Below are positions 1 to 64,000 of a stretch of DNA of 64,000 nt, piece after piece (the stretch's first letter is position 1; each line of letters opens with the position of its first letter). The position numbers were made by a program, and so were the translations under genes. Origin of the DNA: Buxus sempervirens (lineage: Eukaryota > Streptophyta > Magnoliopsida > Buxales > Buxaceae); NCBI GenBank assembly GCA_947561395.2, contig OX387185.1, positions 22,201,866 to 22,265,865 on the forward strand, read 5' to 3'. The notes under the pieces are model-generated. The model searched no databases, was not told the origin of the DNA, and worked only from the letters and a program-made list of their open reading frames with translations.

Positions 1-2
1 AT

Positions 3-251
3 CAGGATCAAATGATTCTCTTCTGTAACAATCAAAGTGCCATAAATATTTCCAAAAATCCTGTTCAACACTCAAGGACTAAACATATAGACATCAAGCA
101 TCATTTTATAAGAGAGTTAATTGAAGACAAAACTGTTATGATTGAATATATATCTACTGAAAAACAGTTAGCTGATATTTTCACTAAACCTTTAGATCAT
201 AACAGATTTAAAACTCTTAGGAAATCCCTAGGAGTATGCTCTCAAAACTGA
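3..251 (+). pseudogene. Copia pol C-terminus (RNase H end), partial
   Basis: This is the last 82 codons of a Ty1/copia pol reading frame; the rest lies left of the window. It covers the end of RNase H, the enzyme that removes the RNA strand of RNA/DNA hybrids during reverse transcription. The conserved tail (NPVQHSRTKHIDI, then the ADIFTKPLD block) matches the second copy at 59218-59467 almost codon for codon. At the position where the second copy reads FCDNQ this copy reads FCNNQ, so an acidic residue expected in the active site is Asn. The frame ends at a normal TGA. The family assignment is secure; the loss of activity is inferred. Confidence 0.9.
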
Positions 252-1173
252 AAATCAGGTTCTGTTTTGAGTTAATTAGATGTAAAATGATTTACATGTC
301 TGTTCAAAATGAATTTATGTGTTCTTGATACTAAAATCTTAATTCAGGAAGCTTGAGTCTATGCATATTGACAGAAATGTCTTGTTCTCAACTATCAATT
401 TTGTCTTAAACACCTTTGTGTATTGAAGTTTATTGTGTGTTGAAGCTTGGGATCTATAGGCTATCACCTTTATGAAAAGAAAATTTTTGGAAATGGCTGC
501 CATAGAGATTAGAGTGAAAGCCACTGTAATTCTCAAAAAGAAAAAGAGAAATAAGGTATATTCTTGGAATGAACTGTAAACTCAGGTTTTTTAAGGGTCA
601 ATGCCTTCTACACAAAGAAAAGAAAAAGAAATCAGAAAATGCTACCTATCTCTGATGTGCGAAAGCCACCAAAATGAAGTTTGGGGTATGTCTATACTTT
701 CCAAGTATGATTACACTAAAATAGCCTTCCATATGCATAAAGTGTAAAAGTCAAATATATTTCACACACTACACAAGCATTGATTCATTAATATGCATGT
801 GTGCTCAATATCTTGAAGAAAATTTATAGTATGAGAAACCATGAAGGAAATTTTGGTCATAGATATGAAATGTATCACATCTGAATTAACCTTGATAGGT
901 TCTTCAAGATCAGTTTTGTGATAAGTACTTCTTGGATTGAATAAAAGTTGATTATCTGGATTATTTTTATTTCAGTTAAAATCTTAGCTTTGTGTTTAGA
1001 TGTATGAGTTTTTCATGAAGAATAGTTCAAACTCTTTTTATAAATTTTTGCCTTGTGATTGTGTTTTTTCTTGATTGTGCATGTGCACCTTCTACGTCGC
1101 TAGAAGTGTGCTGGTAGCCTTCTCCCTTCTTTCGTGCTTTGGCGCCTGCCCTGTTAAGCGTCGCTGGGTGCAC
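252..1173 (+). other. Sirevirus spacer between pol and envelope-like ORF
   Basis: This stretch has no convincing coding content. It is collinear with 59468-59556 plus 62069-62911 in the second copy, which shows that the solo LTR there is an insertion. Short purine-rich and A-rich tracts occur around 530-640. Reading frames across it do not match between the copies. Confidence 0.75.
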
Positions 1174-1208
1174 GCTGGCAGCGAGATCTTTTTGTCTATA
1201 AAAAGGGG
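1174..1208 (+). promoter_or_regulatory. Internal promoter of the envelope-like ORF
   Basis: GCTGGCAGCG (1174-1183) lies just upstream of a TATA box, CTATAAAAAGGGG (1196-1208), about 300 bp before the envelope-like ATG at 1503. The same decamer precedes the LTR TATA box at 3345-3354 and 3498-3507. The second copy has the same arrangement: decamer 62912-62921 and TATATATAGG near 62936. A conserved CAG|GTAAA donor follows at 1330-1336 and 63062-63068, suggesting a 5' leader intron; candidate acceptors are near 1381, 1410 and 1439. A separate mRNA for this ORF is inferred. Confidence 0.6.
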
Positions 1209-1502
1209 AAATCTGTTTCACTTTTTACCTTTGTTTTTTCTTTTTGTCCTTGTCTGCGATTCACCTCACTCCTCGCGTCGTGGTCATTAGCTGCCTTCTG
1301 TCTTCCCTTCCTTCACCTTGTCCACTGTTCAGGTAAAAAAAAATTTTACTGTCATCGTCTTTCTTCTTCATTTTTTTTCAGTTGCAATGTTCTTATTCGT
1401 TCTTCTAAGTTAGGGTTTGATAGATTGTTCTGCCATTAGGGCTTTGTCGTGCTTTGCTTGTGTTCTTCTCTCTCTTCTATTTTTTTCTCCTGTTTTTTCA
1501 TC

Positions 1503-2785
1503 ATGCCTCCCAAGAAAAAGTCTAGGACTGATTCTCCTTCCACCTCTTCTCCACCAGTAAGAACCTCTCCGGTTGTCTCTTCTCCACCGGTGAGACCCCC
1601 ATCCCCTTCACCTTCATCTGAACCATTCATTGGAAATGGTTTGTCTGATTTTAATGAATTCTTCAAGCACAGGCCACTCCTCTTGGAAAGGGCCATTAAG
1701 CTTGACTCATTTCCTGACTCTCCGCTCTTCTTCTTGTTTTCGGACAATGGATGGAAGAAATTTGCTCTGATAAGTGGTTTTGCTTATCAAGACCTGGTTC
1801 GAGAGTTCTATTCGAACCTCCACCATCTTCATCTAGCAAATCAAGGCTTCGTCAAAGCCTATGTCCGAGGAATCTCTTTCGACTTCTCGAAAGATCTTAT
1901 CTCATCTCTTCTTGAACTGCCCATTGTTGACTCTCCTTCTTTTGACTTTCTAGCCTCTCACTCTGATCCTCCCATGGAGTCAATAATTTCGTCTCTTATT
2001 GTTCCGGGTGCTCCCACCTCCATAAAAAATAAGCCCAACTATCTTCCTCATGGCTCTCTCCAAGATCTTCTCAGGATCTTAAATTTGTTCATGTGTGCTT
2101 CTCTTGTTCCCTCAGATCATCACTCTGAGATTTCTCATTCTCGAGCAAGACTCCTTCATGCTCTCTGGAACAGAGACAGTGTCTGTCTCCCTTCCATCAT
2201 CTTCAATCAGATCATTCAGTCTCGGAATTTAAAATCCAAGACTTCTGCTCTTCCCTTTGGGATTTTCATCACTTACTTGTGCATTCACCAGAGGGTCCTA
2301 CCTGATCCTGTTGAATTGATCCTTCACCCCAAACCTCCCATTAATGCCTCCACCCTCACCAGAAGCAAAAGAGCAAATCCCTCTCGGTTGGCTTCTTCGG
2401 AGCCTTCTTCTTCTCAATCCTCCTTGTCCAGTTCTGATGCTATAGCCATCCTAGACAAGTTGAATTCCATGCAAGCCTCCCAGGAGGCTTTCAATTCTGA
2501 AGGGCTCACATGCTCATGATGAGCATGTTCAAATCAGAGACCCAAGAGAAGCTGGATAAGCTTGCAAAGGATGTTGATTTTGCATGTGGCGAGGTGCAAA
2601 GGGATGTTGCTGCTCAGCAACGCATGCAAAATGAAGCTGATCATTTTCTGAGTAGTATTCGAAGGACCCAGTTGGAGATGGATAACAAGCTGTGTTGGCT
2701 GCACTCCCGGTCCCAAGATGCGTACCGGCATTATTCAAGAACTTGGGATCCGAAACCTCCTTCCAGAAAGGGGGAGTCTCATTGA
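1503..2785 (+). pseudogene. Sirevirus envelope-like ORF, frameshifted
   Basis: The protein starts MPPKKKSRTDSP and has a Pro/Ser-rich, basic N-terminus of about 45 residues. A globular region follows (DFNEFFKHRPLLLERAIKL, then VRGISFDFSK and LNLFMCASLVPSDHHSEIS), and then a low-complexity Ser-rich stretch. The globular part resembles the 'putative plant transposon protein' domain found in many plant retrotransposon ORFs. I chose the ATG at 1503 because the aligned second copy starts there; the in-frame ATG at 1449 lies in unaligned leader. A one-base frameshift near 2505-2517 splits off the C-terminus (2510-2785), which is rich in heptad-like repeats and probably coiled coil. Position downstream of pol is the usual Sirevirus 'envelope-like' location. 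I see no convincing transmembrane segment, so a true envelope role is unproven. Confidence 0.75.
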
Positions 2786-3114
2786 TGATGCTGTTGGTTG
2801 ATGCTGCTGGTTGCTGGTTGATGATCATCAAGTTTTTGTGTGTTCGATCATCAAGTTGTTGTTTTTGTTTGTTCTGCTGGTCTTTGGGTTTTCTGGTTGG
2901 TCTTTGGGTTTTCTGGAAGTAGTTTTACGGGGGAGATTTTTGTTGTTGAATGTATATATCTATTCTGCACAATGTATATTTTTTTCTGAAAATGAATGAA
3001 ATTCTGAGTTCTCCCTTATCATTGTGTTTTGAATGTTTAAATGGAAATCAATATCTGAATTTGATATTAAGCACTGTTGTAAGTTTGTTGTCAGGCATTT
3101 GCCAAGGGGGAGAT
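2786..3114 (+). other. Sirevirus 3' untranslated region with polypurine tract
   Basis: A T/G-rich, repetitive stretch (repeats of GATCATCAAGTT and TTGGTTGATG) leads to the polypurine tract AAGGGGGAGAT at about 3104-3114, directly against the LTR start TGTAAGTG. The tract is the plus-strand DNA primer in reverse transcription. No gene is seen here. Confidence 0.85.
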
Positions 3115-4340
3115 TGTAAGTGTGAAAACTCACACTCCTTATATGGCAAATGTTTGACAAATTATATCTTCTAATAATCTTCAAGATGTGCAGAATCACA
3201 ATATAAGTTCAGTGAATTTAATAAAGAGGAAGGTAATGCTGCCACACAGCTACCACGCCGCTGGTAGCTCAAGGAAATGAAAGGTTTTCTAAATAAAGCA
3301 TTTCTTGTAAAGGCACTTGCGAGGAACAACGCCGCTGCAACTCCGCTGGCAGCGCATAAGTGAAACAGTGCTTTGAAAGTAAAGAACGTGCACTTGCGTC
3401 GTAAGACGACGCCGACACACCGCTAGTAGCGCAGAGCAAGATTGAAGAATCTACAAATCAGCTGTGCACATGCCGCGTTCCCTCCCGCTAGCAGCGCGCT
3501 GGCAGCGCGCCCTCAACTAAGTCTATTTGGATTTAAGCGGGACTTGAGTTCTCTTCCAGCCGTCTACCCCGATCGCAAGGCGACGCCACCAGCGCTCGAT
3601 GCGATCTGAGTTTTCTTCTTTAAATAGACGAGCTGTATTCTTTTTGGAATGACTTTTTTCTTTTGATCAATTCGATTTGGATCTTGAGGTGTTCGAGATT
3701 CAATCAATTCATCTTTAGAGAGTCGGTGATCGAGTGAGGGGGAGATCTGAGAGAGATCTCCTGGAATTGAAGTTTGAGGATTCTTCTTCATTTCGGAACT
3801 TCACTTGATCGTATGATCTCCTGGATTGGTGATCAAGCTTGATGGATGCATAGGTGGATTCCTATTGCATTGGATCATCTCAGTGGACTCTGAAGTGATT
3901 GTTACGATCTGGATTGATCGTGAATTGCAGCTTGTGGATTCAAGTTGTGTTGCAGTTCGTGGATTCGAGCTGTGGATCTGGATTGATCGTGAATTGCAGC
4001 TTGTGGATTCAAGTTGTGTTGCAGTTCGTGGATTCGAGCTGTGGAACTGGATAGATCGTGACTTGCAGCTTGTGGATTCAAGTTGTGCTACAGTTCGTGG
4101 ATTCGAGTTGTAGATTGCTGTTGAGTGAGCTCAATTGTAAAGGTTAAGTGTGTTTTCCTTTGTAATTGACTTTCATTTAATAGTGGAGATTCTAAGGGTT
4201 AGTCGCCTCATATAGACTTGAGGTTTTTCCTGGATCTGGATTCAGGTTTCCTTGTATAAATTCTGTGTGTATGTTTCCGCATTGTTAAGATCATAATTGT
4301 TGTAGATCGTGGACCTGTAGAGTAGTCTCCTACTCTTTCA
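3115..4340 (+). repeat. 3' LTR of left Sirevirus-like element
   Basis: This LTR begins TGTAAGTGTGAAAAC directly after the polypurine tract and ends CTACTCTTTCA; the same ends bound the 5' LTR of the second copy (53445-54481). The first bases fold as a perfect hairpin, AGTGTGA-AAAC-TCACACT (3118-3135). A TATA-like TTTAAATAG lies at 3619-3627, downstream of several GCTGGCAGCG-type motifs. It is 189 bp longer than the second copy, partly because of an extra unit in the internal tandem repeat. The five bases after it, AGCTT, would be one TSD copy; the partner is outside the window. Confidence 0.88.
3906..4112 (+). repeat. 69-bp tandem repeat in Sirevirus LTR, 3 units
   Basis: Units start at 3906, 3975 and 4044. 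Each contains GATCTGGATTGATCGTGA, then TTGCAGCTTGTGGATTC, and ends GATTCGAGCTGTG. Because 69 is a multiple of three, an open frame runs across it, but it is a repeat artefact rather than a gene. The second LTR has two related units with a different spacer (about 54088-54260). Confidence 0.9.
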
Positions 4341-5496
4341 AGCTTCAATATACCTGGTCGCTCAGCACATCGCCCAAGCAATGTGCTGGGCGCCCACTTT
4401 ATAAACTGCACTAATTTGGTCGCTTGCCCCAATCGCCTGAGCGATGGGTTGAGCGACCCCTTGGAAACTCAAATCGAACTTTGTTTTTTATTCTAAAAAA
4501 TTAATTTCAACTTCTATGTTCCAATTTTAATTCCGGTTAACACTTCGTACACTTCTTACACACTCTTAAGAATACAAATCTAGGCTTCTCTCCTTAATTT
4601 AAGCAAATTTACAATCAAATCAGATCTACGTTTCTTCGTTCAACAAAACCAGAGTCGTTCTATTAAATCCGATCAATTCTCTTCTCCAAAACAAATCTAT
4701 GAAATAAATTCGATTAGAAGGTGCTACTTACTTGTTATCGCTCAATTCCAACTCTCGTTAGCTTAGAATTATAAATCAGATGCGTTACTCGGCAACCTTC
4801 TTTAATTCACTGCTGAAATTTCAAAATTATTAAACTTAATTAGATCTATCCCGATTTGCTAAAATCTACCTTTGATTACTCACTAATAGTTCTAAAACAT
4901 ATGATCATCATGCCTCATACCTGAATTATCTCTGATCTGGACGAGCCTTGAAGTGATATCCACCAAATCTCCCAATCTCACTCCAAGCAGCAACCCACGG
5001 TCACTGAATTTCCCTTGCTCGATCAACTCTTTAATGCTTCTCGCAATTAGTCGTATGATCTCTTTGTTTTTCTCAATCTCACTCTTACTCTCAAATCTGA
5101 ATCCGTTTCTCTATTCTCTGCTCTCCAGACTCTTTCAACTCCACCGACCAAATAATTAACCAAACCATCCAACCGATTTGGCTCCCCTTTTTATACCCTA
5201 TGAATTTGCCGTCCAACTCCTTCTTCAAACACCAGCTAATTCGCTGCATCCCCATTCCAGCAACCCATCCTACATTTTCAAGACTAAAATCCCTAATGAA
5301 TCACTTTAATAATCTTATTTATTAATAATATAAAATTGAAATAAATACTTACCTCATTTAAGAAATTCTTCCTTAATTTTTTTATGAAATTACCTAAATA
5401 TCCTCCAATCCCTTTTTCCAAAATTTTTCCACAAAATAATAATTAATAATATTAAAAAAATTCCAGATTTGCTTAATCAAAAATTGGGGTTTTACA
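4341..5496 (-). repeat. LTR fragment E (reverse)
   Basis: Read on the minus strand, an LTR starts TGTAAAACCCCAATTTT at 5496, has a TATA box (GGGTATAAAAAGGGG, 5199-5185) and a splice-donor motif GTAAGTAGCAC (4731-4721). It is cut off at 4340 by the Sirevirus insertion. A GC-rich stretch of GCGCCC and GAGCGAC-type words (4355-4460) matches the intronic GC island of the other LTRs here. AGTAA at 5497-5501 may be one TSD copy. No gene is present. Confidence 0.7.
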
Positions 5497-5859
5497 AGTA
5501 ACAAAAGGGTAAAACTAAACTCTCACACTCTCTCTATCATAGCAGAAAGTCCATCAAAATAAAATCTATCAATAACCTCAAACAAATGGAAATAAATCAA
5601 TCTGGATAATAATAATCCTCAGCTACGTAATCAGGAAACCCTTCCTCCTGATTATCAACCCTGGTCACGTCTCCACGTGGATCAGCTGAAAACAAAACGC
5701 GGTGAGATACAAATATCCCAGTAAGCAGCACATGCATGTATAAACAATTTATCTTAATAAAATAACATCCTTTAATGCTCAGCAAAAGAAACAAATAATA
5801 CACGATACAATCTCAACAGATAAAATCAAATCAAATAACAAGACAAGATAAAGTCATCT
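5497..5859 (-). repeat. LTR fragment F (reverse) with terminal exon
   Basis: On the minus strand this is the 3' part of a long LTR: motif GTGCTGCTT, hairpin GGGATA-TTTG-TATCTC (5719-5704), acceptor TTTTCAG (AG at 5687-5686) and the terminal exon. It is interrupted on the left by fragment E and on the right by solo LTR A and then LTR B. Confidence 0.65.
5597..5685 (-). other. Terminal LTR micro-exon in F
   Basis: After the acceptor the frame, with first codon split 1/2, reads ADPRGDVTRVDNQEEG and ends YVAEDYYYPD then stop. The acidic, Tyr-rich tail and reading phase match the terminal exons of LTRs A, B, C, D, G and S2. The upstream exon that would supply a start is not identified. Confidence 0.5.
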
Positions 5860-6122
5860 TGTAAAATCCCTAATTTTCTAAAAAATTAAAAACTTATTTT
5901 CTTGGGGATTAAATTAAGGAAAATTAGTGTTTTTGCAGAGAATAGGGATTATGGATCAATTCGGAAAGGTTGCTTGAGCATGATGGACTATTTAAAAGTA
6001 AAAAGGTATGAGAAATTCCATAATTTTATTTAGTAAATTTTTGCTAAGATGAGGTGGCAAAAATTAAGTGAAGCTAACTTGATTTGAACTGCTGATATAG
6101 GGAACATGGTGTGGTGGCATAT

Positions 6123-8543
6123 TGTGAGACATGGAAATGTCATCTAGGATGACTTCCGATATCGTCACGCGAGGATCGATAAAAGTGAAGAGTCGCCACC
6201 ATCCAAGTTAAGGTGTGAATGGACACCAAAGGGATCATTTATGCCAAATAGAGCCAAAGTAGCTCTAACACAAGGAAAAACCTAGAGATTAGGTAAGGAG
6301 AATTATTTATGAGTAGGGGAAGGTGTTAGGCACCCCCACTCATTCGTCTAAGACGGTTGCCACATGCTTGCTTATGCTAAAAATTGTTTGCTAATGATAG
6401 AGAAAACAAGATATGCTTAAAATAAGCACAATGTGTGTGATTATTCCACATGAGCAATCCAATGAAATTGAACTCTCTTCATGGACATGTCACTCCAGAA
6501 CTTCATGAGTGAAGAAAAATATAAGTCAATTTTGAAGAAAATCAAGCCAAGGTAAATCTGGAAAAATCAGACTAAAAGAGCTTGAAAGCTTCGATTAACC
6601 ATAACTCACTCAATCTAAATCCAAATCTAATGAAACCAAGGCCCTTTGAAAACTGGTATATAGTAGAGTATGCAGTAAACATTTCAGCTCAATCCGATTC
6701 AAAATGAGAGAGATATCCACATCTTAAATCTGCTGTTATATCTTAGAAAAAGTGTTAAGTAGGCATTTTCAAAGTCCTATTCGTGGAGTTTGGCTCAATA
6801 CAAATCCATGAAAATTGGCATGGAGGAAGTATGTGGTACCATCTTTCCAAAGAAATAAGCCTCACACCAAACTCTAGTCAGATGTGACTTGTGTGCTCTC
6901 TTGAACAGGCCTAGAAGACCACAGATTAGCTCTGGACTATGCCAGCGAGCACCTCTGAGTCAATCGAGTACCCAAGGCACAAATCAGATCAAAATCTGCT
7001 GAAACCAGTTGGAAATGAAAATAGACTTCTCAAGGAAAAATCAGGAATTAGAAGCACTCAAAATGGATTAAAATTGAGCGAATAGTGCACCATCAAAGTG
7101 GCAAGTTCAGCAATCTGGGCTGAACTGACTTACAAACTTTGAACAGATGGTGTCAACAATTGGCTCCATAAAAGTAGACGAAATTTTCCAGATATGAAAT
7201 AGGCCAACTCATCTATCACATGTCTTTGGAATCACTCAAAAATTCATCCGGAGGGTGAAGTTATGAGCATTCTAAGACAGGCCACAGATGCTGCCCTGTT
7301 TTAAAAAACTTTTAAAGAGAAAGCCAAAATGGTGCATGTGTGCATGTGAATTCGACCAAAACACTTAGAAATCAATCAAAATCATCTCATGAAGTTCTAA
7401 AATTCATTCTAAAGCCAGTAATCTCAGATTTCCCGTATTAAACACGGAAATCCTAGATCTAGCCTATTTGATGAAAATGGTGAAAAGTGTGTGAATAGGT
7501 GGAAATCAACTCTCTAGGAGAAGTTTGGAATCCATTGCTATTGAGAGCAAGGATTCACTCAACTTCTCCAGAAACACATGCAAAAACATCAGAAAACAAA
7601 CATCCATAGGTTCAAAATAACCACATAGCATGCTCTTCATCACTTGTAGGTTCTAAGCCTAGAGGATCCATTCCTACTTCTTTTTCCCAAGGCTCTCTCT
7701 TCACGTTTTACGGCTAGAGAGGATTCCCAGGTACTTTGGAAGAGGTTTGGGGCTACAAAAATGCACAAAGGCCTTACACTACAGAAAGGTAGAAGATTAG
7801 AGGTTGCTGGAATGTAAAGAGGAAACCAGAAATCTAAAGAGAACTTTACCTTAGGTAGCTTGAGCCTTGAGTAGACAATCCAGCAGAGTTTCTCCTCTTC
7901 TTGCAGAGCTTCTATGCTTCAAATTGCCAGCCATTTGCAAGAGGAGGACCCCTCTATTTATAGGCAAGGCCAAGGGTAGAAGAGTCCCAAGGGTATGCTA
8001 AAAAAACCTTCTAGATTATTCCAATTCTCCTCCAAGGCTTGAATTGGAGTAATTCAGCAAGTTTCGGAGGGTGAAATAGGGAGTTCAAGTCCCTGAGAGA
8101 GAGGTACTATGCGTAAATAAGGCTCAGAAATCAAGCCATTTCTCAAATCCCCGAAACAGCCAAAACCGTATACTCAGTGCGGTTTCTACAGAACCGTCAC
8201 TATATATGCGGTTTCTATGCAAATTCAACCCAACCGCACATACAGAGCGGTTCAATTCAGTTACACTCGTCATGATTGCTGTCGACGTGTCCCAACGGCC
8301 GAAGCTTCCGGAAGCCACGTGGCAACCCGCGCGATAAGCATAAATATAAACCGTGCTGTGTATACGGTTACAACCGTACATACAGAGTGGTTGAGACCAA
8401 AATAACAAAAACTGCTCATTCAGTACGGTTAGCACCATTTTTTAGAGTTTTTGAGTTTTTGACAAATGTCAATGCTCAAATAAGGCATTTAAAGTTCTTT
8501 TTGAGAGTCCTCTTATATTGAGGTGCAATTTGGGGTGTCTACA
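6123..8543 (-). repeat. Ogre-like 3' LTR
   Basis: On the minus strand it runs from TGTAGACACCCC (8543) to GTCTCACA (6123). A TATA box, CTATAAATAG, lies at 7963-7954, about 580 bp into the LTR. Upstream of it, 113-380 bp from the LTR start, sit six 21-bp AACCG-N11-CGGTT palindromes. Open frames on either strand here also occur in the other LTR and show no protein similarity that I recognise. Confidence 0.93.
8164..8430. promoter_or_regulatory. 21-bp palindrome cluster in U3 of 3' LTR
   Basis: Six sites: 8164-8184, 8192-8213 (22 bp), 8232-8252, 8349-8369, 8372-8392 and 8410-8430. Each has AACCG and CGGTT arms, or one-base variants, around 11 bp. Centres occur in two orientations, ACATACAG-like or its complement. 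The sites lie upstream of the LTR TATA box in the LTR's sense, where enhancers sit. Confidence 0.7.
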
Positions 8544-8558
8544 ACTGCCCCCTCTTCA
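8544..8558 (-). other. Polypurine tract of Ogre-like element
   Basis: The minus strand reads GAAGAGGGGGCAGT directly before the 3' LTR start TGTAGACACC. This is the expected place and composition for the plus-strand primer and confirms the element's orientation. Confidence 0.85.
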
Positions 8559-8885
8559 CTGGAATTGGAATCAATTAATAGCGGAGAGCAAAAAGACCCG
8601 CAAATTGCGCTTCCCAAGATCATGTCCATTCAATTATGAGCTGCAAGGACTCCAACATGATTTTTGAAAAAGAATTTGTTTAGAAGATCTGATGAAAAGT
8701 CCCTAACTTAAAGGGGCAGATCCTCTTCTCGCGTCTCACAGAGCACTCGTGGCTATGAAGTGAGATTTGAGCAAATTTTTAAAGCAAAGTTGATAGGGTG
8801 GTGTTTCTTGCAATTCACGACTATCTTGGACATAAATCTTCTGGAAGAGATTGGAAAAAGTTTTGAAAATTCATTTTTTGGTGCC

Positions 8886-8962
8886 AACCGTACTGAACAT
8901 GCGGTTTTTAACAATTTCAATACCAACCGTTCTGTATGTGCGGTTTTCTAGGTTGCATATAA
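8886..8962 (+). promoter_or_regulatory. Palindrome pair and TATA box, putative promoter of antisense PMD gene 1
   Basis: Two 21-bp AACCG-N11-CGGTT sites (8886-8906 and 8925-8945) are followed within 10 bp by CATATAAACG (8953-8962), a good TATA box. Transcription to the right would read towards the PMD gene at 10369. The combination is inferred to be its promoter. Confidence 0.55.
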
Positions 8963-10368
8963 ACGCGACCGCGACCGCCGCTGGCTTCACTTTGCTCGCG
9001 AAAACCCTTGAACTCCAACCCTATATCTCTTCTCTGGTGACCGTGGTTTTCCTCCAGTCTTCACCTCTTCTTCTTCGGCGTAGACACATCCTCCGGTGAC
9101 TCTTGTTTTTCCGGTGATCTCTGCTTTTCTTCTGGTGAACTGTGGCACCTTTCGGCGGATATTCGAACGATCTCCCCTTCATGCCGTGACTTGACCATTG
9201 TCTGGGCTGTGAGATTCGGGCGACTGGAACTCTTCTTCAACCCCCTCATCAATCGAGTACCGTTGGCGTTTCGGTGAGGCCAAAAATTCCATCTTTCTTG
9301 CAAAACCTTGTTTTCAACTGAACCAAGTAGGTGGCCGAAGCTTGGATTTCTCTTGTAATCCGTCCCTCTGATAGTTGACAAATCTATTTTATGATTGAAT
9401 GTTCTTGGTTTAGGCACGACTTTGATTCCATGATCTAATGATGTTATGCTCTTGATTATTTACTCCTTGGTCGGACAATATTGCCGAATTCCATATATCC
9501 TTGTTTATCTGTTCCAATCAGATTTTTCTTTTTTGGTCATCAGTGGGTTTCCTGAACTTGAATGTTGATAGTACTGCAATTTTTGCATTTGTCTATGTTG
9601 TTATCAACTGATTGTTCCTTGTTCCCCCTTTACCCACAAGGTGTGCACGAACTCTCTGATAGAGTGATTTTGGAATGCATATTCTGTGCTTTTTTATGGA
9701 ATGTTAGGGTGCCTTAGCCTTCTGAATGTGCCTTATGACATGGTATCTGTTGATTGTTCATTTTTCCTTGCTCATTTCAAAAGTTGCTCTGCTCCATGTG
9801 TTGAATAGGACATGCTACCCATCACTCTAGCCCTCATTTTCATAAAACACTGTTAACCATCTTCCATGTTTTATCACAAGGGTTTTGTACCTGAAACATA
9901 ACAGATTGGATATTTAAGCATCACAAAAAATCGAGGATCAAGCATATACAACAAGACTTTAATCCTTGATATATCTTCTGTCATTCTAAGAATAAAACAC
10001 TCTTAGGCAATTTGAGTGCTTATCAGAATGAAAATTCTGAAAAGCTTTCCTCAGGGATTTCCTTTCTTCTTCTTTCTTCTCTCTTTTTTTTTTATTTGTA
10101 AGAAGGATATATGTAGGAAATTTTGTTTCCTATATATCATTCCTATGTACGAGAGAAATAATAAAGAAATTAATAAAGACTAAAAGGAATCAAATCCGGG
10201 TTCGGTCGGGCACTTTCTGAAGTGTTTCTTCCGATTTCCGTTCCTTCTGCAAACAAATAAATTTGATTAAACTAGAGAAAATCAAAATTGACAGAAACAT
10301 GAAAGCAGATATGATGATTTTAAATGACGCAAACATAATGAATTTCTCCCTGCAATTTGATCCTGTAG
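8963..10368 (+). other. 5' leader of antisense PMD gene 1, probably with an intron
   Basis: This 1.4 kb has no conserved reading frame. A GC-rich first part (8963-9300) gives way to T-rich, intron-like sequence. The last bases before the ATG are CCTGTAG, a fair splice acceptor with AG at 10367-10368. A plausible donor is TTTCG|GTGAGG near 9271. A leader intron is therefore likely but not proven. Confidence 0.45.
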
Positions 10369-13192
10369 ATGGCCCGTACACGTCGCGCTTCCCAGGGTCC
10401 CGCGGATGAGCCTTCATCTTCGAGGGTTCGGAGGGATCCGGCCTATGTGGCTTCTTCTTCTAGGGCTGAGCAAGACCCTGATCCTTCTTCTCCCAGCAGT
10501 CTGGAGGTTTCAGATTCAAATTCTGGAGCGTCTGGGGGTTCGCAGGAGTTGATCCCAGAGGTATTCCCTTTTTTTTTTCAAAAGCCAAGTCTCTCTTTTA
10601 CCACATTCCATCTAAACCCCTCTTATTTGCATTTCTAGCCTGCTGCCGAGGTTCGAGAGCGCCGGGGAGCTCGCCGTAGAGATAGGGCAGGAGCCCGGGT
10701 GACTCGTGTTGTCGTTCCTGCGGAGATAGCGGATCAGATCCGAGACACCCCTCTCCTTCATGATTTGAGGACGCACCCTTCGGCGGGCGTCAGGGCAGAC
10801 ATTCCTCTTGCTTATCCATCTTCCCATTACCGCGGGAGCTGGGCCCTTTTTGCCGATGTAGTAGCTGCCTGTTCAACTCCTCTGCACCGAGAGATGGGCC
10901 GTTTTGGATTTGGCCCCTTCATCACCATCACCGGTGTTCGTCAGGATCGGCCCTTGATCGCGGCCATGATGGAGCGATTTTTCCCAGAGACCCTGAGCTT
11001 CCATCTGCCTGATGTGGAGATTGGTATTCGCCCTTCCAACTTTGGTCTCATCACTGGGATCAGGATGACTGGAGATGTCATCACCGAGATGGATAGGCCA
11101 GCCGATTCGGAGATCGCCGAGCTCTTGGGATATGATGAGATGCCCGTAGAGGCATGGGACAGGAGCAGGATCACCCGCATTTCCCGAACCTGGTTGAGGA
11201 AGACCTTCCTACAGAGGGGATACAACACCTTAGCAGCGGAGCATCCTAGGTTCCCCGTGGCCTTTCGATTTCTTTTCCTCTTGATGATGGGGTCGTGTTT
11301 CTGCCTGGAGGACACTACCTCAGTCAGTCCCCATTTTCTGAGCCTTCTTCGGGATCTGCCTCGAGCGAGGGATTATGCCTGGGGCCAGCTTGTCTACGGC
11401 ACCTTGCTAGCGGGCCTGCGACGAGTGGTTTCCGGCCTGTCCTCTCCCAGAGGGGCTGGAGTAGGCTGCAAGTTTTTCTGGCCCTTTCTGCAGGTATTAA
11501 TTCATTTCTTCTTCTCTTTTTTTTTCTTTTCTTTTCTTTTTGCTTATCTCTTTTTCTTCTTTTTCAGTTCTTTGCTTGGGTCTATGTGGCCCACTTTCGC
11601 CCGACTATTACACTGCCTGAGGGGACATTCCCTGTGGCTCGCAGATGGAGTCAGATTAGGCGCGACTCAGAGAAGAGTCGCCCTAGGTCAGCCAGGGCTC
11701 ACCTGGATAGGACTTTCAGGAGAGAGGTAAACACTTTCCTCTTTTCTCTCTCTCTTTCCTTTTTCTTCTTTTTGCCAGAATCTGACATTCACCTTTGTTT
11801 ATCTTCAGCTATCTGTCCCTCGTCTAGACGGCCTACATGACGAGTTGGCTTTTCAGCCCTTTGTGGATGAGGCGTTTGCTCTAGATCAGCAGCGCCAGAG
11901 GTACCCGTTTTTCATTAGGCAGCTTGGTAGCATATGGTACCTCGGCAAGGGCTTCTTTTTTCAGCATATTGGCGAGCTCCAGATCCCTATGGCTCCTCCA
12001 GATACAGCACCCTTCACCCCTCCTGGTCCATTCAACCTGGCTCATTTCGACAATTAGGAGGCTGGAGATACCCTCTTAGCCGATGGTGACTATGATACCT
12101 TGTTCAGGCAGGTCTCAGTGGGTTGTCTTATGCAGCCCATGCCCGTTCGAGGTGGAGTTACTGAGATTTGAGGGGTGCTGATCCGCCTGTATGACACCAC
12201 GGTATAAATCTCCCTTCCTTGCTCCACTCCTTTTATCTTCTTTCTTGTTTGCATTTATTGATATCCTTTCTTCTTATCTCATTTCAAGAGGCACAGCTAA
12301 GGGAGATCTGGGCTAGATATGCGGATCTGGAGCGTCAGCTGGCTGAGAGAGATGCCGCTATAGCCGAGAGCGATGTCATCATTACTGGGCAGGCTGCTCT
12401 TATTGCCGACTTGCGAGCTCAGTTGGCCAGTGCTCAGGGCCAGGCGGGGCCTTCAGGAGTTCAGGTCATTCTTTTATTATTTTCAATCTCTGCATTTTAT
12501 CTTTTCTATTCTCTACTTCTGATTAATCCTTTTTTGTTTTTCAGAAGGACGTGGCCGCTTCACCATCCAGCTCCCGCACCCTGTCCTTTTCCTTAGGGGC
12601 TGCAGAGATCCCAGAGAGAGAGACAGAGATGGCAGCCGAGGTCACTTCTGCTGCTGCGGTTCTTGAGCCGACCGATTTGCCAGAGGTTGTGCCCCTGCCT
12701 GATACGATTCCTGAGCCTGAGACTGCTCCTGAGCCTGAGACTACACCTGAGCCTGAGACTATTCCAGAGGAGGATCCTGTGATTCCTGAGGCAGCGGATG
12801 GTGACTCCGAGGTTCCCACTATTCCCGAGGCAGCTGATCCTGCGAGGGAGGGGGATGTTCCTGGGGTAGCTGAGTCCGAGGTGGCAGAGGTGCACGAGGC
12901 AGCGGATCTTGTCGACTTATCTCTTCCTGCTGAGGATTCTCGGATTCTGGATCTGGTTCCCTTGGCGATGGATACTTCAGCCTCTTGCTTCATGGACCTT
13001 TCCCGGGATGATCCAGGCGATCCAGTTCCAGCCGCCTCAGTTGAGCCTGCGCTTTCTGTAGATCTTGTGCCTCTTGCTGGTCCATCTTCACTTGGTGAGC
13101 CGTCTTCTCCTGCCAGTCCACGCTTCTCATCCGACGGCGACGGCGACGGCGACGGCGAGGCGGAGGCGATTGACCTGTATCAGATAGATTAG
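10369..13192 (+). pseudogene. Antisense plant-mobile-domain (PMD) gene 1, six exons, two stops
   Basis: The exon model is 10369-10560, 10639-11493, 11568-11726, 11809-12201, 12291-12464 and 12545-13192, every intron GT-AG, phase 0 and 74-90 bp, giving about 806 codons. The product has a Ser/Arg-rich N-terminus, a PMD-type domain in exons 2-4 (FGPFITITGVRQDRPLIAAM, then ETLSFHLPDVEIGIRP and GITGIRMTG), a short coiled coil in exon 5 (LEAR/QLAERDAAI-like), and an acidic Pro/Glu repeat tail in exon 6 ending in (GD)n. PMD proteins in plants include transcriptional-silencing factors and transposon-borne relatives; the role of this one is unknown. Exon 4 has TAG at 12055-12057 and TGA at 12169-12171, so the copy is broken. 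It is transcribed opposite to gag-pol. Confidence 0.8.
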
Positions 13193-13404
13193 GATTAGGA
13201 TTTTTCATTTGATGTATATATGACATGATGTATCCTATTTGCATTTGTATGAAAAAGAGATAGGTATTCATTTTTTGCTTCTTTTCTCTTGTTTTTTTTT
13301 TTCTTTTGTTTGTGTTTATCATGTTGCAACTGCTATACAGGTAACAAGTGTTTCTGGGGAACATGACTTATTAAAAGAAAGAATAAAAACTGTTTTAGTG
13401 CAAA
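13193..13404 (+). other. Spacer between antisense PMD genes
   Basis: AT-rich, with a poly-T tract, following the stop of PMD gene 1. It probably holds that gene's 3' end and leads into the palindrome cluster at 13405. Confidence 0.5.
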
Positions 13405-13544
13405 AACCGTACATACAGGGCGGTTGTGCGAGAACCGTGCTTGTTCCGCAGTTTTTAAACTCCGCGGAAATGCAACCGCACATTGGGTGCGGTTCAAGCA
13501 CAACCGTTCTGTGTATGCGGTTTTTGCCCTTCTATAATTTAAAA
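13405..13544 (+). promoter_or_regulatory. Four-palindrome cluster and TATA-like box upstream of PMD gene 2
   Basis: 21-bp sites at 13405-13425, 13433-13453, 13474-13494 and 13502-13522 (start spacing 28, 41, 28) alternate in orientation. A TATA-like CTATAATTTAAA follows at 13533-13544, 111 bp before the PMD gene 2 ATG. The second site ends CAGTT instead of CGGTT. Inferred to be a promoter. Confidence 0.6.
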
Positions 13545-13654
13545 GCCGTGAATCGCGGGCAGAACGTTACTTTGACGTATTGCTTAGGTCAAAAACCCCC
13601 CTTTTCGGTGATTTTCTCTCTCCTAGCTGCCTTTAATCCACTTTTGTCCCTTAA

Positions 13655-15306
13655 ATGGCTTCTGATTCGGCTTCTGCGCCTTCTTCGTCTTCTTTACCTG
13701 AAACATCAGCACCTAGATCAAATATTAGGTCCAAACCTCCTAATTTAACCAGGTATGCCATTGTAGATGCCTATTATGAGAGGTGGGTTGATTTAATGAC
13801 CCCACAAGATGAGATAGATTGGGATTCCACCAATCTAGGCCATGTCCTTTCACTCCCAAAGATTCCCTTAAAATGGGAAATCATAGAGGCATTGATTGGG
13901 CACTGGGAACCCCAATTGAACCTTTTTAGGTTTGGGGAGAAGGAGATGACCCCTACAGTCGAGGAGGTTGAGACCATCCTCAACCTTAGGTTCTCCAAGA
14001 AAGTGGTCAACCCTCCTCTCAAACCAAGCTTCAAAAAGGAAGCTTCCACCTTTTCAGGAATTAGCAAGAAAGAGCAAGGGGAAACAGACACCTTATTGAC
14101 CCTATCAAAGTCATTTTTGACTGAAAAGCTATTGAATAGCTCGAACCAGTTGGCTCAGTTCAATGCTTTGACCTTGATAGTGGTCAATCAAATTTTATTC
14201 CCCCGAGGTGATAGCGAGGTTGATTTATCCCTCATTTCAGTCATCTGCCAAGTTAGGGAGCGCGAAAGGCTTGCCCCTATGATCCTAGCTGAAATATACC
14301 AGGCCTTGACTGACTGCTATCATCGGAAGCAGAAAAGTTTCCTCGCCTGCGCCCCTATACTTCAAGTAAAATCTGAATTTCTTTCTTGAATTATAATTTT
14401 TATTTTATTGAGGTTTTTCCATATTTGAAAATGCTTCCCTTTTCTTTGCAGCTCTGGCTACTTGACCACCTGAGTCAAGTTGAAGAGATAACCCGCCACT
14501 TCTTCCCCAGATTGAACATTCCTGTTTTGATGAGCAACAGGGGGTGTCCCAATATCCACGGTGGTAAGCAGGGATGGTTCACTTTCTTGGGGACGCTTCA
14601 GGATGACCAGGTGAGATGGCCTGGTGCTTATCAGCCTTCTGCCAAGACGGTGATCAGCTTCATTGATCGGAATTTTGCCGTGCTCATAGGCTTGAGGTCT
14701 GCCTTGCTCTATTTGCCTTTGAGAGTCATCCAGTAGTTCGAAGAGGAGGTGCAAGGGATTCTAGTACCTTAGGGGTACGAAGAGTTCATAGGTCCGCTCA
14801 CACCGGCCACCATGGGGCTATGCTTTCGCCTGGTGAAGGACTGGTCGCAGGCTTGCTTCTTGAGAGGTCCTGTCTTCTCCAAATTGCATGAGAAGAACTA
14901 CCTCTTTTGGATTAGGGAGCAGGTTCAGAGCTGCGCTTCTATACCGGTAAATCCTCCTGCTATCCCACGTCCTACCTACGAGGATCTCCTGGAGACTGAG
15001 AGGGCATCTCATAGGCGGCTTCAGCATATATGGGTGGAGGAGGCCCGAGCCATGAGATTGGAGAAGGAAGACCTGGAGAGACGGCTAGCAGAGCAGATAC
15101 GGGCCCGTCACTTCGAGGTTAGAGCCGCCTGGCGTAGGCATGATGAGACCATGGCCAGGCTCAGAGATATGAGGACTAGACAGACCCTCTCTGATGATGT
15201 CATTTCTTTCCTCAGTGACCCAGATGCAGAGGGGGCTGAAAGGCTTGTTGCGGTTCAGGCGGCTCGGATCAGAGAGCTTGAGGAGAGGCTAGGGGATAGA
15301 GATTAG
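13655..15306 (+). pseudogene. Antisense plant-mobile-domain (PMD) gene 2, two exons, two stops
   Basis: Exon 1 is 13655-14365 (237 codons); the intron 14366-14451 (GT-AG, 86 bp) is phase 0; exon 2 is 14452-15306. Exon 1 holds the clearest PMD signature (WEIIEALIGHWEPQLNLFRF, then EMTPTVEEVETILNLRFS). The second half of exon 2 is Arg/Glu-rich with long helices (RLQHIWVEEARAMRLEKEDL) and is probably coiled coil. TAG at 14734-14736 and TAG at 14770-14772 interrupt exon 2. It is not a simple duplicate of gene 1: N-terminus, intron count and C-terminus all differ. Function is unknown. Confidence 0.8.
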
Positions 15307-15564
15307 CTCCTTTATTGTATATTTTTTTTCTTTTTTTACACTTTTGTACAAAGAGAAACTCCATTAGTGGAAAGATAAAGAATACAAAATTGATTTTTAT
15401 AATATTGGCCTCAGAACTCTCATATGCTTGTAAAAACTGATAGTTTAATGAAAAGTCATTGATTTCTCATCATCGGCCAAAATATAATTTTCATTTTTCT
15501 GTGTTTTTGTTGTAAATTGGTCCATTATGCTTTACTCCCATATAGTTGGATGAATTGAAGTAAG

Positions 15565-16054
15565 TTGGGCAAAAAGGGTATTTTAACTAATGAGGAGGAA
15601 GCCATTCCAGCCCCCTTGGAACCTTTAGACTCATCCCCAACCTTCATTCCCAACTCCAGGGATCATACCAAAGCCTACTGGTTCAGTCTTGTGCTGAAAA
15701 TTTGCTCATCTCAATTTTTCTGTTCAAAACCGTGCATTCAGACCGGTTTGGCGAAAACCGTCTTTGATATGCGGTTGCTCGACCCTTCTGCCAAAACCGT
15801 ATTTACAGGACGGTTTGGTGCAATCTGTACCCATAGTGCGGTTGTGACCCCTTTTTCTGTTTCTTTCTTTTCTTTTGTTCTCTTTTTTTTTTCTTTTTGC
15901 CTTTTCCTGGCCCATATTGCCCCTAGTGCCTGTTACGGTTTTCACTAGGGCCGGCTCATTTGCTCCGTCATTGCCAATCCGACACCGCGAGTTGAAGGAA
16001 TACACCAAGATCACTGAGGACTTGATCAATAGGACGAAACGAAGGCTGGGTTGA
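15565..16054 (+). pseudogene. Third antisense coding remnant
   Basis: Two short coding-like blocks remain: 15568-15690 (LTNEEEAIPAPLEPLDSSP) and 15929-16054 (VFTRAGSFAPSLPIRHRELK, then stop). Between them lie four 21-bp palindromes and a strong polypyrimidine tract ending CCCCTAG, which looks like an intron end. I do not recognise the protein. It may be a degraded third gene or a detached part of PMD gene 2. 15307-15564 shows only AT-rich spacer. Confidence 0.35.
15728..15843. promoter_or_regulatory. Four-palindrome cluster downstream of PMD gene 2
   Basis: Sites at 15728-15748, 15756-15776, 15795-15815 and 15823-15843 (start spacing 28, 39, 28). The last has a degraded left arm, ATCTG. The layout nearly copies the cluster at 13405-13522. 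Confidence 0.65.
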
Positions 16055-16366
16055 GTTTATGAAATGAAGTTATTATAGGCTCAAAATTTTGACATCTTGA
16101 AACAGGTTAACTGGGCTTACAGTTATGATGGATGCGACTTCCCATTCCCAACATTGGCCATTTTTCTCTTCTTTTGTATTTGGCCTTTTTTTGCCATTTT
16201 TTTTTCTTTGTTTTTCTTTTCTATTAGCTTTGCCCCAGTCGCAACTGTAAGCCCCAGTTTGGGTTCTTTAAAACACGAACAGGCTCAACTTGGTTTAGGC
16301 TAGGGATGTTAAGAACTTTAAGGGATAAAGAAAAATGGCCTCGGATCATTTCTTTGTGATATTCCT
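16055..16366. other. Spacer between antisense remnant and integrase end
   Basis: T-rich sequence with runs of TTTTTCTT around 16140-16225; no coding signal on either strand. It separates the convergent 3' ends of the antisense genes and of pol. Confidence 0.5.
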
Positions 16367-17821
16367 TCAAGGAAAATATTGCTTGACCGCATCGAAGTTG
16401 ATTGGCTCAGGAAAATCTTTCCCATTCATTTTTGTCAAGATGAGAGCGCCTCCTGATAGGACCTTTTTCACCATATAAGGTCCTTCCCAATTTGGCTTAA
16501 ACTTTCCACGAGGGTCCTCCAAAAATGGCAATATCTTCTTTAAAACCAAATTACCCACTTGGAAAGCTCTGGGCTTCACCTTCTTATTGTAGGCTCTGGC
16601 CATTCTCTTCTAATACAGTTGGCCATGACAAAGCGCATTCAGACGCTTTTCCTCTATCAAGTTGAGTTGCTCATATCTAGATTGAACCCATTCAGCTTCT
16701 TCAAGTTCTGTTTCCATAAGCACTCTCAGCGAAGGGATTTCCACTTCGACAGGTAAGACTGCCTCTGTTCCATAAACCAAGGAATACGACGTTGCCCCAG
16801 TAGAAGTTCGGATTGAGGTTCTGTAAGCATGGAGAGCAAATGGTAGCATTTCGTGCCAATCTCTGTAACTTACCACCATTTTCTGAATTATTTTCTTTAT
16901 GTTCTTGTTTGCCGCCTCCACTGCTCCATTCATTTTTGGCCTGTATGGGGCTGACTTGTGATGAGTTATCTAAAACTGCTCACACATCTTTTTCATATCC
17001 TTGTTCTTAATATTTGAAGCATTGTCTGAATCTATGGCTTTTGGCAATCCATAGCGACAAATTATGTTGTGCTTCAGAAATTTAAGAACATGGTTCCCTG
17101 TAATATTTGCATATGAAGAGGCTTCAACCCACTTCGTGAAATAATCGATCGCCACTAGAATGAACCGATGTCCATTTGACGCTTTTGGAGAAATCATCCC
17201 AATGACGTCAATACCCCACATAGAGAAAGGCCATGGAGAGGTCATGCTGTGCAGCTCACTTGGCGGTGCATGCTTATTATCAGCATATATTTTGCACAAA
17301 TGGCATCTCTTAACATGTAGGCAACAATCGTGCTCCATTGTAGACCAATAATATCCCAATCGCAGTATTTTCCTTGCAAGCATGTGTCCATTCATATGCG
17401 GCCCACAAACTCCTCCATGCACTGTTTCAATCAACATTTCTGCTTCAACCTTGGTGACGCATCGAAGTAGAACATTGCTATAAGATCTTTTGTATAATTG
17501 CCCACCACTTAGGAGGAACTGCCCCACTAAACTCTGTATCGTTCTTTTTTCAATAGGATTAGCGCTTTCTGGAAAACCTCGATTATTTAAGAAATTCTTG
17601 ATATCTTGAAACCATGGTATTTCTGCTTCTTGTGCTCCTTCTAAAACAAGACAGTAAGCTGGCTCGTCTCTGACTTCAATTTCGAGTGGTTGTATGTCTA
17701 CCCCTTCTAGAATACTGACCATCAAAGCCAATGTCGCCAAGGCATCCGCAAACTGATTCTTAGATCTTGGCATATAGCTAAAGGAAATTCGAGTAAATTT
17801 GGTACTTATTTCTTCCAAATA
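16367..17821 (-). pseudogene. Ogre-like integrase
   Basis: Three consecutive ORFs in one frame (17818-16970, 16933-16610, 16603-16367) are separated by TAG codons at 16972-16970 and 16612-16610. From the start: the end of the RNase H region (RSKNQFADALATLA), the zinc-binding domain (VHGGVCGPHMNGH, then CCLHVKRCHLCK), and the catalytic core with WGIDVIG, DSDNASNIKN and the Glu-bearing MNGAVEAANKNIKKI block. The C-terminal segment has the GPY/F-type motif NWEGPYMVKK. Integrase joins the cDNA to host DNA and makes the 5-bp TSD. With the stops this copy cannot make a full enzyme. Confidence 0.9.
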
Positions 17822-18268
17822 CTATTGATATGGGATCAACTTGTGATCCTTGGTTTTCCATTCACCAGTGGTTTGGAAGATGATAAGACCCGAATCCCCA
17901 TATACGTCAAGTTCTTGCACATCATGATCTAGAGCAGCTTGCAATCCAATTATACATGCTTCATACTCTGCTATGTTGTTCGTGCACTGAAACCTCAATT
18001 TCACGGCGATTGGGATATGTGAACCATCCGGCTTCACTAATACTGCACCAATCCCATTTCCATTCATATTTGCAGCCCCATCAAAGAACATCTGCCAGGA
18101 GTCTTCACTTTCTTCCTCTTTAGAAAATAAGATAGCCTCATCAGGGAAATTTGTCTTAAGAGGCTGATAATCTGGTAATGGATGCTCAACTAGATGATCA
18201 GAAATTGCCTGACCTTTGATTGCTTTCTGAGTGACGTATGTCAAGTCTAATTCTGAAAGCAAAAGCTG
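17822..18268 (-). pseudogene. Second (archaeal-type) RNase H of Ogre-like pol
   Basis: This is a 146-residue ORF in frame with RT and integrase. MFFDGAANMNGNGIGAVL (first Asp), NNIAEYEACIIGLQAA (Glu) and VYGDSGLII (Asp) give the RNase H carboxylates. This extra domain after the classical RT-linked RNase H is the hallmark of the Tat lineage. A TGA at 18271-18269 separates it from RT; a TAG at 17824-17822 separates it from the integrase part. Confidence 0.9.
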
Positions 18269-20008
18269 TCATTTTGCCGTTCTACCAATTAAAGCCGGCT
18301 TTTCAAACAAATACTTTAAAGGATCCATCCTTGAAATCAGCAAAGTTGAATAGCTTAAGAAATAGTGCCTAAGTCTCTGAGTTGCCCAGACCAAAGCACA
18401 ACAAGTCTTTTCCAAAGGCGAATATCTCGTCTCATAATCTGTGAACTTCTTGCTCAAATAGTAGATAGCCTTTTCTTTTCTGCCTGTTTCATCATGCTGC
18501 CCCAATACACATCCCATTGATGTTTCTAAAACTGATAGATACAGAATCAATGGTTTTCCTGGAGTTGGCGGTACTAGAACAGGTGGATTTAACAGATAAT
18601 CCTTTATTTTGTCAAATGCTTGTTGGCAATCCTCATTCCATGTAGTTGGGTTATTCTTCCTTAGAAGCTTAAAGATCGGCTCGCAAATAGCAGTGAGCTG
18701 TGCTATGAACCGGCTAATATACTGAATTCTTCCCAGGAAACCCCTAACTTCCTTTTCTATTTTAGGAGGTGGCATCTCAATGATTGCTTTTGCCTTAAAC
18801 GGGTCTATCTCAATCCCTCTTCTGCTTACAATGAATCCCAATAATTTCCCTGATGTGGCTCCAAAAACACACTTTGCTGGATTGAGCCTTAAGCTGTATT
18901 TCCTTAAGCGGTCAAATACCCTCTTTAGATTGATCAAGTGGTCATCCTCTTCACAAGACTTGGTGATCATGTCATCTACATAGACCTCCATTTCTTTGTG
19001 GATCATGTCATGGAAAAGGGCCGTCATGGCTCGCTGATACGTTGCCCCGGCATTCTTCAATCCAAAAGGCATGATTGTGTAATGAAAGGTTCCCCAAGGA
19101 GTGATAAAAGCGGTTTTCTCTTGATCTTCCTTTGCCATCTTGATTTGGTTATATCCAGAAAATCCATCCATAAAGGAGAACAAGCTGTGTACTGCTGTGT
19201 TATCAACCAAGATGTCAATGTGTGGCAAGGGAAAATCATCCTTAGGGCTCGTCTTGTTCAAGTCTCTGTAATCTACACACATCCTGACTTTTCCATCCTT
19301 CTTTGGAACTGGTACTATGTTAGCTAGCCAATCAGTGTATGTGGAAACCGCCAAAAATCCGGCCTGAAACTGCTTTACCACTTCATCCTTGACTTTTAGA
19401 GTCCACTCAGGCTTCAACCTTCTCAATTTCTGCTTAATAGGCTTCACTCCTGGCAGGATTGGCAGCCTGTGTACGACCATGTCTGTATCCAACCCTGGCA
19501 TATCCTGATAAGACCATGCGAACACGTCCTTGTAATCGGCCAAGAATTGGGACATTTCCTTCTGCTGCATATCAGACAAGCATGCACCAATCTTTACAAT
19601 TTTTGGGTTCTCTTCGGTTCCCAGGTTTATGGAAATGGTTTCTTCAATATTAGGTTGAATACCCTTTTCATGACATTCCAATTGATATGATATTTCTCTT
19701 GGAAGGTCATCGTCTTCGGCCTCGGTCCCCTCTTCGATCCCCATTAGGTCGAAGTCGAGCTCAAGGTCGAAGTCGTATTCAACTTGCTCTAATTCAGTCT
19801 GTAGATATGGTTCATAAGCAGTTTGGCCCATTTTGAAAGTTTTAGATTTTCTAAAAAAAGTTGAAAGATCTTTTTGGGTTTTTTGAGAACCTTCTAAAGA
19901 GGCTTTTCCTAAAGATGAAGGTTCATTAAAACCTTCAGGAAATGGGCAATCCACTAATGGAGTTTTTTTTGGAGGCCGCAGCTGATTGCCAACCATATGC
20001 GGCCTCAA
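18269..20008 (-). pseudogene. Ogre-like reverse transcriptase and first RNase H
   Basis: This 579-residue ORF is intact over the whole RT. After an acidic linker come DMPGLDTDMVVHRLPI, PVPKKDGKVRMCVDYRDLNK, FSFMDGFSGYNQIKM, MPFGLKNAGATYQRAM and the catalytic EVYVDDMITKS, followed by the thumb GFLGRIQYISRFI. The linked RNase H is reduced: its first motif reads LYLSVLETSMG with no Asp at the usual place, as is typical when the second RNase H takes over. The frame can be followed upstream past 20008 to a (GA)n stretch near 20225, where it shifts relative to the protease ORF. The intron known between protease and RT in Ogre elements could also lie around here. Confidence 0.92.
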
Positions 20009-20110
20009 ATGTCAAAGGGATTTCTTCCCAATTTTTTAAGACAAAGCCCACTGGAGCAGGTGGTATAGTGCAAACCTGCTCCTCCTCAAGCTCTTGATCC
20101 GATACCATCA

Positions 20111-21523
20111 TTACCGGATTTGAAAAACTGCCCTTTTCTGCTTCGGGGCTGAGTTCAAAGGTGACCTTATCTGGGATCTTGATTGAGGCCCAGTCAATAA
20201 AAGGAACCTCTTTTTCTGCTCTCTCTCTCTTCCTTCATCCTCTGTCATTGCAAAGAATGCCCCAGCCTCTTCTGTGAAGTCTTGCTGCTCTCGTGGCAGT
20301 GGCTCAGGCTCATCCATGGCCTTAGGTGCCAAAGTAGGTGAAAGTGGGATGAAAGGTTGAAGGGTAGAGGTAAAAGGTTTTTTGAAGGGATTATCATTGA
20401 TGTATGGTGGTTTGGAGGAATCCGCAGGAGGAGATGGTTGAATAGTATGAGAAGGCTTTGGAAAAATTTCCCTTAAATGAGGGAATTTTCCTTGACTCTT
20501 TTCCTTTTCATTGTCATTCTCTTTCTGTTGTCCCCTCTTCCATCTCCTTATCTTCATTCCTAGTCCTGCTCGTGGGACCAGCTTCTGTGCCTCTATGGGT
20601 TCCACTCTTCCTTGTAGATTAATCCCCAACCCCTTTCCTGGGTGGAAATCCCAATCCTTCAAAACTTTCTCCACCATCTTTTCGGCGCATGTCAACTTCT
20701 CCTTCTTTTTTAAACACCCCCCAGGTATGAAGTTGACTGTTTCAAACTGAAAAGAATGAAACGCAATTTTGTCGGCCGTTAATTCTACATTAATAAAAGG
20801 TACATCAGGTGGTATGACAAGAGGGACTAGACTCTCGGTTAGGACTGTTATCACCCTCTGACCCCTTATATATTTCACTCTTTGGTGAAGGGTGGATGGT
20901 ATCGCCTTAGCTGAGTGGATCCACGGCCTTCCTAGGAGAAGATTGAAGGCAGCAGGAATATCTATCACTTCGAATATGATATTGAAGATATTCGGTCCGA
21001 TAGTAATCGGTAATTCAATCTCCCCTAAGGAGTGTGTTTTGGAGCTATCAAAAGCTCTTACTATCCTTCCATTTTGCTTAATTCTGGATTGATCCAGACC
21101 AAGCCTAACAAACATTACCAAGGGACAAACGTTTAAGGCTAACCCATTGTCTATTAGGACTTGGGCCATCATGTTACCCTTACAAAGCACTGTGATGAGC
21201 AAAGGGTCTACATGATAACATCCGCCAGGGCTTATCTCGCTTTCAGAAAAGCTTATCACATTGTGAGATACGATCTGGCCAATCATCATGCCGAGCTGGT
21301 CTGGCTCAATCGTTTTAGGCACATGAGCACTCTGAAGTACCTTCATTAATGAGTCCCTATGATTTTCTGAATTAAGCAATAATCCCAGTATTGATATCTG
21401 GGCAGGGACTTTAATTAATTGATCGACAATATTGAATTTGCTCTTCTTCAGTATTTTTAAGAGGTCCGCTGCCTCATCATTGGTGACCTGGGGGGTGTCT
21501 TCCCCTATGTTTGCCTTCCCTTT
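20111..21523 (-). pseudogene. Ogre-like aspartic protease with G-patch-like motif
   Basis: The retropepsin-like domain has ISPGGCYHVDPLLITVL, then VLIDNGLALNVCPL, where the catalytic triad position reads Asp-Asn-Gly rather than Asp-Ser/Thr-Gly, and INLLLGRPWIH-type FNLLLGRPWIHSAKAI. Downstream, VLKDWDFHPGKGLGINLQG is a G-patch-like glycine motif common in this lineage. The frame is open from about 21523 to a frameshift near 20225 in a GA repeat, after which the listed ORF runs out of frame to 20111. Protease would cut the Gag-Pol polyprotein. Confidence 0.85.
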
Positions 21524-23731
21524 CTAATTCTGTTCTGCTTCTTTCTTTTCTTGTTCCTTTCCCTCAACACATCTTCTTGATCTTGTCATGAGATTAATTT
21601 CCTCCTGACTCTGTCCCTTAGCCATTGGGATAGTAAACCTCGCTGTAGTTCCAAGGTACAGCAGTTTCTGAGTAGAAGGGTTTAGGAACATTGAATACCA
21701 AGGGCTGGAGATGAGACCTTGGTGCAGGAGTTGATGCGGGAGTAGGGTTGGGAGGAGGCACTTCAATAACCAGAGGCGAGGATTGCCTGGGCTCCTTAGG
21801 CTGAGAGGATTTCAAGGTCTGAGAAGAAACAGAAGTGATGGATGCTGTGGTGGGGTCATAATTAATGGCCAAAGGTGGTTTGGATGATGGTGTGGGTGGA
21901 GGAGCAACAGCTTGGTTGCAATTAATGATGAGAGGGGTTTTGGTTACATTAAGCTGGGCCATGAGAGAAGCGGCCCAGTTCAAAGAGGCATTAATGTCCT
22001 CTACAGTCTTGCCACTTCCTTTATTTCCAGAAATGACATTGATTTGTTCCCCTGTCTCTTCTTGGTCAAAATAGACCTTAACGGACGTCCCTATGGGCGC
22101 AATCAATTGCGAGGGATCAAATGTCCTAGGTCTAGAAGAGACGGCCCCCACAAAATTGGAAGGACCTGCCCCATTATGCTGGGGCAGAGGATTCTGAACA
22201 ATGTCAGTTCTGGCGGGAGATGGTGCAGTCGTGTTAAACAATAGGGTTTTTTGATCGATCAAATCCTGGATGGCATGTTTTAAAGGCCAACACCTGTCTG
22301 TAGGGTGCCCTGGTGCACCCATATGGTATTCACAGGTGGTGCAGGGATCAAAGTTCTTTCCCTTTGAAGCATTAGGATTTGGTTCTTGCAAAGTAACGTA
22401 CCCTGCGTTTAACAGGGTTGGCAAAAGCTGGGATGGAGTTACGGGAAGAGGGGAAAAGACCCTGTTCCTTCTGGACGCCATCCAAGCATCCCTCTCCTCT
22501 TTAGAGAAACCCTTTTTTGGTTGGGCATTGCTGCTTGAGGAATAATAATATTGAGAGGGTTTTGATAGGTCGATTGTGGCTGCACTGGGATAAATGGAAG
22601 TGCAGAAATGTTGACTTGGAGTGGTTTCTTGGATGGTTGGGTTTGTACCATATTTACTTCCCCTTCTTTCTTCCCTCCATTCCTTCTTATCCCATTTTTC
22701 TGCTTCTGGGCAGAAGAATCAGAGGTGGGCTCCTACTGACGAGCCGTGGTAAAGTGGTCGTAGATTCTCCCGGATCTTATTCCATCTTCAATCCGGTCTG
22801 CAACTTGCACCAAGGCAGCAAAACTAGTGGTAATCTGACCCACCAAGTGATTGTAAAATGGCTGCCCCAGTGTGCCAATGAAGGTGGTTACCATTTCCGG
22901 CTCCATCATGGGCGGCCGGACTTGAGAGGCGGCCTCTCTCCATCTTTTGGCATATTGCCTGACTGTCTCATCTCTTCCCTTGCTCATTTTCATCATATCG
23001 TACCTATCTGGCACAATGTCAGCATTGAAGCGGTATTGAGCGACGAAAGCATCAGCCAGATCTTTCCATCTTCTGATCCTACTGTGGTCCACTGTTGCGA
23101 ACCACCTTAGAGCTGCCCCAGTCAGGCTTTGCTGGAATAGCTGGATTAGGATGCCATCATCCCGGCCAAATTGGCACAATACCCCACAGTAGAGCTTCAA
23201 ATGGCTCATTGGGCAGCCTGTGCCGTCATACTTCTCGAAGTCCGGGCATTTAAATTTGGCCAGTAAGCATGCATCGGGGTACATGCAGAGATCCTTGAAA
23301 TTGGTACCGCCCAACGTGTTGATCCCCCTTACTTATTTCAGTTCTTCTTGGATCGATTCCAGCTTGTCCAAGAATTTCTTCTCCAACTCCATCCTCAGTC
23401 TTTCCTTCTCCTTCCCCTTCTCCTTCTCTCTTTAATATTCAAATTCCTCCTCCCGTATCATGATAGGTTTGGGGGTTGGTTGGTAGAGTTCAGGTTGAGG
23501 TGGGATAGGTTGGACTGGTGGTGGAAGGTCAGCCTGGGGTTGAGTTGGTGGTGCATTATGGGATGATGAAGCTTGGTGAACCTGAGCCTGCGCCTGCTGC
23601 GCCTGCATCTGGGCCTGAGCCGCTTGGTTGGCCAGCAAATTTTCAAGTAGTTTTGTCATCCCTGCCACTTGCTCTTGTAGTTGAGCAAAGGCCTCAGCAG
23701 AAACAGTGGACTATTCTTCGATAAGGTTCAT
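21524..23731 (-). pseudogene. Ogre-like gag
   Basis: The ATG is at 23731-23729. A Gln/Ala-rich segment, a Pro-rich segment and a charged helix (KEKGKEKERLRMELEKKFLD) lead to the capsid-like domain (23314-22736: CPDFEKYDGTGCPMSHLKLY, then WFATVDHSRIRRWKDLADAF). A nucleocapsid finger CTTCEYHMGAPGHPTDRC lies in 22481-21618. Breaks seen: TAG 23713-23711, TAA 23434-23432, TAA 23335-23333, TAG 22735-22733, a one-base shift near 22495-22505, another near 21625, and TAG 21526-21524. Gag would form the virus-like particle; this copy is multiply broken. Confidence 0.87.
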
Positions 23732-24289
23732 GGTTGCAGATCTGAGTCTTTGAGAACGTCGGGGAGCAATGATTGCAGTAGGGACCGAAGACCTTAGGTA
23801 AAAAGAAAAAGGCAAAGAAAACTATTAGTATCCCATTAAATCAAGTTTACACACCTATGAATGCATGCATGCAGGCTTGGTGAACATGAGTTTGGGATTT
23901 TCCTTGTATTCATATTTTTTGCTTTTTGGATTTATGGTTAAAATAACTTTATTAAAATGAGGCGATTGATACGAAAAAGATCAATCAACGGAATTTGTTG
24001 GAGTATTCTAGGGCCTCCAACATGTCCCACAAAAAGGTGATGTGGCTATAGTAAAAGCCTATAGTCAAATCAAGAAATGGAATTACACAAGCTTCCAAGG
24101 GCTTATGAATTGGTTGGTGCGAAAAAGACCTACCAATGTTGGATTATTATAAGGCTTCCAATGTCCCAAAAAAAAGTGATGCCTAAGGTAAAAGCCTTTA
24201 GACAAAACACAACTTGGAATTACGCAAGCTTCCAAGGGCTTATGCTTTGGACTTAAGGCTTCCACAGCCTCTTGAAATTACGCAAGCTT

Positions 24290-24700
24290 TCACAGGCCTA
24301 TGAATTTCTAAATTAAGGCTTTAGAAGGCCTATGAAGATTTTGACAAAAATCTGGAATTTCAGGCTTCCAGGGTCTTATGAGTTTCTAAATTAAGGCTTT
24401 AGAAGGCCTATGAAGGTTTTGACAAAAATCTGGAATTTCAGGCTTCCAGGGTCCTATGAGTTTCTAAATTAAGGCTTTAGAAGGCCTATGGAGATTTTGA
24501 CAAAAATCTGGAATTTCAGGCTTCCAGGGTCCTATGAGTTTCTAAATTAAGGCTTTAGAAGGCCTATGAAGGTTTTGACAAAAATCCGGAATTTCAGGCT
24601 TCCAGGGTCCTATGAGTTTCTAAATTAAGGCTTTAGAAAGCCTATGAAGATTTTGACAAAAATCTGGAATTTCAGGCTTCCAGGGTCCTATGATTTGATT
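24290..24700 (-). repeat. 78-bp tandem repeat, about 5 units
   Basis: The landmark AAGGCCTATG recurs at 24325, 24403, 24481, 24559 and 24637 (the last reads AAAGCC), exactly 78 bp apart. Each unit contains TTTTGACAAAAATCTGG, CAGGCTTCCAGGGTC and TTTCTAAATTAAGGC. Units are nearly identical, implying recent expansion or homogenisation. Confidence 0.93.
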
Positions 24701-25432
24701 CTCTGAAATTCCAAGGCTTTCAGATGCCTAAAATATTTTTGATTTCCCCTTAGGTGTTTTTGAGTTAAAAAGAGACTCAAATTGCTTTTAAGGAGATGAT
24801 TCACTTGAAATTTTCTTTTCACTTGATTTTTTTTTTCAATGATTATTTGCTTGGAATTCAAAGGTTTCCAAGTGACCCAATTGCTCTTTGGAAGAAATCT
24901 TAAAAGTTTGAATACTTTATAATTAAAGACTTCTTATTTAAAGATTAGTTGGATTTTGTTCTATTTTAGGAATGCATTGAGCTTCTTCCTTATTCCTGTA
25001 TTGAATTTTAAGCTTGAAACATATTTTAAAGCTTATGGACATTTCCAACTTCAATTCTTAAGGTTGAAGTAAAATTGGGTTGGTTATTTGAACCAATTTT
25101 CTTTTTATCATTTACTTCACTTAAGATGGGTTAAGTGGTCAAATTGGACAAAAAGATCCCAATGTGGACTTAACCCCCAAATTGAGGTGCTTGACCTGTT
25201 TTTTGGTTTGAACCAACTTTTATTTTGTCATTTTCACCTTTGAGTTGAGTTAATTTGTTCAGTTTAGGTGAATATGTTCAAAATGACCTTAATCCCTTGA
25301 TTTGGGTGAACTTGGAATGGTTTAAATGCCATTTATCTCATTTGGAGTCCCTGCACATTTGCTTGTATGACTAAGGGATGAAAGGACCCAGAAATGTTTG
25401 ATAAGCAAGGCTGAAACAGAATTTTGGCTTAA

Positions 25433-25519
25433 AACCGTGCATTCAGAACGGTTTGGCCCAAACCGCATAAATCATGTGGTTGCATCACAAATGCAGGAAA
25501 CCGCATATTCAGGACGGTT
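25433..25519. promoter_or_regulatory. Three-palindrome cluster in gag leader
   Basis: 21-bp sites at 25433-25453, 25461-25481 (right arm TGGTT) and 25499-25519; start spacing 28 and 38. Orientation order matches the first three sites of the other clusters. Confidence 0.65.
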
Positions 25520-27120
25520 TTAAACCAGAAATCAGATTTTCGAATTGTTTCTTTTTCCAACTAGTTTTATTAGCTTGGTTACTTGCCCAAACACACTGTT
25601 CACCATTGGGTGGCTTCCAGACTACCCCAAATTGGGCATTTGACACATCAAATGGTACTAAAAACCCACTTATACCATGAATTGTATGAAATTGCATAAT
25701 AGCATTACAAACATGCATGAAAACAATCCTTTACGATTAAAGGAGATGAATTATAATACAAATTTGCCTTCAAGGGCATGATCAAAAATAAAAATACAAT
25801 TTAGCCTTCTTGGGCTTGAGAATGAGAATTTCTAAACTAAAAAGGAAAAGACCCTTTGCACCAGCAGCTCCTGGGTGGCCATTACACACAAATTTCCTGC
25901 AAAACAGAGGATTAGTAATATTCATACATAGGAGGGCCTAGGTTCCCTCCCCAAAATGGACACCCAATGCATGGATTTTGGGACTTTTGGGTGCCTCCTA
26001 TGGGCATTTGGGTAGAATGATACCTAAGAAGAGTGAAAACTCTCTCTAAGGGTTACACCAATCCTAGGCTAACAGCAACTTTCTGGGAAAATAAAAATCC
26101 CAATCAAATGGACACCTTGCTTGATTTGACAAAGTATAGAGGTCACCATAGGAAATAAAATGAGAATACCTTGTTACCTCATGTTTACCTTAAAAATGGT
26201 GTCCATATCATACCTTGGGTCACCTGAGCCATGCAAGACGGCCTTCCCTCATTACAAACCCTTTTTCCCATCACATTTGATTTATTTTGGCCAAAATTGT
26301 GTTTCTCCACCTTCAAGCGTGGGGGTTTTGGGTTTTGGGTTTTGGCTTATTAGCAACTTAGAGCTCAAGCGTAGTGTATGACCAGAATTCTAGATCCACC
26401 ATGTCATCACATCATTGGCTCAAAGCTTCTAAGGTGAATGTTTTCACTTTCGCTTTCCGAAGTAACGACCTCGGTGCACCAAGCTACACACATTCTTGTT
26501 CAACTTCCTATAGGTGATAGGTAAGCCGTGTAAAAAAAAAAAAAGAAAAAGGTGCACAAGTGCAATTGGAAAAGTGGGTCACATTCAACACAACATCCCA
26601 CCCTTGCCACTCTTTTTTTCGTAGCCATGCAAGCCATACACATTCAACAAGGCATGATATAGAGATCAAATTTTATGAGTAATCACAAGCATATCCAGGT
26701 AATAAAAAACCTAGCATGCTCAATCTAAACATGCATTCACACAAATCATGTAAACATGGAAGCATGTTATCATTTTACACAAAAGAGCATTCAATCATGG
26801 TGAGCATGCTTTTGACATAGTCAAAACATCTCTTTAAAAAAATCCAGATCATATGCTCAATGTCATTAAAATCCTAATCAAAACATGCTCATCATATAAA
26901 CATGGTAGCCTAGCATGGTAAAACTAGCTAGGTCTCCTAACATGGTTTTGAGCATAACCCAAGCATACACACATCACATGGCATATTGCCTAAGGTCTTA
27001 CCTTCTCTATGAGCAGAAGCATTCCAATGAGCATGCTTATTACAATCAATCAAAACAACAAACAATCAATGAAATCAAACAAAGACTAAGCAAGCAAAAC
27101 ATGGCTCAATTCCACAAATG

Positions 27121-27138
27121 TCCCCAGCAGAGTCGCCA
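27121..27138 (-). other. Primer binding site of Ogre-like element
   Basis: The minus strand reads TGGCGACTCTGCTGGGGA two bases after the 5' LTR end (GTCTCACA). TGG at the start and the position fit a tRNA 3'-end primer site. This sequence type is, as I recall, the tRNA-Arg site of Ogre-like elements; a tRNA comparison would settle it. Confidence 0.8.
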
Positions 27139-27140
27139 GT

Positions 27141-29561
27141 TGTGAGACATGGAAATGTCATCTAGGATGACTTCCGATATCGTCACGCGGGGATCGATAA
27201 AAGTGAAGAGTCGCCACCATCCAAGTTAAGGTGTGAATAGACACCAAAGGGATCATTTATGCCAAATAGAGCCAAAGTAGCTCTAACACAAGGAAAAACC
27301 CAGAGATTAGGTAAGGGGAATTATTTATGAGTAGGGGAAGATGTTAGGCACCCCCACTCATCCGTCTAAGACGGTTGCCATATGCTTGCTTATGCTAAAA
27401 ATTGTTTGCTAATGATAGAGAAAACAAGAGATGCTTAAAATAAGCACAATGTGTGTGATTATTCCACATGAGCAATCCAATGAAATGGAACTCTCTTCGT
27501 GGATATGTCACTCCAGAACTTCATGAGTGAAGAAAAATCTAAGTCAATTTTGAAGAAAATCAAGCCAAGGTAAATCTGGAAAAATCAGACTAAAAGAGCT
27601 CGAAAGCTTCGATTAACCATAACTCACTCAATTTAAATCCAAATCTAATGAAACCAAGGCCCTTTGAAAACTGGTATATAGTAGAGTATATAGTAAAAAT
27701 TTCAGCTCAATCCAATTCAAAATGAGAGAGATATCCACATCTTAAATCTGCTGTTATATCTTAGAAAAAGTGTTAAGTAGGCATTTTCAAAGTCCTATTC
27801 GTGGAGTTTGGCTCAATACAAATCCATGAAAATTGGCATGGAGGAAGTATGTGGTACCATCTTTCCAAAGAAATAAGCCTCACACCAAACTCTAGTCAGA
27901 TGTGACTTGTGTGCTCTCTTGAACAGGCCTAGAAGACCACAGATTAGCTCTGGACTATACCAGTGAGCACCTCTGAGTCAATTGAGCACCTAAGGCACAA
28001 ATCAGATCAAAATCTGCTGAAACCAGTTGGAAATGAAAATAGACTTCTCAAGGAAAACTCAGGAATTAGAAGCACTCAAAATGGATTAAAATTGAGCGAA
28101 TAGTGCACCATCAAAGTGGCAAGTTCAGCAATCTGGGCTGAACTGACTTACAAACTTTGAACAGATGGTGTCAAAAATTGGCTCCATAAAAGTAGACGAA
28201 ATTTTCCAGATATGAAGTAGGCCAACTCATCTATCACATGTCTTTGGAATCACTCAAAAATTCATCCGGAGGGTGAAGTTATGAGCATTCTAAGACAGGC
28301 CACAGATGCTGCCCTGTTTTAAAAAACTTTTAAAGAGAAAGCCAAAATGGTGCATGTGTGCATGTGAATTCGACCAAAACACTTAGAAATCAATCAAAAT
28401 CATCTCATGAAGTTCTAAAATTCATTCTAAAGCCAGTAATCTCAGATTTCCCGTATTAAACACGGAAATCCTAGATCTAGCCTATTTGATGAAAATGGTG
28501 AAAAGTGTGTGAATAGGTGGAAATCAACTCTCTAGGAGAAGTTTGGAATCCATTGCTATTGAGAGCAAGGATTCACTCAACTTCTCCAGAAACACATGCA
28601 AAAACATCAGAAAACAAACATCCATAGGTTCAAAATAACCACATAGCATGCTCTTCATCACTTGTAGATTCTAAGCCTAGATGATCCATTCCTACTTCTT
28701 TTTCCCAAGGCTCTCTCTTCACGTTTTACGGCTAGAGAGGATTCCCAGGTACTTTGGAAGAGGTTTGGGGCTACAAAAATGCACAAAGGCCTTACACTAC
28801 AGAAAGGTAGAAGATTAGAGGTTGCTGGAATGTAAAGAGGAAACCAGAAATCTAAAGAGAACTTTACCTTAGGTAGCTTGAGCCTTGAGTAGACAATCCA
28901 GCAGAGTTTCTCCTCTTCTTGCAGAGCTTCTATGCTTCAAATTGCCAGCCATTTGCAAGAGGAGGACCCCTCTATTTATAGGCAAGGCCAAGGGTAGAAG
29001 AGTCCCAAGGGTATGCCAAAAAAGCCTTCTAGATTATTCCAATTCTCCTCCAAGGCTTGAATTGGAGTAATTCAGCAAGTTTCGGAGGATGAAATAGGGA
29101 GTTCAAGTCCCTGAGAGAGAGGTATTATGCGTAAATAAGGCTCAGAAATCAAGCCATTTCTCAAATCCCCGAAACAGCCAAAACCGTATACTCAGTGCGG
29201 TTTCTACAGAACCGTCACTATATGTGCGGTTTCTATGCAAATTCAACCCAACCGCACATACAGAGCGGTTCAATTCAGTTACACTCGTCATGATTGCTGT
29301 CGACGTGTCCCAAAGGCCGAAGCTTCCGGAAGCCACGTGGCAACCCGTGCGATAAGCATAAATATAAACCGTGCTGTGTATACGGTTACAACCGTACATA
29401 CAGAGCGGTTGAGACCAAAATAACAAAAACCACTCATTCAGTACGGTTAGCACCATTTTTTAGAGTTTTTGAGTTTTTGACAAATGTCAATGCTCAAATA
29501 AGGCATTTAAAGTTCTTTTTGAGAGTCCTCTTATATTGAGGTGCAATTTGGGGTGTCTACA
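27141..29561 (-). repeat. Ogre-like 5' LTR
   Basis: Same length (2421 bp) and ends as the 3' LTR, offset by exactly 21018 bp with no net indel. About 38 substitutions by hand count, mostly transitions. The TATA box is at 28981-28972. It drives the minus-strand genomic RNA. Confidence 0.94.
29182..29448. promoter_or_regulatory. 21-bp palindrome cluster in U3 of 5' LTR
   Basis: Counterparts of the six sites in the 3' LTR at the same offsets. Differences: the fifth site has regained the canonical CGGTT arm, and the last site's left arm is AACCA rather than AACTG. Confidence 0.7.
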
Positions 29562-29602
29562 CATATCAGCGGATAGCAATTTAAGTTGCTGCTGAGCGGC
29601 AA

Positions 29603-29610
29603 CTATAAAA
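29603..29610 (+). promoter_or_regulatory. TATA box of solo LTR A
   Basis: CTATAAAA preceded by CGGCAA. The same context, GCAGCAACTATAAAAGG, occurs in LTR H at 41528-41542, so it is conserved between the two families. Confidence 0.55.
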
Positions 29611-32600
29611 CCAGGGCATGAGAAGCTGCTGGTTCGTTTTGGCATTTGTTAGAACCAATCTAGGAATTTCAGAGAGGAGTAGTGGAAGCTGGGATTGCTG
29701 GAGCAGATTTGGAGGTGTGGAGCAATCTGAGTTTTTGGTGCTGCTGAAGTTCTGTTCAAGAGAGAAAGTTGAGGAGGTCATTTCCGTAGTCATGGAATTC
29801 AACTAAATGCTGCAAATCTGGAGAGTTTAATCTGGAGTTCAAGTAAGGAAGGAGTTCAAATGATGCTCATATGGTTAATTTAACAAGCAAAGATTACATC
29901 GGAAGAGATCTGATCCAATTATGGAATATCCAGATCTCTGTTGGTCGTTCAGTTTTGGAGACAAAGAAATGGTCGAATGCAATTGAGGAATTGAGGAAAT
30001 TATTAGAGAATTCACCTGAGCATTTAAGTTAAGTAGCAGTTTTCCTCTTCTGATTTTCGTATGTTTGGATTTGAAGCATGGAATTGATACATAAAGTAAA
30101 TCTGTTTTGATCGAAGGATATGAGGTGTTGCTGTTTGTATAATGTGCTGAATGACTAGTTAAACCTAAAGTAGAGTAAAATTATAAAGTGGAGACTCATA
30201 ATTTTTCTGGAGGGAAATTGTAAGTAAAACCTTTGATTTGTGAAGAGTTGTATGTAGTAAAACTTGAATTGAACTTCAGATCTGCAGTGATAGTACGAGT
30301 GTATCATTAAAAATTTTACTTTAGATTTTACTTCAAAAAAATCAATGTCCAGAAACTCATAAACTGGATTTCCAAGTGAGTAGCACTCATCTTCTTGGAT
30401 TTACCAACGAAAAATCAATTTGAATTTGTATTTAAGTTGCTGCTCCTGAATGTTATGGTTGTGATCATCGATGAGAGAATTTCATATTTAAGCTGCATTC
30501 TAAGTTTTGAATTTTGGTATTGTAATTTGAGAAGCTTGATCAGGTTCATGTGTATATATATAGATGTATAAGTTATGACTGTTTTGCTGGAAACAATAGT
30601 TGAATGACTTGGTTGTTGGTTTTGTGTTTCAATGGTAAATCAAATATAAAGTAGAAACTTCTGAGTTGAGTTCTATGAGCTGAACTGAAAATCTGGTATG
30701 GCATGAGTGGGAATTACAGCCGATCCCCTGTTCTGGATTGTTAATTATCTAGACTGAAATGGCTTGAATCTCATGATATAATTATGTTTACTTACATGAT
30801 AAATGTTTCCTTATCTGTGTATTGGTCTGCTGTAGAGGAGTGTCCTTGTGGATGGATTAAGTTATAACTTGCTGTGGTAGTTACCTTGGTTACCGAAATT
30901 GAGAGGAAGAAACACAAGAATAACTTCAGCAATTGGTATTGAGTTTAGTGATACCATTAAATTTGAATGAGTGGTTAAAGTCAGGTTAGAGGGATAGGTG
31001 TGTATTGAAACTAGTTTGGTATACATATTCAGGTCAGTATTAGTCTTTCCACTCAGTCCTTTCTAGTCTAGTGCGGCTGTAGCACAGAAGAGAATATTGC
31101 TTGCTTTAAATTGAAGGATGGCTTAGGTTGGCGCTGGTTTCATAACTAAATAGAGGTCAGCACCTAGTCTTTTTCCACCTCAGCCAAGTGCGGCTGTTGC
31201 ACCAGATTTTGATTTACTAAATATCAAAACATTTTATCTATGGAGTGAACTAAAGAGTTGCATCAGGTTGTGGTGGTTAGAAGTTAAAGATTTACACAAT
31301 TAGTTTCTGAAGAATTTGATTGAACCATTGTTGGAATCAGCAACTCTATAGGTTGGCGCCCATGCACTCTTTCTTTGTCATGTGCAGCTAGCTACCTAAT
31401 GATAAATTCTGGAAATTGGTTAACTTCTAATTTTGTTTCAAGTAACATAAAAAGGGAATCATAGGTTCTGTACTAGCTCTAATCGCCTATAACCAAATGA
31501 ATGTAGAGAAGAGGATATTATGTAATGGAACTGAGTGTCAAATTTCTTTTTCTGATTTATATTTGCACTAAAGTTTTTCTACCAGGTGAATCAAGTATTT
31601 TGTGTTTAGACTTTCTGAACTATGAGTACAAACCAGATTTCAATTGAATTGTTCTTCTTCTTCAAGGAACTGGAGATGTTCGGACTAAATGTCAAATTAA
31701 GTGGAATGAATATGCTAGTTTTTTTTATCAAATCATGATTGCTGTTTTGAATTATCTCCGGCCCAAACATGCGTGATTGCTTGAACTCAGATTTGGGGTA
31801 TAATTCCTTATGCATTCTTTATTTGATAATATAAATGAAATTGAATGTGGGAAATGATATTTAAATAAAATATCTGAATGCTGAAACCCTCTCCCCGGCA
31901 TATAAATATTGCAAACTAAACCTGGAAAGTCACTTAAAAGATTGTCTATAGACAAATCAGTAAGTTAGAAGGGACCTCATGTTGCTAAGAACTATTAAAC
32001 TAGAGTGTCTAAGATTGTGGAGCATGGTTGAGTGGCACCCAACTCATGCTCATTGGTTGTGAATCAAAGTCTTAATTCTTACTGTTAGGAAATAAAAGAA
32101 GCTGAATTGAAGGTAATGGAAGTGTAAAAATCTGGAACTCGAGGAGAGTGGAAGTGTTTGGTGCTGTTATGTACGGCTGGTTATATATATATATAAGCTT
32201 AGGTTCAAGGGTATTAAAACCTACATTGGGTCTTCATTTGGAAATTATCTTCTTATTAAATTGGGGTTTTGAAGGTATGAAATAAATGCTGATTTGGAGC
32301 ATGCTGTGGTTCCAAGTAAGGTACTCAAATTCAGTTAGGTTATAACCTTGGGTTTCTTGATTGCTGAAATATTCTCAGCATTAGCAAGTGTATTTGTGAA
32401 ACTTAAAGAGATGGAGTTACCTACAGCACTAATGGGAAATGATGACAAGGGAGTGTAGTGAACTAAAGCTACTAAAGGGAAAACATATATGGAAAAGTAA
32501 ATTGCTGAAAACAGAATTCTTAAGAAGTGGTAAGTTTAGAGAAACCAAAAGTGTTAAAGAAGGAATTGGAAATGTAGGCCAAATAAGAGGGACATGAGTA

Positions 32601-33548
32601 TAAATTCTACTTGTCACTTACTGTTTAAGATGTAAGCAAACCCTATAAGACAGATTTAAGTAGCATAGTTGAATTTTGGTTTCAATACTCGAATTTGCCG
32701 GTTTAACCAAAATTGAGAAATTTTCATCAAAACTTTGACTATAAAAATAAATTCTATGCAATACTTTGAAAAAGAACTTTAAGTCAAGTTATTTTGGATA
32801 AATATGATTATTTGGTTTTCTCCATACACTTGAACGATCTTTTGGGATTCTTTGATGGATGGATGGTTACCTTACCTCCGTGTACTCGGGGATGCCCATG
32901 TACTTGGGGGTTGTTTCCTCTGTGTACTCAGAGATGGCTGTGTGCTCGTGATAGCATGTTTGGGTCTGGAACAAGTTGATATTATTAATATTTCTGTTTT
33001 TGGTTTTAGCTCGAGTCTAGATGGCATAGCTCGGTGTGGATCCAAATTTGTCAAGTTAAGAGCTAGGTAGTGGAATAGATTGTTTTCTTTGCTAGTCGTA
33101 ATGAGTTGTTCACGCACGCATTTCCACCATGTACTCGGTGAGGCTTGATCGTGTACTCAGCTGGCTACGGCTATCCCTCATTTTATCGTGTACTCGAACT
33201 GTGACTGGATTAGCACATGCCAACTCATCACTGTACTGGATGGGTTCTCCCGCAATAATACGATGATCGTGTACTCGGCTTCGCACCTAAGCCGGGAGGT
33301 GGCATAGTGGACTTGTTTTTATGATTTCACTTATGAATCGCTGTTATGCATTGATTGTTGAGATTGTTCTTTATCAGTATATATGTTGTATTTGGATTAC
33401 TCGGGTTACTCTTAAACGTTGGTTATCATTACTAATGCATTTTTACTATTGGAGCATGTTTTAGAACTGATATAAATGTTTTGTGCATGCATGTGCTACT
33501 TGCTGGGATATTCGTATCTCATTCCATTTTGATTTGTTTTGTTTTCAA

Positions 33549-33631
33549 ATCCTAGTGAGGACGATATACGTGGGGTTGAGCCAGACACGGATTACCCCAA
33601 GTATAGGGGAGAGGATTACTTTGTCGAGTGA
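33549..33631 (+). other. Terminal LTR micro-exon in A
   Basis: The frame reads NPSEDDIRGVEPDTDY, then a short linker, and ends GEDYFVE then stop, in the same phase as the other terminal exons. The acceptor position is CAA, not CAG. Confidence 0.45.
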
Positions 33632-34130
33632 CTATTGAGATATATCTTAGTTGTTATTTTCATTTGAGATAGTGAGTAACTCTGATATTGTGATTGATGA
33701 TAATAAATGAAATGTCATGTTTCTTACACTCTGATATAGATCCTGCGGTTTTGTTATCTAACCCTCGGGTACGAGTTACGGTGCCATTACGTAACCCGGA
33801 TCCGGAGCGTTACACATCTTGTAACGCCCCGGTTCCGGACCTTGTATCCAAACCTGGAGTGTTAAAGTAACAGTGGCCCAAAAGCATACTAAACCAAATA
33901 ATAATTAAACTTGAACTTTATTTATAATCAGAGTGCGGAAAAAAAATATGAAATCTAAATAAAAGCGTGGATTACATAATCAAAGTATCCAATCATAACC
34001 TTCGATCAACAGTAACCATCAATTAAAACTGTCTGGTATGGGTTTAACTACAATACTCTAAAATAACCCATCATCAACTACTATAAATCTCCTACTCAAA
34101 TGAACATCAAAATAATAAATGTCCCTAATC

Positions 34131-34213
34131 CTACACAATAAAGTAATCTTCTTCTTTGTAATCAGAATAGTCCCCTTGCGAATCAGGTTCCACGACGTCC
34201 TCACCAAGATGAT
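34131..34213 (-). other. Terminal LTR micro-exon in B
   Basis: Minus-strand frame DHLGEDVVEPDSQGDY, ending YKEEDYFIV then stop. First codon split 1/2 across the acceptor, as in the other copies. Confidence 0.5.
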
Positions 34214-36801
34214 CTGAAAACAAATCCGATAAAAAATGTGAGATAATAATATCTCAGCAAGTAGCCATGTAGAAAAGAAATATTTATACAGTTCTAAATA
34301 TGCAAACAAATAATCAGATTAATCCAACAATTCAAACCTCAAAAACAATCATTCACGATAAATCTTGCAGGACTCATGAAATAGAGAATAGAGAAACGAC
34401 AAGTTATGCCAATATGCTACCTAACCGGTTTTCAGGTGGACCAGCTGCTACCGGTCAGGTTATTCAACACCCAATGGAAGACTCAAGCGATACCGGAGTG
34501 AGTTAGCATGTACGGCCCAACCAATCCAGGAGTGGGTAACGTAGCAACTGACCAATCCAAAAATGATAGCATCCTCGAGATGATGGAATGCCTATGACCT
34601 AGAATCCAAACTCTAATAACATTTCACTTACTAGCGACTCTATGGATCCATGTACGAGCTAAGCCCACTCAACAGTGTCAAACCAAAAACAATCAATTTA
34701 GATACCGGAAACAACATTAGTAACCCACAAGACAACTCCAAGATACATAGAGGAAAACCAAGTTTCAAACTCAAGCTACATGAGTGAGAATAGCCACTCC
34801 GAGGTACACGAAGGAAAATAACAATAATTCTACCATTGAAATACTGAAAACATCTTTAGGTAGGTGAAATACAAGTGTACAAACCAATAAAATCAAATAA
34901 AGTTTAAAAGAAAAGGGTTTGGAACGATAAACTCAAATAAAAGCTATTTTTAGTAGAACGTACCCAAAATCTTCATAAAAATTCGATTTAATCAATTGCC
35001 ATGCACACAATCTATAAACACTCTAATCTTAGTAGTACATAAGTTGGAATTCAATAAAAACAATTTTATAATTAAAAACTAGACAATTTTCATAAACATA
35101 AATTTACTGTCAGGAGTGCTCGAGCGACATTGGGCACTCTTGCAAGCGCTCATACAAAATCAACATTCCCAGCTTCGGTGGCTCGGGATCGCGCTCAAGC
35201 GATCTCCCAGGCGCTCTGTTTACCAAATTTTGTCAACTCTCGAGTTTCCGAACTTAAAAAAAAAAACACAGGTCGGGCGCCTTGAGCGGCGACGAGTGTC
35301 CACTCTATACAACATGGCACCTGGGGTGACGCTCAAGCGTCATTGCAGGCGTCCGTTGTATTTCGTAAATTTCCGGAATTCGGAATTTTTTCAAACTTCA
35401 GATTTGTTTTTCCCGATTTTTAACACCTCGAATCACTTCCAAATCTTGGGTTCTTATCTTCAAAATACTCTAAACTATTCCAGTTGATCAAATACATCAA
35501 ACCACAAGTTTCCATAGCAAATCATTCACAAACAACTAGAAAATCTCTCGTTTAAACATGTTCGTCAATAAACCAAAGTATATCTGTTTTTGTAAGTTGT
35601 AAAGGGCTACTTACCTCTCTTCTTAGATCAAAACTTCTCCAAACACTTCTAGAAAACTCCTCTCTTGAAATCCCAATGGTCACAACAACTTCTCTTGAAC
35701 TAAATCATCATGTTCATGGCTTTTAGAAATTGTTCAAAAAACTTAGAACTGAACGTATGGATTACAATATATAGTTTGATCTTCATTTATCTTACCTGGA
35801 ATCCTCAAGAAATCATTTCTTCCTCTTCTCTTGATCTGAATAAATCCAAAGCCAAGGAAAATATAGTCTTCGGAGACTCACATATTGAAGAGAAGCTATG
35901 CAGTTGTTTCTCTCTCTCTCTCTCTCTCTTTTCTCCTTGAATGTGAATAGCAACTTCTAATTTATTTTATTTTTCTTTTTATATTTTCATCCAACACAAG
36001 TGTAACCCTAATAATCCTTCCTTAAATACTTCCTAAAATATCTCAAGTGTATTAATTCCCAATAACACCTAGTCGACTACTCTCCCTCCTTAGATTAGGG
36101 TTCGGCCAACTCTAAAATATAATTTTTTTCTCTTAGCTACGTATTAATTATTTAATACAAAATTCATAATAATAATTATATTAATAATAATAATCTTAAA
36201 ACTTAAATACAAACTGTAAGACCCTGAATTTTGTGAGTATTTATTTATTTATTTAGTTATTTATTCTGATGTATAAACTGTGTTATCAGGTTATTTTGTG
36301 GTTTGAGGGCTTAGCCCATACTCATATGTACAGGCGTTATATAGCCATTTTTCCGAAAAATCGTAGTATTATCATTGGTATTATTAAGGTGTAGTTATGT
36401 GGTTATTAACACGAATAGATGCTTAACATGTAGTATCTTCGGTGGGCGAGCATGCATAGGATCAAGGAAATGGGAGAGTATTCGAGCGAGTATGTAACAA
36501 GTAAGTGGACTAAAATGGAAAGTAGGGTTCGGGTTTATGAGAATGCGCTTAGCATAATTTCGGCAACATTTTCGTTAACTCTGGACATAAGGAGAATTGG
36601 CGATTTCGGCTGGAGGGCGACTAGGGCTTCCGTTCGTGAAGAACCATATATCGCAAGTGCTGGAAGAAGGAGTTCGGAGCTGAAGTTCCTTGGGTTATTT
36701 CCCTCTGCTCGAGAAGATTAGTTTCGATAGGTTTTTCATTCGCGCGCGTGGCCGAGAAGTGATCGGCCGGGGTTTTATCATTCGGGAATAAGCACACTCA
36801 G

Positions 36802-38374
36802 GTGAGTAGCACTGTTTTATAACTGGGTTTTGTGTTTTGTGTTTTCTCGAGCTTATTCTGATGCATGGTTTGTATATTAAGTGATAGTATGATGTTTTCT
36901 GGTTTTTCTGGTTTTTCGGAAAGTTACATGAACAGAGTCTCCGGATTGAAATTAAAATTGAAAATGAAAGTGTTTAGATTAATTTCAAATATGGTTGGGA
37001 AGTCTTCTGGGAGTATTAGGAGTGTACTGGAGTAGTTACAGACCTTCACAAACCGGCCAGTCATGTAGATCTCAAAATAACAGAGAAATGAAAACCACAG
37101 GGGGTATCCGCTCACCTCGCGCTCACCGGCGTTCACCTCGGAGGTAGGCGCCCCGTTAAAAATGACCTACCGCCGATCCCGCGCCCACCTCGCGCTCATC
37201 TCGCGCGAAGTAGAAAATAAGGCGCCCATCTCGCGCGAATCTCGCGCCCACCTCACGCCCATCTCGCGCTCATCTCGCGCTCACCTAGCGTCGGGTGAGC
37301 GGCAGGTCGATTTTGCCCGTTTTCTTCACCGCCGACCGGCGCTCACCTCGCGCCCACCTCGATAGGTGAGCGGCAGACCTATTTTGCTTACCGAAATGGA
37401 ATTTCTGATTTGACCAAGAGTATTTGCACTTCTTAGGGGCTAAACCACTTCACTATTCACTTGGTTAGGAACCTGGGAAACCATTTTGCCTATGAAATTA
37501 ATAGAGGAAAAATTTGTGAACCTCTTAAGAGTTTTTAAGTTGGGTTTAGGTTACTTATGAGTATTGTGCCGGACACCAAACTAGAAAGAGTTACCAGTTA
37601 CTTTTTCTTGTTCTATACACTGTTTTGATTGAGAAGTTCTTGTATTTCTGGTTTCACTTGTGGGAAACTTTATACGTATTGAAAGGTTTTCTTTGGTATG
37701 AATGGATTGAGTTTTACTTTCATATGACTTGTGTTACGGAAATGAGAAATTACTGAATGTACTTGAGGTACTGCTTGGTCCAGAGGGACAGGTGATGAAT
37801 TGTGATGAGTAATTACATGATGTGGAAATGAATGGTTTGTTTTGATATTGAAATCGAGATTATACGATGTTTACTGTTTTGGTCTAGCTTGTCCTGGATC
37901 CAGATGTTTAAGCTTAGTAATGTGATGTTATTGTTGGTTGTTGGAATTGCATGGCCTTGTGTGTTGCCACGACCGGTGTAGAGCAGCCAGAAACCCTGAG
38001 TAGGCCTGGTTGTCAATGCAGAAACCCGGGGAGTAGGCCTGCATTGGATGACGAAACCCTGAGTAGGCCGTCATTTCAGAGTATCCGAAACCCTGAGTAG
38101 GCCGGAACTGTGTACATGGAGGTGTGGAGTGTCTACTTGGCATGTTTAATTTATCAACCAAACGATAGTCATGACATTGACCAATCGATGTGTTATTGTA
38201 CTTAACTGAGATGTGATTTGTTTGATTTGAACTTGGGAAATTGATGTTGGCTGTTTAAACGTATTGTAGTGTTGTCGATGCATAGTTTTAAAATGTGATT
38301 CAACTATTTCTGCATGCATGTGCTACTCGCTGAGATATTCGTATCTCACTATGTTGTTGTTCTATTTTTTTCAG
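36802..38374 (+). other. Candidate intron inside solo LTR G
   Basis: A strong donor, CAG|GTGAGT, and a strong acceptor, polypyrimidine then TTCAG|A, bound 1573 bp. S2 has the same pair (61462 to 59882, minus, 1581 bp). The donor's GAGTAGCAC is the exact reverse complement of GTGCTACTC near the acceptor. Splicing is inferred. Confidence 0.5.
37984..38109 (+). repeat. Array of four hairpins with a common loop
   Basis: Loop AAACCCTGAGTAGGC (37991-38005, 38054-38068, 38088-38102; variant AAACCCGGGGAGTAGGC at 38022-38038) is closed by four different stems: CAGCCAG/CTGGTTG, CAATGCAG/CTGCATTG, ATGACG/CGTCAT and TCCG/CGGA. The same array occurs in S2 (about 60166-60294), where the fourth stem is a perfect AGTTCCG/CGGAACT. 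Confidence 0.75.
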
Positions 38375-38451
38375 ATACTCGTGGTGAGGCGATTACTGGG
38401 GTAGATCCTGCTGAGGCATATAGGGAGGAAGACTACAGTTACCTTCCTTAG
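38375..38451 (+). other. Terminal LTR micro-exon in G
   Basis: The frame DTRGEAITGVDPAEAY ends REEDYSYLP then stop, with the first codon split across the acceptor. S2 encodes the same peptide with two substitutions. In G and S2 the exon 1 sequence in this phase has a TAA 12 bases before the donor, so a start from exon 1 is unlikely. Confidence 0.5.
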
Positions 38452-38744
38452 ACTTGTAGGTTATCTGTTCCGAATTTGAGAACTTGAATTAATTGAGATG
38501 TATTAAAGTAATTGGGGATGAACCATATGATTTCAGTTCAGTTTAAATGTTACAATTTTGCATAAATGGAAATGTGCACTCTGTTAGGTTATAGATGTAT
38601 GATTATCCAGCGATCATAAATTGATTAACGATCCTTGCCTAACCTCCGTGAGACATGTTATATCTTTAATGAACAACACGGATCCGGAGCGTTACACAAA
38701 CTCACCTTATATTTAATTCTCAAAGTTCTCTGAGTCACTGTACA

Positions 38745-40320
38745 TGTAACGCCCCAGATCCAGGTTTATTTTAAAACATAAACCCAAACCTAATATGTTA
38801 GGATAATGGCCCAAAAAAACTATTTCAAACTTAAACAATTTCAATAAATATAATCAGAGTGCGGAAATAAAAGAATATTATCTTCATTGAAGTGCGGAAT
38901 ATAAAATTAAAAACATCCAATACCAAATCCATCAAAATAAGTCTAGATAGGTCAACTAAAAATAAATCATCATCCACCAATGACATCTACATAAAAGTAT
39001 TCTAAAACAGTCCCTCCAAATATTAAATCAATCAATGTATGCTCCCTAGACCTACACAGGAATAAAATAGTCGTCTTCTTGGTAGTCAATAAAATCCCCT
39101 GGAGTATCTACCCCTGCAGTGTCCTCACCAGGAATATCTAAAAACAAAACCGATAAAATAAATATGTGAGAAACAACACCTCAGTAAGTAGTCATGCAAA
39201 TAATTTGTAACAATAAAATATGCCACGATTAATCAGGCTAATCTCAGTAATACAGAACAACAATAATTAAATGAAAATAGAAATAACCACAAATCTTTCA
39301 ACCTCATGGGACTCATAAAATAGAAAACCAGAGAAAGAGAGTAGACATGTGCCAATATGCTACCTAACCAAATTACAGGTGGACTAGATGCAACTGCAGA
39401 CTAGCTATTAGACACCAACGGAAGAACCCAATCGGCAACCGAAATGAGTTAGCTGTACGGCCCAACCTATCCAGGAGTGGGTTAACGTAGCAATCGACCT
39501 ATCCAGGAGCGGTACCATCCTCGAGATGATGGAATGCCTATGACACAGAATTCAAACCCCTCAAGAAGACATTTCACTTACTAGCTAATCAATGGATCCA
39601 TGCAATTGCTAAGCCCACACAACGGTGGAAAACAAACCAAGTGATGGACATATCCCCCGATAACACCCGCATACGCGGAGACACAACTGTGTCAATAACA
39701 AACCCACAACTGCGGAATAACAAACCAAGCAACAGCCTTGGAACAATTGTAACCCAAAAACCCACACTAGTGAAGCCAAGTCATATGTCCAAACTCCAGG
39801 TTTCAACGGACAACTATGTCCCGGATGTGTATCGAATCCTTTGATGCACAAAATACACTCAAATAACCTAAATACAGGTGTAGGAACTCTTAAAATCAAG
39901 TTTTGTTTAAAAGGAAATTGTTTGGAACAATAGTACTAAGTTAAAAAGCCTCTTTGGTAAAATATACCCAAAATCTTTATAAAAATTAATTTTAAACATC
40001 CGCTAATGCAAACAATCTCTAAACACCCTGATCTTAATGATGCATAGGTTTAAATTGAATTAAAACAACTTCATGGTGGAAAACTAGGCTGGTTGGAAAA
40101 ATTCTGAAAATCTGACAAAGGGCGCTCGAGCGGCATCAGGCGCTCAAACGGGCAACAAAAAAATTTGGTGAATCCTGGTTGGTCGCTCAAGAGGTCGTTC
40201 GAGCGACACTTCGGGTGCTTGCCTTCTGAGTTTTGATCACTTTCGGGTTTTCTGAAAATTAAAAAGCATAGGCGGGGTGCCCTCGTTAGCACTTGAGCAC
40301 TAACGAGCGCCCACGAACTC
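38745..40320 (-). repeat. LTR fragment 'C' (reverse)
   Basis: It starts TGTAACGCCCCAGATCC on the + strand, directly after B, and follows the same plan as B but is clearly diverged: motif GACTACTTAC, a weakened hairpin (39166-39182), acceptor TTTTTAG (AG 39139-39138), terminal exon, and a GC-rich GCGCTC/GAGCGAC island (40120-40310). A perfect 8-bp stem CTCGTTAG/CTAACGAG lies at 40282-40307. The right boundary is approximate; no TSD was found. Confidence 0.6.
39052..39137 (-). other. Terminal LTR micro-exon in C
   Basis: Minus-strand frame DIPGEDTAGVDTPGDF, ending YQEEDDYFIPV-like (QEDDYFIPV) then stop. Same phase as in B. Confidence 0.5.
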
Positions 40321-40856
40321 GGCGGGAAGCTTGTTGTTTTGTGACTGGTGCCTTTTATCCTCAGTTCGTGTACTCAGTGGGATACTTCCTGGTGGTTGTG
40401 ATTATTTTTCATTGTGTGATGTTACAGGGTGGTATGCTATTTGCCGTGATTTCTATATTATCATTTTTCTAGTTGTTGTTTTGGTTTAATCGTACACCTC
40501 ATGACTTATGTTTATGAAAATTATGGACTGATTTCATCCATGCACTTCGATACTTATTGAGATTTATTCTTACTCCAGTTTTCCCCAATTTTTAAGGTAT
40601 TCTTGGCGAGGACAACAACATTGGGCTAGTAAAAAAAAAGAGGGGTAGCCAGTTAGTTAAAAATTAGATTCATGAGTTAAAGAAAGTATGTAAGTGTTAA
40701 AGATTAGTTGTTAGTGGATATTATTTTGTGTTTCCACATATAACTCTAATGATGTAATTAATAAAGGATTTAATTTGATCTGGATTTTAGTTGCTTTTGT
40801 TACTTATCATAACACCACGGGCCCAGAAAAATTTGACCCGAAACCGGGGCGTTACA
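40321..40856 (+). repeat. Forward LTR tail
   Basis: The end of a forward LTR: degraded hairpin region, ATTCTTGGCGAGGAC (related to the terminal exon of C), and final AAACCGGGGCGTTACA at 40856. Its 5' part is missing, so C and this tail form a head-truncated, inverted junction. The left border is approximate. Confidence 0.5.
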
Positions 40857-41236
40857 GACGGGATGCTTGAATCTTCAAATCTTGAATGCAATATTTGGTC
40901 TTCAATTCTTCAATTCTTCAAGGCTTATTGGATCTTCAAAATAGCAGCACTTCAATTTTTCAGAGATTTAGGTCTTCAGAATAGCAAGTCTTCAGTTCTT
41001 CAAGGCTTGAGTCTTTGGAGTAGCAGGGCTTCGCTTCTTCTTCTATAGACTTCTCGTTTGTAGAATAGAGAGAGGGCTACCCTATTTATAGATGTGGGGG
41101 AGGGTAGAGTTCTCTAGATCAAAAACACATTAGAGAATTATCATCATTAATTTGTAGAGATAATTCCCAAGAATTATCAATATTTGTAGATAATTCATTT
41201 ATTTTGAGAATTATCAAATAATTATTCAATGGGGCC
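40857..41236 (-). repeat. Tat-like LTR fragment J, part 1
   Basis: TCTTCAA-rich sequence with a reverse TATA box (CTATTTATAG, 41089-41098). After the insertion of H it appears to continue at 48354. No gene is seen. Confidence 0.4.
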
Positions 41237-43163
41237 CGTAATATCCCGAATTTTTAATAATATTAAATAGGATTTTAGGGATTATAAATTTATTTAATTG
41301 ATAGAAAATTTCAGAATTGGAGAAAAGAAATAAAACGGGGGATTTTATTGAACCAGATGAGAAAATTTTATTTAATTAGGTGGGGAATGTTGTTTAATTC
41401 TAATTGGTTGGTTTGGGGATGGTCAGATGATGTGGCTGATAGGGGATCATAGCCATTTAGCTTTGCTGGTGTAGGAAAATGTGTAGAAGGTCAAAGCATG
41501 GAATCATGCTTTAAACACTCTCCTGGCAGCAACTATAAAAGGAAGAAAATTTCAGTTGTTTGGTTATTTCGTTGGTTGCTCAAGAGACTTGAAATTTCAG
41601 AGAGATAAGCTAGGTTTTGAGGTGCAATTTGGAGGATTGCTGGTGATCAGAATAATCATATGGTGGCCAATCGATTGCTATTCAAAGATAGCTGAGAGCT
41701 CCTATTGTAGTAACTTAATTTCATTCAAGAGCAGAAACCTTAGTGATTTCAATCCAATTCCAGAAAAAAATTTCAAACGTTGATTTGAGTTGGAGTTGCT
41801 CTCACCTGCGGCAGCATTCTCAGGGCGTCAAGAACAAATCTCAGATTTGATCCTTTCTGATTCGATTGAAGCCTGGAATAGAGGAAGGCAGTGGCTGAGT
41901 TAGTTTTTATTTCTAGAAGTGTGCTTGATGATTTGACAAGGTTTAAGCTATGGATTGTCTTCCATCAGGTGAGTAGCACAAATCTGAGTTGATTGGAATG
42001 GTTTAAATTGAAATTTTAGTGTAGTTCAGATCAAAATTTTCTGCCACACTCTGTTTTTACAAAATCTGACGCATAAACCTACTCAGCAAACAATTTTGTT
42101 TCAATTAAATTTTAAGGCATGATTGTAGTTTGATGTGAAGAGTTTGAGTTCCTGGAGATAGTATAATGGAGAAAAATTCGAGCAGGTTGCATGTACAACT
42201 GAATCTATGCTTGTTTTACTGAAATATGGTCTGAAGGAATGTCTTGTGCAACTGATGATGTGTTAATGGTTTAGGTGACTAAATTAAATCCAAATGAGGT
42301 TAGTTATACTCTTTGAAGGGTCTAGATTATCCTAGAAGAGGTTTGAATGCAAGGCAGTAGATCAATCCTGATATTATTTTCATTAACAGCATTTAAATCT
42401 AGGAATATGGCCTGGGCGCTAAGCATTGATAACTGGCACTAACCTTTCCAGAGGTCAGCGACCAGTCAAATCCCAACCTATTCCTCTTAACTTTTAAAAG
42501 TGCTATTAAAATCCTAATTAGAGATTTATTTTAGGGACTTTAAATGATGGTAAACTTGAAGTATTTTGGATTGATCAAGAGGTCTAGGAAGCATTTTATA
42601 CTTGAGAGCTTGACTTGGCGTTGAGTGCTACCAACTCATTTCAACTTCTTTAAAGGTTCTGTTAAGTCCTACTTTGGAATTACTTTAGGGATTACTTAGG
42701 GATCTTAATTAAGGATAGATTAAAGCTCTTAGGAGAAACAAGGGGTGTTGAAATGGGATTCAGGAACAGTGTTGATGAGCAGTGCTGAGTGGTGCCTACC
42801 TCCCTAGAGGTTGGCGCCTAGCACACTACCAGCACCCTTGTCTTGGTTTTAAGTACCTTTGTGGGGGTTCATTTAGGAAGTTTAATTAGGGGTTATTAAA
42901 GGACTTTGGGGAAATAGGAGGCATTGGAAATAGTAGCAAATCTATGGTATCAAGTAAAGGAATCTGAAAACTGTTCTAGTTAGAGAATGGGGTATCCTTA
43001 GGGTGCTGAAATTTCTCCAGCACATGCACATTTAAAATGTGCATAACTAAATTGAGGAATCACTTGAAGGATTAATTAGAGATGATTAAATGGAGTTGGA
43101 GGACATAATGAGATATTGAATAATTGTATTAAAAGGGGGTTCTAAGCTAATGAGCATGGTGAA

Positions 43164-45553
43164 TGTAAAACCCCGAATTTTCCTTAAATAATATAATAAA
43201 TTAATAAATAATATCTTTGGGAATTTTTAATTGATGGAAATATTTTATTAATGTAGGGGACAATATAAATAGTAGAGATCCAGAGTTGGACGCAGATCCG
43301 ACCATCCGATCATGAGTTATCAAGGTATGATTCATATTTTAACTTTGTTGTCTTCTGATTGGGCAGTGTGCATAGGAAAACTTGTAAGTGAGCTACATGG
43401 GATCAGAGGGATATAAATACTTGTTTAATACCCTAATTGTATACGTTTGGAATACTTGCTCGTATTCAACAGCCGCAAGAGAGAAACCAAGAGAGCGACT
43501 GTGCGACCAAAAGAGAAGAAGAAGAAGGAGGAAGAAGGAAGGGCGTTTGGCTTGTGTTCTTCATCGTCTAGAGAGTGTCTTGCATCTGTGAGTACTGCTG
43601 TTTAGAGAAGGAAAAGGAGGACGCACGACAGAGGTAAGTGACACCGTTTTCTGTTCGTTTTTGTATTCTTGTTTGATTAATCTCTATTGCATGTTTTTAT
43701 ATGATATATTCATGTATTTAGTTAGATAACAATGTTATATGTATGTTAGAATAATCTTGGACATGAAAAATCAAGTTTTTAAACTGTTTCTGAACGTTTT
43801 TGAGTGACCGCCGACCTAACTGTACTCGGCGCTCCTCGGTCTCTTAGGCGCTAGTGCAAATTTTGAGACCACCTGAGACCACTAGACAACTTATCGTCGG
43901 CGACCTCAATTGAACTACCGCCTACCTTAGACCGCTGGGGCGATCCTAAGCGCTCTGTGCAGAAAATGCAGAATTTCGTATTTTCAAACCTTGATTCAAT
44001 TCCAAACTATTTTTAGTCAATTTTCATCATTAATTAAGATGTTTTAAGACCAAAATAATTTATCAAATTTCCTGTTTTACAGAAAAATAAATTAGGGAGA
44101 TATTTAGGACACTAGTTGCCAAACTTTGTATGAAACTGTGAAATCTAGTATTTGGAAAACTTGACCTATTATTTTATTACCAGAACATCTTTAAATTACA
44201 TTATAAATCAGATAATTACATAAAGAGAATTCACATCATAAGTTCAACTCAGTTAACCCGAATATTGAAAGAAATGTCAGATTTACTCTTATATGCCCCT
44301 AGGCACCAACCCTTATAGAATTATTATACTTTAGGGAATTTTTGGAGTCTAGTGGGCATAGCTGGTTATGGATCCATAGTTGTGGCTAGATAGCTAAGGG
44401 ATATTTTATTTGGGTTGAGTTTCTCCCTTATGCGAGCACGCTTCCATTGCAAGTTGGTTTGTTTGGGAAGGTCCTATGTCTGGAGGGACACCCCAGTGAG
44501 CCGCTTGTGATTCCCTGTACATGTGAATAAGTGACCATCTCCATGTATTGGTTCTGGTGCTACATGCTGGTGGTACATGCCAACTCTGATAGGTACGTAT
44601 GCAATAAGTCAGTGACTACGGCTCTTGTCTAAGCTACGCTGCATGGGGCTTGAGTATCATTAGTAGCACTGCTCCTAAGCCGCACGGTGGTACAGCGATT
44701 GGTCGAGAGTCATCTCAAAAGGTTTATCTATCTTTGTGAGTCCTACAATGACACTAAAATCACAAACACATGTTGTTACTGTTGCATACATGCTGGAGGC
44801 ATGTAATTGGTATATTGGTTGGATGTGACTGTTTAATGCATCCTAGTAACATATGGATTATGCTATTGATTCTGATATTGGATTCCTATAATAGAACATG
44901 CTGAAATTTATATTTAGAACTATTTATCATACTGTTTTGTATTCATGATCGATATGAATGGTTATACGAGCCTGCTTAGTCGAGATTGCTTAATCGTGCA
45001 TGAACTGTTATTTTACTTATATGAACTGTTTAAACATGCATGTGTTACCAACTGAGATATTCGTATCTCACCCTACCTTTATTTCATTTTTCAGCTGATA
45101 TGCGAGAGGGGGATCATAGTAGTGATTTCCAGGGAGAGCTAGCTGATTATTCGCCGGAGGAGTATTATTATCCGGATATTGTCTGAGGTTGTGGATTGAT
45201 ATAGATTTAGTTATTTTGATCAGATTATTATTCATTTTGGTTTGATGTATTAGAGAAATGAGAGATTAGTGACCCTTTTATTTTACCAGACTTTAATATT
45301 GATTTTGATGGTTAACTGTATTAGTTTCTTGAGGATTTTAGACTATACTTCTGCACATACATGTTCCGCACTCCGATAGTTAATTAATGAATGGATCATT
45401 TATTTCTTTAGTCTGGTATATTATTGATGATTAATTGATATGGGCCAGTAACATCTCGGATTTGGTTGATGACTTGAATTCAGGTTGTTACAGTAGCGAA
45501 CCGGGTTCGAGTTGGATGTTGGTTTTGCATTGACCCGGGTTTGGGGCGTTACA
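43164..45553 (+). mobile_element. Solo LTR 'D' nested in H
   Basis: TGTAAAACCCCG to TTTGGGGCGTTACA, 2390 bp, flanked by GTGAA at 43159-43163 and 45554-45558. Landmarks: TATA ATATAAATAC (43411-43420), donor AGAG|GTAAGTGACAC (43634-43644), GC-rich island (43805-43970), GTGTTAC (45042-45048), hairpin TGAGATA-TTCG-TATCTCA (45053-45070), acceptor TTTTTCAG (AG 45093-45094). The small ORF over 43388-43591 lies in exon 1 and has no recognised relatives. Confidence 0.92.
45095..45186 (+). other. Terminal LTR micro-exon in D
   Basis: The frame ADMREGDHSSDFQGEL ends EEYYYPDIV then stop, phase as in F. Closest to F (EDYYYPD). Confidence 0.5.
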
Positions 45554-46660
45554 GTGAATATTCAGATATGGCATAGGTTATTTAGGTGCATTGGGTTTGT
45601 GATTTAAGACTATATGAATGCCTTTCTAGGGTCCAGGTCGTAGCTGAGTTGCTGGGGATCATGATAGAGAATAAAAATGCAGAAAATAAAATTAACTTAA
45701 AAGTGTAAAGATGTGGAGTGAATATAATGAAATAATAAGTGCTAGGAGAAGTATTTAAGGGTTATTACTAGAATAATTGAACTAAAGATAATTCTTGTGG
45801 GAAAAACATACATTTTAAGGTTTTCAATGAGTAGAGTATATCTAGATTGATAATAGGAATTAATTCTGAGATTTTACACTCGAAGTTTCCGATTTAACCG
45901 AAATTCGTCAGTTTTCCTAAATTTAGAACTAAAAGGATATTACCTATAGGTTAAGCTACTGTTGGAGCCCAAAAAAGCGGTAGTTTAAGTCTGAGACTAA
46001 TATCAATATGTAACTCTGGTTTTAACATCCGAAATTGTCAGTTTAATTTAGAACATCACTTTTACTTAAATTTGACTTTTAAAAAGGGGATTTGTGGAAG
46101 TTAATGGAAGGAGCTGGTAAACTAAATATAATGGTTAATTTGAGTTATTTGATGGTGTGCTGAGCTTTTGGAAAACTGTAGATTTTGATACTAAATTGTT
46201 GGAGCAAGAGAATGTTTATTTTTAACAAATCAGAACAAAAGGGAATAAGAAGGGTATGGAGTAAATTAACAATTTTGAGATTTTACTATTTCAGACTAAA
46301 TAGTGTCTATAAATTTCTGCTCTTCTGAATATGGTTAACCTTGATTATAAGCACTGGGTTTCACCTCGGTTTAGACAAGATTGTCATGATTATGGAATTT
46401 TTTCACTAAACTGGTTTTATGCAGATTCTACGGAAAGAGTATTTTAAATTGAATATGGATGTTTGGTTTTCTAGTTTGGAATTGGTTTTCCTCTATGTAC
46501 TTGTAGAGACGGATTGAGATGCCCCATGTATCTCGAGATGTTGTTACCTCCGTGTATCTCGGGGATGCCCCGTGTAGCTCGGGATGATATGATTGAGATT
46601 GAGATGAGTTGTGCTTACTGGATTTCTTTGTTGGTTTTGGTTTTAGAGTCTAGTGGGCAT

Positions 46661-47552
46661 TAGGGGTGCAACTCGGTTCGGGTTGGTTCGGTTTGAACTC
46701 AAACCAAGACTGAACCGAAGCTATTAAACATTGGCCCAAAACCGAACCGAACCAAAATATAAACCGATCTTATTAAACCAAAAACCGAACCGATTATAAA
46801 TAAGAAACCCGAAATTCGAACCGAACCAAACCATTCGGTTCGGTTCTAAACAAATACTAAACCTTTTTATTATTTATTATATTATTAAAAAGTTTAATTT
46901 GGCCTTCAGTTGAACCGGTTCATGAGCTTGAACCGTTTCATCAATTTGATTTGAACCGTTTAAAGGGTTCAATGGAAGAAGACTTAGTTTAATGCATGAG
47001 AGAGGAGGGGTTGGCTTTATAGTAGTTGGCCAAGGAAGAAAACTTTCCCTGGCCGATGTGGGATTCAAGGGAATCCTTGAATGACCACGTGTGGGACTCA
47101 AGGGACGTGTGGGACTCAACTCACTCAAGGGAACTTTTTCCCTTGAGTCCCACATCGGCAGGGGAAAACCTTTCTTCCCTGGCCGACTAATATAAATTTG
47201 GGTTTAGAGTCCTTAGAGGCCATCAGGAGACTGCCATCATGAAAGAACCTTTTTTCACAAAGGTAACGACCACGTGTGTGGTCAAAGTTTTAATTAAATG
47301 AAAACTTTTTAATATATATATATTTATATTAATATATTTGTAAGTATATATATACTTTATAATATACATGTTTTATAGTGTCGGGTTTCGGTTCGTTAAA
47401 TTAGGCTTTAACCCAAACCGAACCGAACTAATTAGGTTTTAGTATATTTCAATCCAAAACCAAACCAAATGTTATAAAAACCGAACCAAACCGAACCGAA
47501 GTCGTTTGGGTCGGTTCGGGTTCGGTTTTAACCGGACCGAGTTGCACCCCTA
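46661..47552. mobile_element. hAT-type non-autonomous DNA transposon
   Basis: Terminal inverted repeats TAGGGGTGCAACTCGG and CCGAGTTGCACCCCTA with an exact 8-bp TSD GTGGGCAT (46653-46660, 47553-47560). TAGGGGTG-type ends and 8-bp TSDs are hAT features. Both subterminal regions are packed with GGTTCGG/CCGAACC words, likely transposase sites. There is no transposase ORF. The centre (46980-47200) has inverted copies of CCCTGGCCGA and GTGGGACTCAAGGGA. Confidence 0.93.
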
Positions 47553-48353
47553 GTGGGCATAGCTCGATATAGATCCATGTTAGGAGCTAGATAGTGGAAA
47601 GGATTGTTCTTTGCTAGTCGTAATACTTTATTCACGTATGCATTCCATCGTGTATCTCGATTAGACCTTCTCTGTATCTGGTTGGCTGCGGCTATCCCTC
47701 ATTTTATCGTGTATCTCGAACTATGACTGAATTAATACATGCCAACCCATTACTGTATCTGGATGGGTTCTCCCGCAATAAGACGATGATCGTGTAGCTC
47801 GGCTTCGCACATAAGCCGAGAGGCGGCATAGTGAGCATGGTCTTACACTAGTTAAAGGCAGTCTTATTTCATGAGTCCCACGGTGACTTATCGACTGCTG
47901 ATTTGATGATACAAATTTGTTGTTATACTGGATTATCCTTATTATCTCATACTGATCGATGATTTACTGATGGATTACTTCGATTATTCGAAACTGATAT
48001 GTTGTCGTTACTGTTGCATGATTTACAACTGTATCATATTTTAGGACTGTTAAACTATATTTGAGCATGCATGTGCTACTTACTAGGATATTCGTATCTC
48101 ATTACGGTTTGTTTTGGTTTGTTTTTCAGATTCTGGTAAGGACAACGCAACGGGTAGATGTTTGGTTATGTGAGTTAGCCTTGGTTTTGCTATTTTATAT
48201 TTAAGCTTGGGTTATAGTGCACTCTGATTATATAGTTATTGATTTATTCATGTTTTTCCTTCACTCTGATATTGTAATCCTGGGTTATATATTAACCTTC
48301 GGAGATAAGTTACGGTTTCTCTATGTAACTTGGATCCGGGGCATTAAGGGGCC

Positions 48354-49020
48354 CACAAGCAATTTAGTAGCTTTTTTTGTAGGGAGAAAATTCTATTTAT
48401 TTTATTTGAAGAATTTTATCTCTAAGTGGGGTCCACACATTGTTATGAGATTTTGCCACGTGGCATTTTTTAATCTCAAAAATTTCCTTTCCTACACTAA
48501 GCAAAAATTGTTTATAACTGAAATTTAATTTCGATTACAAGCAGATCTTTTCAAATCTCACATTTCTCTCTCCTGGCTGGCTAAGTTGATGGGCAATCAT
48601 GAAAATCTTGATTTTTGATTTTATTATTTAATTAAGTTAATTAAGATATTTTAATATTTATTATTATTTTAATGCAAGATATTTTCTATTTGATTTGTCT
48701 TTTCTTAATTCTGTTTTTCAGCACTTTAATTTGCCACTTGGCAAATGTAGTTTGCACATTTGCCACGTGGCCAAACTTTTTGCATTTAATTACCATTTTG
48801 CCCCATGTGAGTATTTTGCTCATATCTCCTTCATCCGGACTCCGATTCATACAAACTCAGTTGCGTTGAAATCGTGTCGGGATTTCGTATCCATTGGAAT
48901 AGGGTATGGCAATCAATTCAAGCTTGACCAGAAAGTCAATTTCTGCTCCCTAGGGTTTGACATATCTTTTAGGGTTTTCATTTCTGGCTTTTAGAGGGGT
49001 GCAAAAATGAGGTGCTTACA
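48354..49020 (-). repeat. Tat-like LTR fragment J, part 2
   Basis: It ends GGGTGCAAAAATGAGGTGCTTACA at 49020; read in reverse this is an LTR start, TGTAAGCACCTC, similar in style to the Ogre-like LTR (TGTAGACACCCC). The stretch 48720-48960 is repeated in diverged form at 51160-51360. No gene is seen. Confidence 0.45.
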
Positions 49021-51448
49021 AAAGCTATGTTATACAAAACTAAAGAGAGAACTTACCTTGGTGGTTTAAGACCTTTGATAGTGCTTGAAGCTCCTTAAAG
49101 TGTCAATACAGCTGTTGGAATGTCCCTCTCCTCCTTCCCATAGTGGTCTTGGGGATTCCTTCTTGCTAAGGTGAAGACAAGAGAAAGAGTGGATGCTTTG
49201 ATGGAGATCTTAGGTAGTTGAGGGAGGTAGGAAGGCGTTGGAAGGCTTGGAGAGGGTTAGGGTTTGGCTCTTGTCGGAGGAGAGAGGTAGAGTAGAAGCA
49301 AGTTAAGAGACAAGGGCTAGACCCCTTGAAATGAGTTGTTGATTTGTATTTATACTTATTATTTTTGAAACCAGAATCTCAGTTTGGTCATTGATATTTT
49401 GACTTATAATCGAAATACAATATGAGCTATACACTATTCTTTCATGACCGAATTTTCATTTCGGTTAGCCACATATTAAGGCTCAGTTTGTTTTGATGTA
49501 AAATACTTTCCTTGGAAAATATTTTACATCGGAAAATATTTTCAGGAAAATCAATGATTTTCAACTGTTTGGATACACATTGAAAACTAGATTTGAAAAT
49601 GAAAAATTTTCATTTTCTTTACATTTGGAACAAATGAAAAAAAATCAAGGGAAATATTTTAAAACTTGTAGAAGTAGTAAGCAGTGTACATGTTTGAAAG
49701 TGGGAACATTAATCGATCCCCGGACAAGAGAAAGGACGGTAAGACTGTAGATGAACTGAATTCAGTATGCTATCATTCCTCATGGAAAGCATGTATACTC
49801 GCCTCAATAACACCTTAACCACTAAAACGTTGGATATAAAAAAAAAAGGAGATTACGTCCCAACACAGCACCTGAAAAGTACCCAACCACTGAAAAATTG
49901 AAGCACCATGGACGATTGCAGAAACGTGCGAGAACACAGGTTGGTTGTTATCAAAGGAAGATATCTACTGTCAGCAACAATTTCTGTCATCAGTGACAAT
50001 TTCTTTGTATTTTATAATAACACAAGTTAGTTATTATCTATAGAACGCCTAAGAACGAAACTAAAATTTTTGCCGTCGGCAACAATTTTTGTAGACAATT
50101 TCCTCAACGAGAAGGTAAACAGGTTGATTATTATCTACAGAACGTGCAAGAGCAAAGCTAAAATTTTTGCTGTCGGCAACAATTTATGCCGACAATTTCT
50201 TCAACGAGGAGGTTATTATCAACAAGATGGATCGAATGGAAAATTTCTCCCATCGGCAACAACAAAATATCAACGGAATGGAGTTATAGGTGTGTTCATG
50301 GAGGGGAGCGAATGGGTTAGAGATAGGTGCTAGGGCCAAGTCCCAGAGCTTAACGGATATGTCAGCGACAGCAGAGACGATGGAGCCGTCGGTAGTGTCA
50401 AAAGTGCAGAGCTCGGTGATGGGCTAGTGAGATTGAAGTTGAGGATGTGGAGACAGGAGTGTGCATCTTCCTCTTGTTGAAATTAGTTTATTTTTGAAAC
50501 AAATCTCCTTCGTATCAAGCGCGATTTATTTTCCGGAACACGACATACTGTATCTTCAGTGGGAAGTTGTTTTCTAGAAAAAGTCTAATTTTTAGGAAAA
50601 TCGTTTAACTGGGCATTGTATTTTACATGGAAACAAACACTTGAAAAGCCCTGTTTTTCCCGAAAACATTTTCTGCATTAGATTTTACATCAAAACAAAC
50701 GGAGCCTAATTACACACAGAAAATCACCCAACCACCCTTGCTCATTTTCAAGAAGAATTGAATGGGCCATTTGTCTTGGGTGGACCAAAGTCAAATGAAC
50801 TGGTTTGGTTCATTGGTTGAACCATTTCTTCTTAATGACCGAATATGTATTTCGGTTAAATTGAAACTTTTCATCTCCTTTTAACTGATGGAACATTTCG
50901 ATCATGCATTGTTTTCCCTATAGCTGAAATACTATATCAATTAAGCCTGTCTTTTCAAATTCCCACGTTTTCTCTCTCTTGGCAAGTTGGTTTAACTTAG
51001 AACTTGTGCCAAACAAGACTTTTATTCTAGTTTGACTTTTCTTTGGTTTTTAATTAATTTAATTTATTTAATTATAATACCTTACTTTAAATTACCATTT
51101 TACCCCTAAACATTCTTTCATTCCCCTTGTCTTTTCCCTATTTCTTTTTTTAATGCTTTATTTCGGCATTTGGCAAACTAGACTTGCACACTTGCCACGT
51201 GACTAGTTTTCTGCCTTTAATTATCATTTTGCCCTTGGAAGTGTTTTAATCATATCTTCTTCATTTAGGTTCCAATTCACGCAAATTCAATTGCGTTGGA
51301 ACCGTGTAGGAATTTCCTATCCATTAGGATAGGGCATGGTAGTTAGTTCAAGCTTAGGCAAGAATAAATTTCTTACAATTTAGGGTTTAGACCATTCTTT
51401 TAGATGACTTAGGATAGTTTACTTAATTCAGTTTATTTTGATGTCTTA
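49021..51448 (-). repeat. Degenerate LTR fragment K
   Basis: GAGAACTTACCTTGGTGG near 49045 parallels GAGAACTTTACCTTAGG of the Ogre-like LTR, and the right part repeats J. It probably comes from a related, older LTR. It is interrupted by the MITE at 49480-50706. No convincing reading frame; the right border, at the chromovirus remnant, is approximate. Confidence 0.4.
49480..50706. mobile_element. PIF/Harbinger-like MITE, 1.2 kb
   Basis: Terminal inverted repeats GGCTCAGTTTGTTTTGATG and CATCAAAACAAACGGAGCC match at all but one base and extend further inward. TSD TAA is at 49477-49479 and 50707-50709. A 3-bp TAA/TTA duplication and GGC-type ends fit PIF/Harbinger. Inside, two units of about 98 bp carry GTCGGCAACAATTT (50076, 50174). 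No transposase; the ORF at 50070-50333 runs over these repeats. Confidence 0.85.
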
Positions 51449-51830
51449 GCAGGTAATGTCTCCGCTACCTCATGTTAAGTAGATACATCCATCTCCACTG
51501 CCTCATGTTAAGATCTCTCTGTGAAAACAGATACCTCAAGCTCTTGTGATCCGAGAAGATCCCAAACTCTACCCCATACAAGTAATGTCTCCATAGCTTT
51601 AGTGCAAAGACTATGGCTGCCAACTCTAAGTCATGTAAAGGGTAGTTCCTTTCATGGGGTTTCAGAAGTCTAGATGCATAAGCAACTACTCTACCCTACT
51701 GCGTCATCACACAGCCCAAACCAATCCTAGAAGCATCGCAATACACGGCAAATGCTTCATCCATGGATGGCACTATCAAAACTGGGGTAGTGGTCAACCT
51801 CTGTTTCAACTCTTGGAAGATCTGCTCACA
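51449..51830 (-). pseudogene. Chromovirus RNase H remnant
   Basis: On the minus strand the text reads [20 protein letters not shown], then [12 protein letters not shown], the conserved RNase H block, with several stops around it. A short direct duplication of CCTCATGTTAAG (51469 and 51503) marks local rearrangement where the fragment ends. Confidence 0.7.
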
Positions 51831-52693
51831 TCAATCACCCCACTGAAACTTTACTGCTTTCTTGGTTAGATTAAACAAAGGTGTAGCAATAAGGGAAAAA
51901 CCCTCTATAAAAAATCTGTAATACCCAGCCATACCAAGAAAACTACGGACCTCTGTAATTGTAATGGGTCTGGACCACTCTGCTACTGCCTTAACTTTTT
52001 TAGGGTCTACAGATATACCCTCAACTGAAATAATATGTCCTAAGAAGGATATCTGTCTCAGCCAAAACTGACACTTGTTGAATTTCTCATATAATTGATA
52101 GTTCCTCAAAATCTTCGATACCATCTTCAAGTATCCAATATGCTCATCCCTGGTCTTAGAGTAAACCAAAATCTCATCAATGAATACCACTACAAAGCTG
52201 TCTAGATAGGGATGAAAAACCCTGTTCATAAGATCCATGAATACAGTTGGGGCATTAGTCAACCCAAACGGTATAACTAAAAACTCATAATGCCCATAAC
52301 GAGTGTGAAATGCAGTCTTCTCTACATCCTCTTCCAACACTCTCAACTGATGATAGCTTGATCTCAGATCAATCTCGGAAAACCAAGACGCACCTCCCAA
52401 TTGATCAAATAAGTCATCAATCCTAGGCAAAGGGTAATTGTTCTTAACCATGACTTAGTTAAGTTGCCTATAATTGATGCACATGCGCATGCTACCAACC
52501 TTCTTTGCCTATAATCGATGCGCATGCTACCATCCTTCTTCTATACAAAAAGAACCGATGCACCCCACGGTGACACGCTTGGTCTAATATACCCCTTCTG
52601 TAAGTGCTCATCTATCTACTTCTTCTACTCCTCTTGCTATAGCTTTGACAGCCTATAAGGTGGCTTTGAAACAGGAGCTATACCAGGCAACAA
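51831..52693 (-). pseudogene. Chromovirus (Tekay-like) reverse transcriptase
   Basis: The open part (52451-51831) shows [55 protein letters not shown], the catalytic box [18 protein letters not shown], and the thumb [13 protein letters not shown]. The second catalytic Asp of the usual D-D pair is Glu here (codon 52175-52173), so activity is doubtful. Upstream, 52693-52452 continues with many stops and carries a near-duplicate of about 35 bp (around 52469-52505 and 52506-52541). Family placement rests on motif style. Confidence 0.85.
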
Positions 52694-53077
52694 CTAAATC
52701 CTGAACTCAACCACCCTAACAGGTGGTAATCCAGGTAGATCATCTAGAAAGACATCTGCAAAGTCCTGGACCACTGGTACATCTGAGATGACAAGTGAGT
52801 CACCCCTCGGCTCCTCTGCCGCAATGGACACTATAAGACCTATACAAGACCTCAACCCCTCGCATCGGAAACAATGTGTACTCTGATCTGGCCCACTAAC
52901 TGTCGCAATCCCCGTGTAACAATCCAGAGTAACATGATGTCGAAATAGCCAATCAATCCCCAAGATGACGTCAAACTCTTCAATCTCCAGTGCTATAAAA
53001 TCTCCTGGAAACTCTAATGTACTAAGTCTGATCATACAATCTCTATAGATAGACTCAACTCTAGTCGACTCCCCCAA
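52694..53077 (-). pseudogene. Chromovirus protease and linker
   Basis: IEEFDVILGIDWLFRHHVTL followed by DC is the end of the retropepsin domain of this lineage, and VVQDFADVFLDDLPGLPP is the conserved linker just before RT. The catalytic Asp segment would lie upstream, in the broken stretch 53078-53211. Confidence 0.8.
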
Positions 53078-53211
53078 AGTTTGATCATACCCCGGGGTCT
53101 CTAACTAATCGGTGCTCTCTGCGCTGGCTGCTAAAACTGTGGTCTCTGAGAAATCACTGGTGCTGGTGCAGTCGATGCATCAGGCTGCTAAGACCGACTA
53201 ACCACCAACGT

Positions 53212-53444
53212 TTGCTATGTAGGTGGATAGCTGCACTCATAGTAACGGTGTCCAGCCTGACCACATCTGTAGCACGTCCCCGGGGCTGTCGTACAAGGAC
53301 CCGGAACGTGATGCCTACCACATCTGACATAGCCCTTAGTAGCGGGCCTGGAAATCTAACTGTTGGAAGGCGCTCCTTTAAACATCTCCCTCGGCCTCTT
53401 GCTCCCACTAAGGAATCCTCTCTGCTCCACCGGCCTAAATGGCT
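53212..53444 (-). pseudogene. Chromovirus gag zinc-knuckle region, truncated
   Basis: Minus-strand text YVRCGRHHVPGPC and CYRCGQAGHRYYEC (CX2CX4HX4C) is the double-knuckle end of chromovirus Gag. The element is cut at 53444 by the Sirevirus insertion; the rest of gag and its 5' LTR should lie right of the window. Confidence 0.78.
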
Positions 53445-54481
53445 TGTAAGTGTGAAAACTCACACTCCTTTTTATGGCAAATGTTTGACAAATTATGTCT
53501 TCTAATGAAGCTTCAAGATGTGCAGATTAAACAATGAAAATTCAGTGAATTGAGTAAAGAAGAAGAAGTTGATGCCACCACACTGCTATCACGCCGCTGC
53601 CGCCCCGCTGGCAGCGCGTAAGTGAATTAGTGTTTTGAAAGAAAGGTCCGTGCACATGCCGTGTACCCTCCCGCTAGCAGCTCGCTGGCAGCGCGCTTTT
53701 AACTGATTCAACTTACTCTGAGCGGGACTTGAGTTCGCTTCCAGCCATCTACATCGATCGCTTCACGACGCCACCAGCGCTCGACGCGATCTGAGTTTTA
53801 GTCTTTAAATAGACGTGTTGTAATTTGTAATTGTGACTTTTTTCTTTGGATCATTTTGATTTCGAATCTTGAGGTGTTAGAGATTCGATCAAATCTTCTT
53901 TAGAGAGTCGGCGATTGAGTGAGGGGGAGATCTGAGATAGATCATCTGGAATTGAAGATAGAGGATTCTTCTTCAATTTGGAACTTCATCTGATCGTGTG
54001 ATCGCCTGGACTGGTGATCGGCCTTGATTGATGCGTAGGTGGATTCCTACTGCATTGGATTGTCTCAGTGGATTCTGAGGTGATTGCTGCGATCTGGATT
54101 GATCGTGTTCTGCAGCTTGTGGATTCAAGCTGTGTTGCAGTTCGTGGATTCGAACTGTGGATCACTGGTGAGTGATTGTTTTGCGATCTGGACTGATCGT
54201 GTTCTGCAGATTGTGGATTCAAGCTGTGTTGCAGTTCGTGGATTCGAACTGTGGATTGCTGTTGAGTGAGTCAAATTGTAAAGGTTAAGTATGTACTCCT
54301 TTGTAATTGTCTTTTCATTCAATAGTGGATTTCGAAGGGTTAGTCGCCTCATATAGACTCGAGGTTTTTCCTGGATCTGGATCCAGGTTTCCTCGTATAA
54401 TTCTCTGTGTATTGTTTCCGCATTGTTCAATTCTGAATTGTTATAGATCGTGGACCTATAGAGTAGTCCTCTACTCTTTCA
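53445..54481 (+). repeat. 5' LTR of right Sirevirus-like element
   Basis: TGTAAGTGTGAAAAC to CTACTCTTTCA. The terminal hairpin AGTGTGA-AAAC-TCACACT is preserved (53448-53465). GCTGGCAGCG occurs at 53607-53616 and 53684-53693, upstream of the TATA-like TTTAAATAG (53804-53812). Two tandem-repeat units lie at about 54088-54260. Confidence 0.9.
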
Positions 54482-54483
54482 AA

Positions 54484-54495
54484 TGGTATCTAGAT
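54484..54495 (+). other. Primer binding site, initiator-Met type
   Basis: TGGTATC begins two bases after the LTR end, as in tRNA-iMet-primed copia elements; the following bases diverge from the usual TGGTATCAGAGC. Confidence 0.75.
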
Positions 54496-54502
54496 CTATA
54501 GC

Positions 54503-55699
54503 ATGGATTTTGGAAAAGAAGGAGGATCTGACTCTAGACCTCCATTATTTGAAGGTAACAATTATTCTTACTGGAAAGCAAGAATGAGAGCTTACCTGAA
54601 ATCAATCGATGAGCGTGTCTGGCTCTCGGTTTGTAATGGTTATCACCCACCTGAGATCACAACAGAAGTAGGTGTTGTGATCCCTAAACCTCATGATCAG
54701 TGGACTAAAACTGAATCTGATCAATGTGGATGGAACAACAAGGCAATGAATGCCTTATTTTGTGCTGTTAGTGTTGAGGAATTCAGGAGAATTTCCTCAT
54801 GTGAAGTTGCTAAGGAAGCTTGGGACATTCTTGAGGTCACTCATGAAGGAACCTCAGCTGTCAAGCTTTCCAGACTTCAGAGACTTACTACATCTTTCGA
54901 AACTCTATATATGAAAGATGATGAGTCTTTTGATGAGTTTTATGCTAAACTCTCAAATATTGTTAATTCTAGTTTTAATCTTGGAGAAAAAAATCTCTAC
55001 ATCAAAGGTTATTAGAAAAATCTTAAGATCTTTGCCTGAAAAATTCAGACCTAAAGTAACTGCAATACAAGAGGCAAAAGATGTAGATAACATGAGAATT
55101 GAAGATCTGGTAGGATCTTTACAGACTTATGAGCTAGATCTGAATATTCCAAAAAGAAATAAAGGAATAGCTCTAAAATCTGTAAAATCTGTAAATACTG
55201 AAGAATCAGATAATTCTGATGTTGATATGGATGAACTTGTTCTCTTAGCCAAAAAGTTTAAGAAAATGTTTAAAAAGAGACAATCAAATTCTTCATCATC
55301 CATGGACAGATCAAATAGGAGATCTGATAAGAAAATGTCTGATCCAAGAAAGGAGAAGAAATTGTCTCAGAATGATGAAGTCCAATGTTACAAATGTAGA
55401 GGATTTGGACATGTTGCATCTGATTGTCCCTCAAAGGATAAAAAGAAAAATACTAATTATCAGGTTACTTGGGATGACAATAACACTGATAATTCTTCAC
55501 AATCTGATGAGGATATCTCTGCTAATTTTACTGCTTTCAATTCCTTTTACTCATCCTCTTCTGGTAGTTCAATCTCTGGAATTGCAGGAGATAATAAAGA
55601 GACTTTATCAGATGATGAAGAAGAACTACAAGAAGCCTACAATCAGCTCTATAAGGAATTCAATAGAGCTCAGAAGAAAGTCAAGAAACTGAGTAAAAA
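54503..55699 (+). pseudogene. Sirevirus-like gag
   Basis: The ATG at 54503 is 8 bases after the PBS. The N-terminal copia gag domain reads PPLFEGNNYSYWKARMRAYL, then WDILEVTHEGTSAVKLSRLQ. An A7 run (54987-54993) marks a frameshift, after which the 54918-55703 frame continues with LRSLPEKFRPKVTAI, a Lys-rich linker and the zinc knuckle CYKCRGFGHVASDC. A Glu/Lys-rich coiled coil (EEELQEAYNQLYKEF) crosses a second shift at the A5 run 55695-55699 into the pol frame. Gag would build the particle; the breaks sit in homopolymers, so sequencing error is an alternative. Confidence 0.9.
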
Positions 55700-58600
55700 T
55701 TGAAGGAATCAGAAACAGAGAAAAATAAAGCTCTTGCAGAAATAGATTCAATAAACCAGAAGTTATTTAAAAGACATGCCAAAGAAGATTCTCTGGTAAC
55801 TTCTTTAACTGAAAAAACTGAAAAACTAAAAGAAAAGGAAGCTCAGATTTCTGCACTTCAAGGTAAAGTGATTGAACTTGAGAAAGGTTCAAATTCAATT
55901 AAATCTAATGTTTCAAATTCTTCTACAGGAAATCATCAAATTAATGAGGAATCAATTTCAAAGGAAGTTCCTGAAAGCTCAAATTCTGCTGAAAAGAGAA
56001 TGAGTGTAAGTAATCAAAACAAGGAATCTTCACAGAAAATTTCTGCTGGAGAAGTAAGACCAACAGGTAAATCTCCAACTTCTGAGAAATCTAAATCTGT
56101 ACAATTTAGAAATGCTGGCAAGTCTAGAAATGGTGATTTTTCTGAACATAGGTTCATACCTGTATGCCATCACTGCAATAAAAAGGGTCATATAAGACCA
56201 AAGTGTTATGCACTGTATGGTTTCCCTGATGGATATTTTGACACTAAGAGAAAAGTGAATCAAAGTCAGTCCCTGGACTTGTACAATAGATTTGACTCCC
56301 TATTAAAATTGACTGAAACATTAAATCAGGAAGTCACAAATCTGTCAAAGAAGCTTCCTTCAAAAACTCAAGTAGTTGATGAAGGTACTTTTCAGAAGAC
56401 TCCTGAAAAACAGATTTGGGTAAGAAAAGATTCATTAGTTGCTAATGTGGTTCATGTAGCTTTAAAAGCTCATGATGTCAACATGTGGTACTTGGACAGT
56501 GGTGGTTCAAGACACATGTGTGGTCATAAGGCTATGTTCAGTACCTTTGAAGAATATTTTGGTGGAAGTGTTACATTTGGTGATGGAAGCACTTCCCAAG
56601 TTGAAGGTAAAGGAACTGTTACAGGTCCAAATGGAGTTTGCTTAAAGAATGTTCTATTTGTATCTGGTTTGAAAGCAAATCTTATCAGTATTAGCCAATT
56701 ATGTGATTCCAGATTATTTGTTAATTTTACCAGAAAAGAATGCAAAATATTGGATAAATCTGGTAGAACTGTTCTTGTAGGTGAAAGAACAAGTGATAAT
56801 TGCTATGGGATTATTGGAAACAATGAGTGTTCTTTAAAATCCTCCATAGGCAATGAAATTGATTTGTGGCATAGAAGACTTGGCCACATTAACTATAGAG
56901 ATTTGTCAAAAATCTCTAAGTCTGAGCTGGTTAGAGGAATTCCCAAGTTTGGGAAAAATAAAAAGAAAGGAATGTGTGGTCCTTGCAACCAAGGAAAGCA
57001 AATCAAAGCCACACACAAGAAAACCAACACTGTAGGAACATCAAGACCATTAGAACTGATTCATATGGATTTAATGGGACCTACAAAGACTGAAAGTCTG
57101 GGAGGAAAGAAATATATATTTGTTGCTGTAGATGACTACAGCAGATATACCTGGGTAGATTTTCTAAGAGAAAAATCTGAATGTTTCAACTGTTTTAAAC
57201 ATCTGTGCTGTCAAATTCAAGTTGAAAAGAATTTGCAAATAGGAAAGATTGTTAGAATTAGATCTGATCATGGGACAGAATTTGAGAATCAAATGTCTTC
57301 AAATTTCTGTGAAGAACAAGGAATCAAACATGAATTTTCTGCTCCTAAGACCCCACAACAAAATGGAGTTGTGGAAAGGAAGAACAGAGTGTTACAAGAA
57401 ATGGCTAGAACCATGATGATAGCCAAGAAAATTTCAACAAAATTCTGGGCTGAAGCTATAAACACTGCCTGTTACATTAGTAACAGAGTTTATATCAGAT
57501 CTGGGTGGAAACAAACTCCCTATGAACTTTGGAAAGGAAAACAGCCAAACTTGAAATATTTCAGAGTCTTTGGAAGTAAATGTTATATCTTAAGGGACAG
57601 AGAAAATCTAGGAAAATTTGATTCTAGAAGTGATGAAGGAATTTTTCTAGGATATTCTTCTTCTAGTAGAGCATACAGAGTTTTCAATTTGCAGAAATCA
57701 GTTGTAATGGAACCTATTAATGTGCTAATAGATGATGAAGGTAATGACAGTGAATTTTTGCAGGCTGTAGATGAAGAGGATGAACTCAGAGATGCATCCC
57801 CAAGCAATGAAGTTATTCCTCTGACTAGAACTCTCAAAGACCACCCAACTGAGCAAATTGTTGGAAAAATGTCAGATGGAGTAAGAACAAGACATCAACT
57901 ACAGAATGAGGTAAGATTTTCTTCCTACTTATCTCAATTTGAGCCAAAATCTTATAAAGATGCATTGTTGGATGATTCTTGGTTGAATGCTATGCATGAA
58001 GAACTGAATCAATTTACTAGAAATAATGTTTGGGAATTGGTTGAAAGACCCTCTGATCTAAATGTGATAGGAACCAAGTGGATTTTTAAGAACAAATCTG
58101 ATGAGAATGGGATAGTAACCAGAAATAAGGCTAGGCTTGTTGCTCAGGGGTATACTCAAGTAGAAGGAATAGATTTTGATGAAACCTTTGCTCCTGTAGC
58201 TAGGTTAGAATCAATCAGATTACTGTTGTCTATTGCATGTTACTTGAAGTTTAAACTGTCTCAAATGGATGTTAAGAGTGCATTCTTGAATGGATATCTG
58301 AATGAAGAGGTCTATGTAGAGCAACCTAAAGGATTTGAGGACACAAATCATCCTAAATATGTCTATAAACTGAACAAAGCCTTGTATGGACTCAAACAAG
58401 CTCCTAGAGCATGGTATGAGAGACTCACCTCTTTTTTACTTGAATCTGGTTTTATGAGAGGAAATGTGGATAAAACTTTCTTTATTCAAAGAGAATCCAA
58501 ACATATTTTGATTGCTCAAATCTATGTTGATGACATAGTGTTTGGGTCCACTTCTGAAAATCATGCTCACTCCTTTGCTGACTTAATGAAAAGTGAATTT

Positions 58601-59467
58601 TAAATGAGTATGATGGGTGAACTGAATTTTTTCTTAGGTCTTCAGATTTATCAATCTCAACAAGGAATTTTTTTCTCTCAAGCAAAATATTCAAGAAATC
58701 TTGTTAAGAGATTCAGCTTAACTCATGCCAAACATGCTAGGACTCCTATGAGTACTAGTTTAAAACTTGGAAAAGATGAATCTGGAAAAGTTGTAGACCC
58801 TACCCTGTACAGAGGAATGATTGGGAGTCTACTGTACTTAACAGCAAGTAGACCTGACATAAGCTTTAGTGTGGGAGTCTGTGCTAGATATCAGGCTAAT
58901 CCTAAAGAATCTCATTTGAATGCTGTAAAAAGGATTATAAAATATGTTAATGGAACTATTGATCTGGGAATCTGGTTTTCCAAAGAGACCAACCCACATC
59001 TTACTGGATACACTGATGCTGATTGGGCTGGGTGTATGGATGACAGAAAAAGCACCTCCGGTGGCTGCTTTTACATGGGGAATAATCTCATTGCCTGGTT
59101 AAGCAAGAAACAAAACTGTGTTTCTCTGAGTACTGCTGAAGCTGAGTATATTGCTGCAGGAAGCAGTTGTACTCAACTTATTTGGATGAAACAAATGTTA
59201 TCAGATTATGGGTTAGATCAAGATCAAATGATTCTCTTCTGTGATAATCAAAATGCCATAAATATCTCTAAGAATCCTGTTCAACACTCAAGGACCAAAC
59301 ATATAGATATCAGTCATCACTTTATAAGAGAGTTGATTGAAGACAAAACTGTTATGATTGAATATATATCTACTGAAAAACAGTTGGCTGACATTTTTAC
59401 TAAACCTTTAGATCAGAACAGATTTGAAACTCTTAGGAAATCCCTAGGAGTATGCTCTCAAAACTGA
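55700..59467 (+). pseudogene. Sirevirus-like pol
   Basis: One frame with a single TAA at 58601-58603. In order: coiled coil continuing from gag, a second knuckle [14 protein letters not shown], protease [13 protein letters not shown] (about residue 264), integrase zinc domain ([23 protein letters not shown]), core ([37 protein letters not shown]), RT ([43 protein letters not shown]), and after the stop RNase H (YTDADWAGCMDDRKSTSGG, STAEAEYIAA, FCDNQNAINIS). The catalytic residues I can see are all present. The pol ends at the same TGA as the left copy. Confidence 0.93.
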
Positions 59468-59556
59468 AAATCAGGTTCTGTTTTGAGTTAATTTTGATGT
59501 AAAATGTCTCACATATCTGTTCAAAATGAATTTGTGTGTTCTTATTACTAAGATCT
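59468..59556 (+). other. Sirevirus post-pol spacer, left of S2
   Basis: Collinear with 252-345 of the left copy up to the S2 insertion site. No gene. Confidence 0.8.
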
Positions 59557-62063
59557 TGTAACCCCCCGGATCCATGTTGTTCAATAAAGATATAACACGT
59601 CTCACGGAGGTTAGGCAAGGATCGTTAATCAATTTATGATCGTTGGATAATCATATAGCTATAACCTGACAGAGTGCACATTTCCATTTATGCAAAATTG
59701 TAACATTTAAACTGAACTAGAATCGTATGGTTCAACCCCAATTAAACTTTAATACATCTCAATTTATTCAAAGTTCTCAAATTCAGAACAGATAACCTAC
59801 TAGTCTAAGGAAGGTAATAGTAATCCTCCTCCCTATAAGCCTCAGCAGGATCTACCCCAGAAATCGCCTCACCACGAGTATCTGAAAAACAAACAAGACA
59901 AACAACGGAGTGAGATACGAATATCTCAGCGAGTAGCACATGCATGCAGAAATAGTTGATCACAATTTAAACTATGCATCGACAAACGCTGAATACGGTT
60001 AAACAATCAACATCAATTCTCAAATCGAAATTCAAGACTGGTTCTAATCAAACAAATCACATCTCAGTTAAGTACGGTAACACATCGATTGGTCAATGTC
60101 AGGACTATCGTTTAGTTGAAAAATTAAACATGCCAAGTAGACACTCCACACCTCCATGTACACAGTTCCGGCCTACTCAGGGTTTCGGAACTCTGAAATG
60201 ACGGCCTACTCAGGGTTTCGTCATCCAATGCAGGCCTACTCCCCGGGTTTCTGCATTGACAACCAGGCCTACTCAGGATTTCTGGCTGCTCTACACCGGT
60301 CGTGGCAACACACAAGGCCATGCAATTCCAACAACCAACAATAACATCACATTACTAAGCTTAAACATCTGGATCCAGGACAAGCTAGACCAAAACAGTA
60401 AAACATCGTATAATCTCAATTCCAATATCAAAATAAAACCATTCATTCCACATCATGTAAAACCCATCACAAGTCATCACCTGTCCCTCTGGACCAAGCA
60501 GTACCTCAAGTACTTTCAGTATTTTCTCATTTCCGTAACACAAGTCATATGAAAGTAAAACTCAATTCATTCATACCAAGGAAATCTTTACAATACATTT
60601 AAAGTTTCCAAACCAGTGAAACCAGAATAGAATAACTCCTCAATCAAAACAGTGTATAAAACAGAGGAAATGTAACTAGTAACTCTTAGTGGTTTGGTAT
60701 CCGGTATAACATTCATGAATAACCTAAACTCAACTTGAAAGCTTTTAAGAGGTTCACTAAATTTTCCTCTAATAGTTTCCTAGGCAAAATAGATTCCCAG
60801 GGTTCCCAAACAAGTGAATAGTGAAGTGGTTTAATCCTCAAGTAACCCAAATACCCTTAGTTAAATCAAATCTCCAATTCAGTAAGCAAAATAGGGTTTG
60901 CCGCTCACTTACTGAGGTGGGCGCGAGGTGAGTGCCGGTCGGCGGTGAAGAAATGGGGTAAAATCGACCTACCGCTCACTCGACGCTAGGTAAGCGTGAG
61001 CTGAGCGCGAGACGGGCGTGAGGTGGGCGCGAGATTCGCGCGAGATGAGCGCAAGGTTTTCTGCTGAGCGCGAGCTGAGCCCCAGCCGGGCGTGAGCTCG
61101 GCGGTGGGTCGTGTTTAACGGGGCGCCTACCTCTTAGGTGAGCGCCGGTGAGCGCGAGGTGGGCGGATACCCCCTGTGATTTTTGTTTCTCTGTTATTCC
61201 AAGATCTACAAGACTAGCCGGTTTGTTTACCTCTGTAATTGTTCTACTACACTCCTAATACTCCCAGAAGACTTCCCAACCATATTTGGATTTAATCTAA
61301 ATACATTTAATCTCAAGATAAATTTCGATCTCCGACTCTGTTTCGTGCCATTCCAGAAAACTAAAAGAAAACTCAAGACATCATTTAAACTACAACCATG
61401 CATCAGAATAATCTCGAGAAAACATAAAACACAAACCCCAGTTGTAAATCAGTGCTACTCACCTGAAATCGCTTATTCCAGAATACCAAAACCTCGGCCG
61501 ATCACCACTCCGGCCACGCACGCGAACACAGAAACTACCCAACCAATTCGTCTCGAACAGGGAGAAAGAACCCACTAAACTTCAACTCCGAAGCCCTTCT
61601 CTTACCCCTCGCGATACTTGTTCTTCACAAGCACAGAACCCTAGTCGCCACTCCAGCCGATTCTCCTGAGCTCCAAGTATCAGACTAACGAACAATGTTT
61701 CCGTAAGTATGATAGGCATATTCTCATAAACCCCAAAACCCTACTTACCCTTTTTAGTATATTTTACCTTGATACATACGCCGCTCGATCCTTCTCCCAT
61801 TTCCTTGATCCCATGCACGCTGGCCCACTGAAAACATCCTACATGTTCCGACCACTTAAGTTAACAAGTGCCCAAGCTATATATATATATATATTTAATA
61901 CAAATAATAATATAATTTTTCAGAAAAATGGCTATATAACGCCTGTACATACGAGTATGGGATAAGCCCTCAAACCACAAAATAACCTGATAAACACAGT
62001 TTATACATCAAAATAAATAACTAAATAAATAAATAAATAACTCACAAAAATCAGGGTCTTACA
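59557..62063 (-). mobile_element. Solo LTR 'S2' in the Sirevirus
   Basis: TGTAACCCCCCGG to GGGTCTTACA on the + strand, 2507 bp, flanked by GATCT at 59552-59556 and 62064-62068. The uninterrupted site is seen in the left copy near 345. It is the reverse-complement relative of G. In its sense: donor CAG|GTGAGTAGCAC (61462-61452), GC-rich GCGCGAG island (60900-61165), four-hairpin array (60294-60166), GTGCTACTC (59939-59931), hairpin 59928-59911, acceptor AG 59883-59882. No genes; an (AT)n run lies at 61878-61895. Confidence 0.95.
59805..59881 (-). other. Terminal LTR micro-exon in S2
   Basis: Minus-strand frame DTRGEAISGVDPAEAY, ending REEDYYYLP then stop; nearly identical to G. Confidence 0.5.
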
Positions 62064-62068
62064 GATCT

Positions 62069-62911
62069 GTTTTCAGGAAGATTGAGTGTATGCATATTGA
62101 CAGAAATGTCTTATTTCTAACCAGCAACTTTGTCTGAAACACCTTTACGTATAAAAGCTTATTGTGTGGTAAAGCTTGGGATCTATAAGCTATCACCTTT
62201 ATGAAAAGAAAAGTTTTGGAAATGGCTGCCATAGAGAGTACAGTGAAAGCCACTGTAAATCTCAAAAAGAAAAAGAGAAAGAAGGTATATTCTTGGAATG
62301 AACTGTAAACTCAGGTTTTTTAAGGGTCAATGCCTTCTTTAAAAAAAATATAAAATAAAAAAGAAAAGAGATCAGAAAAGGCTACCTATCTCTGATGTGC
62401 GAAAGCCACCAAAATGAAGTTGGGATATGTCTAAACTTTTCAAGATTGTTTACACTGAAATAGCCTTCTATATGTATGAAGTGTAAAAGTCAAAAATGTT
62501 GCTCATTTCTCACAAGCATTGATTCATTAATATGCATATGTGCTTAATATCTTGAAGAAAATTTATAGTATGAGAAACCATGAAGAAAATTTTGCTCTTT
62601 GATATGAAATGTACCACATCTGAATTAACTTTGATAGGTACTTCAAGATCAGTTTTGTGATAAGTACTTCTTAGATTGAATAAGTTGATTATCTGGATGT
62701 TCTTTTGGTTTAGCTAAAATCTTAGCTTTGTGTTTGGAAGTATGAGGCTGTCATGAAGAATAGTTCAAACCTCTTTTATAAATTTCTGCCTTTAATCTGT
62801 GTTTTTCTTTGTGTGTGCATGTGCACCTTCTACGTTGCTAGAAGCGTGCATGTAGCCTTCTCTAGTATTGCTTGCTCTGGCACTTGCCCATTTCTACGTC
62901 GCCAGTTGCTC
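62069..62911 (+). other. Sirevirus post-pol spacer, right of S2
   Basis: Collinear with 346-1173 of the left copy; no coding content is preserved between the two. Confidence 0.75.
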
Positions 62912-62948
62912 GCTGGCAGCGTACTCTGTTTGCCTATATATAGGTGAA
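62912..62948 (+). promoter_or_regulatory. Internal promoter of the envelope-like ORF, right copy
   Basis: GCTGGCAGCG (62912-62921) then CCTATATATAGG (62932-62943), about 295 bp before the ATG at 63236. Same spacing and order as in the left copy. A donor CAG|GTAAAAA follows at about 63063. Confidence 0.6.
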
Positions 62949-63235
62949 ATTGCGGTCATTTTTTTACCCCTGTTCTTTTTCACCCTCTTCGTTTTCCCTC
63001 GCCTCTCGCGTCGTGTCCCGGTGCTGCTGTCGCTGTCACCTTCTTCCTTCCTGCCTACTGTTCAGGTAAAAAAAAAATTTACTGTCTTCGTCCTGCTTCT
63101 TCATTTTCTGCTTTCTAGTTCAGTAGTATTCTCTCATTATTCTAAGCTAGGGTTTAGTAGATTTTTCAGCCATTAAGGCTTTCTCGTTTGTTGGTTGGTT
63201 CTATCTGTTTTCTCTTTCTCTTCCATTTTTTTACC

Positions 63236-64000
63236 ATGCCTCTCAAGAGAAAGTCGAGAACTGATTCTCCTTCAACATCGTCTCCTCCTGTGAGGTCTCC
63301 TCTTGTGAGGTCTTCTCCTGTTATTTCTTCTCCTCCAGTGAGACCCCCTTCCCCTTCTCATTCTTCTAAACCTTTTGTGGGGCATGGTTTATCTGATTTC
63401 AATGAATTCTTCAAGCACAGGCCACTTCTTCTGGAAAGGGCCATCAAGCTTGAGTCATTTTCTGAATCCCCTTTCTACTCATTGTTTTCGGACAATGGTT
63501 GGAAAAAATTTGCTTTACTCGGTGGTTTTGCTTATCCGGACCTGGTCCGTGAATTTTACTCTAATCTTCATCATCTCCATCTTGCCAATCAAGGCTCTGT
63601 CAAAGCCTTTGTCAGGGGAATCTCTTTCGACTTCTCGAAAGAGCTTATTTCCTCTCTTCTTGAACTGCCTCTTGTTGACTCTCCCTCCTTTAACTTTCTT
63701 GAGTCACATACTGATCCTCCTATGGAGTCCATCATTCCTTCTCTAATAGTTCAGGGTGCTCCCACTTCCATAAAAAATAAGCCCAACTATATGCCTCATG
63801 GCTCTCTTCAAGATCTTCTCCGGATCTTGAATCTGTTTGTGTGTGCTTCTCTTGTTCCATCTGATCATCACTCAGAGATCTCTCATCCTCGGGCAAGACT
63901 GCTTCATGCCATCTGGAACAGAGAAAGTATCTGTATTCCTTCCATTATCTTCCATCAGATCCTTCAGTCTCGGAATTTAAAATCCAAGACTGCAGCTCTT
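63236..64000 (+). CDS. Sirevirus envelope-like ORF, open to window end
   Basis: ATG at 63236 (MPLKRKSRTDSPSTSS) and 255 open codons to the edge of the window, with no stop. It aligns with the left copy through the Pro/Ser-rich start, DFNEFFKHRPLLLERAIKLE, VRGISFDFSKELISSLLELP and LFVCASLVPSDHHSEIS. Many of the differences between the copies are conservative or silent, as expected if the frame has been maintained. Function unknown; PF20167-like 'plant transposon protein' is the nearest family I can suggest. Confidence 0.8.
   Translation, partial: MPLKRKSRTDSPSTSSPPVRSPLVRSSPVISSPPVRPPSPSHSSKPFVGHGLSDFNEFFKHRPLLLERAIKLESFSESPFYSLFSDNGWKKFALLGGFAYPDLVREFYSNLHHLHLANQGSVKAFVRGISFDFSKELISSLLELPLVDSPSFNFLESHTDPPMESIIPSLIVQGAPTSIKNKPNYMPHGSLQDLLRILNLFVCASLVPSDHHSEISHPRARLLHAIWNRESICIPSIIFHQILQSRNLKSKTAAL

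What the first reader, a model, noticed from the sequence alone, without database searches (positions are those of the whole stretch)
30376..61462. Splice donor pairs with a motif near the acceptor in several LTR families, with compensatory changes
In each long LTR the donor motif is complementary to a motif 40-65 nt before the acceptor. A: GTGAGTAGCAC (30376) with GTGCTACT (33493). H: the same donor (41969) with GTGCTACT (48073). G and S2: GAGTAGCAC with GTGCTACTC, nine pairs. B: donor GTAAGTAGCCC (35614) with GGCTACTT (34266); both sides changed so that A-U became C-G. D: donor GTAAGTGACAC (43634) with GTGTTAC (45042); a G-C pair became A-U and one pair is G-U. Matching changes on both sides over 1.4 kb or more of intervening sequence argue for RNA pairing that joins or masks the splice sites.
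Basis: partly seen in the sequence, partly recalled or inferred. Interest (0 to 1): 0.9.

Follow-up and report, generated by a model that had tools for sequence, protein, structure and literature searches.

The report
RNA lock on retrotransposon splice donor
Many plant jumping genes of one group carry, in their end repeats, a short RNA helix that ties their own splice start site to a spot beside the matching splice end more than a thousand bases away, and it has been kept by matching changes on both sides, which suggests a switch between messenger RNA and genome RNA.

Summary
The host genome could be searched (676.5 Mb, unnamed plant), which turned six examples into a test. The acceptor-side module RCTGAGATATTCGTATCTCA has 4296 exact copies there, none for the reversed control. 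In 37 LTR copies, 36 with donors found by flank homology with the donor bases hidden, each of the nine informative pairs (donor +3..+11) forms in 35-37 copies; no shuffle of 20000 scores as high. On 22 distinct rows, 8 of these 9 pairs change on both sides (0 of 500 shuffles). G.U cells outnumber A.C cells 31 to 3, so the pairing is in the sense RNA. The full-length relatives read are Ty3/gypsy elements with Tekay-like features. The helix covers the U1 site of a leader segment holding 26-42 ATGs (4 LTRs). Best reading: a mask on the donor that keeps part of the transcripts unspliced as genomic RNA, the rest being spliced to Gag mRNA. The RNA helix is near certain. That splicing happens, and in which direction the helix acts, is inferred. 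The adjoining hairpin is conserved but shows little covariation.

The parts
36215..38696 (+). solo LTR G, 5-bp duplication CAAAC on both sides
36802..36812 (+). G donor GTGAGTAGCAC, exon end TCAG
38320..38330 (+). G motif GTGCTACTCGC, pairs with donor +11..+1
38332..38347 (+). G hairpin GAGATATTCGTATCTC; its 3' arm plus A is branch-point-like
38375..38451 (+). G exon 2, phase 1, short acidic tail TRGEAITGVDPAEAYREEDYSYLP and stop
59557..62063 (-). solo LTR S2, duplication GATCT (plus strand)
61452..61462 (-). S2 donor GTGAGTAGCAC
59929..59939 (-). S2 motif GTGCTACTCGC
59912..59927 (-). S2 hairpin
43164..45553 (+). solo LTR D, duplication GTGAA, nested in H
43634..43644 (+). D donor GTAAGTGACAC
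45042..45052 (+). D motif GTGTTACCAAC
45054..45069 (+). D hairpin
41237..48348 (+). solo LTR H (duplication GGGCC, ends mutated), holding D and a further insert near 46663-47550
41969..41979 (+). H donor GTGAGTAGCAC
48073..48083 (+). H motif GTGCTACTTAC
30376..30386 (+). A donor GTGAGTAGCAC (exon end CCAA)
33493..33503 (+). A motif GTGCTACTTGC; acceptor at 33546-33548 reads CAA
35604..35614 (-). B donor GTAAGTAGCCC
34257..34267 (-). B motif TGGCTACTTGC
34240..34255 (-). B hairpin with changed loop GAGATATTATTATCTC
39184..39193 (-). E: motif GACTACTTAC of a further, incomplete LTR copy; acceptor TTTAG at 39142-39138, tail read by eye after it; no donor of its own found with the pattern
5721..5731 (-). 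J: motif GTGCTGCTTAC of a further incomplete LTR, followed by hairpin, acceptor and (by eye) a tail ..AEDYYYPD
4721..4731 (-). I: donor GTAAGTAGCAC of an LTR whose acceptor side was not found downstream

Best explanation
These are the long LTRs of Ty3/gypsy retrotransposons with Tekay-like features. What I take as their R region (from TATA-like and poly(A)-like sites, not from mapped RNA ends) holds a short leader exon, a 5' splice site, a long intron segment, a motif, a hairpin with a branch-point-like sequence, a 3' splice site and a poly(A)-signal-like site. In the primary transcript the intron's first 11 bases pair with the motif 1.3-1.8 kb (in A about 3.1 kb) downstream, predicted next to the hairpin. 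SHOWN by comparison: the helix, at the RNA level, kept through compensatory changes. INFERRED: because it covers the whole intronic part of the U1 site, it works mainly as a mask that lowers donor use. A fraction of transcripts then stays unspliced, keeping primer-binding site and R as genomic RNA, while the rest is spliced from the leader donor to an acceptor just before the gag ATG, which would remove dozens of upstream ATGs and so let Gag be translated. In the 3' LTR copy the same mask could keep U1 away so that the poly(A) site works, as proposed for foamy viruses. The 3' LTR acceptor may also add a short acidic tail exon to Pol from a possible donor at the end of pol.
For: Helix. Double changes in rare motif classes: L063 GTACTACTC with GTGAGTAGTAC; L056/L057 with +6 C against motif G; L046 GTGTTGTCTAC with GTAGACAGCAC. 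L065, motif TTGATACTT, has GTAAGTATCAT; one search had noted the prediction GTAAGTATCAA before the fetch. It pairs at 10 of 11 positions, but ranked second in its stretch, was not called by homology, and L066 with the same motif showed no such donor. Mask: computed donor:motif duplex -19.2 kcal/mol on average over 26 copies, donor:U1 -10.8, donor with motif of another class -14.9 (U1 5' end recalled). 26-42 ATGs between donor and acceptor, none in the 150 nt before the donor in 3 of 4 LTRs. Acceptor-like sites right before gag in both elements read at their 5' end (L050, L076). Loose poly(A)-signal-like hexamers after exon 2 in 4 of 4. Branch-point-like UAUCUCAY: base after the A is a pyrimidine in 43 of 43 copies with a found AG, median 26 nt to it.
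Against: No transcript data. No spliced DNA copies (one hit each, both with the unspliced context). The helix could equally bring donor and acceptor together. Donor and motif are present in both LTRs, so 5' against 3' discrimination needs a further factor. Of 33 pair changes inferred on the tree, 27 end in a pair and 6 do not; both changes at +9 there break it. The number of further pair types is only weakly above shuffles (16 against 14.3, 33 of 500). Hairpin covariation is weak: with the first stem base changed, the two free bases of the 3' arm stay as TATCTCA in 91 of 100 listed copies. The tail is lost in some copies that keep the pairing (L036, L040, L045, L047), so tail and helix are not coupled.
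Confidence: 0.55

Rival explanations
1. Bridging: the helix loops out the 1.3-3 kb segment and brings the donor beside branch point and acceptor, raising splicing of this long intron.
For: The motif lies directly before the hairpin and branch-point-like site, 53-58 nt before exon 2; cofolding of five copies predicts helix and hairpin close together.
Against: The helix covers +1..+11, all intronic U1 contacts, and computes as stronger than donor:U1; a bridge would do better beside the donor than on it. The exon 1 to exon 2 product keeps 6-11 ATGs in the LTR (4 LTRs) and 2 more before gag (2 elements).
Confidence: 0.27
2. Packaging fold: the helix belongs to the fold of the unspliced genomic RNA recognised by Gag, with the palindrome-bearing CATGCAT box as dimer contact; donor masking marks unspliced RNA, as in HIV-1 (recalled; listing of papers only).
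For: CATGCAT within the 25 nt before the motif in 47 of 49 copies.
Against: The module is at the 3' end of a 1.3-1.8 kb segment, not near gag; CATGCAT may be a DNA site (RY element, recalled); window copy B lacks the box.
Confidence: 0.12
3. DNA-level or chance origin: complementary ends conserved as protein-binding sites, or leftovers of the donor consensus.
For: The donor consensus GTRAGT is conserved for its own reasons.
Against: Covariation reaches +7..+11, outside the consensus (22 distinct combinations: 97.5 of 110 points, 0 of 20000 shuffles); G.U 31 against A.C 3 without +1 and +2.
Confidence: 0.02

Closest known systems
[quoted passage not shown] abstract and passages seen)
   Same: Donor inside R, hence in both LTRs, before the poly(A) signal; an RNA fold thought to keep U1 off the donor in one LTR.
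   Different: There the R region is 193 nt and folds locally; here donor and partner are 1.3 kb or more apart, the partner sits at an acceptor, and the host is a plant.
SMN2 ISTL1: intron 7 donor paired with a deep intronic site (PMC3783185; passages seen)
   Same: Long-distance intronic helix covering part of the U1 site; shown there to inhibit donor use, more so when lengthened.
   Different: A single gene against thousands of module copies; here the partner lies next to a 3' splice site and the helix covaries over many families.
Spliced Gag mRNAs of plant Copia elements: EVD (PMC8892269, passages) and BARE (PMC3735527, abstract)
   Same: Unspliced RNA for Gag-Pol or genome against spliced RNA for Gag.
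   Different: Copia elements, with the intron downstream of the gag start (recalled); no long-range donor pairing in what I saw.
[quoted passage not shown]
   Same: Plant Ty3/gypsy element with partial splicing.
   Different: Other lineage, intron between coding parts, no such helix mentioned in the passage.

Membership tests
LTR retrotransposon LTR | TG..CA ends and target-site duplication | tested here: met
   G, D and S2 with TG..CA ends and exact 5-bp duplications; H has mutated ends; the ends of A and B were not both found
Ty3/gypsy | Order protease-RT-RNase H-integrase | tested here: met
   three L051 pieces: RVP_2 and RVT_1; RNase H, H2C2, rve; SH3_Tf2-1, in that order (rve 24.3 bits, below its cut-off 32.6)
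Tekay chromovirus | Chromodomain at the end of integrase | tested here: inconclusive
   No Pfam chromodomain hit in the L051 piece, but several homologues with 92-93% cover carry PF00385; the end reads like a chromodomain (recall)
Tekay chromovirus | Long LTRs (about 2.4-3 kb), element about 10 kb, 5-bp duplication | tested here: met
   G and D LTRs 2.48 and 2.39 kb with 5-bp duplications; the two modules of the L050/L051 element are 7.9 kb apart; Beta Tekay elements alike (PMC3605345, passages)
Tekay chromovirus | Placement in an RT tree with named Tekay elements | not tested
   no named reference set was used
Conserved RNA helix | Compensatory changes beyond shuffles and relatedness | tested here: met
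   8 double changes on single branches over 7 pairs in a tree of 29 copies
Spliceosomal intron | Spliced transcripts | not testable with these tools
   no RNA data; two answered junction searches found no spliced DNA copy
Splice-donor mask like SMN2 ISTL1 | Disrupting the helix raises donor use | not testable with these tools
   position and computed strength only

The most novel reading that the evidence does not exclude
A covariation-proven splicing lock (donor against motif, with the branch-point site in a neighbouring hairpin) decides in thousands of plant retrotransposon copies whether a transcript becomes Gag mRNA or genome, and because it lies in R it also separates the 5' from the 3' poly(A) site: one RNA switch for splicing, polyadenylation and genome choice.
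Probability: 0.3. Interest if true: 0.9.

Novelty: new variant of a known kind. Interest (0 to 1): 0.78.

Why it matters
How LTR retrotransposons share one transcript between translation and reverse transcription is an open question, and many plant genomes are full of such elements. A donor-masking helix with this much natural covariation gives a ready-made test: swap helix arms between families and read out splicing. It also marks functional RNA structure in LTRs, usually treated as fast-evolving non-coding DNA. In the listings of my searches and the passages read I saw no report of it; most subscription journals are not in that library.

Tried and rejected
Module patterns in viral contigs and genome contigs: 0 hits each. 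Rfam at gathering thresholds: 0 matches in the window. Exon 1 as coding partner of the tail: rejected, since the phase-1 frame stops 3-9 codons before the donor in 7 of 7 donors. Tail in public proteins: none of the 120 hits listed (of 7991) ends in it; only proteins of about 102-324 aa could be found that way. Spliced DNA copies: one hit each, both with unspliced context; the third junction pattern did not complete. Hairpin covariation: weak (the pattern left only two bases of the 3' arm free). A first automatic donor choice by 5' splice score alone picked some wrong sites (there the 18 distinct combinations gave 914 of 20000 shuffles as high for +7..+11) and was replaced by homology with the donor hidden.

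Rows dropped: 73 targets went into. Four calls (L015, L044, L062, L072) were moved by one base so that GT sits at +1. winD and winH found each other's donor because D lies inside H. The other 34 had no call or a non-GT call near the null score (L006, L021, L035, L066), often because the stretch held ended before or near the donor. Some kept scores are modest (lowest L037, 22 against a null of 18). The 16 query flanks were themselves taken from copies where a pairing donor had been seen, so the blind step hides the target's donor, not the choice of queries. The 20 stretches were chosen from the 100 listed places, mostly for rare motif classes; 12 of 20 showed a pairing donor, 8 did not (L058, L059, L060, L064, L066, L067, L074, L075). 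L013 and L014 look like 61-kb duplicates of L012 and were left out. All loci of the 37 outside the window come from one contig.
Full report
The window is plant DNA with nested retrotransposons. The stated donors and motifs are present. Read in the sense direction, six LTR copies share one order: leader without coding signs, donor, 1.35-6.1 kb (H includes nested inserts), CATGCAT box (not in B), motif, hairpin GAGATATTCGTATCTC or a variant, T-rich tract, CAG (CAA in A), and, in five of the six (not H), a short open tail ending in an acidic, tyrosine-rich stretch. G, D, S2 and H are solo LTRs with 5-bp duplications. The window also holds two further acceptor sides (E, J) and one further donor (I).

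The window's own genome was searchable. The hairpin 20-mer occurs 4296 times exactly, the reversed control never; 3854 copies have GCAT at the expected place before the motif. The patterns fix motif bases 10-12 (R, C, T) but leave the first nine free, so pairs +1 and +2 are set by construction and pairs +3..+11 are the test. Loci were taken in the order listed, nearly all on one contig.

To call donors without looking at pairing, the 11 donor bases were hidden and the flanks of 16 known donors were aligned to each upstream stretch. Of 73 targets, 36 blind calls plus winD gave the test set of 37; the rest had no usable call. In these 37, pairs +11 to +1 form in 37, 37, 35, 36, 36, 37, 37, 36, 35, 37 and 37 copies. 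Partner shuffles never reach the observed score, also when only 22 distinct combinations are used and when only +7..+11, outside the U1 consensus, is scored. On the 22 distinct rows, sliding the partner by 1-3 columns drops pairing (helix and hairpin together) from 98.1% to 22-58%; 8 pairs, all among +3..+11, show changes on both sides; 31 cells do, against 11.2 +- 3.2 shuffled (0 of 500). The count of further pair types is a weaker signal (16 against 14.3, 33 of 500). On a tree of 29 copies built from flanking sequence, eight double changes fall on single branches, over seven pairs; 27 of 33 inferred changes end in a pair, and the two at +9 do not.

The pairing is an RNA matter: G.U cells 54, A.C cells 3; without +1 and +2, 31 to 3. 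On the antisense strand the same G.U cells would be A.C. The helix computes at -19.2 kcal/mol on average, donor with U1 5' end -10.8, donor with another class's motif -14.9; native is better than its mean swap in 23 of 26 (U1 sequence recalled).

The hairpin is another matter. In 100 listed copies (of 103) whose first stem base is not G, the two bases of the 3' arm left free stay unchanged in 91 and restore a pair in 3. The 3' arm is thus held by something else; UAUCUCAY fits a branch point (recalled consensus), always followed by a pyrimidine (43 of 43) and a median 26 nt from the AG. I treat the hairpin as possible, not proven.

Which splice? The leader has no ATG in the 150 nt before the donor in G, D and S2 (3 in B), while the stretch to the acceptor holds 26-42. 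In the two elements read at their 5' end, an acceptor-like site lies at or 6 bp before the gag ATG, after what I take from recall as the primer-binding site (L050 TTTTGCAG/ATGG; L076 GCTTACAG/GTATACATGG). Splicing donor to gag acceptor would give a short leader without primer-binding site. The end of pol in L051 and L041 has AG/GTAAAT in the phase that would fit the tail exon (read by eye; the L041 copy has a stop codon just before it); this link is inference. Some copies lack the tail but keep the helix.

Mechanism. Shown: a conserved RNA helix on the donor. Inferred: it competes with U1 and so keeps part of the RNA unspliced. A laboratory precedent is SMN2 ISTL1, where lengthening such a helix increases skipping. 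The nearest arrangement is the foamy virus R region. Bridging remains the main rival.

Classification. L051 pieces match protease, RT, RNase H, integrase and Tf2-1 SH3 models; LTR length and 5-bp duplications fit the Tekay clade. A Pfam chromodomain was not found in the piece itself.

Noticed in passing
6122-8543 and 27140-29561: Pair of repeats 98.4% identical, 21 kb apart, flanking Ty3/gypsy RT and integrase ORFs on the minus strand and plant mobile domain ORFs on the plus strand: looks like a very long Tat/Ogre-type element (recall).
   Followed up: no
54494-59467: Copia element ORFs (RVT_2, integrase, Pol_BBD in the two ORFs scanned).
   Followed up: no
24205-24774: Tandem array of a 78-bp unit.
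   Followed up: no
exon 2 of A, B, D, G, S2 and (by eye) E, J: Short tail with a conserved acidic, tyrosine-rich end; in 22 genome copies of 24 codons (20 distinct) variable sites are 10, 9 and 15 at codon positions 1, 2 and 3. Its function and partner exon are open.
   Followed up: partly
the 25 nt before the motif, 49 genome copies: CATGCAT in 47 of 49 copies, an RY-type or palindromic box of unknown role.
   Followed up: no
winD, L051: Cofold also pairs the exon end and donor with the pyrimidine tract just after the hairpin; not tested for covariation.
   Followed up: no
L012, L013, L014: Same motif and tail three times at 61 kb spacing: probably a tandem segmental duplication.
   Followed up: no
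46663-47550: Insert in LTR H with inverted ends TTAGGGGTGCAAC / GTTGCACCCCTA, probably a DNA transposon (by eye).
   Followed up: no
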